From IMG/VR virus record IMGVR_UViG_3300026094_000018, positions 1 to 33,533 of that record: a DNA stretch of 33,533 nucleotides. One strand, written 5' to 3'. This DNA comes from a virus. Position 1 is the stretch's first letter, and each line of letters opens with the position of its first letter. Of the stretch, positions 1 through 33,533 are shown piece after piece. The translations under genes and the position numbers were made by a program. The notes under the pieces are model-generated. The model did not search any database. It was given only the letters and a program-made list of their open reading frames with translations, and was not told the DNA's origin.

Positions 1-118
1 CCACTTACCACTTACCACTTACCACTTACCACTTACCACTTACCACTTACCACTTACCACTTACCACTTACCACTTACCACTTACCACTTACCACTTACC
101 ACTTACCACTTACCACTT
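1..118. repeat. 7-bp tandem repeat (CCACTTA)n
   Basis: Sixteen perfect head-to-tail copies of CCACTTA followed by a partial copy (CCACTT). The array starts at the window edge, so its true length is unknown. It lies just past the 3' end of the large tail gene. Read on the coding (minus) strand the unit is TAAGTGG; because 7 is not a multiple of 3, it places a TAA stop in every frame. No gene is seen in it. It could be slippage-generated, a spacer, or a protein-binding iteron array. Confidence 0.97.
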
Positions 119-151
119 CACCTGTGACACTACATGGTTATGCTTTTTTTT

Positions 152-3100
152 TTATTGCACATCCAAAATGGGTCCTTGTCCCTTGTCACGGTCAGATGGT
201 GAAACAATGAGGCGTTCAGAGGTTGTTTCAATGAACTCCACAGCAGGTCCACCGTCCACTGTTGTTCCGCTGTGATTCAATGCACCGCATGAACCAAGCC
301 CCATTTGGGATCTTGCTGCTGATACACCAGAGGTACTAATTCCTTTGATTCGTTTGGTTGCAGTTCGGAATTCACGGTTGAAGATGTGGTGCCTGTATCT
401 TTTGTATGGGAATTCAGGAGGTTGAATGTCTCCAAGTGGTGTGGAAACAAGTTGGTTGCGGTCCAGGTTGGAGTATCTTGCAGATCCATACAAGGTTTTG
501 TCAGAGTCGTTGTATGCAAACGCGAATCCAAAGACTTGGAAGTAGTTGTTGTGCGTGTATTGATTTTCATCTGTGAGTGGAAAGATGAACTGGATTTTTT
601 GTTGGAACGGAACACGGCGAAACCGTTGCAGGCTATCGGGGTTTCGTTGCCCGGTTGATTCATTCAGGTAATATGTTCCGTTGGGGTACAAGCCGGGAGA
701 CTGCAAGGTTTGGAATCCGGTTTCTTTCAGGAAGTTTCCCGCGTATCGGAATGTTCGTGTGCTATATTCATCCACGTCAATACCCCCCTCCATGATGTAT
801 ACAGGCTGTTCCGCATATGTGGAAACAAGGTCCGAGACATGGATTGAAGATGGGTCCATGTCAAGAGAGTTGCCGGTTGGTTGAATCAAGTTGGATACAT
901 GAATGATGGTTGTGTCATCCAGACGTTCGCGGATAACATCTTGTGTTTTGACCCGATGACGTTCCAAAAGATGTGGTTCAATCAAGGCTCCGTATGTGAG
1001 TCCTGCACGTGAGGGCACGATGTTTTTGAGTTGTTTGAAAAAACCGCGATTGAACTGATCAATATATCTGAAGTATGCATTGAAGTCAATGGATGATGGG
1101 TATTTCATCCAGTATTTCTTGTTGACTGCATTCAGTGCCTGATATGAATCTTGATACAGTGATTCGGGATTTGCAAGCAATGCATTCACGTCTTGGATTC
1201 CAATGCTTGCAGTGATGTCTTGGTCCACACGGGACACCGGAGAAAAGAACACACCAATTGATTTGCTGTCTTTTCGGAATGTATCCAACGATCCCGCCTC
1301 ACTTTTCCTGTCGGGAGACAGAGCACCAAGCAACGTTGCAGATTCCGTTCGCACTTTTGTGTTTGATGTTGCCCGTGATCCACTCTTGACGGGCGGTGTA
1401 TGGTTGTCTCGGAGATAGAATTGAAAGTCGTCGGGTTCCAACGGGGAATATCCTGTTGTGGTGATGGAACCAGAAAACCCGGTGCCCGAAACATCATTTT
1501 CCACCATTGCATCTGCAAAGTCAATGTTGAAAAGCAAATCATCATTGATCCCAACACTTGGATCATACAATGTGGCATTGGATGACAAGAGATTGGTGTT
1601 ATCTGTGTCATATTTGAACGGGGCAATCACATGTTGCTGAAATGTTGATTCGGTCAACGTGCTGGTCCACGCTCGGACGTAATCCACGTCACCATGAAAT
1701 GCATTTGCAACTTCAACAATGCTTGTTGCATCATTCCATTCAACATTGAAACCGGATGTTGGAACCACGCTTGACACCGCAAACCATCCAAGTGCTTGAC
1801 TGATGTCTGACGATGATCCATACGGTGGGATTGGAGACGCTTTTCCGGCACGAACCACAAACGAGGATCCGTCATACGAGATTTGAACGGATGCAAAATT
1901 TCCATCAAAGTATGGAATCCGATTGGAACCTGACCCCACAGTGAACGTTTGTCCTGTTGGTGGCAATGAAATTTCAAGATACCCGTATTCCGATGATGGT
2001 GAAAATGGAACCAAATCCAATGTGGCTATGGGATTGGATGATGAATCGGTGATTTCCAGCAAACGAGATGTTGCAGTATTGAACTGGGTTTTGAACCGCA
2101 TTTCAACATCGGTGATGGGCGTATTCAGATCAACATTGATGCTTTGATTTCCGTAAAACCCAAGAGAATGTGTTTCGTCTTGGATGGTTTGAAATCCAAC
2201 GTCGGATGCATCGCTTGCAGATCCATATTCTCGGATGGATAATCCAACTTTTGGCACTCCATAGATGGAAAGAAGGGCTTCAATACTTCGTCGGGTCCCC
2301 TTGGTCTTGCTCAGGTACGGAATGTTGTTGAGAACACGCCTCCATACTTGTTTGTTGACTTGTTCATATTCCTTTTCATCGTCTCCTACCAAGAATTGAA
2401 ATGCATCTTCCAACTCAAACCCGTTGAATACGTCGTATCCAAAGCTGTTTGCAACGAATTGAGACAGATCCGAACTCAATCCTTCAACGGCGTCTTTGTC
2501 TTCGGACCGGTCATGCACGTACTGCATGTGCTTGATGTATGTCCAGATGATGTCAAAGTAATGTGCCACCAATTTTGTAAACAACTCAAAATCTTGGTTG
2601 CGTTTATCGGCACGGATGAACTCTGGAAGTTGGTTTGACAGTGCGTTTGGGTTGTTTCTGTCATACAGATCCGCACTTGTTTTCAGGTCTTCAAAAAAGG
2701 TTTGGACTGCGGGGTCGTTGATGTCCAGCAAATCACCCCCGGATGTGCGGATGTCGGAGTTGTTGAACATCCATGACTCAAAGCCGTCAAATGCCTCAGA
2801 AAGCGTTGTTTTTTTGTCTTGGAGGGATTGGACCTCTTTTCTTTTTTGTGGGCTTAGAAGCTCTCCTGTGGACGACAGGGCGGCATTAGATGTGATGCTG
2901 TCAATATCATCTTGAATGTCCTGATATACACCCAGTTTGTACTGGAAATTGCGAACACGTTCCAATGCACTTGAAAACTTGATGAAGTTGGAAAAGTCTG
3001 TGTAATCAACGTTTAGATTGGTGTCGCTTGTGCGATCCAACAAGTTTTCAAGAAGCTGATTGCTGGATTGTTCATTACTGTCAAGCAATGTGTCCCATGT

Positions 3101-3952
3101 TTGCCGACCTGTGTCCCGAAAATCGCTTTCTTGTGGGGTTGCATTGAAATCGGGTCCCCTCAAATAAACCAAATCGGTTGGTGATTGAGTCTCAACATAA
3201 CGAACCCGGTCAACATAGCTGGGAAACACTTCTTGATTGATCCAAAATTCTTGGTTTCGTTCAATGTTGTCTGGAACGGGTTCATATGTTTTCAGCACCA
3301 CACTGTTGGGGAAATCGGGAAATGTGGTTGCATCAACCGTCCAATTCACAATATGCAATAGTTGCGACTGTCCAAAATTTGCCACATAATCAAAACTGGA
3401 CCCATCGGCGTCTTCAGAGAAAAATGACAAAAACGTTTCTTGGAATGGAACGTCCACAACCTTGGAACCGATCAACTTGGGGAGAACTCTGATTTCCGTT
3501 CGGTCTTCAGAAATTTCATGAACAAACAATTTCATGCCAATCCGACTTCCAAGATTGCGTCTTAAAATGTCTTGTTGCTCCGATATTGGTGCAAGCTGGA
3601 AGTTTTCGGGGATTCTTGGGTAAATCACCTTTCTCAAGAAGTTGTAACGCAGAATGTACCCTGTTTCATTTTCAAGAGACAGTTGATTCAGGTGTTGGTA
3701 TGTCGGAACCAACAGTTGACCTTCTTGATTGATCTTATATGCCTTTGACGTGAAATCGTCTCGGAAAGAACCATCATCTGCATTGTATGCTGCAATTTCA
3801 ACAAAGTCGGTTCTGATATCGCCAAAAAACCCACCTTGTGTTCCCCGAAAAAACTTGTTGGCTTCATTTGGTGATATGAATGAAGCCCGTTTCAGAGGCT
3901 CAAATGGTGGTTCAGGCTGGATATTCCGAAATGCCTCATTGATATTTGTCAT
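152..3952 (-). CDS. giant baseplate wedge/tail protein, gp7 or P2 gpI-like, with LamG-like insert
   Basis: A 1266-residue structural protein, the last gene of the baseplate cluster. About residues 550-590 hold a stretch typical of tail protein I/TssG-type proteins (IEALLSIYGVPKV followed by IREYG). The next ~200 residues are beta-rich and read like a LamG/concanavalin-type lectin domain (HGDVDYVRAWTSTLTE near its end). The N-terminal ~500 residues are unlike anything I recognise. It follows gp25 and gp6 homologues, the place of gp7 in T4 (1032 aa) and of gpI in P2, so a wedge component joining baseplate to fibres is the best inference. The start is ATG 19 nt after the upstream stop. The stop is TAA, followed by a T-rich stretch and the heptamer array. 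Confidence 0.8.
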   Translation of the reverse strand: MTNINEAFRNIQPEPPFEPLKRASFISPNEANKFFRGTQGGFFGDIRTDFVEIAAYNADDGSFRDDFTSKAYKINQEGQLLVPTYQHLNQLSLENETGYILRYNFLRKVIYPRIPENFQLAPISEQQDILRRNLGSRIGMKLFVHEISEDRTEIRVLPKLIGSKVVDVPFQETFLSFFSEDADGSSFDYVANFGQSQLLHIVNWTVDATTFPDFPNSVVLKTYEPVPDNIERNQEFWINQEVFPSYVDRVRYVETQSPTDLVYLRGPDFNATPQESDFRDTGRQTWDTLLDSNEQSSNQLLENLLDRTSDTNLNVDYTDFSNFIKFSSALERVRNFQYKLGVYQDIQDDIDSITSNAALSSTGELLSPQKRKEVQSLQDKKTTLSEAFDGFESWMFNNSDIRTSGGDLLDINDPAVQTFFEDLKTSADLYDRNNPNALSNQLPEFIRADKRNQDFELFTKLVAHYFDIIWTYIKHMQYVHDRSEDKDAVEGLSSDLSQFVANSFGYDVFNGFELEDAFQFLVGDDEKEYEQVNKQVWRRVLNNIPYLSKTKGTRRSIEALLSIYGVPKVGLSIREYGSASDASDVGFQTIQDETHSLGFYGNQSINVDLNTPITDVEMRFKTQFNTATSRLLEITDSSSNPIATLDLVPFSPSSEYGYLEISLPPTGQTFTVGSGSNRIPYFDGNFASVQISYDGSSFVVRAGKASPIPPYGSSSDISQALGWFAVSSVVPTSGFNVEWNDATSIVEVANAFHGDVDYVRAWTSTLTESTFQQHVIAPFKYDTDNTNLLSSNATLYDPSVGINDDLLFNIDFADAMVENDVSGTGFSGSITTTGYSPLEPDDFQFYLRDNHTPPVKSGSRATSNTKVRTESATLLGALSPDRKSEAGSLDTFRKDSKSIGVFFSPVSRVDQDITASIGIQDVNALLANPESLYQDSYQALNAVNKKYWMKYPSSIDFNAYFRYIDQFNRGFFKQLKNIVPSRAGLTYGALIEPHLLERHRVKTQDVIRERLDDTTIIHVSNLIQPTGNSLDMDPSSIHVSDLVSTYAEQPVYIMEGGIDVDEYSTRTFRYAGNFLKETGFQTLQSPGLYPNGTYYLNESTGQRNPDSLQRFRRVPFQQKIQFIFPLTDENQYTHNNYFQVFGFAFAYNDSDKTLYGSARYSNLDRNQLVSTPLGDIQPPEFPYKRYRHHIFNREFRTATKRIKGISTSGVSAARSQMGLGSCGALNHSGTTVDGGPAVEFIETTSERLIVSPSDRDKGQGPILDVQ

Positions 3953-3971
3953 TTTTCGTGTTTTTTTCTTT

Positions 3972-4319
3972 TTATCTCAATTCATCTGGCGTTTCAACCA
4001 CCAACTGCACTGACGATCCGTCAGGATTCGCTTTCATGCTTACCCTAAAAAACAGTCCATCTCCGAAATCTAAACACACGGATGATATATCTGCAACCCA
4101 ATCCTTGACATGTCCCTGTCTAACAAGAGTATACAACGCTTCTTTATTTTCTATGTCTTGGGGTTCAAAATCGGGTTTCTGTTCCCCAAAGGCTTGGTCT
4201 GGATTTGGTAGACCATATTTATCCCAATTTGGGACGGATTCTTGAGACGATGCATCCGTTTCGGGATCCGACGGTGTGTTGTTGTTGAGTTTTTCGTTTT
4301 TCAAACTTTCAAATGCCAT
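3972..4319 (-). CDS. hypothetical protein in the baseplate operon
   Basis: A protein of about 115 residues that I do not recognise. The first ~60 residues are hydrophilic, rich in Asn, Ser, Pro and Glu and probably disordered; the C-terminal half alternates in a beta-strand pattern (FRVSMKANPDGSSVQLVVE). A longer frame opens with TTG at 4328, but ATG at 4319 sits 1 nt past the upstream TGA (4321-4323), a layout typical of translational coupling, so I chose it. Placed between tail genes and co-oriented, it is probably a minor virion or assembly protein. Confidence 0.75.
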   Translation of the reverse strand: MAFESLKNEKLNNNTPSDPETDASSQESVPNWDKYGLPNPDQAFGEQKPDFEPQDIENKEALYTLVRQGHVKDWVADISSVCLDFGDGLFFRVSMKANPDGSSVQLVVETPDELR

Positions 4320-4320
4320 A

Positions 4321-4587
4321 TCATTCAATGGTTATTGTATTGGTGCTTTGGTTGTTTGGATCGTCATTTGGATCAGCAAGTTGTGATATATCACGGTCAA
4401 TCACCTTTCTAAGTTGATCGCGGTCATACACAGGACGAACCAAGTTGATTGATAGCCGAGATGTGGGATCTTGTTGTCCCGAAAATTTGATTTCTCCGTT
4501 GGGATTTCTCTCGTATTCTGTGGGTGATTCAGTAGAATCAATGAGTCGGTCTTGATCCAAACGTGGGTCATTTGTTGAAATTGCCAT
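4321..4587 (-). CDS. small hypothetical protein in the baseplate operon
   Basis: An 88-residue acidic, Asn/Asp-rich protein of unknown function (start MAISTNDPRLDQDRL, end NTITIE). Residues ~45-68 (LSINLVRPVYDRDQLRKVIDRD) may form a short helix. No cysteines, no membrane segment. ATG lies 8 nt after the upstream stop and the TGA stop couples to the next ATG. Probably a minor baseplate or tail-completion protein, judged only by position. Confidence 0.72.
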   Translation of the reverse strand: MAISTNDPRLDQDRLIDSTESPTEYERNPNGEIKFSGQQDPTSRLSINLVRPVYDRDQLRKVIDRDISQLADPNDDPNNQSTNTITIE

Positions 4588-4595
4588 TTTCTATA

Positions 4596-5618
4596 TCACC
4601 GTTCAAGTTTGAATGTGTTTGTGGTTGGGGTAAGATCGTATGAATTACCCCAAATGTCATGAGTGTATTCAAGGTGTATGGTATAATACCGGTTTGGCAT
4701 CCATCCCGTGAAGTCCACATCAAAGTAATATCCGTCTTGTGCATTGAAACTGCATGTGGACGCATCGGAAAATGGAATGATCGTCTTGCCAGTTACTTGG
4801 TCTTTGATTTGATATTTCACGGAACCATCTGCGAGATACCGGGACGTTTTGTCGGTTGCTTCTTCAACAAACGGTTGTTTTTGGAATCGTGGTTCCACGA
4901 TCACATGAAAGCGATACAGCTTATTTGCATGATAGTGCTCATTTTTCAGTTCACGAAATCTTGATACCGGTTGATCATTCAGCGACAATGCAACAGCATT
5001 TTCGGTGTCAACGTCTGAATCATCAAACTTGAGAACCATTCGGGGCTGATAAATGGTATGGGTTTGTTCCCCGAAATACTTGAGAACCACGTTTTCGGCG
5101 TTGTTTGGGTATTTTGGAACAAGACGCAGCAATAGCCCGTTATTGTTTAATCCCGCAACCCAATCATCAAATATATCGTTAATTTCAATGTCAATGTCAC
5201 TTCTTTGAAATCTATATGAATCAACGGATTCTATTGCCGAAAAAAAGTCTCCCCCTGGAGTATTCCAATCTATCCCTGTTCCTGTTTCATTCCACGTCAC
5301 TCCGTCTGGAGAAATGCCGGTTTGAAATTTACGACCAGTTCCGCGTTTAAACGGTTTTGACAATGCGGCAATGGCAATGTCATATTCAATGGGCAAACTT
5401 GAAACTTCGGTGGTGGTAAATTGAACTGAACATGAATAGTTGATGCCAGACAATCCATCAATCTTGTTTATCAGCTGGTCCACGTCAAACATGCAGACAA
5501 TACGAGATTCATCGCCGTTCACACGATCCAATTCAAGAATTTCATCACTACCCACGTTTTTGTCGGTATTGTATTCATATATGGTTGAATCCTTGATAGG
5601 TGTTGCAAAGTGGTACAT
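4596..5618 (-). CDS. tail structural protein with DNRLRE-like beta domain
   Basis: A 340-residue beta-rich protein following gp6. Its N-terminal half resembles DNRLRE/galactose-binding-type domains: it opens with a diagnostic-looking segment (ATPIKDSTIYEYN) and near residues 145-200 has an extended strand ending QPRMVLKF, as in that family. The C-terminal 120 residues form a second beta domain with Tyr/Phe-rich strands (DGYYFDVDFTGWMPNRYY). These features suit a baseplate or fibre-attachment protein that may bind carbohydrate. ATG start 30 nt after the gp6 stop. The domain call is by eye and moderate. Confidence 0.75.
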   Translation of the reverse strand: MYHFATPIKDSTIYEYNTDKNVGSDEILELDRVNGDESRIVCMFDVDQLINKIDGLSGINYSCSVQFTTTEVSSLPIEYDIAIAALSKPFKRGTGRKFQTGISPDGVTWNETGTGIDWNTPGGDFFSAIESVDSYRFQRSDIDIEINDIFDDWVAGLNNNGLLLRLVPKYPNNAENVVLKYFGEQTHTIYQPRMVLKFDDSDVDTENAVALSLNDQPVSRFRELKNEHYHANKLYRFHVIVEPRFQKQPFVEEATDKTSRYLADGSVKYQIKDQVTGKTIIPFSDASTCSFNAQDGYYFDVDFTGWMPNRYYTIHLEYTHDIWGNSYDLTPTTNTFKLER

Positions 5619-5648
5619 GATTTTTTTTGCGGTTTGAATGAAATTTTA

Positions 5649-7520
5649 TCACTTGGCGCGACCCACAATATCGGAGTCTGGAAACTTTACCTCAAAGATG
5701 CTTGGATCTTGACTTGGGTATACGATCCCATCACGGGTTGCGCTTTCAATATCATATACGTTGTCCGAATACTCACCACCCCCAAATTTATTGGTGATTT
5801 CAAAACTGGACACGTTTTGAATACCTGGAATTTCATTGATCTCACGAACAATCTGTCCAATCACGATGGGCTGTTTGAAGTTTTGGTTGTCGTTATCAAA
5901 CAACTCTCTCACTTTTGAAAGAGCCTGCATCAACACCCTGTTCTTGTTGTACGTGGAGTACACAAGAATTTCAAATTCAATCCCGATGTTGATCACAAAC
6001 CCATCCTTGATGTTGACAGCGTCGGTTAGCATTCGGAATTCATCAAGGTACGTGATTAGGTTTTGCTTGACCGTATCATTCAGCGTTGTGAAATTCTTGT
6101 TTTCGTCATACCCAAGCACGTAAAGGTTGACGCCAAATGGGTTATTGATTTCAGATTCTTGTCGTGTCGCAATTTCATCAGTGGACGGATAAACCTTTGC
6201 AATGGAACCATACCGAGATGGCATGTTAAGAGTGCGAACCACGTAATCTTGTTTTGTAACAACACGATCTTGTGCTTTGAAAAATGCGCGTGCGTTGTTC
6301 TTGATTTCTTGAATAGACTCTTGTCCAGCACCCCCTGTTGCTGCCTGTGGATTTTCAACGCCCAAACTTGATTGCACGTCTTGAATATCTTGTTGACTTC
6401 CCCCGAGTTGAGACGAATTAAATTGCACGTCATCAATCACCACAAGATCCGATTGGGGAACATTGCTTTCTACACCGCCACCGCTCGCATATTCCACTGT
6501 GAGTGTGGTGTTGTATGGAACTTGTCCATATGTTGTGGTTTCAAGAAAGTTTGATGGATCAAGGGGTTGTGTGAGTTGTTGGGTGGGTTTCAAGATGGGA
6601 TTCCCAATAGTGGTCCCGGATGGCACCACCTCTTGATTGATGTTTTGTCCATCACCGCTTCCAAACCGAAGTTCCACATTACCGTCACGGGAAATGCGGC
6701 GAATGAATCGTCTCGGTGTCCGAGACAGCTTCAACAAGTATTCAACATTTTCATCTTGTGAGAACCGGGGATTGATGTTGCTTGAGTTTTTGAATTCTTG
6801 GAACACCGTTTCTTGGGCTAAGTAGGGAACCTGAAACCAGCGATTCCCATCTGAGTCTCGGACTTCAATAATGTCAATGAAATCTTCATCGGATATTGTG
6901 ATGGATGTATACGGTTTCGGTTGGTCAAAGTCAAACGTTTGTGTCTTGACTTCTCCTGCAACTGCTGGAACTTGTTTGCGAAGTAAATACGACGTGGGTT
7001 CTCCCGTTCCGGGATCTTCGGTCCATATTTCAACATCCAGTGGATCATCAAAACGGTCCACTGTAAAATCAACCTCCCGAGTTGTTCTAAATTTCACATC
7101 TGGATTGGATTGACTTGAAACAATCATTTGCTCTTGAATGGATGGGATCACATCAAAATCCGGCTCCAAGTCTCCAGTATCCGGGTTGTTGCGCACCGGA
7201 GCAACCACGAAAACATCAAGCATTGTTTGTGCTGGTCGGCTCAATTTGGGCACATATCCCAATGCTTGTGCCATTGCCACAACGTTTTTTCTTTCCTTGG
7301 CGTATTGGATGAAGTTTTCTTGAAACTGCTGATCTGTGTAAAAGGAAAGAACGTCTCCCACATACGAAGCCAGTTCAAGATAAATGGTGCCGATAGATTC
7401 GTCGGAGAAATCCTGGTATGTATCGGGGTAATATGCACGAGTGAACTCAATCAGGTCTTGCTTGATTGAATCAAAGTCGCGTGAAAGATACCGTATGTCT
7501 TTGGTCTTTTCTTGTGGCAT
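5649..7520 (-). CDS. 6: baseplate wedge subunit, T4 gp6/Baseplate_J family
   Basis: A 623-residue homologue of T4 gp6 (660 aa), the J-like wedge protein that forms the inner ring of the baseplate. The N-terminus has the family pattern: a short basic stretch, YLSRDFDSIKQDLIEF, then an LASYVGDVLSFYTDQQ motif that places the helical domain, then ALGYVPKLSRPA. The middle is beta-rich with a conserved-looking VELRFGSGDGQNI, and the C-terminal third (from about residue 430) carries the TKQDYVVRTLNMPSRYGSIAKV segment typical of J/gp6 proteins. It lies directly downstream of gp25, as in T4 and in T6SS (TssE/TssF). The start is ATG after a T-rich leader. Confidence 0.93.
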   Translation of the reverse strand: MPQEKTKDIRYLSRDFDSIKQDLIEFTRAYYPDTYQDFSDESIGTIYLELASYVGDVLSFYTDQQFQENFIQYAKERKNVVAMAQALGYVPKLSRPAQTMLDVFVVAPVRNNPDTGDLEPDFDVIPSIQEQMIVSSQSNPDVKFRTTREVDFTVDRFDDPLDVEIWTEDPGTGEPTSYLLRKQVPAVAGEVKTQTFDFDQPKPYTSITISDEDFIDIIEVRDSDGNRWFQVPYLAQETVFQEFKNSSNINPRFSQDENVEYLLKLSRTPRRFIRRISRDGNVELRFGSGDGQNINQEVVPSGTTIGNPILKPTQQLTQPLDPSNFLETTTYGQVPYNTTLTVEYASGGGVESNVPQSDLVVIDDVQFNSSQLGGSQQDIQDVQSSLGVENPQAATGGAGQESIQEIKNNARAFFKAQDRVVTKQDYVVRTLNMPSRYGSIAKVYPSTDEIATRQESEINNPFGVNLYVLGYDENKNFTTLNDTVKQNLITYLDEFRMLTDAVNIKDGFVINIGIEFEILVYSTYNKNRVLMQALSKVRELFDNDNQNFKQPIVIGQIVREINEIPGIQNVSSFEITNKFGGGEYSDNVYDIESATRDGIVYPSQDPSIFEVKFPDSDIVGRAK

Positions 7521-7554
7521 GTGGTGTTTTATTTGTTATCATTCATTGGAACGT

Positions 7555-7938
7555 TCAATTTTCGGTTCCGATGGACAACGACACATTTCCTTGTTGTCCC
7601 GGCAATTCAGATGCAGTGAATGCAATGTCAACCATGATGCTTTTGTTGGATGTAGCATCCACATTCAAGTTGTTGATGGTGACGTATGGCATGAAACGTG
7701 ACACTGAATCCCGGATCTCTTGTTCAATTGCAGAGATGTTAGATTGGTTTTGTTCCCGATACAAGATCCGATACAGCAATGTACCGAACTCGGGGTTCAT
7801 GATGCGTTCACCTCTTCTTGTTGAGAGCAGATTGACAAGATTGGCTTTGATTTGATCAATGTCTTGGAAGGTTTTGTCAAAGTACCCACCATGGTTGGTT
7901 CGCCGCATTGGATAGTTGAGTCCAATGGATGATGTCAT
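7555..7938 (-). CDS. 25: baseplate wedge subunit gp25 (GPW/gp25 family)
   Basis: 127 residues, close to T4 gp25 (132 aa). The family hallmarks are visible: DIDQIKANLVNLLSTRRGERIMNPEFG (residues ~27-53), where the Arg-x-Gly-Glu-Arg and following NPxFG loop mark the core, then a helix with an EQEIRDSV-type sequence and terminal beta strands. The fold resembles lysozyme but the protein is structural; it starts sheath polymerisation in contractile systems. It is 34 nt upstream of gp6 in the same operon. Confidence 0.95.
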   Translation of the reverse strand: MTSSIGLNYPMRRTNHGGYFDKTFQDIDQIKANLVNLLSTRRGERIMNPEFGTLLYRILYREQNQSNISAIEQEIRDSVSRFMPYVTINNLNVDATSNKSIMVDIAFTASELPGQQGNVSLSIGTEN

Positions 7939-7969
7939 AGCATTTATTGGTAATTTCGGTTTTTTTGTT

Positions 7970-8599
7970 TCACGGTGACCAATTCACATTTCCAGACGCT
8001 TTTTTCTTTTTAGCTTCATCAGAAATCTTTTTGGCGTTTTGGGTTACTTGATTGAAAAACTGGTCGTCATTTTTCAATGCTTTTTTGGCTCGTGGACTCA
8101 TCTCACTATCGGGATCTACTCCTTGAACGCGATTTCCCATGTCTTGTTGTTCCATGTTGTCATGCTGCTGATTTCCGGGTCCATAGTTGGATGGATCAAA
8201 TGACATTCCACTTGGATTGGGTTGTGTGCCTTGGTTGTTGGATTCATTCAGTCCCATCTCTTGGGCTTTTCGGATCTTCTCTTTGATGGTTGCGATTTCA
8301 CGATCTTCATCTTCCGACGCCATTTTGTTGATGGAGTCTGTCAGTTTCCGGGAGTTGTCATGCATGTTTTGGTTCTTCAAAGCATTGTTCAACACCGGAT
8401 CATCGGAAGATGATCCAGATGATGACGGCATCATGTCATGCAACTCAGCAAGAACTTGTTTGCGAGTTGCTTTTTGACTTTTTTTGATTTCGGTCACCAT
8501 CATTTTTTTGAAGGCGGGAAGAACCTTTTGTCTGATTTCTTTTTTGACTTGCGATTCAACCAATTTTTGAACAATGGTCAGGATTTTGTTTTTCTTCAT
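7970..8599 (-). CDS. hypothetical protein, Lys-rich coiled-coil N-terminus and Q/N-rich centre
   Basis: 209 residues, unrecognised. Residues 1-55 are strongly basic and helical with heptad-like spacing (LVESQVKKEIRQKV), then a Ser/Asp linker, a second charged helix (~85-112), and a low-complexity Gln/Asn/Met-rich stretch (GPGNQQHDNMEQQDMGN). The C-terminus is basic again. This composition recalls scaffold or chaperone-like tail assembly proteins, but that is inference from composition and position between the spike and gp25 genes. ATG start; 72 nt leader containing a TATATATAAG sequence that overlaps the upstream stop. Confidence 0.8.
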   Translation of the reverse strand: MKKNKILTIVQKLVESQVKKEIRQKVLPAFKKMMVTEIKKSQKATRKQVLAELHDMMPSSSGSSSDDPVLNNALKNQNMHDNSRKLTDSINKMASEDEDREIATIKEKIRKAQEMGLNESNNQGTQPNPSGMSFDPSNYGPGNQQHDNMEQQDMGNRVQGVDPDSEMSPRAKKALKNDDQFFNQVTQNAKKISDEAKKKKASGNVNWSP

Positions 8600-8671
8600 G
8601 TCTGGATTGGTTTTTTTATGTGGCTACGTGATGGGAATACGTGCAAATTTTTTCAGGATGCTCTCATAAAC

Positions 8672-9217
8672 TTATATATAGCCTTGAAATGGATATGGGA
8701 CAGGAATCGGAGCGCCGGTGGGTTGTGGTGTGAGTCCTGTTGTTATTCCGGACACCGTTGCAAGGTGTGCTTGGATGGGAGTGATCAATGAATTCTCAAC
8801 AAACTCTTGAATGGTATCGCTCGTTGTTGGAATGGTGGTTTGAAATGTTCCGGGGTTCACAATGGCGTTTGAAACAACTTGTGTGCTTGGTGGGGGAGGC
8901 ATCGTTGTTTCCAGGCGCGCGCCTGTCCAATATCCAATCACAGCAGTTTGAAACGCGGTTGCAATTTGTGCATTGATTGAAACCGTGCTTGATGCAGCAG
9001 ATTGAAATGCAGCAACCAATGCAGATTGAAATGCATTAACGTTGGCTTGAACAACAGCATTTCCATATAATGCATCTTGTCCGCTCTTCTTGATCATTTC
9101 GTCATACCACGTCGTGAATTGTCGTGCCATGTCTGATATTGAAAGAACAGACCGCGATACGTTAGATGTTAAAATTTCAACAAGATTATCGCGTTGTTGT
9201 TGAAAGTCAATTGCCAT
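8672..9217 (-). CDS. hypothetical virion protein, Ala/Thr-rich
   Basis: About 181 residues from the ATG at 9217 (MAIDFQQQRDNLVEIL). The frame is open further upstream but that part overlaps the spike gene, and 9217 lies 7 nt after its stop. The first 130 residues look helical with repeated Ala-Phe-Gln-Ser/Thr phrases (NAFQSALVAAFQSAASS, IATAFQTAVIGYW); the C-terminus is Pro/Thr-rich and ends PYPFQGYI. No catalytic motif. It sits between the gp5-like and gp25 genes, so a minor baseplate role is likely. Confidence 0.82.
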   Translation of the reverse strand: MAIDFQQQRDNLVEILTSNVSRSVLSISDMARQFTTWYDEMIKKSGQDALYGNAVVQANVNAFQSALVAAFQSAASSTVSINAQIATAFQTAVIGYWTGARLETTMPPPPSTQVVSNAIVNPGTFQTTIPTTSDTIQEFVENSLITPIQAHLATVSGITTGLTPQPTGAPIPVPYPFQGYI

Positions 9218-9224
9218 TTTTTTA

Positions 9225-10505
9225 TTATTGTGTGAAGTTGCGTTGACTGAGAATAGTTTGAAGCTGGTTTTGAATGGAAGCAAACTGAGCAGCATTGATG
9301 GGTGGCCCAGTGGGACCAACCGGTGACGTGTGTGTTTGTTGTTGAATGGCAGTTAGCAGATCATTCAAGATTCCAACCAACGTTTGACCCAAAACAATGG
9401 GTTCAGACTGATCCTGTTCCCCAAAATACATTTCAGGCACATTCCATACAACACGTTCCGATATGTCATGCTCCGCTGTACCGCCCACAGACACGTTCAA
9501 ATCGCCTTGAATGTTTGATGTGATGCTTCCCCTTGTTTCATGTGTTCGGTCTCCCACAATGTTGCTCATGACGTTCCCATCCACGTCCAATGTGAAATCA
9601 GATGCAGAGTTGAGATTGATGTCACCTTTTGCAAAAAGCATGATCTGATTCTTTTTGGCATCCAAAACAATACGGTCGGACACACTCAATATCTGATTCC
9701 CACCGTATTCAGAAGGTGGATTTTCAGCGCTGGATAAGTGGGTTTCGGAATCCCTTGTGGACGGTTCCAAATCAAGAACCCCATCTTGAGAAAGGTAAAT
9801 GCTTGAAGGGTCTTGATTGATGTCCTCATAGATTGGTTCCAGATAATCAAGATTTGATGCATCTTCATATTGACCACACCGAATCTTGATTGTGGGATTT
9901 CCAGTGTCTTGGTTGCTCCCAAGCCGAATGGAGTTTGAAAACCGCCCTTCAATGATCACATCACCTTCATCATGGTCAAGTGGTTTGAAATCATCGTTGA
10001 TTTCAAATACATCCCCTACACTAACGTCTGAATTTGATGGTGACGTATCTCCCACACCTGATTCACGATAGTTTTGCTGGGTATTGGTAGACCCTGTTTT
10101 CAACGTTGGATCCACGCTCACGTTTGCAAGGTCGTTGTGATTTTGATTTAAAAGGTGGTTGACAACGTCAACGTAATAGAAGTTTCCAAGAAATTTTCCG
10201 ACAAGAACAATCTCATGGCGCAATGGGTATTTTTGAATGTTGGCACTCAATGGACGCGCCAAAAAAAGTTGAGACTCGGGTCGGTTCTTTTGACTGTAGA
10301 TGAATCGGAATCGCACCTTTCCAATGTCTTCAAACCCCTTAAATTCCGGATGATCGGAATCGCGGATCACATCTATCACTTCTGCGGACTCCAACTCATA
10401 GAAGTCGCCGGGTGATGAAGCCCGAGCCAAATCACTGTCGGTGTTGAGTCCTTGTGACCCAGTGGGTCCAAATGTTGATGCATATTCGTTTGTTTTGTAT
10501 GCCAT
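9225..10505 (-). CDS. 5: baseplate hub/central spike protein, gp5-like without lysozyme domain
   Basis: 426 residues. The N-terminal ~110 residues read as the OB-fold of gp5/VgrG-type spikes (GKVRFRFIYSQ, ending at LVGKFLGNFYYVDVVNH). From ~185 on come short repeated beta segments typical of spike needles (IIEGRFSNSIRLGSN; ILSVSDRIVLDAKKNQIMLFAKGD; DINLNSASDFTLDV; ITSNIQGDLNVSVGGTAEH). T4 gp5 (575 aa) has a lysozyme domain between these parts; here none is seen, as in many cyanomyovirus gp5 proteins. The C-terminus (residues ~380-426) has a Pro/Gly linker and helix. It is 1 nt downstream of the preceding gene. Confidence 0.85.
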   Translation of the reverse strand: MAYKTNEYASTFGPTGSQGLNTDSDLARASSPGDFYELESAEVIDVIRDSDHPEFKGFEDIGKVRFRFIYSQKNRPESQLFLARPLSANIQKYPLRHEIVLVGKFLGNFYYVDVVNHLLNQNHNDLANVSVDPTLKTGSTNTQQNYRESGVGDTSPSNSDVSVGDVFEINDDFKPLDHDEGDVIIEGRFSNSIRLGSNQDTGNPTIKIRCGQYEDASNLDYLEPIYEDINQDPSSIYLSQDGVLDLEPSTRDSETHLSSAENPPSEYGGNQILSVSDRIVLDAKKNQIMLFAKGDINLNSASDFTLDVDGNVMSNIVGDRTHETRGSITSNIQGDLNVSVGGTAEHDISERVVWNVPEMYFGEQDQSEPIVLGQTLVGILNDLLTAIQQQTHTSPVGPTGPPINAAQFASIQNQLQTILSQRNFTQ

Positions 10506-10506
10506 A

Positions 10507-10950
10507 TCACGTTTTGTTGAGACTTTCTATTGCTTGATTTGCCCGCTTTTCAAACTCGTCAACCTCTTGTTGCACTTTTTCTTCCTGGTTCTTTTTTCGC
10601 ATTTCCTTCGCTATTTTCTGCAAATCATCTTTTTCGGATTCACTAAGTTCAACTCCAGGTCCAGCGGACGAAACATTTTCGGCGTTTCTCATATATCCTG
10701 TCAAAAGACGTTGAACAATTTTTGCGAGTTCAACCATCTGCTTATCATTTTTGATGTCAACTTCAAGGTACTCTTTGACAAGCGGAACCAATACTACAGC
10801 ATCATCCAGATCGTCAATCATCCCAGAAAGCATGTCCGTGAGTTCGGAGATGCGCTTACTTTTCTTTTCTGACGTTTTGTCAATACGTTCAAGGATGTCG
10901 GCCATAGATTTTCCGTCATATATCTCAATGTTTTCAAGATTCAGTTGCAT
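10507..10950 (-). CDS. hypothetical coiled-coil protein preceding the spike gene
   Basis: 147 residues, strongly charged and almost wholly helical, with coiled-coil character at residues ~15-45 (ADILERIDKTSEKKSKRISE) and ~103-147 (LSESEKDDLQKIAKEMRKK). No cysteine or membrane segment; function unknown. The stop is 1 nt from the ATG of the gp5-like gene, so the two are co-translated. As the first gene after the 11001-11091 terminator it opens the baseplate transcript. A tail assembly or chaperone role is possible but unsupported. Confidence 0.82.
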   Translation of the reverse strand: MQLNLENIEIYDGKSMADILERIDKTSEKKSKRISELTDMLSGMIDDLDDAVVLVPLVKEYLEVDIKNDKQMVELAKIVQRLLTGYMRNAENVSSAGPGVELSESEKDDLQKIAKEMRKKNQEEKVQQEVDEFEKRANQAIESLNKT

Positions 10951-11000
10951 GATATTTTGTTGGGTATCGTATGATTGATTTCATTCCGGATTCGGTGTCC

Positions 11001-11091
11001 AAAAAAAGCCTGTGTCTGTGTGTGCATAGATAGATACATATCCACATGAATATATGAATATGCATCAACATCCGCACACACAGACACAGGC
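11001..11091 (-). terminator. intrinsic terminator with 18-bp perfect stem and 48-nt loop
   Basis: On the minus strand a perfect 18-bp inverted repeat (arms 11074-11091 and 11008-11025, GCCTGTGTCTGTGTGTGC and its complement) is followed directly by seven Ts (11001-11007). It lies between the late sigma factor stop and the start of the baseplate transcript, where a terminator would insulate the two. The loop of 48 nt (11026-11073) is far longer than usual and AT-rich. Confidence 0.85.
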
Positions 11092-11118
11092 ACATATACG
11101 CTGTTGTTTACGAGCTTT

Positions 11119-11838
11119 TCAGTTTTGGGTGAATAAGGCGTTGGTGGTGGATTTTTGGGCGTTTTTTATGGTGCCTGTTTCCCGAAAGGTTTTAATGGTT
11201 TCGTAATAGTGGTCTTTGAATTCTTTAACAACACTTGTGATATATTGGGATTTGGTGACACCAGAATGCTCCCGAATCATGGTATATAGCAACCGTTTTC
11301 GGAATTCAAAGATGCTGTCTGTTTTCTCCAAGATGTCAATCACGGCATCTGCAATCCGAAGGTCTCGGTCCTTGTGAAACACGTCATACATGTTGGTTTT
11401 CCAATACTCAATGTAGAGTTCAAGGAACTCTTTTAGATCATTTCGTGAGTCAAAGTGTTGCGGCGATTCAATTTCAAAGTTCAAGTCCTCGTTGTCAATG
11501 GACATGTGCCTTTTCTCACGCTTGTAGTTCTTTTTGCTTATGGACAAGCCTTTGGTGTAGGCAATTCGTGAGAAGTATGAAAACGCCTTTCCTTTGCCTT
11601 CTTCAAAATAGTCCAGCTTTTCAACGATGTATGCAATGATTTGGGATTGAAGGTCTTCTTTGGTGGTTTCATAGTGGCTGAAGTTATACATGTTGACAGT
11701 ATATTCAACCAGTTTTTCCATTGCATCTTTGATGCGTGTTCGGTATATTTGGCTTCGTTCTATGTAATCGTCACTATTGTTGTATTCAATGATTGCATCT
11801 TCAACGTCTTGGTCAAAATAGTAGTTGTCATTTGACAT
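11119..11838 (-). CDS. 55: late-transcription RNA polymerase sigma factor, gp55-like
   Basis: 239 residues. Residues ~77-115 match the gp55/sigma region-2-like core: FEEGKGKAFSYFSRIAYTKG followed by a basic NYKREKRHMSID stretch; the AFSYFxxIA phrase is characteristic of phage late sigma factors. T4 gp55 is 185 aa; this one is longer, with an N-terminal acidic segment and a basic C-terminal tail. Known role of the family: it binds host core polymerase and recognises a TATAAATA-like late promoter with the sliding clamp. It is transcribed toward the baseplate genes but separated from them by a terminator. Confidence 0.88.
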   Translation of the reverse strand: MSNDNYYFDQDVEDAIIEYNNSDDYIERSQIYRTRIKDAMEKLVEYTVNMYNFSHYETTKEDLQSQIIAYIVEKLDYFEEGKGKAFSYFSRIAYTKGLSISKKNYKREKRHMSIDNEDLNFEIESPQHFDSRNDLKEFLELYIEYWKTNMYDVFHKDRDLRIADAVIDILEKTDSIFEFRKRLLYTMIREHSGVTKSQYITSVVKEFKDHYYETIKTFRETGTIKNAQKSTTNALFTQN

Positions 11839-11875
11839 AAAAAAGAATATGGGGATTGGGATTCATTCACCATGT

Positions 11876-12169
11876 TCAACCTTGATCTTCCGGGGTTGTT
11901 TCATAGAATCCCATTTCATAAAGATCATTGACCATTTCTTTTAGTGCTTTGAAAAAATACCCTACTTCATCATCCGCTTCAAATGCACCAAGTTCGTCAA
12001 TCCGTTCAATCTCTTGTTTCATTCCAACAACATGCTCTTCAAACACGGCATACCATTCTTCGTAAAACATGATTTTCCGTGCCGAGTTATAAAGACCATA
12101 TATTGCTATTCCCAAGAGAATGACCAAAATCAATATGATAGAACTCAAAATCCATGTCGTGATACTCAT
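11876..12169 (-). CDS. single-pass membrane protein, unknown function
   Basis: 97 residues. One N-terminal membrane helix (residues ~4-27, TWILSSIILILVILLGIAIYG), then a soluble acidic domain with IERIDELGAFEADDEVGYFF (residues ~54-73). This acidic phrase recurs in small proteins of T4-like phages as I recall them, none with known function. The membrane helix and short positively charged stretch (NSARK) suggest the C-terminus faces the cytoplasm. It starts 33 nt after the upstream stop. Confidence 0.82.
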   Translation of the reverse strand: MSITTWILSSIILILVILLGIAIYGLYNSARKIMFYEEWYAVFEEHVVGMKQEIERIDELGAFEADDEVGYFFKALKEMVNDLYEMGFYETTPEDQG

Positions 12170-12202
12170 GGTGTGTAGTAGTTTTTGTTTGTGGGTATGT
12201 TG

Positions 12203-12670
12203 TTATTCCTGATCCCAAATGTCATTGTTGGGATAGAGTTCATCAAATGCTTGGGATGCTTGGTTTGATGAAGAAAGACGTTCGGTGATTTGATTGTACG
12301 CCGTTTCCACTTCTTGAACGGTTTCGCATGATTTTAGGGGTTCAAGAATTGATGCACGATCCTGTTTTGGGATTTCAAACTCGGTGATCAAATCTCGTGC
12401 ATGCTGCTTTTTGCATTCACGCAAAAACATTTGATGTTCCTTTGATTTGGGTTCGGTGGATGAATTCGTGTTGTTGGTTTCTTGAGGCTGTTCTTGGTTC
12501 TCATGATCTTCAGTTTGGGTGACATTTTCAAGTTTAGACAGGATACTCAATTCTTGGACCAACAACTGCAAAATGCCGACACGTTCGTGATCTGTTATGT
12601 CATCACGAACGTGTCGGAGTTGGTTTTCAATGTCATTGAGCGTTGATTCAACCCGTTGATTTATTTGCAT
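12203..12670 (-). CDS. hypothetical acidic/Gln-rich helical protein
   Basis: 155 residues if translation begins at ATG 12670 (MQINQRVESTLNDIE); the frame remains open upstream but would then lie wholly inside the GIY-YIG gene. The chosen start gives a 23-nt overlap with that gene. The N-terminal half is helical, the middle (~65-90) is an Asn/Gln/Glu/Ser-rich linker, and the C-terminal half is a second helical domain (LITEFEIPKQDRASIL, then TVQEVETAYNQITERL). No domain recognised. Confidence 0.78.
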   Translation of the reverse strand: MQINQRVESTLNDIENQLRHVRDDITDHERVGILQLLVQELSILSKLENVTQTEDHENQEQPQETNNTNSSTEPKSKEHQMFLRECKKQHARDLITEFEIPKQDRASILEPLKSCETVQEVETAYNQITERLSSSNQASQAFDELYPNNDIWDQE

Positions 12671-12926
12671 TTTTGACAAGACTTTCTTTTTGTGATTTGC
12701 TGAGTTGCTTGATCTCATGCTCCCGTTTACTTGCTTCGCTACGATCCTTTGCAGGCTCGGTGTATACAACTTCAGAGGGGATTCGGGAGCGGACATATTT
12801 ACTTCCAGTGCCATTGTTATGCTCTTTTACACGACGTTCTACGTTGGTTGTGATGCCACAATACAAGCTGTTGTCATTGCAGCGAAGCAAGTAAACGTGC
12901 CATTGGTTCTCGGTTTCTTGTTTCAA
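12648..12926 (-). CDS. GIY-YIG nuclease superfamily protein, UPF0213/YhbQ type
   Basis: 92 residues, the full size of the UPF0213 GIY-YIG proteins. Residues ~10-27 give the core (HVYLLRCNDNSLYCGITT, where VYL stands for GIY and YCGIT for YIG), followed by a conserved Arg in NVERRVKEHN and a C-terminal Glu (KREHEIKQLSK) at the usual place of the metal ligand. The family is predicted to cleave DNA but its biological role is unclear. The start appears to be TTG, overlapping the upstream TGA as TTGA; no ATG exists in the required N-terminal region. It could be a mobile homing-type gene. Confidence 0.88.
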   Translation of the reverse strand: MKQETENQWHVYLLRCNDNSLYCGITTNVERRVKEHNNGTGSKYVRSRIPSEVVYTEPAKDRSEASKREHEIKQLSKSQKESLVKNANKSTG

Positions 12927-13147
12927 TCTGTTTTTTTGTCTTTGTTTTTCAATGAACGAAGATCATCACGCAACACGCCCCACCCCAATGACATTGGAAG
13001 AGCGATCCACCAAAATATGAAGTTTGAAAGAAATCGGTAAAGTGCGGGATCACGTCCCGAACGCCGGAACGTGAATCCACGGATGGTTCCGTATGCTGCC
13101 CACAGAGTTCCAATGATAAGGTAAGTGAAAATGATGAAGTCAATCAT
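12923..13147 (-). CDS. small membrane protein
   Basis: 74 residues with two hydrophobic segments (about 3-22, IIFTYLIIGTLWAAYGTI, and 40-57, FLSNFIFWWIALPMSLGWG) joined by a basic loop (RGFTFRRSGRD), ending in a charged tail (LRSLKNKDKKTD). Unknown function; such small two-helix proteins are common near phage lysis or host take-over genes, but no lysis partner is seen here. Its TGA stop overlaps the next gene's TTG start. Confidence 0.78.
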   Translation of the reverse strand: MIDFIIFTYLIIGTLWAAYGTIRGFTFRRSGRDPALYRFLSNFIFWWIALPMSLGWGVLRDDLRSLKNKDKKTD

Positions 13148-13219
13148 GTTGATTGGATTTTGTTGTTGTTGTTGTTGTGCGAATCAAGAAACACATGTTC
13201 ATCTCCCGTGTTTCCGATT

Positions 13220-13561
13220 CTATAAAAACTTGTCTTTGATTTCATGTTTCACGGTTTTGATAAACCGCTCTACAATTCCATCGTCATATGCGGATTGCAC
13301 GTTTTCACTCTGATCCCCCAATTTGAGATGTCGGGGATTCACACATGTTTTGTTGTTGCACGTGTGCATTACAACACTGCCATCAGGCACCTTTCCATTA
13401 TGAATCTCATATGAAATAATGTGAGCACCCAGAGTTCACCCATTGATTTTGAATGCACCATATCCATTTCGGACGGACGCATTCCACTCCCAACAGCTAT
13501 TTCCTTTTCCCTTGTCACATTTGTCGTCAAACCGTTCTTTGTCTTTCTTGGCGATTTTCAT
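13220..13561 (-). pseudogene. HNH homing endonuclease interrupted by in-frame TGA
   Basis: ATG at 13561 opens a 113-codon frame ending in TAG (13220-13222), broken by TGA at codon 42 (13436-13438). Both sides match HNH_3/I-HmuI-type endonucleases: before the stop CWEWNASVRNGYGAFKING, after it GAHIISYEIHNGKVPDG and the metal-binding VVMHTCNNKTCVNPRHL, then LKLGDQSENVQ. The stop replaces the residue that is usually Lys or Arg before TLGAH. No start codon follows that would save the HNH core. So it is probably a freshly inactivated free-standing homing endonuclease, or a sequence error; readthrough cannot be excluded. Confidence 0.85.
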
Positions 13562-13581
13562 GTGTTTATATTATAATAATA

Positions 13582-13707
13582 CTACAGGTGTTTTCTTCTT
13601 GCATATGCTATGATTCCCCCCAACTCCAATACCATTCCATTTTTGATGGACGTGTGTCCGATTTTATATGACTGGAACAGCCCAATGCAAACCATCAGTC
13701 TCACCAT
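13582..13707 (-). CDS. possible 41-residue protein in a gene-poor stretch
   Basis: The 282-nt stretch 13562-13843 has no clear gene. Its best candidate is this ATG-to-TAG frame (start MVRLMVCIGLFQSYK, end AYARRKHL) with a mildly hydrophobic N-terminus. The ATG directly follows TATATATGG and has no good ribosome binding site, so the support is weak. The rest of the stretch is AT-rich and may hold promoter elements (a TATAATATAAAC run ends 2 nt before the broken HNH start). Confidence 0.25.
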   Translation of the reverse strand: MVRLMVCIGLFQSYKIGHTSIKNGMVLELGGIIAYARRKHL

Positions 13708-13843
13708 ATATAATACGACCAATGTACATTTACATTGAATAGAACGTGAATTGCAACGACTGCGAGAGAGTGAAATATATAACTTGACAAGAAATGCAAG
13801 CCACTATGACAAAGTTCATGACAGATAGATAATGCTTTTTTGG

Positions 13844-14284
13844 TTATCGGTTTGTTGAAAGTTGGTGAAAAGCATCAGGTGGGGCAAACTGGGGCATTTC
13901 TCCCTCGTTCAAACGGATTTTTATCTTTCCTGTCGGAGATGGATCAGCATTCCATCTCACCCCCATCTCACGGCAAATCTCAACCTTGGATGTGTCTCCA
14001 ACGTTTTCGTGGAAATACGAATTGTCACTCCAGATTCTAAAGTTGTTGGATGTCACAAAAACGGCATGTGACGTTCGGGCAACCTCGTATTCTGATCGGT
14101 CCAGACATTGCAATTTGGTCTCCCATTCCACTTTCAAAAATCCTCCGTACAAAATCAGTAACCCCACGAGTCCCACAACGAAGTGTGAAATTTTAGACTC
14201 AAAGATTTCATAAGAAATGAAACCAAGCACAGTCATAAAAACCGCAGCCACAAATGAAAAAAAGATGAACTCTGGGATACTCAT
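13844..14284 (-). CDS. membrane protein with two N-terminal helices
   Basis: 146 residues from ATG 14284 (MSIPEFIFFSF), 4 nt after the upstream stop; an upstream in-frame start would overlap that gene. Two membrane helices (about 5-24 and 33-51, the second HFVVGLVGLLILYGGFL) are followed by an ~95-residue soluble domain (EWETKLQCLDRSEYEV onwards) rich in aromatic and polar residues. No family recognised. The soluble part is probably periplasmic or cytoplasmic depending on topology; nothing decides it. Confidence 0.8.
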   Translation of the reverse strand: MSIPEFIFFSFVAAVFMTVLGFISYEIFESKISHFVVGLVGLLILYGGFLKVEWETKLQCLDRSEYEVARTSHAVFVTSNNFRIWSDNSYFHENVGDTSKVEICREMGVRWNADPSPTGKIKIRLNEGEMPQFAPPDAFHQLSTNR

Positions 14285-14288
14285 TATA

Positions 14289-15308
14289 TTATTTGTTGAC
14301 GTTTTGAGTGTTTTGTAGATTGGATGCAAAATCTTGAATCACACGGCTCCGATCATGTTCCATCAAGTATTCGTGATATTCTTGATCATTTTCAAATTGA
14401 GATTTGAAGGATCCAAGCGCTTTTCCGAGTTCACGACCCTTGAGATCAAAGTGATCCATTGCAACGTTGCCGTTGAATGTCTCATGTGCTTTCTGACGCC
14501 AATCACGGGCTTCTCTGGCGCTTTCAATTTTTTCTTGTAGGTTGACCCCAAAGAAAGATTCGGCGCGCTCTACGGCTTTCTCTCGGCTTGGTCGTTCCAA
14601 TTCAACACGTGGAATGGTTTGCAGGTAGTCCATCCACTTCATGTATGTGCTTCGCTTGGTGTCCCGGTGACGCTGTCCCGCATTCAAGTTTTTGGGCATA
14701 AAGCAACCGTAGTTGAAATATGTGCTATCAACCACGTATTCAAACACATCTTCAAGTTCATCAAATCCGGATTGAAAACGACCCCAGTCAAATCCAAGAA
14801 ACTCAAACACTTGTTCGGGATCACGCGACAAAACCCATTCTCCGAGTTTGACGCTTCGTGTGTCGCTGTCGTAGTACGCGGTGTATCGGAGTCCCTGAAA
14901 TCCATATTTGAATCGTTGAAACCGGGCAATTTTGCCCATTAGATTTCCAAGACCATTGAATGCGGCGAATGTCTTTTGCATGTCCCAATGACCCGGAGAT
15001 GTGAACACCAGATCCAATTGAAATGGCACCCCGTTTGGCGTCTTCCAGTCCAGGCTCACCACGTCACCGTTGTTGTGTGTTTCGTTGGGGTCAAAACTAT
15101 CTACCAAATCCCATTTGTCAACGGTGCCTTTTTTGATGAGCACATCAATGTCTCCGTGAGATTGCTTGTTGTGATACGATTTGACGAACTTGAATTCGGG
15201 ATTCAAATCCGAATTCAAGACATGATCAACGAACTTGCGTTTCGTGGCACGGAATTCACGTTTGCTAATCCGATATGTATCCGTTGATTTAAGTGCATTT
15301 CCTCCCAT
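14289..15308 (-). CDS. Pol-beta-like nucleotidyltransferase, phage type
   Basis: About 339 residues from ATG 15308 (MGGNALKSTDTYRISK), just past the upstream stop; the frame is open to 15350 with an overlap. The minimal nucleotidyltransferase core is visible: SHGDIDVLIKKG (the two Asp of the hDxDh metal motif, about residues 51-53) and a third acidic strand PFQLDLVF about 50 residues later. A helical C-terminal half follows (EDVFEYVVDSTYFNYG; long charged helices to the end). Substrate unknown; DxD nucleotidyltransferases act on tRNA 3' ends, proteins or antibiotics. It lies two genes from the Thg1-like gene, which suggests but does not prove an RNA substrate. Confidence 0.75.
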   Translation of the reverse strand: MGGNALKSTDTYRISKREFRATKRKFVDHVLNSDLNPEFKFVKSYHNKQSHGDIDVLIKKGTVDKWDLVDSFDPNETHNNGDVVSLDWKTPNGVPFQLDLVFTSPGHWDMQKTFAAFNGLGNLMGKIARFQRFKYGFQGLRYTAYYDSDTRSVKLGEWVLSRDPEQVFEFLGFDWGRFQSGFDELEDVFEYVVDSTYFNYGCFMPKNLNAGQRHRDTKRSTYMKWMDYLQTIPRVELERPSREKAVERAESFFGVNLQEKIESAREARDWRQKAHETFNGNVAMDHFDLKGRELGKALGSFKSQFENDQEYHEYLMEHDRSRVIQDFASNLQNTQNVNK

Positions 15309-15312
15309 GATT

Positions 15313-15777
15313 TCAAATCCCGATTTCATTGAAGAAAGACGATTTCGCAAAGGTTTCTTTTGTCAACCGCCGCAACCGCACTTCAGTTTGAAAATCTTGG
15401 GTACTACCAATATGTTTCACGGTGGGCGCAGCTCGGTGGTCAGTTTTCCATTCTGTAATTGAAGCGGGGACCGTGTGTTCCCATGTACAGTCAAGTGAAA
15501 ATGGGGTTCCTTTGTATTTACATTTGATCGGCATGAATGATAAATGGCCGTCACTGGAAACGGCACCCTTTTCAAAAAAACTGATTATGGTTGTTGGTGG
15601 GTCAATTGTGATAAGTTGAAGTGATATGTTTTTAATTTTCCTTATCATCATTGTCCGCATCCAAGCACGTTCCATCATGTAAATCCAGTATTCATTACTT
15701 TGTTGGTCTAATGCCCAAAATTCATGGATATGCAACGGTGCCTCCGCTTCATATTTCACTGTTTTGAAAAGTGGCAT
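15313..15777 (-). CDS. hypothetical protein between two nucleotidyltransferase genes
   Basis: 154 residues, not recognised. The N-terminal third contains an aromatic/methionine-rich helix (EYWIYMMERAWMRTMM, ~residues 29-44) and basic IRKIKN; the middle holds beta strands (ISLQLITIDPPTTIISFF). Two cysteines (around residues 86 and 97) lack a metal-site spacing. Starts 4 nt after the Thg1-like stop, so it is co-transcribed with it. Confidence 0.72.
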   Translation of the reverse strand: MPLFKTVKYEAEAPLHIHEFWALDQQSNEYWIYMMERAWMRTMMIRKIKNISLQLITIDPPTTIISFFEKGAVSSDGHLSFMPIKCKYKGTPFSLDCTWEHTVPASITEWKTDHRAAPTVKHIGSTQDFQTEVRLRRLTKETFAKSSFFNEIGI

Positions 15778-15781
15778 TTTC

Positions 15782-16579
15782 TCATTGCGTGATTCGGGTT
15801 AAAATGTAATCACGATTTTTGGTGAATCGGGGCAAATCACGGCGAACCGCATAATGGCTTCGTGTGACTTTGCCGTTTCGGCTTTTGATATGACCCTCTG
15901 CGATCAACTCTTCAAGTTTGGATTCTTGTGTGATCACTTCACCGATTGTGGCTTCATATGTTTCACGCTCCACAAGAAATCCACGTTTCCGCTGTGGAGA
16001 TCCACTGTTTGGGTTTTTGCCAAGTTCTTGGTAGATGATTTCTTGACGTTCATTGATTGATTTTTTGTGGAGTCGTCTTTGGGCTTTCTTTCTCCCGTGA
16101 CGTTCCTTGAGACCATAATAAGCCATAGACGACACGTAATTTTTGAACGCATCTTCTTGTCTCCATATAAAGTAGTTGACAACCTCGTTGGGGGGCAACA
16201 CGAAACAACGCCCATCAAAAACGGCAGTTAGTCCGGTCTCCCGTGAGAACGCAACTGACGCAGTGGATGCAAGCAAACTAACGAGTTTCTGAACTCGGTT
16301 GCCAAGAAACGGCGTTTGGTTTTCACTCTTGTCATTCCGAAGCAGCAATGAAATTTCGTCGCTTTGGGAATATGCAAATTCGGCGTTGCAGTATTTCAAA
16401 ACCGCCACACACGTTTCTTCCATTGCCGATTCAAATTCAGAATCAAACGGCTTCTTAAAATTTTGATTCGTTAGATTTGAAAAACTGTTCCCGTCCAAAC
16501 GCACGAGCACCGGGTGCAAAGGCGGCAATTTGCTTCTGAACGCTCTCTCGTGTTTCTTCATCCGGGTTGATAAATTCAT
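15782..16579 (-). CDS. Thg1-like 3'-5' RNA polymerase (tRNA-His guanylyltransferase superfamily)
   Basis: 265 residues. Thg1 enzymes add nucleotides to tRNA 5' ends in reverse (3'-5') polarity. Family motifs: LSTRMKKHE near the start (as in LGDRMKxYE), VRLDGNSFSNLT with metal ligand D29, SQSDEISLLL with D74, and RQEDAFKN at ~150. The eukaryotic HINNLYN motif is absent, as in bacterial and phage Thg1-like proteins, which mainly repair truncated or mispaired tRNA 5' ends. The C-terminal part (SGSPQRKRGFLVERETYE) also fits. I chose ATG 16579 because it places the motifs at family positions; this forces a 125-nt overlap with the upstream nucleotidyltransferase. The phage's own tRNA-His already encodes G-1, so repair or editing is the likelier task. 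Confidence 0.9.
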   Translation of the reverse strand: MNLSTRMKKHERAFRSKLPPLHPVLVRLDGNSFSNLTNQNFKKPFDSEFESAMEETCVAVLKYCNAEFAYSQSDEISLLLRNDKSENQTPFLGNRVQKLVSLLASTASVAFSRETGLTAVFDGRCFVLPPNEVVNYFIWRQEDAFKNYVSSMAYYGLKERHGRKKAQRRLHKKSINERQEIIYQELGKNPNSGSPQRKRGFLVERETYEATIGEVITQESKLEELIAEGHIKSRNGKVTRSHYAVRRDLPRFTKNRDYILTRITQ

Positions 16580-17213
16580 CTTGGTTTGTTGGTTTCTGAA
16601 AATGAGCACGGTTGCGATGCATTGTCAAGGTTTGGAATGCCCGTTGCACGCTCACGTTGTCAAGCACATGATCTGCGAGCACCCCCATCGCAAATGCAGT
16701 GTCCGGATCAATCTTGAAATCAAACCGGTTCGCAAACCGTGCAGCACGAACGATCCGCAGATAATCTTGCTTGAACCGATCCATCGGATCCCCAACCGAA
16801 CGGATGATCCCTACGTCAAGATCATCAAGACCACCAAAGGGATCAACAATGTTTCCATCCACATCCATTGCAAGCGCATTGATCGTGAAATCCCGACGAT
16901 TTAGATCGTCGTGAATGTTTTCGGCAAACACAACATCAGCGTGACGACCATCCGTTGTCACATCTTTCCGAAAGGTGGTGATGTCAAAATCGTCATCACC
17001 AATCCGAGCGACCACCGTTCCGTGGTCAATCCCAACGGTGGTGAAATCAATACCACGATCCGTCAGCTTTTGGCACACCACGTCCGGAGTGTCTGACGTG
17101 GTGAAATCAATATCATCGTAATCATGTCCGTAAACGTGATCTCGGACGGCACCACCGACCGCATGAAGGTCGGTGAGGAAGTCAAACTTGGAAAGTGCGT
17201 CGGAAAGCGTCAT
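16455..17213 (-). CDS. CCA-adding enzyme/poly(A) polymerase-type nucleotidyltransferase, head and neck only
   Basis: 252 residues from ATG 17213; longer in-frame extensions cross the terminator and were rejected. All head motifs are present: AVGGAVRDHVYG, the metal motif YDDIDFTT, then DLNRRDFTINALAMD (residues ~98-112), DPFGGLDDLDVGIIRSVGDP and RFKQDYLRIVRAARFA. Bacterial CCA enzymes are ~370-410 aa; here the body and tail are missing and the C-terminus (FAPGARAFGREQFF) runs into the Thg1-like gene. Class II head motifs suggest CTP/ATP addition to tRNA 3' ends; most tRNA genes here lack an encoded CCA. Whether this short form is active, or is truncated by frameshift, is open. GC content appears higher than in its neighbours. 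Confidence 0.9.
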   Translation of the reverse strand: MTLSDALSKFDFLTDLHAVGGAVRDHVYGHDYDDIDFTTSDTPDVVCQKLTDRGIDFTTVGIDHGTVVARIGDDDFDITTFRKDVTTDGRHADVVFAENIHDDLNRRDFTINALAMDVDGNIVDPFGGLDDLDVGIIRSVGDPMDRFKQDYLRIVRAARFANRFDFKIDPDTAFAMGVLADHVLDNVSVQRAFQTLTMHRNRAHFQKPTNQDEFINPDEETRESVQKQIAAFAPGARAFGREQFFKSNESKF

Positions 17214-17257
17214 GGGTTGAACCGTTGAATGATAGAACGTCGTTTCGTGTTTGGCGA

Positions 17258-17298
17258 CAAAAATAAAAAAAGAGTTGGGGGACAATGTTGTCCCCCAA
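17258..17298 (-). terminator. intrinsic terminator
   Basis: On the minus strand a perfect 10-bp stem (TTGGGGGACA with its complement, arms 17289-17298 and 17275-17284, 4-nt loop) is followed by CTCTTTTTTTATTTTTG. It sits between the stop of the 191-aa gene and the start of the CCA-type gene, so it ends the upstream transcript and the RNA-end-enzyme genes need their own promoter or readthrough. Confidence 0.92.
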
Positions 17299-17305
17299 GA
17301 GAATT

Positions 17306-17881
17306 TCAAACCACGTGGTAGATTTCCCCCCCAACGCGGATTTCGCGGATACGATCCAACCGAATGTCTCGGAGGATCACTGGGGTTTCCACGTTTTGGC
17401 GACCGGAACTTTGGCTGTTATTATACATGAAGTCACGCAGAGAATCCAATCGCTCCCCTTGAATCTCTTGAGAACGTTGTGTGTCCACGTAGAACGTTTC
17501 CAATGCTTGTTCTACCTTAACTTCCAGGTAGAACCGTTCGCGGTCGCTGTGCTTTGGTGTATGACGCACAAGAGGCGCATCATCCATCCGAACACCCCAA
17601 CGGCGCGGTTCGGGTTCAAATGGTTCGTGGTCCGGTCCTTGTTCTCGTTCACGCTGGTTGTTGACCGAGTTACCGTATCGGAAGTTGATTATTCCGGAAA
17701 CCCGGCTCGTCTTCTCAACAATGGGATCTCCGTCTTCAGTGTGGAATTCGTTGTATGGAGTCCCACGACCATTCACCGTTTTCCGCATCCGTGGAGTCGT
17801 GGTGTATGTCACACTCACGAATTGAGCACGAGTTGGGAGATTGATCAAAATGTCTCGGAGTTGCTGTTGGGTAACAAGCAT
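17306..17881 (-). CDS. conserved phage protein of unknown function
   Basis: 191 residues. The pattern matches a widespread uncharacterised phage family as I recall it: an N-terminal helix (LRDILINLPTRAQFVSVTY), TTPRMRKTVNGRGTPY, SGIINFRYGNSVNNQR, PRRWGVRMDDAPLVRH, then a helical segment, and a final strand pair (LDRIREIRVGGEIYHVV). The family has no assigned function; the basic/aromatic composition would suit nucleic-acid binding. The intrinsic terminator 7 nt past its stop makes it the end of a transcript. Confidence 0.82.
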   Translation of the reverse strand: MLVTQQQLRDILINLPTRAQFVSVTYTTTPRMRKTVNGRGTPYNEFHTEDGDPIVEKTSRVSGIINFRYGNSVNNQREREQGPDHEPFEPEPRRWGVRMDDAPLVRHTPKHSDRERFYLEVKVEQALETFYVDTQRSQEIQGERLDSLRDFMYNNSQSSGRQNVETPVILRDIRLDRIREIRVGGEIYHVV

Positions 17882-17970
17882 CGTGCGCTGTGTTTTGTCA
17901 AGGGGTTTCCGTTGTGCTGCATTTTGGTCAATGCACCATCACAAGCACGGTTCCACCTTCACACAAACTT

Positions 17971-18002
17971 GAAAATCCCCCATAACCCGAAAGCCGTGGG
18001 GG
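17971..18002 (-). terminator. probable weak intrinsic terminator
   Basis: On the minus strand a 6-bp stem (CCCCCA/TGGGGG, arms 17997-18002 and 17977-17982) with a 14-nt loop is followed by ATTTTC, 9 nt after the stop of the 63-residue gene. The remainder of the 130-nt gap to 17881 shows no gene. Confidence 0.5.
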
Positions 18003-18010
18003 GTTTGATG

Positions 18011-18202
18011 TCATGAGCATTTCACAATGTCCGGACCATACGCCGGTTTGATCTCTTTGAATTCAACATGCCGCCCGTTCTCATCTTTGGCAAGAACGCC
18101 GCTTGGAATGATCTCTACCACAGTGTAAATGTCGTTTGAAAACGGATCCTCAAAAAACCGATCTCCGACGGCAAGTTGAAATACGGATGTATACTCGGTC
18201 AT
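18011..18202 (-). CDS. small hypothetical protein
   Basis: 63 residues from ATG 18202 (MTEYTSVFQLAVGDRF). An AAGGA 8 nt upstream favours this start over ATG 18208. The protein is a short beta-rich unit (DRFFEDPFSNDIYTVVEIIPSG; VLAKDENGRHVEFKEI), like small SH3-type or Tudor-like barrels found in many phages, though no family is certain. Confidence 0.75.
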   Translation of the reverse strand: MTEYTSVFQLAVGDRFFEDPFSNDIYTVVEIIPSGVLAKDENGRHVEFKEIKPAYGPDIVKCS

Positions 18203-18247
18203 TGGCATGATCCTTGTTTTAGAATTTGGGCGATGCGTTATGCTCGT

Positions 18248-18298
18248 TCAAAGGGAATCATACAGATCACAGAACTGATGAGCATCGTTGGGATTCAT
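18248..18298 (-). other. possible 16-codon leader peptide with good ribosome binding site
   Basis: ATG at 18298 is preceded by AGGA with 7-nt spacing and encodes MNPNDAHQFCDLYDSL before TGA. It is in the same frame as the 63-residue gene that follows, so it is either a leader peptide or a truncated N-terminus. The stretch 18209-18401 otherwise holds nothing I can name. Confidence 0.35.
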
Positions 18299-18401
18299 GT
18301 GTTTTCCTGTTAGTGAAAGATGATGCGCTTGGTATTGCACAAACCAACCAACACACGGTTCTATGTTTCGTGTGGATGTGTATATTGGATTTGATGTGAA
18401 G

Positions 18402-18476
18402 CACACCCGGCAGGACTTGAACCTGCAAATCGTCGCATTAGAAGTGCGATGCCTTATCCATTTTGGCTACGGGTGC
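18402..18476 (-). tRNA. tRNA-Arg (TCT)
   Basis: Full cloverleaf on the minus strand: acceptor GCACCCG/CGGGTGT (first pair G1-U72), anticodon stem TCGCA/TGCGA with loop CTTCTAA (anticodon TCT), T arm GCAGG-TTCAAGT-CCTGC. Discriminator G. No encoded CCA (next bases are CTT). Reads AGA and probably AGG. Confidence 0.93.
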
Positions 18477-18486
18477 GTGGATGTTT

Positions 18487-18651
18487 TTATCTCCAAATCC
18501 ACCAAACAACGGCAATGTAAAAAAGCACAAACAACCATTGTCCGGACACGACAAACCACACCAAAAGGCCAATGAAAACAACAACATTGACGGTTTGATG
18601 GTCCAAGATGCGGTCAATCAGTTTTGCAATCACAATTTCCCACTTTTTCAT
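18487..18651 (-). CDS. small membrane protein
   Basis: 54 residues from ATG 18651 (MKKWEIVIAKLIDRILD). Two membrane helices cover residues ~20-37 (TVNVVVFIGLLVWFVVSG) and 38-53 (FVLFYIAVVWW). The frame is open upstream but that part overlaps another, better-looking broken gene. Function unknown. It ends just before tRNA-Arg. Confidence 0.7.
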   Translation of the reverse strand: MKKWEIVIAKLIDRILDHQTVNVVVFIGLLVWFVVSGQWLFVLFYIAVVWWIWR

Positions 18652-18817
18652 TGTCTTGAATTTCTTTGAGGCACATGAGCGCTTCTTGAATTCCCACACG
18701 ACGCCCTTTCTGCTCTCTGACCCAAGATGACAGTTTCCCATCATCACCGTGTTCAGAAATCCATGCTGTGAGTTCGTTGTGTCACTGTTCAAGACGTTTC
18801 TTTAATTTTTGGATCAT
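18614..18817 (-). pseudogene. small soluble phage protein interrupted by TGA at codon 12
   Basis: ATG 18817 opens a 67-codon frame (MIQKLKKRLEQ, then TGA at 18782-18784, then HNELTAWISEHGDDGKLSS and WVREQKGRRVGIQEALMCL) ending TGA at 18614. The downstream part reads like a genuine helical phage protein and has no start codon of its own. Trp (TGG to TGA) or Arg (CGA to TGA) would be the simplest ancestral residue. Its 3' end overlaps the 54-residue membrane protein by 38 nt. Confidence 0.6.
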
Positions 18818-18841
18818 AGATATGCTTTTGTATTTTGAGTA

Positions 18842-18955
18842 TCACACAAGCCAACGTGCGGCGTCTTCGCCGCTTTCTGTGAGCACGTGGCGTTGATTTG
18901 ATTCATTGAATGTCACAACACAAACGCAGTTCCCAATCGGAATGTGAAGGATCAA
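18842..18955 (-). CDS. possible 37-residue protein with TTG start
   Basis: The frame begins at TTG 18955, whose bases overlap the TGA of the upstream gene as TTGA, and runs to TGA 18842. The sequence (HIPIGNCVCVVTFNES, then HVLTESGEDAARWLV) has a strand-helix appearance. The same overlap style is seen at 12926 and 26006. A short perfect repeat (GGCGTC/GACGCC) inside it could instead be part of an RNA hairpin. Confidence 0.35.
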   Translation of the reverse strand: MILHIPIGNCVCVVTFNESNQRHVLTESGEDAARWLV

Positions 18956-19173
18956 GAAAACTGATCAGCCCATTCCGTCAAGGCACGTCCAATCTCTGCA
19001 TCTGACGTGGTTTGTGATCCGTTGACCACAAATGTGTGGGCATTTTTGATTTCAAGGATCACGTTACCCTGCGGAGATTTGAATTGCATGGGAAAGATGT
19101 TCCATTGCATATCGTCCACATTTAGTTCAACGTTTTCAAGTTTGATGTTGGATCCGTCTCCAAATTCGTTCAT
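18952..19173 (-). CDS. small hypothetical protein
   Basis: 73 residues with ATG start: an N-terminal strand region (NIKLENVELNVDDMQWNIF), a middle strand (NVILEIKNAHTFVVNG) and a C-terminal helix (DAEIGRALTEWADQF). No family recognised. ATG overlaps the stop of a possible upstream mini-gene as ATGA. Confidence 0.7.
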   Translation of the reverse strand: MNEFGDGSNIKLENVELNVDDMQWNIFPMQFKSPQGNVILEIKNAHTFVVNGSQTTSDAEIGRALTEWADQFS

Positions 19174-19289
19174 GGGTGATGGAATATTGATTGGCGTGTA
19201 TGGGATGGTGTGTCGTTTTCATACATCGGACTGCCCGTTTTCTGGGCACGAACTGCAAGACCATGAAACGGCTTCAACGTCGGCTTCAT
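19170..19289 (-). CDS. possible 39-residue protein in a 216-nt gap
   Basis: ATG 19289 (MKPTLKPFHGLAV) to TGA 19170, whose stop overlaps the next ATG as ATGA. Basic, Pro/His-rich. A rival frame over the same DNA ends in SWSCSSCPENGQSDV, resembling half a zinc ribbon, so which frame is used is uncertain. The remainder of the gap up to 19389 is AT-rich with a (GT)n-like run. Confidence 0.3.
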   Translation of the reverse strand: MKPTLKPFHGLAVRAQKTGSPMYENDTPSHTRQSIFHHP

Positions 19290-19389
19290 GACCTTGGTTT
19301 TGCGCCCGGCTTTTATTGCAATACACACCGTGTTTTTTGTTTGTGTGTGTGTTTTTAATTAAATGATATTGGAAAAAGTATATACTCTG

Positions 19390-19463
19390 TTGGCCCGGTG
19401 GGGCTTGAACCCACAACCCTGGTCTTATGAGGACCCCGCTCTGACCAATTGAGCTACGGGCCA
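19390..19463 (-). tRNA. tRNA with CAT anticodon (Met, or Ile2 if lysidine-modified)
   Basis: Minus-strand cloverleaf: acceptor TGGCCCG/CGGGCCA, D arm GCTC...GAGC, anticodon stem GGGTC/GACCA (27-43 mismatch) with loop CTCATAA, T arm GTGGG-TTCAAGC-CCCAC. Discriminator A. No encoded CCA. The sequence does not tell elongator Met from Ile(CAT); it lacks initiator features. Confidence 0.92.
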
Positions 19464-19482
19464 ATGTTTGATATGATGCGAA

Positions 19483-19746
19483 TCAAAGTTCCACATCATC
19501 CAAATCCCCGATCAACTTTTCTTTGACGGCTTGTGCAATGATTTTACGTCCCTCTCCGTTGTACTTGAAGAATCGTTCAATCTCTTTTTGGATCACTTGC
19601 TTCACGTTTTTCGGACGCGTTGCTTTTTCAATGGCTTCTTGAATCCAAACATCTCGCTCCGCTTCCGTCAGCGCTGTGACAATGTTGTATCGCATTCCTT
19701 CAACGCGAAGTTCAACGGTTGTGTTTTTTGGATGATAACTGTTCAT
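19483..19746 (-). CDS. hypothetical helical protein
   Basis: 87 residues, ATG start. A strand region (TTVELRVEGMRYNIV) is followed by helices (LTEAERDVWIQEAIEKATRP and VKQVIQKEIERFFKY), with basic patches and an acidic end (IGDLDDVEL). No family known. It directly precedes tRNA(CAT). Confidence 0.75.
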   Translation of the reverse strand: MNSYHPKNTTVELRVEGMRYNIVTALTEAERDVWIQEAIEKATRPKNVKQVIQKEIERFFKYNGEGRKIIAQAVKEKLIGDLDDVEL

Positions 19747-19756
19747 TTTGAGTTTT

Positions 19757-19930
19757 TCAATTTATGATGTGAAGGTCGCACAAACGATGAATACCACCGT
19801 CTGCAAGCAAAACCATGAAGTCTTTTTGCTCCGGATCATCCGATGGTTTGACTTCTTGAACGGTTTCCACGTGATCTCCCCACGTGGAAGCTTTTCTCCC
19901 AACTAAACGATGCTGTGTTGTCCACTCCAT
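19757..19930 (-). CDS. small hypothetical protein
   Basis: 57 residues from ATG 19930 (MEWTTQHRLVGRKAST); the frame also opens with TTG at 19999, which would add 23 residues (EPGHACVIQSDP...). The C-terminus (DFMVLLADGGIHRLCDLHI) reads as two strands. Neither start has a strong ribosome binding site. Function unknown. The 101 nt between 19999 and the Asn tRNA contain only an 8-bp inverted repeat (TTGAAATG/CATTTCAA). Confidence 0.6.
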   Translation of the reverse strand: MEWTTQHRLVGRKASTWGDHVETVQEVKPSDDPEQKDFMVLLADGGIHRLCDLHIIN

Positions 19931-20100
19931 TTCTTTGTTGTGGATTGTTGTTTGTCGTTGTGGATCACTTTGAATGACACAGGCATGGCCGGGTTCCAAC
20001 TACTGCAACAACTTCATTGGGGCTTCAAATTGAAATGACAGAGACGTGACCTATAAAAATGACACCACTGCCATTTCAAGTTTCGTTAGACAAAGCTTTT

Positions 20101-20177
20101 TGGCTCCGGGGGCAGGACTTGAACCTGCATCTTTCTCCTTAACAGGGAGGCGTCTTGCCAATTGAGACCACCCCGGA
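20101..20177 (-). tRNA. tRNA-Asn (GTT)
   Basis: Minus strand: acceptor TCCGGGG/CCCCGGA, anticodon loop CTGTTAA (GTT) on stem CCTCC/GGAGA (27-43 C-A mismatch), T arm GCAGG-TTCAAGT-CCTGC, discriminator G followed by an encoded CCA (20101-20103). Confidence 0.93.
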
Positions 20178-20184
20178 ATTCTTT

Positions 20185-20247
20185 CCACAGAACCTTTTCA
20201 CAGTTCTGTGGCCGCCGATATGCGGGCGATGCTCGGTTGCAGCCGAG
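20185..20247. other. three-hairpin spacer between tRNA-Asn and tRNA-His
   Basis: The 165-nt gap 20178-20342 has no convincing gene. It contains three consecutive inverted repeats: 5 bp (CTCGG/CCGAG, 20232-20247), 4 bp (CGCC/GGCG, 20213-20228) and a perfect 9 bp (CCACAGAAC/GTTCTGTGG, 20185-20211). No T-run follows, so a simple terminator is unlikely. Could be a processing signal or a small structured RNA. Confidence 0.5.
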
Positions 20248-20342
20248 TTGGTTTTTGAAATGCCATGCGCTGCAACATATTACGTCGTGCCTGGATTGTG
20301 GCTCATTTCAATCTGAATTTGAATTTGAGAGAAACAAAAAGG

Positions 20343-20421
20343 TGGGGTGGGCACCCGGATTTGAACCGGGGTTTACGGGATCACAACCCGGCGCTTTAAA
20401 CCTGACTAAGCTATGCCCACC
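20343..20421 (-). tRNA. tRNA-His (GTG) with encoded G-1 and CCA
   Basis: Minus strand: acceptor GTGGGCA/TGCCCAC plus G at -1 (20421) opposite discriminator C73, then CCA (20343-20345). Anticodon loop TTGTGAT gives GTG; T arm CCCGG-TTCAAAT-CCGGG. Because G-1 is encoded, the classical Thg1 reaction is not needed for this tRNA. Confidence 0.93.
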
Positions 20422-20434
20422 ATGTGTGTTGATG

Positions 20435-20507
20435 ATCTCCATATCGGATTTGAACCGATAACCTCCGAATTACAAAATCGGTGCTCTGCCAATTGAGCTA
20501 ATGGAGA
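20435..20507 (-). tRNA. tRNA-Thr (TGT)
   Basis: Minus strand: acceptor TCTCCAT/ATGGAGA, D arm GCTC...GAGC, anticodon loop TTTGTAA (TGT) on CCGAT/TTCGG (31-39 T-T mismatch), T arm ATCGG-TTCAAAT-CCGAT. The discriminator is U and CCA is not encoded. Confidence 0.92.
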
Positions 20508-20511
20508 GTTT

Positions 20512-20698
20512 TCATGGCATATATTCCACTTTTAAGTTTGTGTTCCCACAGCACCACGATTTGCAGTAGTCTTGTCCCTTCTCAGCTCTCTTCAACAAGC
20601 ACTGCGACTTGGTTTGGGTCAAAAGATTCGTTCATGGTTATGCATCCATTTAGAGTTTGCGTCTTGTGGATGCACCACACATACCGTGTTGATGCCAT
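20512..20698 (-). pseudogene. Cys-rich small protein gene with apparent frameshift
   Basis: ATG 20698 begins MASTRYVWCIHKTQTLNG, continuing CITMNESFDPNQVAVLVEE, and stops at TGA 20582-20584. In the next frame the coding pattern resumes at once (AEKGQDYCKSWCCGNTNLK, then VEYMP, TGA 20512). Loss of one GA from a GAGAGAG run at about 20585-20600 would explain it. Intact, it would be ~62 residues with four or more cysteines, possibly metal-binding. No family recognised. Confidence 0.5.
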
Positions 20699-20713
20699 GT
20701 TGTTTCGCCAGTT

Positions 20714-21018
20714 TCAATCAAAATCATCAAAGTGAATTTGAGATTCAAGATCAAGAAGCGTCTCAATCTTGTCTCGTCCGTTGGTAGCATGTACACTGAC
20801 AACCGGCAACTCGTGTTCTTTGATGAAATCGTGAACTTCTTGAAGGTGATCACGCAATGTCACAACACACAACCCGCTACGTCAAGCGTTCTCAGACGCT
20901 TGAGAAAAGTCTCATTTGGACGAACGAATGGTCTTCAATAGTCACGCTCGTGCATTATAACGCTGCTCTCTCTGACGGGTTCTGTGAGCGTTTCGTCAAA
21001 GTTAAAGGTCACGGTCAT
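20714..21018 (-). pseudogene. HAD-like phosphatase gene, broken by TGA and a frameshift
   Basis: ATG 21018 begins MTVTFNFDETLTEPVRE; FNFDETL corresponds to HAD motif I (DxDxT), with the nucleophile Asp changed to Asn. TGA interrupts codon 28 (20935-20937, after HERDY); the frame goes on RPFVRPNETFLKRLRTLDVAGC and then needs a 1-nt shift near 20862-20875 (a missing G in a GT-rich run) to continue VVTLRDHLQEVHDF (motif II) and HATNGRDKIETLL, ending HFDDFD (motif IV-like) at TGA 20714. The order of HAD motifs supports one ancestral gene now dead, or a misassembled read. Confidence 0.65.
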
Positions 21019-21023
21019 GGTCT

Positions 21024-21068
21024 CAATAAAAAGAAGGGGCGGTGTGCCTGGAATTGAACACACCGCCC
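21024..21068 (-). terminator. intrinsic terminator after hsp20
   Basis: Minus-strand perfect 10-bp stem (GGGCGGTGTG with its complement, arms 21059-21068 and 21037-21046) followed by CTTCTTTTTATTG, 25 nt past the hsp20 stop. The loop includes TTCAATTCC, which resembles a tRNA T loop, but no tRNA can be built around it. Confidence 0.92.
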
Positions 21069-21093
21069 GATTTTGATTTACACCCCCATTTCA

Positions 21094-21588
21094 TCATTCA
21101 ATATCAATCTTTCGTGATGAAACGGATGTTTTGGGCAATTCAAGAGTCAAAACACCGTTTTCAAGATGCGCACTGATTTCATCTTGATCAACGCCATCCG
21201 GAACGGTGAATGTGAACTGATTTTTGGTTTGGCGACGGAAATGGACCGTCTCTCCATCTTGGGGTTCTGATTCTTGATCACATGAAATTGTGATCAATCC
21301 ACTTGGAGAAATTGAAATGTCAATGTTCTCCTTGTCAACACCAGGAACATCAACCCGATATTCCCAGTGATCCGGATACTCACTCAATCCATGATAACGC
21401 TTAGAATTGAGTTGAACGTCATCGGGCCAAATATCATTAAACACATCTCTCAATGTGAATGAAAATGGTGAATATGAAGAAATTTCAGTTCTTGGAATCA
21501 TCCGTTTTCTACTGGATTGCATATGCATGCTTTTTGTCTTTGGGTTCTTTTCAAGCGTGCTGTTCACCTTGAACAGACACATGGACAT
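21094..21588 (-). CDS. hsp20: small heat-shock protein (Hsp20/alpha-crystallin family)
   Basis: 164 residues from ATG 21588; internal ATGs at 21528 and 21501 would give 144 or 135 residues, and MIPRTEISSYSPF at 21501 looks like a family N-terminus, so the start is uncertain. The alpha-crystallin domain covers about residues 65-160: DHWEYRVDVPGVDKENIDIS, SGLITISCDQ, then the diagnostic LENGVLTLELPK. The C-terminus ends in an I-x-I motif (KIDIE). Hsp20 genes are typical of T4-like cyanophages; the protein is thought to aid virion or scaffold folding. It is the last gene of its transcript. Confidence 0.93.
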   Translation of the reverse strand: MSMCLFKVNSTLEKNPKTKSMHMQSSRKRMIPRTEISSYSPFSFTLRDVFNDIWPDDVQLNSKRYHGLSEYPDHWEYRVDVPGVDKENIDISISPSGLITISCDQESEPQDGETVHFRRQTKNQFTFTVPDGVDQDEISAHLENGVLTLELPKTSVSSRKIDIE

Positions 21589-21600
21589 ACATCACAAATT

Positions 21601-21669
21601 CGGTGCAGTAGATGAGCACCGGGCAAACAAGCCGTTTGCCAATGGCCTCCGTGGTATGATGCACCACGG
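21601..21669. other. three tandem hairpins upstream of hsp20
   Basis: Three adjoining perfect inverted repeats: CGGTGC/GCACCG (21601-21621), GGCAAAC/GTTTGCC (21622-21640) and CCGTGGT/ACCACGG (21649-21669), with loops of 9, 5 and 7 nt. They lie between the stop of a GC-rich small gene and the hsp20 start, in the 5' leader of hsp20. No T-run follows. This suggests a structured leader or small RNA rather than a terminator. Confidence 0.6.
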
Positions 21670-21683
21670 AAGATTTCGTTGTT

Positions 21684-21887
21684 CTACTTACTCCAGCGCT
21701 TCTGCGTGAAACGCAACACCTGCTTGACGTTGCGGTCGTGCTCCCGGTGGGACCAGGAGCTTCTGTTGCTTCCCGAGTTATCGGGGCGGCTACGCACATT
21801 CCAACGGCGCTTGGTGTTGCGAGCGCACTGCAGAATGGTAAAGGCAACCGACTTCTTGTTGTCCGAGGCAATTCGGTTGATCTGCAT
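21684..21887 (-). CDS. small basic protein, GC-rich coding sequence
   Basis: 67 residues from ATG 21887 (MQINRIASDNKKSVAF) to TAG. Strongly basic and Trp/Arg-rich (NTKRRWNVRSRPDN; FTQKRWSK), so nucleic-acid binding is plausible. Nearly every codon ends in C or G, unlike neighbouring genes, which suggests recent acquisition. No ribosome binding site is obvious and no family is recognised, so the call is moderate. A plus-strand frame through the same DNA looks less like a protein. Confidence 0.5.
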   Translation of the reverse strand: MQINRIASDNKKSVAFTILQCARNTKRRWNVRSRPDNSGSNRSSWSHREHDRNVKQVLRFTQKRWSK

Positions 21888-21991
21888 GATCAAATTTGTT
21901 GGAATGAGGAAGGAGATTGCTTTCCTTGCTTCATTTGCTACAACACACCAATTTATGTATGGTTCCCGACCATTTCAAGTTCACATGTCTT

Positions 21992-22597
21992 TCACAATGA
22001 CAACTCAATGAACTTGGCTGTTTTGGCTTCGCAATTGGCAACCCGATGAAATCCGTCAATCAAATTTAACTGGTTGTTAACAATCCCAATTGGAAGTTGC
22101 TCGTTGTAAATTTCATGGTCGTAATCATAATTCTTGATCATTCCAGAAAAGTTGCGTTTGCGAATTTCGTTGACGTCATGTTGAACAATCGCCACCGTAT
22201 CATAGTTCAAAACGTGCTCTGGAATATACTGATACTCTTTGAGGAGAACGTACCGTATCTTTTTAGCGTCGGTATCCAAATTCAGGCATTCTTGAATTTC
22301 GCGGTTCGCGTTTCCTTGTTTTGGGTGAGACCATCCTGAAATTTCTTGGCCGTAATAGCCATCACAAATAACGGCTTCAATATTATGCTGACTATCCAAG
22401 ATATTCATCTTGATCAGCCTTTCAATGCAATACGCATCCACCGTGGAATACTTGCGGGTCAACTTCTTGATGTTCATGAACACACCATCAAGAGAAACCT
22501 CTACGATTACTTTGGATCGGCAAATGGAACTGCAATCGCAATCCGGACATTGCATATGGTAATCAAAGTAACAGTTTACAATTTGTTCAACATTCAT
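21992..22597 (-). CDS. hypothetical protein with ParB-like C-terminal motif
   Basis: 201 residues from ATG 22597 (MNVEQIVNCYF); an earlier TTG is possible. A cysteine cluster lies near the N-terminus (CPDCDCSSIC, ~residues 17-26), perhaps a metal site. The C-terminus reads QLPIGIVNNQLNLIDGFHRVANCEAK; the LIDGFHR phrase resembles the Gx(H/N)R loop of ParB/sulfiredoxin-type nuclease/ATPase folds. The middle third (YVLLKEYQYIPEHVLNYDTVAIV) is helical. Function unknown; the motif similarity is tentative. Confidence 0.75.
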   Translation of the reverse strand: MNVEQIVNCYFDYHMQCPDCDCSSICRSKVIVEVSLDGVFMNIKKLTRKYSTVDAYCIERLIKMNILDSQHNIEAVICDGYYGQEISGWSHPKQGNANREIQECLNLDTDAKKIRYVLLKEYQYIPEHVLNYDTVAIVQHDVNEIRKRNFSGMIKNYDYDHEIYNEQLPIGIVNNQLNLIDGFHRVANCEAKTAKFIELSL

Positions 22598-22618
22598 AAC
22601 GTTCAAAAATTTAAGGTG

Positions 22619-22975
22619 TCAACATCGCTTGAATCTCCAAAATGTCGGATTATAGGTACTTGATCCACCCGCATTCAAAACAACGGTATCGGTTCTTCGG
22701 TGAACATTTTCCCAGATAATGTCATGTTCAAGCCTGGAAATGCGCCAATTCAATGAACGAAAGGCTTCATATGTGTGCTTGAAAAAGGCATCAGACGCCA
22801 TTTCATGATGATACAGCCGAGTCCAAATCCCAAATGAGTTTGGTTCATCTCGGATCACACTCAACCCACTCTTTCCAGTTTCATTCATGTTATCATCAAA
22901 CACGAAAAGATGGTTTGGATGGTTTTGGCAATCTTGGGGGTTCCACACCCCATTCCACACAACAACGTTTTTCAT
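22619..22975 (-). CDS. DUF7831-like phage protein
   Basis: 118 residues from ATG 22975 (MKNVVVWNGVWNPQDC); two nearby upstream ATGs (22981, 22984) add at most three residues. HPNHLFVFDDNMNETGKSGL, then SVIRDEPNSFGIWTR, matches a family of phage/bacterial proteins with the pattern FGDNxxRxGxGGQAxIRxExNxxGIPTK. Function is unknown. Here Gly of FGDN is Asp and Pro of GIPTK is Trp, so the copy is divergent. It is the first gene after tRNA-Arg(ACG). Confidence 0.75.
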   Translation of the reverse strand: MKNVVVWNGVWNPQDCQNHPNHLFVFDDNMNETGKSGLSVIRDEPNSFGIWTRLYHHEMASDAFFKHTYEAFRSLNWRISRLEHDIIWENVHRRTDTVVLNAGGSSTYNPTFWRFKRC

Positions 22976-22996
22976 GGTCATCATCTATATTCAATG

Positions 22997-23070
22997 TACG
23001 CCCGGAAGGACTTGAACCCCCACTCTCTTGATCCGTAATCAAGCGCCTTATCCAATTTGGCTACGGACGC
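22997..23070 (-). tRNA. tRNA-Arg (ACG)
   Basis: Minus strand: acceptor GCGTCCG/CGGGCGT (G1-U72 and U4-G69 wobbles), D arm GCC...GGC, anticodon stem CTTGA/TCAAG with loop TTACGGA (ACG), T arm GGGGG-TTCAAGT-CCTTC. Discriminator A, no CCA. Reads CGN codons if A34 is deaminated by host TadA. Confidence 0.92.
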
Positions 23071-23075
23071 ATGTG

Positions 23076-23267
23076 TCACGTATATTCATCCGCCAACATT
23101 TTCAAGAACCAATGACCGGTAAAGCATTGCAGTGTCTTTATATAATGGTCTCGCTTATTTGCAAAACCGCTTGTTGGCAACTCATTCTGAAGCCAATCAA
23201 TGGAATCGTCGTCTGATAGATGTTTTTTGCCGCATGCACGTTTGTAAATCCTTTGTCTTATGTTCAA
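23076..23267 (-). CDS. small hypothetical protein, TTG start
   Basis: 63 residues, start MNIRQRIYKRACGKKH assuming TTG at 23267, since no ATG exists in the first 50 codons. The N-terminus is basic; WLQNELPTSGFANKRD and TLQCFTGHWFLKML suggest a compact helical protein. It ends 5 nt before the Arg tRNA. A TTTATAAAA sequence lies about 35 nt upstream of the start. Confidence 0.5.
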   Translation of the reverse strand: MNIRQRIYKRACGKKHLSDDDSIDWLQNELPTSGFANKRDHYIKTLQCFTGHWFLKMLADEYT

Positions 23268-23356
23268 TTTATGAGCGCTTGCATATCAGACGAGCACTCA
23301 TTTTATAAAAAACAACCAACCAGACCGGGTCACCATCATCTCTGCTCTATATGCTG

Positions 23357-23429
23357 TGGAAGATGAGAGACTTGAACTCTCAACTTCGGTTTGCAAGGCC
23401 GGAGTGTTTCCAGTTAGCATCAATCTCTC
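23357..23429 (-). tRNA. degenerate tRNA, Ala-like (TGC)
   Basis: A 73-nt minus-strand element with a perfect T arm (GAGAG-TTCAAGT-CTCTC) and an anticodon arm CCGGC-CTTGCAA-ACCGA (C-A mismatches at 27-43 and 31-39; anticodon TGC). The acceptor pairs GAGAGAT with ATCTTCC: positions 4-7 pair perfectly, 2 is an A-C mismatch and 3 a G-U. The D stem is poor although GG of the D loop is kept. Discriminator A, no CCA. Either a decaying tRNA or one that needs editing. Confidence 0.5.
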
Positions 23430-23460
23430 ATATCGCGTTGAATGTATGTATGAGATCAAA

Positions 23461-23497
23461 GCACGCGTGTTCCGAATTCAAATGGGGACACGCGTGC
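23461..23497 (-). terminator. GC-rich hairpin, possible terminator
   Basis: Perfect 10-bp repeat GCACGCGTGT/ACACGCGTGC extended to 13 bp with one wobble (arms 23461-23473 and 23485-23497). It starts 11 nt past a small gene's stop on the minus strand and is followed by TTTGATC, a weak U tract. Confidence 0.5.
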
Positions 23498-23508
23498 GCT
23501 CTGTCATT

Positions 23509-23649
23509 TCAATTGCGACGTTTGAAAAGTGAAATTTCAATTCGGATTCTACGGATCTGCAACTTCAATGGAATCTCCCTGGGATCTCCAACAGGAAGCA
23601 TGGCAAGTTGCATTTCAAGGTTTCGGAGTTTGGATTTAAGGGCAGTCAT
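23509..23649 (-). CDS. 46-residue helical protein
   Basis: ATG 23649 (MTALKSKLRNLEMQLAML) to TGA 23509. The rest reads VGDPREIPLKLQIRRIRIEI. Two amphipathic helices around a PVGDPRE turn look like a small coiled-coil phage protein. It fills an otherwise empty 280-nt gap between the Ala-like tRNA and a membrane protein gene. No strong ribosome binding site. Confidence 0.6.
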   Translation of the reverse strand: MTALKSKLRNLEMQLAMLPVGDPREIPLKLQIRRIRIEISLFKRRN

Positions 23650-23716
23650 TGTGTTGAAACGTAGGTTGTTTTGGTGTCAACGAACAATCGCATGATAACA
23701 CAATCACCGAAGAATG

Positions 23717-24010
23717 TCAAGCGTCATTATGCTGATTCATACCATCTTCAAAAAACTCCTTGATCTGGTCTATCACTGAAAAATAGGCAGAATCTATCTG
23801 ATTTTCCACGTAGCACTTATAAAGAATTTCCTTGCGACTGAACAAATGGGATCCATGATGAATTGCAATCCACCCACACGCAGATACAGAAAAAAACACC
23901 AAAACAGGAATCCATAGATTGAAAACCAAAGCAAAGGGAACGGAAACCCCCAAAAGCACCGTTGAGATCAAAAATCCATAGATCAGTATGTTTTTTAATA
24001 AACGGTCCAT
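23717..24010 (-). CDS. small membrane protein
   Basis: 97 residues. Two membrane helices: residues ~9-29 (ILIYGFLISTVLLGVSVPFA) and ~32-51 (LWIPVLVFFSVSACGWIAIH), followed by a ~45-residue cytoplasmic-looking tail with a helix (VIDQIKEFFEDGMNQ). Unknown function. The start ATG is preceded by an AT-rich leader. Confidence 0.8.
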   Translation of the reverse strand: MDRLLKNILIYGFLISTVLLGVSVPFALVFNLWIPVLVFFSVSACGWIAIHHGSHLFSRKEILYKCYVENQIDSAYFSVIDQIKEFFEDGMNQHNDA

Positions 24011-24052
24011 GATAAAATATGTGTGATATGCATGTCGTTTTTATTATTACTA

Positions 24053-24568
24053 TTAAAAGTATTCATCTTCGTTGATGAACACAGACCGAATGCCGAGGTA
24101 AACATCATTTGCGTGGTCATCTTCTTTATAGGTATATAGATCATATGTTCCATTTCCATACCCCGTTTTAGCAACCACCGATGAACTGGACTGAACCGCC
24201 GATTTATATGGAGACACATCAATCACTTGCTTGACATCACTCAACTCACGCTGTTCGGTTTGCGTGATCGCCATGACACCATGATCAGATTGAATGCGGT
24301 CAGAGTTGTTCCATGTGCCATCACCAACCGCATTTGAATGAATAACAACCAATTCACATGGAATTTGTTGGTCATTGACGATCACGTGAACTGAATAAGC
24401 CCCTTTAGCAAACTGTCCATTCAAATATGCAACCGATGTTTCAGAAAACGTGTCAATAAACAGTTCCGTGGGGTTGCCCCGCAAGTCCCATGTTCCAATC
24501 CAATGGGAGTTCAAATCTTCAGACTCAAATCCAATGTAAGTGTTGCTGTAATGCGTAATGTCAACCAT
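24053..24568 (-). CDS. hypothetical protein with Gly-rich C-terminal beta motif
   Basis: 171 residues, ATG start. Mainly beta: HWIGTWDLRGNPTELFID, YSVHVIVNDQQIPCELVVI. Near the C-terminus TGYGNGTYDLYTYKED and LGIRSVFI resemble the GWGDGxYxVY strand pair of DUF4241-type proteins, a loose match. No membrane segment. A hairpin (24597-24622) lies just upstream of its start. Confidence 0.75.
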   Translation of the reverse strand: MVDITHYSNTYIGFESEDLNSHWIGTWDLRGNPTELFIDTFSETSVAYLNGQFAKGAYSVHVIVNDQQIPCELVVIHSNAVGDGTWNNSDRIQSDHGVMAITQTEQRELSDVKQVIDVSPYKSAVQSSSSVVAKTGYGNGTYDLYTYKEDDHANDVYLGIRSVFINEDEYF

Positions 24569-24596
24569 GTTTTTAAAATACGTGTTTCAAATGAAT

Positions 24597-24622
24597 GGGG
24601 GACACAGATAAAGTGTTCCCCC
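24597..24622. other. GGGGGACAC hairpin in the leader of the 171-aa gene
   Basis: Stem GGGGGA/TCCCCC extended by CAC/GTG across a bulged T, loop about 7 nt. Its core GGGGGACA matches the core of the terminator at 17275-17298, but here no T-run follows on either strand, so it may be an attenuator-like leader element or an RNase-processed stem. Confidence 0.45.
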
Positions 24623-24650
24623 ACGTTGCTTCGTGAGCATATTGGATGAA

Positions 24651-24881
24651 TCACACGACAACCGGTTCATATCTCCCGCTGTTCAGTGTCTCAAGAACAA
24701 TGTACAACGGATCCAACTTGTCAGCAGTAAGCACGTGTTCCGTGATGCTGGCGCCAAATCCAGATACAAGTGCAACACCCGGATCATCAAATTTGACTGG
24801 CTTCTCGGGACCATCAAAAACGGTCAAATGGCACAACAAATAGGCAAGCGTCCACCAAAATGCAACAACAAGGAAAGTCAT
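24651..24881 (-). CDS. small single-pass membrane protein
   Basis: 76 residues from ATG 24881 (MTFLVVAFWWTLAYLLC), which lies past the stop of the upstream HNH gene; longer starts would be buried in that gene. The membrane helix (residues 2-20) is followed by a soluble segment containing DDPGVALVSGFGASITEHVL and a terminal helix. It might be a signal anchor. Function unknown. Confidence 0.72.
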   Translation of the reverse strand: MTFLVVAFWWTLAYLLCHLTVFDGPEKPVKFDDPGVALVSGFGASITEHVLTADKLDPLYIVLETLNSGRYEPVVV

Positions 24882-24906
24882 GTGACAATGAGGTTTTGGT
24901 TTTTTT

Positions 24907-25428
24907 TCAACAGAACAGGTACGGCTTCCAGTCTTCTTCATACTGAACAGGCGTCTGTACCAGAAAGTAATAGTTCGGACGATATGCATTCACTGAATCT
25001 GGATCAATCATCTTATCCGATTTTTCATGATTGCATGTTTTACATGCCGTCACAAGATTTTTCCACGTGTTTTTTCCACCCCGGCTTTGCGGTGTCACAT
25101 GATCCAATGTGAGATCAGACCCCGAACCACAATACACACAGGTGTTGTTGTCTCTCTTGTAGATGTTTTGACGGGTGAGAGGAGCATCCTTGTGTGGGAT
25201 ATCAACATACTTTTTGACTCTAACCACCGAAGGCACCTGAAAACACACGTGTGGAGTTCGCAGTCTCACGTCATCACTATCATAATGATGCACAACATCT
25301 ACACGATTTCTAAACCACATCGTGAATGCTCGGGTTGCAGGGATCAACTGCAACGGACGATAATCTTTGTTGAGAACCAACGTTTTTTTGTTCATGACGG
25401 TATTGCTGTCAACATCGCTGTCATTCAT
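24907..25428 (-). CDS. HNH endonuclease
   Basis: 173 residues. N-terminal part: TLVLNKDYRPLQLIPATRAF and TMWFRNRVDVVHHY, typical of the HNH_5-type proteins of phages and bacteria. Catalytic zinc-bound HNH: C97-x2-C100 (CVYCG), LDHVTPQSRGG (D109-H110), N124, and C129-x2-C132-N-H134. All key residues are present, so it should be active. Such enzymes act as homing nucleases or, near terminase, in packaging; no terminase is seen here. The ATG overlaps the upstream TGA (ATGA); ATG 25395 (MNKKTLVLN) is an alternative start. Confidence 0.92.
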   Translation of the reverse strand: MNDSDVDSNTVMNKKTLVLNKDYRPLQLIPATRAFTMWFRNRVDVVHHYDSDDVRLRTPHVCFQVPSVVRVKKYVDIPHKDAPLTRQNIYKRDNNTCVYCGSGSDLTLDHVTPQSRGGKNTWKNLVTACKTCNHEKSDKMIDPDSVNAYRPNYYFLVQTPVQYEEDWKPYLFC

Positions 25429-25682
25429 GGTCCATGAAAAAAGTTCTGTTGTGAAATTGGTTTTTTTGGTTTTTTATCATGAAAACCCCGGACTTCAAAC
25501 ACCATCGCATCCGTTTCTTTGTTATATGTGACATCTAATCGGTCACACCAAATCGTTTCTATAGACAAGCACACAACAGTGTTCAATGCAACTCCCAGTC
25601 TTTTCAGAATCTTGACATTTTTGAAAGATGATTGGGCAAAACAAGGTTTGCCCAATGGATTGCTGCTTGTCTGTTGTGCCAT
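25425..25682 (-). CDS. hypothetical protein, overlapping start
   Basis: 85 residues if ATG 25682 is used (MAQQTSSNPLGKPCF); this overlaps the upstream gene by 79 nt. A TTG further down, with GGGAG 5 nt before it (LNTVVCLSIETIWCDRL), would remove the overlap. The C-terminal half is beta-rich (DRLDVTYNKETDAMVFEVRG) and basic at the end. Its TGA couples to the HNH gene. Function unknown. Confidence 0.6.
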   Translation of the reverse strand: MAQQTSSNPLGKPCFAQSSFKNVKILKRLGVALNTVVCLSIETIWCDRLDVTYNKETDAMVFEVRGFHDKKPKKPISQQNFFHGP

Positions 25683-25861
25683 TGGAGTGAGCGTCCGTGA
25701 ACATGCTTTTTTGCAAACACACTTGCACGTTCAATCATCCGCTTCCCAGATTCGCTCTCATAGAGTGCTTGTGACTTTATATAGACGAATTCGGAATCTG
25801 AAATGTAAACCGTGGCGATTTTATCAGCGTCCGTGTTGTATATCGTCTCATGAAGACACAA
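25604..25861 (-). CDS. hypothetical protein, TTG start
   Basis: 85 residues beginning at TTG 25861 (MCLHETIYNTDADK), directly after an in-frame TGA, so no longer form exists. Segments: KIATVYISDSEFVYIKSQAL (strands), YESESGKRMIERASVFAKK (helix). No family recognised. It overlaps both neighbours, as is usual in this run of small genes, but a frameshift joining it to the next gene is conceivable. Confidence 0.6.
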   Translation of the reverse strand: MCLHETIYNTDADKIATVYISDSEFVYIKSQALYESESGKRMIERASVFAKKHVHGRSLQWHNRQAAIHWANLVLPNHLSKMSRF

Positions 25862-26006
25862 TCATATCACGTTCAATGTTGTCGTAAAGTTGATCCGGGA
25901 TCAGATCAAACAAAATCAACTTGGGGCTTTCAACTGCATTGATTGCACCACCAAAGACGGATTTGATCCAGCGACGAAATCGCTTGCTGTGCGTGCAATG
26001 TATCAA
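25848..26006 (-). CDS. 52-residue basic/amphipathic protein with TTGA-overlap start
   Basis: TTG 26006 overlaps the TGA of the upstream gene (TTGA), giving MIHCTHSKRFRRWIKSVFGG and then AINAVESPKLILFDLIPDQL, TGA 25848. The protein has a basic N-terminus and an amphipathic C-terminal helix and exactly fills a 140-nt gap between two genes, overlapping the next by 14 nt. Too short to be called by ATG-based gene finding. Function unknown. Confidence 0.6.
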   Translation of the reverse strand: MIHCTHSKRFRRWIKSVFGGAINAVESPKLILFDLIPDQLYDNIERDMIVSS

Positions 26007-26506
26007 GAATAATCGGTGTCCATCATGTACACGCCCGCATCAAACCATGCAAATTGCTGTTGTACATAGTTGCACACTTTCCGAAATGCATCCATGTCTA
26101 AACGGAATGGATTGGGCCGTCCATATTGAGTACCCCGATCTGTAGCATCAAACAGGAACGGAACAAATTGGCTCGTCATTTTAATGCCCACGATTCCTTC
26201 AGTGTTTTTGTTGTCATCGCACAACGGAAAGTCAGACGACACATGAGCACGCACAACGAGTTCAACTGTTTTGTCGGTGTAATCATACCCAATGGGTTCG
26301 TATTCCCGCTCTCCAATCAACGCAAAGGGCACTCGGAGCGAGCAAATAACACCTGACCCCTGTGATTCATCGTCGGCAGCCAGCGCATTCAGAATTTCTT
26401 GATCGCCCATATCACCCCACGTTTCTTGATCCAAGTGTCGTGCTAATTCCACAACATCTTGATTGTCGGAAACGCGTTGGCCGATGTAAATATCTCCACT
26501 TGTCAT
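26003..26506 (-). CDS. hypothetical protein
   Basis: 167 residues from ATG 26506 (MTSGDIYIGQRVSDNQ), 19 nt past the upstream stop; the frame is open further upstream into the CYTH gene. It has a helical N-terminal region (VELARHLDQETWGDMGDQEI), beta strands (VICSLRVPFALIGEREYEPIG), and an aromatic C-terminal helix (MDAFRKVCNYVQQQFAWF). No motif recognised. Its TGA is shared with a TTG start. Confidence 0.75.
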   Translation of the reverse strand: MTSGDIYIGQRVSDNQDVVELARHLDQETWGDMGDQEILNALAADDESQGSGVICSLRVPFALIGEREYEPIGYDYTDKTVELVVRAHVSSDFPLCDDNKNTEGIVGIKMTSQFVPFLFDATDRGTQYGRPNPFRLDMDAFRKVCNYVQQQFAWFDAGVYMMDTDYS

Positions 26507-26525
26507 GATATAACGTGTGTTTGTT

Positions 26526-26978
26526 TCAGTTTGAAAGGTTGCGATTGTAAAATGATGGATTCCCGGTGACCTCAACCAAATATGAATCGCTGGTCAAAAC
26601 CCACTCGGTTTCACCCGTGTCATTGGACTCTGCTTCCATGAGAACAAGACCTGGCAACAACCCGGTCTCAAAAACGTCAACGGTAACATCAAGGGATGGT
26701 TCCGATTCAAGCGTGTATCGTGTTTTCTTCACACTGGACCGCGCCAACGATTTCAAGCGATCAAACCACGTTTTTGAAATCGTCCATTCAAATTCAAATC
26801 GGCGTTGTTTGCTTCCACCGAGTTTGACGGAGACCGTGAAGTCTTTTTTGCTACACGTGCGGACTTCAAAGAATGGAAGGGTTGAAAGATAATGATGATT
26901 TATGTTCACGCAATCAACAATGTCATCACGCGTTTCATCAAATGTTCTCAGTACAAATTTCCGTTCGTTTTCAACCAT
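26526..26978 (-). CDS. CYTH-domain (triphosphate tunnel) phosphohydrolase
   Basis: 150 residues from ATG 26978, 1 nt overlapping the upstream stop. The signature ExExK is at residues 3-7 (ENERK), and the tunnel strands follow: DFTVSVKLGGSKQRRFEFEW, KTRYTL, VTVDVFETGLLPGLVLMEAE, then EVTGNPSFYNRNLS as in bacterial CYTH proteins. Members hydrolyse inorganic or organic triphosphates, thiamine triphosphate or RNA 5'-triphosphates with Mg2+/Mn2+. The phage substrate cannot be read from sequence; in this genome an RNA 5' end is a reasonable guess given the Thg1-like and ligase genes. Confidence 0.85.
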   Translation of the reverse strand: MVENERKFVLRTFDETRDDIVDCVNINHHYLSTLPFFEVRTCSKKDFTVSVKLGGSKQRRFEFEWTISKTWFDRLKSLARSSVKKTRYTLESEPSLDVTVDVFETGLLPGLVLMEAESNDTGETEWVLTSDSYLVEVTGNPSFYNRNLSN

Positions 26979-27298
26979 CACTTTTTTTCGGGTCCGGGAT
27001 TCTTGCTAATTCCTACCATCTCAAAGTGGTTGACGCGTTCAGTGCGTTGTATTCCGGTTATTTTCACACTCGCAAGTTCATCAAGAGACAATGTTTTTCT
27101 ATCAATCAAGCTGTTCCAAAATGAATCAACTGCTGTTCGCTTTTGTGATCCGGACTCGTCATCCAAATCGTCTTCCGGTACTTCAACAAATGTGCGATAT
27201 GTGATTTTTTTGTGTGTCTTGGATCCCGCAAAATCGGTCAGTAGCAGTTCTGCCGTGACTTCGTAGATGTAAGAAAAGTATTGTTCAGATTCACTCAT
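26978..27298 (-). CDS. hypothetical protein
   Basis: 106 residues, ATG overlapping the upstream TGA as ATGA. Strands in the N-terminal half (YFSYIYEVTAELLLTDF; ITYRTFVEVPEDD), an acidic linker and a C-terminal pair (LASVKITGIQRTERV; FEMVGISK). No recognised family. It overlaps the CYTH gene by 1 nt, so the two are probably co-translated. Confidence 0.75.
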   Translation of the reverse strand: MSESEQYFSYIYEVTAELLLTDFAGSKTHKKITYRTFVEVPEDDLDDESGSQKRTAVDSFWNSLIDRKTLSLDELASVKITGIQRTERVNHFEMVGISKNPGPEKK

Positions 27299-27594
27299 TC
27301 TATGTTGTGTTTTTTTTTTGGACTTTCAAGGGCTTCGGAATCTCCACGACTGCTCTTGCAAAGAGCATCCACCAATTCTGGTTCATCAATGACATCCGCA
27401 ACTTTCATTGCCGCGTGGTGGCGAAAAATTTGAGCAAATGGAAACTCTACAAGTCCTTTGATGATTTCAAGAAGTTGACGTTTGATGCTGTGCTCTGTGC
27501 TTGCTTGTGAGCGGATTGAATGTGCTGTCTGTGCATCACACCAAAAAATTGTTTTAATGGCGTGATGGGCTTCTCTCGGCGTTGAGAAGCCCAT
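27295..27594 (-). CDS. hypothetical helical protein with start codon inside a hairpin
   Basis: 99 residues. Helical throughout (STEHSIKRQLLEIIKGLV; MKVADVIDEPELVDALCK) and basic at the end (SPKKKHNIE). Unknown function. The proposed ATG 27594 lies in the 5' arm of a 12-bp perfect hairpin that includes codons 1-11, which would hinder initiation; the only downstream ATG is at codon 63. Confidence 0.65.
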   Translation of the reverse strand: MGFSTPREAHHAIKTIFWCDAQTAHSIRSQASTEHSIKRQLLEIIKGLVEFPFAQIFRHHAAMKVADVIDEPELVDALCKSSRGDSEALESPKKKHNIE

Positions 27595-27595
27595 C
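27564..27595. other. 12-bp perfect hairpin covering a start codon
   Basis: GATGGGCTTCTC (27564-27575) and GAGAAGCCCATC (27584-27595) with an 8-nt loop. In the minus-strand transcript the stem begins one base before the ATG of the 99-residue gene and is 11 nt downstream of the zinc-finger gene's stop. A T-run (ACAATTTTTT) occurs only ~13 nt further, so it may be a weak terminator as well. Confidence 0.7.
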
Positions 27596-27606
27596 GGGAA
27601 ACTTGA

Positions 27607-28053
27607 TCACGATGCATCAACCGTGTGATCACATTTGGGATATTGGGTACATCCCCAAAACGCGCCATATTGGGATGTTCGGCGGACCATTGGATTCCCA
27701 CAGCGGTCGCATGTGGGACCTGCAATATCTTGTTCCCAATTTTCAAGACGCTTTGAAAGGTTTTTCTTCCACGTCTTGATCCGATTCACACGTTGGCTAT
27801 GCCCACACAAAGTGATTTCACCGTCTGAGTTGCGATGGAAAAGTTCAACGCGAATCGCGTCGCTTCCTTTTTTGCGAATCTGTCCGTTTCGGGAATCAAT
27901 CGTGGTGTACACCCGAAGAGAAAGCGAACGACCAACCCGCTTTCCAAAAACACATTCTTTGACACCTTGCAATTCCAATTCTTGAAACCCCCTGGATTCC
28001 AAAAACTCAATGATGTTGAATTCAGACGGAGAAACAAAATTGCGCTGGCTCAT
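27607..28053 (-). CDS. protein with C-terminal topoisomerase-type zinc finger
   Basis: 148 residues from ATG 28053 (GAGAA 6 nt before); ATG 28059 is also possible. Residues ~113-146 form a four-cysteine zinc ribbon of the topoisomerase I type: CDRCGNPMVRRTSQYG, FWGCTQYPKC. The first 100 residues are an unfamiliar alpha/beta domain (FNIIEFLESRGFQELEL; SLSLRVYTTID) followed by a basic linker (RIKTWKKNLSKRLENW). The finger suggests DNA or RNA binding. No catalytic motif is seen. Confidence 0.85.
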   Translation of the reverse strand: MSQRNFVSPSEFNIIEFLESRGFQELELQGVKECVFGKRVGRSLSLRVYTTIDSRNGQIRKKGSDAIRVELFHRNSDGEITLCGHSQRVNRIKTWKKNLSKRLENWEQDIAGPTCDRCGNPMVRRTSQYGAFWGCTQYPKCDHTVDAS

Positions 28054-28156
28054 GATCATTTCTCATTTGTGATTCGTCGTTGGATCATAATCAACACGAC
28101 TCACATCACACTGTTCCGTGCTAAATGCTCTTTATCTCATTTTCAAAAACGTCATC

Positions 28157-28762
28157 CTATAGATTCGCGTCCGGTCTCACCACACCAAAAAATGTGAATT
28201 CACGGACCAATGAATGAATCAGCGTCCATACGTTGCATGTGCTGGACTGCTGAAGGGTGGGTTGATCTGAAAACCCATCTCTACGATCGTAAATCTTCAT
28301 TTCGGGTTTGAAATACACGGGATAATGCTTGAGATCGCAGATCGGGGTGTGTTCAAGACCGAACCCAGAATCGGGACCCAACCTTTTTGTGTTTCCGACA
28401 CCATACACCGACCACACATCCGATTTTGGAAAATCGTTGTGTTCTTCCACTTCAACAATGGGAGGTTCAATTTTAATTCGTTGCATTCCACACATATCGT
28501 GCATTGCAGAAGTCTCCAACACGTTTTTGAATTGGTCCAGCACCGAATCGCCGCAAATACCACTCAAACTTTCAGAAATGAGATCCGCATTTTTGTCAGT
28601 GACAATATGCTGAAGCAGCCGCCCAAACAGAATTCCGGATTCAATTTCAACGGGATTTCCATAATGATGAAACAGAGATCCGGTAAACGGTTTCCACACC
28701 CATTCCCCATGCCCCCAATCACGTTCCCAAATCCGAGATGATTTAAATACAAGTGTTTTCAT
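28157..28762 (-). CDS. hypothetical protein
   Basis: 201 residues, ATG start, unrecognised. Aromatic-rich N-terminus (RIWERDWGHGEWVWKPF), a helical segment (GILFGRLLQHIVTDKNADLI), then MCGMQRIKIEPPIVEVEEH and a C-terminal strand pair ending EFTFFGVVRPDANL. No membrane segment. It is preceded by a TATAATATACC stretch immediately before the ATG, too close to be an ordinary promoter. The 97-nt gap 28060-28156 downstream shows nothing. Confidence 0.75.
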   Translation of the reverse strand: MKTLVFKSSRIWERDWGHGEWVWKPFTGSLFHHYGNPVEIESGILFGRLLQHIVTDKNADLISESLSGICGDSVLDQFKNVLETSAMHDMCGMQRIKIEPPIVEVEEHNDFPKSDVWSVYGVGNTKRLGPDSGFGLEHTPICDLKHYPVYFKPEMKIYDRRDGFSDQPTLQQSSTCNVWTLIHSLVREFTFFGVVRPDANL

Positions 28763-28768
28763 GGTATA

Positions 28769-29221
28769 TTATACACTCAAGAATCTACGTGTGACATCAC
28801 CTTTAGGTGATTTATGAATTCCGGTTTCAACCCACTCGCTACGTTCAAAGAAGTTCCATGCTCCAAATGAAAACTCGGTTTGCATGCTGCTTGCATACAG
28901 TCCCGGAAACCCTTGAGATTGAAACCGCTTTGCAAACTCGGTATACATCAGCGTTCCAACCCCACGGCGTCGGTGGTCTTCTTCAACAAACGAATATTGG
29001 ACAAGAGGCTTTTCAATGTTGAAATCAAGGTGAGCTTGGTATTCCGCTTCGTAATTTTCATGCAGCTTTTCAACCAAAATTTCAACTTTCTTGCCAACAC
29101 CATGACCCTGTTTTGCTTCTCGGATCCATTGCTGCAATTCGGATGAAATCAATCGCAATTCCCCCATCAACCCATTTTTGGTATGCACGAGAAATTCCGC
29201 ATTTTCTTTTATACGCGACAT
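28769..29221 (-). CDS. GNAT-family acetyltransferase
   Basis: 150 residues from ATG 29221 (MSRIKENAEFLV). Motif A is clear: QYSFVEEDHRRRGVGTLMYTE, with the acetyl-CoA-binding (R/Q)xxGxG loop as RRRGVG at ~94-99, then the alpha helix AKRFQSQGFPGLYA; motif B follows (WNFFERSEWVETG). Substrate unknown. In phages GNATs modify host or virion proteins, or tRNA-like small molecules; nothing here decides. Confidence 0.87.
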   Translation of the reverse strand: MSRIKENAEFLVHTKNGLMGELRLISSELQQWIREAKQGHGVGKKVEILVEKLHENYEAEYQAHLDFNIEKPLVQYSFVEEDHRRRGVGTLMYTEFAKRFQSQGFPGLYASSMQTEFSFGAWNFFERSEWVETGIHKSPKGDVTRRFLSV

Positions 29222-29246
29222 ACTCAATCAATGACGGTTTCTGGAA

Positions 29247-29495
29247 TCAATTCATGTAACCGGCTTTGAGGTAACCGGCTTTGATTCCACACATATATGC
29301 ATTGGCAATATCCAACTGGAATCCCTGGTCTTGCATAATAGGATGTTCCACAGTTTGATGGAGCCGAAGTTGAAATTCGGCTCCATCTTTCAACGTGTGT
29401 TTGGAAATGTGTGTCGGCTCTGAATCAACAATCATTTGAAACACCAGCTTGTTTTTCGTTGTCGGATGACAGAAAACCAACAAGCGAAGTTTCAA
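29247..29495 (-). CDS. small hypothetical protein, TTG start
   Basis: 82 residues beginning MKLRLLVFCHPTTKNK if TTG 29495 is used; the only internal ATG in a reasonable place starts MIVDSEPTHISK. The central part is beta-like (GAEFQLRLHQTVEH). The C-terminus carries a near-perfect duplication, KAGYL-KAGYM, from two copies of a 15-nt unit (plus-strand GTAACCGGCTTTGA at ~29257-29284). Function unknown. Confidence 0.6.
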   Translation of the reverse strand: MKLRLLVFCHPTTKNKLVFQMIVDSEPTHISKHTLKDGAEFQLRLHQTVEHPIMQDQGFQLDIANAYMCGIKAGYLKAGYMN

Positions 29496-29512
29496 ATTTC
29501 AATGTGAAATTA

Positions 29513-29728
29513 TCATGAAGACCAATTGGGATCAACAAATGTTGTGTTGGATGGATGTGATCCCCGATAATCTTTGAATTGGTTATAGAAGCGATTGATC
29601 AATAGATTCATGCGGTCACCGGACGCGTCTCCAATTTCACGTTTCAGACGGTCAAACTCCCCGGCTCGTGATTCGGACAATAAATACCAATGTTCGGAAT
29701 CATCTTGTCTAAACGTAAATCGTGTTTA
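29513..29728 (-). pseudogene. frame-disrupted or oddly started small gene
   Basis: A good coding pattern runs to TGA 29513: RQDDSEHWYLLSESRAGEF, DRLKREIGDASGDRMN, FKDYRGSHPSNTTFVDP. It is in the same frame as, and continues past, the TAA of the upstream gene, but has no ATG in its first part. An ATG overlapping that TAA begins MNKHDLRLDK in another frame; a -1 shift after about 10 codons would join it to the long frame. So: frameshift mutation, programmed shift, sequence error, or a non-ATG start. Confidence 0.5.
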
Positions 29729-29953
29729 TTCATCTGCTGTTGCATCTGAACGGCGGCACAGGTTCTTGATGTGTTTTTTCTTCCAACCATTTTCAAACCA
29801 ATCTACGCGAATGACATCGTGGGGCTGAAAATCGGAAACCTCTTGAACGTGATCCTTCCAGAATTGGACCAGTGCTGCCGTTATTTCAAAGTCGTGGTTG
29901 TTGTACGGCGTTTGGACCCTAATAAGATATGGCGATGTTTCGTTTTGAGACAT
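29726..29953 (-). CDS. small hypothetical protein
   Basis: 75 residues from ATG 29953 (MSQNETSPYLIRVQTP); two upstream in-frame ATGs (29965, 29986) could add up to 11 residues. It reads as an alpha/beta unit: DFEITAALVQFWKDHVQ, then PHDVIRVDWFENGWKKK, with a basic C-terminus. No family recognised. It lies between tRNA-Ser and the disrupted gene. Confidence 0.68.
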   Translation of the reverse strand: MSQNETSPYLIRVQTPYNNHDFEITAALVQFWKDHVQEVSDFQPHDVIRVDWFENGWKKKHIKNLCRRSDATADE

Positions 29954-30016
29954 GGAAAAAAACATTTTTTGTTTGAATTTACACATGCATCATGGACCAT
30001 CCATATGCACATCTTG

Positions 30017-30104
30017 CGGAAGGAGGGGGAGTTGAACCCCCAAGGATCTACGAAATCTCGTCTGGTTTCAAATCAGATGCAGTCGCCAATCTGCTTGCCC
30101 TTCC
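30017..30104 (-). tRNA. tRNA-Ser (TGA)
   Basis: Minus strand, 88 nt with a long variable arm (class II): acceptor GGAAGGG/TCCTTCC (7-66 wobble), anticodon stem TCTGA/CCAGA (31-39 A-C mismatch) with loop TTTGAAA (TGA), T arm GGGGG-TTCAACT-CCCCC, discriminator G. CCA is not encoded (next bases CAA). Confidence 0.92.
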
Positions 30105-30145
30105 ATATGAACATGCAAAATTTGCATCATACCCGACCCGTGTTG

Positions 30146-31312
30146 TCAGTTGTATTCGGTGCCTCCTTTGCGGGTCAGATAATCATCAGACACACTTTTG
30201 AGTTGCACGCGTCCAAGAGAACGTTGGTGTCGTTCCACCTGTGGTCGCACAACAACCCCTTCCCGGATGTGAACGTCTTGACCCGTCAACGTTTCTGCTC
30301 CGTTTGTGTGCTTTTCAAGAATATCTTCGCTAAACGGCCCACGATAAAGAACGGGCACACGAGGAATATCCAACGAATCAAGAAGCGATTCAAGAACGAA
30401 GTCGTTGACAAAGTGGCCGGTTTGTGGATCTCCGATGAAAATGTCAAACGCACGAAATCCAATCTCATTGTTCTCTTCACCGTACCCCAAATCCTGAACC
30501 CGGTTTCCATACACTTCACCAAGAACATAGAAGTACCCGGCAATATCAGACAACTTGTCCATGATCCCATGTTCACGGGCTGCACGAACGTAAATGGAGT
30601 TTTCATTTGCATCATTCAATTGGAGTGCCTGTCCTTTGGATGCACGTCCCTTTGAAGTCACAATGAAACGCCCAGCGTCATCGTTGGACTGCTCACGAGG
30701 AACGACACCGATTTCACAAAAACTCCCATGCAACTTCTCTGTGATCACAACCGGTTCTCCTTCTTTCAGTGCATCGGGATACTTCTTGAAATTTTCAACA
30801 TCGTATGTCACAGTATGCCCACGCGCATTGAAAACTTCACCGCCCATGTGAGACGGAACCGTGGGTTCATACTTGGCGATTCCAAGCAAGTCTTTGACAT
30901 CTTTTCCGGTCGGTCGGATCCGGGGGCTGTCCTTGGGGCCAGCATATTGACCGCCAAAAACATGACGCTCGTCTTGAAGTTGGATGCTGTAGTTTCCAAC
31001 ATCACCATTTTCAGTTTCCACGGGATTCCATTCAACAGGATAAACCAATCCTTCAGTCACGACACCGCGAAAACAGCGAACCTTGACGCGGTCTCGGTTG
31101 CTTCCATCAAGTTTTCCAACGAGTCCCAGATTTTCAAGAACCCATTCTGGAACGATGCTGTCCACTGGGATGAATGCAACGAGATCACCCGTTTCATATT
31201 TTCCAATTGGAACGACGGTTTGAAACTTTCCAACCAACCCAATTTCAAGGTTGTCCGCATTCGGATGATTCTTGATTTCAATTTCTTTGATGGGTACTTC
31301 AAATTGTGACAT
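30146..31312 (-). CDS. RNA ligase, DRB0094/Rnl5-type
   Basis: 388 residues. ATP-dependent RNA ligases seal nicked RNA through a lysyl-AMP intermediate. N-terminal domain (1-150) fits the OB-type module of the Deinococcus DRB0094 family (IKNHPNADNLEIGLVG, ATG start). Nucleotidyltransferase motifs: I ITEKLHGSFCEIG with Lys193 (KLHG in place of KxDG), Ia FIVTSKGRASKG (~217-227), III YVLGEVYG (262-269), IIIa FRAFDIFIG, IV EGVVVRP (351-357), V LKSVSDDYL (371-379). Family members join 3'-OH to 5'-phosphate ends in duplex-like RNA and favour nicks opposite DNA. In the phage it could mend tRNAs cut by host anticodon nucleases, as T4 Rnl1 does. It follows tRNA-Leu and precedes tRNA-Ser. Confidence 0.9.
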   Translation of the reverse strand: MSQFEVPIKEIEIKNHPNADNLEIGLVGKFQTVVPIGKYETGDLVAFIPVDSIVPEWVLENLGLVGKLDGSNRDRVKVRCFRGVVTEGLVYPVEWNPVETENGDVGNYSIQLQDERHVFGGQYAGPKDSPRIRPTGKDVKDLLGIAKYEPTVPSHMGGEVFNARGHTVTYDVENFKKYPDALKEGEPVVITEKLHGSFCEIGVVPREQSNDDAGRFIVTSKGRASKGQALQLNDANENSIYVRAAREHGIMDKLSDIAGYFYVLGEVYGNRVQDLGYGEENNEIGFRAFDIFIGDPQTGHFVNDFVLESLLDSLDIPRVPVLYRGPFSEDILEKHTNGAETLTGQDVHIREGVVVRPQVERHQRSLGRVQLKSVSDDYLTRKGGTEYN

Positions 31313-31351
31313 AACGTGTCGTTGATGATTTTTTGTTGTGGATGGGGGAGA

Positions 31352-31558
31352 TCACCATTTGCGCTCAAACATGATGGTGTTGCACTTGGGACATCCGAGC
31401 AATGAAATTTCTCGTTTGTGGTGATCTGTATTCAAATCGCGGGTGTGAAAGTTTCCGGAAACGTGAACAAATTTTTCATCTCCGACGGATTCAACGTCTC
31501 CGTCATCAGTGAACTGTTTTCCTTGTTCATACCCACAAGAACTACAAGAACGTTTCAT
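31352..31558 (-). CDS. small zinc-ribbon protein
   Basis: 68 residues with two CxxC pairs, CSSCG (residues 5-8) and CPKC (56-59), bracketing an acidic/His-rich middle (VSGNFHTRDLNTDHHKRE). This is a treble-clef or ribbon-like zinc site. It may bind nucleic acid or a protein partner. ATG start; 39 nt upstream of the ligase gene, so probably in one transcript with it. Confidence 0.78.
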   Translation of the reverse strand: MKRSCSSCGYEQGKQFTDDGDVESVGDEKFVHVSGNFHTRDLNTDHHKREISLLGCPKCNTIMFERKW

Positions 31559-31582
31559 ATCACGTTACGTGTTTGTTGAATT

Positions 31583-31762
31583 TCAAGTATAGATCGGATC
31601 ATCACTGACAATCTTGTACGCCCATTTCTGAATGTCATCTAAGTCAATGCCTTCTTTCAAAACGACACTTCTAAGAATATGGTCAACGTCTTCAGTCCAA
31701 TAACATGGCTCATGGAATGTAGTTCCATCTTTCATGGTAACTTCAAGATTGATAAATGGCAT
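31583..31762 (-). CDS. 59-residue hypothetical protein
   Basis: ATG 31762 to TGA 31583, below the length at which such genes are usually listed. Sequence MPFINLEVTMKDGTTFHEPC, then WTEDVDHILRSVV and IDLDDIQKWAYKIV, reads as a strand-helix-helix unit. TTTTATAAA lies about 16 nt upstream of the start. It fits cleanly between two co-oriented genes. Function unknown. Confidence 0.7.
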   Translation of the reverse strand: MPFINLEVTMKDGTTFHEPCYWTEDVDHILRSVVLKEGIDLDDIQKWAYKIVSDDPIYT

Positions 31763-31816
31763 ATAGTTGCAAGCGGGGTTTATAAAAGGGTGAAATTTCA
31801 GTGGTGGTGAATTAAA

Positions 31817-31978
31817 TCACACATCATCAATCAAAGACGATTCAACCAACTCACCATCTTTCCAGACAAACTCCGGATCAGGTTCTTTCTCACCGTTCAT
31901 GATTTCTTTCATTTCATTAACGGATTCCAGCAAACGTTGAAACGTGGCGTCGTCCATGTGATCGTTTTCATGGTTCAT
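31817..31978 (-). CDS. small acidic protein
   Basis: 53 residues from ATG 31978 (MNHENDHMDDATFQRL), or 72 from ATG 32035 (MELLRCCLFPPITAK). The first reading is more natural: an acidic helix (FQRLLESVNEMKEIM) and a tail (FVWKDGELVESSLIDD). No family. It is just downstream of tRNA-Leu. Confidence 0.6.
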   Translation of the reverse strand: MNHENDHMDDATFQRLLESVNEMKEIMNGEKEPDPEFVWKDGELVESSLIDDV

Positions 31979-32056
31979 GAGATCAAGGTTTTTGGCTGTG
32001 ATTGGTGGAAACAAACAACAGCGCAGAAGTTCCATATCATCTTGAATTCAAAGTTG

Positions 32057-32145
32057 TGGAAATGGTGGGAATTGAACCCACACGGGCGTTGAAATTGCCA
32101 ACATGGCCCTCAACCATCCACGTCTGCCAGTTCCGCCACGCCCCC
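32057..32145 (-). tRNA. tRNA-Leu (GAG), wobble-rich acceptor stem
   Basis: Minus strand, class II with variable stem (GTTG/CAAC). Anticodon loop TTGAGGG (GAG) on an ATGG/CCAT stem, T arm GTGGG-TTCAATT-CCCAC. The acceptor pairs GGGGGCG with CATTTCC: G-U at 3, 4 and 5 and C-A at 6. Discriminator A, no CCA. The 3' strand looks like CGCCCCC after several transitions. Confidence 0.85.
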
Positions 32146-32200
32146 GGCACACGTGTGTATCTCAAAAAGAGCCTTCACATGCGATGCACATACTACACGT

Positions 32201-32881
32201 TTACCTGGATTCCATTATATTTTTAAGTTCATACGGTTCTCCAATGGAATCAAGGAATTCACGAATTCGTGACTTACTTTGAAGGGGCATGAAAGCCACA
32301 TCAAGAAATGCGTCATAAACAAATCTGCCTTCAAGTCCGTGATTTTTGTTCATTAATGCATCATGCACCTTCTCAAGATCAGCTTTATCATTTTCGTATT
32401 TGGCCCAGTACGCCGTAGCACGCATTTTCTTGGTTAGACTGGAAAGTTTCTTTTCGTATGCTCTGTCTACTTCTTTGCGTGTACTGTGGTACGATCCGTA
32501 CAACTCCCAACAAGGTAGATATTCTCCATCAAAATTGATGAGAGGCACAACTTCCGCTACATCATCCCATCCAAACCGAATCAAATATCCTGTTTTGAAC
32601 GATGCGTCAGGATCGTTGACCAAGGCTCTTCTGAACTTTTTGGATTCGCGATTGCCCTTTAAGTTTTTGACTTTAATTTTGAATTCAAATGAGCGGTTGG
32701 CAGCAGTGTCTCGGAGCGTGAGTTTATGATACTTTTCTCCAAAATGCCGTTTCTTTTTTTCTTCAACATAAAGACGTCCAACACCGTGTTTTTCACGGAG
32801 AACTGTACCTTTATAAGTATCCTTGTACCGGTCCATATTGAATTTACCTTCATATGGGATATTGGCACGTTCTTCATTCAA
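32201..32881 (-). CDS. hypothetical protein, start unresolved
   Basis: 226 residues from TTG 32881, but the frame is open up to 32977 and the extra 32 codons look coding (KLKRVIREELRKELKKSHLG, a basic helix common at phage protein N-termini). No ATG exists anywhere in that extension, so the true start is non-canonical or the ATG has been lost. Body: LRDTAANRSFEFKIKVKNLK, FKTGYLIRFGWDDVAEVV, a helical Lys-rich stretch (YEKKLSSLTKKMRATAYW) and RIREFLDSIGEPYEL. Unknown function. Confidence 0.7.
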   Translation of the reverse strand: MNEERANIPYEGKFNMDRYKDTYKGTVLREKHGVGRLYVEEKKKRHFGEKYHKLTLRDTAANRSFEFKIKVKNLKGNRESKKFRRALVNDPDASFKTGYLIRFGWDDVAEVVPLINFDGEYLPCWELYGSYHSTRKEVDRAYEKKLSSLTKKMRATAYWAKYENDKADLEKVHDALMNKNHGLEGRFVYDAFLDVAFMPLQSKSRIREFLDSIGEPYELKNIMESR

Positions 32882-33096
32882 ACGAATACCAAGGTGTGAC
32901 TTTTTCAGTTCCTTTCTGAGTTCTTCCCGGATGACTCTCTTCAGTTTGTTGCGCTTGCGATTTCGTCCCGTTGTGTATTATTATAGTATTATTGGAATTG
33001 GTGTGTATGTGCATCCATGAAAACTTTTTGTGGTACATACCGCAACTTTTTTATTACATATACAATCATGTATACGAGAACACGAAAATTTTTCTC

Positions 33097-33423
33097 TCAA
33101 GTACACGAATTAGGCGACTCTTGAAACGCCTCCGGGTGATTTTCCTTAAAGTATTTCATGAACTGAATATGAATGTATCGTGCCCACGGGTCCATCATGG
33201 TCGCTAAATTACTATGAAGGTATTCACCGTTTGGGAGACGAAATGAGTGATCATCCACAAAAAAGATAACATACCGATTTGAACCTTGGTCATAGTAGTC
33301 TTCTGACCTATATTGTCTATATTCTTTCCACAGATTCGGAAACGCTCCTTTGGTATACCCTGACTTGTTCTTGGTTTCTTCAAGAAGCCGTTTCCATTTG
33401 AATGGGTAAAAAAAAAAAATCAT
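33097..33423 (-). CDS. hypothetical protein starting within a T12 run
   Basis: 108 residues from ATG 33423 (MIFFFYPFKWKRLLEE), encoded across 12 consecutive Ts; TTG 33432 is an alternative. The rest is soluble and aromatic-rich (AFPNLWKEYRQYRSEDYY; NRYVIFFVDDHSFRLPNG; WARYIHIQFMKYF). It overlaps the upstream membrane-protein gene by 44 nt. With one T fewer the two frames would fuse, so the poly-T length decides the protein. The 119-nt gap 32978-33096 downstream shows no gene. Confidence 0.65.
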   Translation of the reverse strand: MIFFFYPFKWKRLLEETKNKSGYTKGAFPNLWKEYRQYRSEDYYDQGSNRYVIFFVDDHSFRLPNGEYLHSNLATMMDPWARYIHIQFMKYFKENHPEAFQESPNSCT

Positions 33424-33533
33424 ACGATACAAGGTTAGTCATGATCGCTGCCAATGAAAGCACCAAACACGAAATCGCGAAACCAACAAAAACGAAAGTG
33501 ATGAAAAGAAACACACCGGCAATCAAATCAATC
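33380..33533 (-). CDS. membrane protein, C-terminal part (cut by window edge)
   Basis: An open frame entering from the right edge, with a membrane helix (IAGVFLFITFVFVGFAISCL) and a short tail (MTNLVSYDFFFLPIQMETAS) ending in TGA 33380. The N-terminus is outside the window. It reads through the same T12 run as the next gene, in another frame. Confidence 0.6.
   Translation of the reverse strand, partial: IDLIAGVFLFITFVFVGFAISCLVLSLAAIMTNLVSYDFFFLPIQMETAS

Follow-up and report, generated by a model that had tools for sequence, protein, structure and literature searches.

A probable large-phage RNA-repair gene set with a head-only CCA enzyme in a 33.5-kb myovirus fragment

Why would a phage carry, beside its own tRNA genes, a Thg1-like protein, a CCA-type nucleotidyltransferase, a second Pol-beta-type nucleotidyltransferase and an RNA ligase? 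The question is raised by a 33.5-kb myovirus fragment (IMGVR_UViG_3300026094_000018, 33,533 nucleotides; the whole stretch analysed is called the window below), for which an earlier note had proposed a tRNA end-repair and editing toolkit without precedent in phages. The observation of the gene set proved largely correct, while its interpretation and novelty hold only in part. Our analysis supports tRNA end repair and sealing as the most reasonable reading of the gene set, and we consider it likely that these genes belong to a large-phage RNA-repair complement like those on record for jumbo phages. The protein-coding features are as follows.

14289..15308, minus strand: MGGNALK-family, family-X-polymerase-like nucleotidyltransferase, 339 aa (phrog_24943; fold match)
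15313..15777, minus strand: 154-aa ORF between the Thg1 and family-X enzyme genes, no relative found
15782..16579, minus strand: Thg1-like protein (TLP) of 265 aa, a predicted 3'-5' polymerase starting with the ATG at 16579 (PF04446, PF14413, phrog_4717, 4kgk)
16455..17213, minus strand: 252-aa ORF retaining only the head of a class II CCA-adding enzyme (PF01743; homology in residues 1-196)
26526..26981, minus strand: CYTH-like (triphosphate tunnel) candidate, 151 aa (ENERK motif only)
30146..31312, minus strand: DRB0094-type ATP-dependent RNA ligase, 388 aa, with an N-terminal OB-fold domain (PF09414, PF21189, TIGR02306)

The Thg1 ORF matched Pfam PF04446 (E = 2e-27) and PF14413 (5.7e-7) as well as phrog_4717 (9.8e-54), and its closest PDB structure was 4kgk, a Thg1-like protein (2.6e-32), compared with about 1e-13 for PDB chains named tRNA(His) guanylyltransferase. 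As the earlier note had described, the catalytic domain is present with its metal-binding aspartates, D29 and D74 being common to the window protein and its LR756508 homologue (52% identity), and the eukaryotic signature HINNLYN is absent from the translation. These sequence comparisons place the protein nearer the bacterial TLPs than the eukaryotic Thg1 enzymes; bacterial members (4kgk, and the B. thuringiensis TLP in the literature) are alike in catalytic residues, size and both Thg1 domains, whereas the window member is a phage-encoded, predicted polymerase.

A nucleotide search of the whole region against named phages returned zero matches, and because single-protein scans of IMG/VR gave few relatives, alignments were used for the relative search. 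Thg1, CCA and RNA ligase genes occurred together in 9 of the 20 named phages tested and in LR756508, which bears out the co-occurrence that the earlier note had suggested looking for, and also in four metagenomic or huge records longer than 200 kb (W01, G006, G007 and G035). The closest phage, the huge phage LR756508.1 (484 kb), has the RNA ligase gene as well as adjacent CCA, Pol-X and Thg1 genes; the four products, with CCA compared over its head, share 42-52% identity with their window counterparts. The co-occurrence is partly a genome-size effect, since large phages carry many translation genes. RNA ligases, RlaP, a CCA enzyme and Thg1 were set out as a jumbo-phage RNA-repair complement by Iyer et al. 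in 2021 (PMC7824862, section 3.4.9), and for XacN1 a 2018 report names both Thg1 and a CCA enzyme within the tRNA-processing gene set (PMC5852040), which contradicts the statement that no described phage system combines a 3'-5' polymerase, a CCA enzyme and a ligase. The combination is a recurring large-phage toolkit, not a new one, and as it is already on record the headline novelty claim is not worth pursuing. Gene families, gene integrity and co-occurrence in relatives are the demonstrated part of the repair-complement reading, which is further favoured by PMC7162821. Like the window, the jumbo-phage complement, proposed to undo host tRNA cleavage, comprises an ATP-dependent RNA ligase, a Pol-beta nucleotidyltransferase, a CCA enzyme and Thg1 beside phage tRNAs (PMC7824862); the window differs in that its Pol-beta member is the MGGNALK enzyme and not RlaP, its CCA gene is truncated, and the ORFs scanned in this fragment of an incomplete genome gave no recognisable kinase-phosphatase, which would heal 2',3'-cyclic-phosphate and 5'-OH ends.

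The CCA-type nucleotidyltransferase of the earlier note turned out to be a catalytic head of about 196 residues and not a whole enzyme, the body being missing. The ORF matched PF01743 (3.7e-28) and scored 166.6 bits against the NCBIfam CCA equivalog, below its cut-off of 290 and over profile positions 26-200 of 396; homology to the complete LR756508 enzyme stopped near residue 196 of 371, and the 371-aa relative L002 carries PF12627. The full set of neck, body and tail domains, which form the tRNA-holding part of class II CCA enzymes, is lacking, and a search for the missing C-terminal half across the whole window did not find it (best E 0.33). Head motifs A-C (GGxxRD, DxD, RRD) are present with the catalytic DxD and RRD intact; motif D (EDxxR; E/D-DxxR) is altered to QDYLR and neck motif E (ER) to QR, in VSVQR, a glutamate having given way to glutamine in each. 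The final ~41 codons overlap the Thg1 gene in a different frame, with the ORF stop lying inside Thg1.

We give an even chance to the view that this ORF yields no product, being a decaying gene or else an artefact of assembly or rearrangement. The missing half and the two glutamine replacements argue for it, as does a gene order unlike that of LR756508 (CCA-PolX-Thg1 with a complete 371-aa enzyme there; CCA remnant-Thg1-orf154-PolX here), whereas the intact catalytic motifs count against it, together with a codon usage that shows no departure from normal before the overlap or on entering it (0.41 bits per codon across a stretch of 40 codons; of 357 comparable off-frame windows, just 3 were open and scored as well). 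A scan for the CCA/Thg1 junction in another contig came back empty, a weak result as near-identical records may be left out. Judged from its sequence, the catalytic head alone probably cannot add CCA in the class II manner, and because this member is truncated, 3'-end repair by the window phage is doubtful.

ARAGORN and Rfam placed eight tRNAs in the window, all on the minus strand, with CCA encoded in tRNA-Asn and tRNA-His and absent from the other six; the earlier count of nine tRNA or tRNA-like genes, seven without CCA, was thus slightly too high, while the point that most lack CCA stands.

18401..18476, minus strand: tRNA-Arg(tct), without encoded CCA
19389..19463, minus strand: tRNA-Met(cat), without encoded CCA
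20101..20177, minus strand: tRNA-Asn(gtt), CCA encoded
20343..20421, minus strand: tRNA-His(gtg), CCA encoded, as are G-1 (base 20421) and C73
20434..20507, minus strand: tRNA-Thr(tgt), without encoded CCA
22996..23070, minus strand: tRNA-Arg(acg), without encoded CCA
30016..30104, minus strand: tRNA-Ser(tga), without encoded CCA
32056..32145, minus strand: tRNA-Leu(gag), without encoded CCA, weak acceptor stem (31.3 bits)

A tRNA-Sec or tmRNA identity for the Ser and Leu tRNAs was dismissed, the scores being weak and below gathering thresholds. Acceptor positions 1-3 are free of mismatches, G-U pairs aside, which leaves no support for 5' editing of mismatched acceptor stems and hence for the editing part of the proposed toolkit; only the low-scoring tRNA-Leu(gag) has an acceptor-stem C.A pair, along with three G-U pairs. 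Because phage tRNA-His encodes G-1, Thg1 is not needed to supply this base and G-1 addition is an unlikely job for it; 5'-end repair fits the enzyme better, and TLPs favour repair of 5'-truncated tRNAs (PMC6471195). A quite improbable alternative, in our judgement, is that the genes serve maturation and not repair, helping phage tRNAs through 5' or 3' trimming faults and CCA addition with no host attack involved. The lack of CCA in most of the phage tRNAs would suit such a role, as would the same lack in the tRNAs seen in the CCA-gene relatives L002, L009 and L023; against it stand the truncated CCA gene, a tRNA-His that needs no G-1 addition and the absence of any role for a ligase in the maturation of intron-free tRNAs, and host CCA enzymes are, to our knowledge, near universal. 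Since the CCA member is a head that is probably unable to add CCA, the six CCA-less tRNAs most likely rely on the host CCA enzyme.

The ligase needed for sealing was identified as the earlier note had it. Its ORF matched PF09414 (6.6e-24) and PF21189 (3.2e-7), exceeded the curated cut-off of the NCBIfam equivalog TIGR02306 (DRB0094; 210.1 bits against 151.15) and contains the ligase motif EKLHGS. It shares with the Deinococcus DRB0094 family an OB-fold N-terminus and a nucleotidyltransferase domain, and differs in its length (388 aa, where the profile has 341 positions) and its divergent N-terminus. Some 13 kb separate the gene from the other repair genes of the window, so that the set does not form one operon. 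For the proposed CYTH phosphohydrolase, the N-terminal ExExK motif (ENERK) and further CYTH-like features are present, and profile support is missing (no Pfam match at 0.1, no NCBIfam match, and phrog_6660, of unassigned function, as the sole match), so the assignment is by motif only. The 154-aa ORF had no relatives in the searches made, which included Pfam, PHROG and NCBIfam profiles.

The second Pol-beta nucleotidyltransferase is indeed of Pol-beta type and is not the known RNA-repair enzyme RlaP (PF10127): it had no Pfam match at E 1, and none of 27 family members matched RlaP. All 27 members scanned matched phrog_24943, which includes the window protein; the N-terminal MGGNALK motif and three catalytic carboxylates (D53, D55 and D99) are invariant among them. 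The structure model (pLDDT 94) matched the Pol beta/lambda fold in Foldseek (1e-6), its palm and thumb superposing on Pol lambda/beta with Z 12.6 over 171 residues at 2.8 A. As judged from sequence and model, the protein is family-X-polymerase-like and comes from an uncharacterised phage family; it shares the palm-thumb fold and three catalytic aspartates with DNA polymerases lambda and beta, but is only ~13-16% identical to them and differs in a predicted helical C-terminal domain (190-338) and the N-terminal MGGNALK motif.

Does this enzyme act on DNA or on RNA? The fold and profile match to Pol lambda/beta and the PHROG annotation of phrog_24943 as a DNA polymerase would suit a gap-filling family-X DNA polymerase paired with a DNA ligase and without a tRNA role, which we regard as possible but rather unlikely, given that MGGNALK genes lie repeatedly near CCA, Thg1 and RNA ligase genes. 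Of 24 records, 7 had the MGGNALK gene no more than 3 kb from one of these three, against an expectation of 1.8 (26 of 20,000 simulations); in phage DT01 cca directly follows the MGGNALK gene, and in Yut2 the latter comes after a tRNA cluster, near a polynucleotide kinase. Also against a pure DNA role, 8 of the 10 named carriers have an RNA ligase above cut-off, and the MGGNALK enzyme and RlaP were found together in none of 44 records, which suggests a shared role. Thg1 was present in only 2 of the 10 named carriers, so that the two enzymes are not an obligate pair. We tentatively propose, as a reading that we still hold unlikely, that MGGNALK enzymes are an undescribed RNA-directed family-X branch that would replace RlaP in many large phages as a templated gap-filler restoring lost tRNA nucleotides before ligation, here alongside a Thg1-like enzyme for 5' repair and a head-only CCA enzyme. 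In the part of the literature covered, no publication was found that connects family-X DNA polymerases with phages and RNA ligases, and any novelty of this locus may lie in this enzyme, often near repair genes and never seen with RlaP.

Collectively, the repair reading would run as follows: host tRNases would cut tRNAs during infection, the Thg1-like protein could rebuild 5'-truncated ends with the 3' strand as template, the MGGNALK enzyme might fill the position occupied by RlaP in other phages and put back lost nucleotides ahead of sealing, and the DRB0094-type ligase would reseal 5'-phosphate/3'-hydroxyl breaks. For phage genomics the locus carries a caution, that a CCA gene on a phage contig may encode the head alone, in which case it should not pass for a functional enzyme, and a testable lead, that a widespread phage nucleotidyltransferase labelled DNA polymerase may be an RNA-repair enzyme in RlaP's stead.

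The window, which is the entire virus record of 33,533 bases, encodes T4-like contractile-tail baseplate proteins in its left third, and to the right of these genes it carries eight tRNAs and repair-type genes, nearly all on the minus strand. No near nucleotide match to its central 12 kb was detected among named phages. By protein comparison, the nearest genome for all four main proteins was that of the huge phage LR756508.1 (484 kb), so the window most likely represents part of a large phage's genome. Genes for an HSP20-like protein (21094-21588), an HNH endonuclease (24907-25428) and a GNAT-like acetyltransferase (28769-29227) are interspersed among the tRNAs. The repair-type genes are as follows.

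14289-15308, minus strand: second Pol-beta protein, phrog_24943
15782-16579: Thg1-like protein, 265 aa, ATG at 16579, PF04446 (2e-27) and PF14413
16455-17213: CCA-remnant ORF, 252-aa product, PF01743
26526-26981: CYTH-like protein, by motif only
30146-31312: RNA ligase, exceeding the DRB0094 equivalog cut-off

An earlier note had read these genes as a tRNA end-repair toolkit, and its Thg1, ligase and second Pol-beta assignments were borne out by the matches listed, and its CYTH assignment by the motif only. D29 and D74 of the Thg1-like protein are shared with the LR756508 homologue, and the best-matching solved structure was 4kgk, itself a Thg1-like protein. The same note had counted nine tRNA or tRNA-like genes, seven without encoded CCA; ARAGORN and Rfam identified eight, six of them without CCA (the exceptions being tRNA-Asn and tRNA-His), and no ninth appeared even with relaxed thresholds over 18000-33533. 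The acceptor stem of the low-scoring tRNA-Leu(gag) (32056-32145) contains three G-U pairs and a C.A mismatch, and this gene may be degenerate. The tRNA-His DNA encodes G at -1 (base 20421), C73 and CCA. Bacterial RNase P retains G-1; since G-1 is DNA-encoded here, its addition would be unneeded provided that RNase P keeps it. Elsewhere, a phage tRNA-His in the fragment L023 (6726-6802) lacks both encoded G-1 (A precedes) and CCA, and this fragment carries a CCA-like gene with no Thg1 seen. A 246-kb metagenomic phage record, L009, has a tRNA with anticodon cta (5969-6041), called Pyl and possibly an amber suppressor.

The claimed CCA-type nucleotidyltransferase was upheld only in part. The ORF matches PF01743 and its catalytic DxD and RRD are intact, but only the first half of CCA profiles was aligned (26-200 of 396), the score being 166.6 bits where the cut-off is 290, and homology ends at residue 196, about 50 bases ahead of the Thg1 start codon. 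The ORF then crosses the first ~41 Thg1 codons in another frame (16455-16579), and the missing half was absent from the rest of the window; the LR756508 enzyme is 371 aa long, and its neck domain can be recognised. Motif D is QDYLR and motif E is QR, compared to E/D-D-x-x-R and ER in seven phage and metagenomic relatives. Given the half-length match, the lost C-terminal half and the changed motifs, we do not class this ORF as a CCA-adding enzyme. Within the overlap, the CCA frame showed gene-like codon usage, at 0.41 bits per codon; of 357 comparable off-frame windows, just 3 were both open and at this level. This post hoc result weakly suggests that a 252-aa product with an overprinted tail is made.

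To assess co-occurrence, whole records were searched for Thg1, PolyA_pol (the CCA head) and RNA ligase. Among 20 named phages drawn from the Thg1, ligase, CCA and Pol-X match lists, Thg1 was present in 17, ligase in 17 and PolyA_pol, which alone does not prove a complete CCA enzyme, in 12. All three occurred in nine (Brevundimonas phage Domovoi, Caulobacter CcrPW, Xanthomonas XacN1 and XaC1, Bacillus G, Serratia BF, Agrobacterium Atu_ph07, Sinorhizobium phiM12 and DSS3_MAL1), as well as in LR756508 and the metagenomic records G006, G007 and G035, so the co-occurrence that the note had proposed to check was found. In LR756508 (L002), two TnpB/OrfB-like genes (IS605, Cas12f-like; 14364-15656 and 20289-21587) lie close to the RNA ligase, and ARAGORN placed a tmRNA gene (32435-32878) about 2.2 kb past Thg1. 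Jumbo phages are reported to carry ATP-dependent RNA ligases, RlaP, CCA enzymes and, sporadically, Thg1, for which a role in tRNA repair was already suggested (Iyer et al. 2021, PMC7824862, section 3.4.9), and XacN1 was published with Thg1 and a CCA enzyme (PMC5852040). The statement that no described phage system combines these activities was therefore wrong, and the toolkit is of an already known kind.

TLPs prefer 5'-truncated tRNAs, which they rebuild using the opposite strand as template (PMC6471195), and ligases of this class seal a 5'-phosphate to a 3'-hydroxyl end (PMC7824862). Host attack on the 3' tails of tRNAs has been documented for Cas12a3 (PMC12851939). The most economical model is tRNA repair after infection damage, all of whose steps past the family assignments we infer: Thg1 would mend the 5' ends of damaged tRNAs, the family-X-like MGGNALK enzyme would restore lost nucleotides, the ligase would seal the repaired tRNAs, and CCA addition would fall to the host.

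The MGGNALK protein (14289-15308) was considered as RlaP and rejected, with no Pfam match at E 1 and PF10127 matches in 0 of 27 members. D53, D55 and D99 are invariant across the 27 aligned members, as is the N-terminal MGGNALK, partly through selection, this motif being one of two search patterns; most relatives found by plain tblastn in named phages begin at the same N-terminal position. In an AlphaFold2 model (pLDDT 94), residues 4-189 match the palm and thumb of DNA polymerases lambda/beta (Z 12.6, 171 residues, 2.8 Å), a likeness also recovered by Foldseek (1e-6) and profile (0.0015), and residues 190-338 are helical; the DT01 homologue bears the depositor label NT_POLXc. The gene lay within 3 kb of Thg1, PolyA_pol or ligase in 7 of 24 records, where random placement predicts 1.8 (26 of 20,000 simulations); a distance of 6 kb gave 10 records versus 3.3 predicted, a statistic inflated by non-independent records and clustering of translation genes. 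Ligase exceeded the cut-off in 8 of 10 named carriers, and Thg1 was present in two. RlaP (12 of 44 phage records) and the MGGNALK family (23 of 44) never occurred together, but their mutual exclusion is a lead only because sampling was biased, the last seven records having been picked as MGGNALK carriers via tblastn. The lead worth pursuing is the MGGNALK family rather than the whole toolkit.
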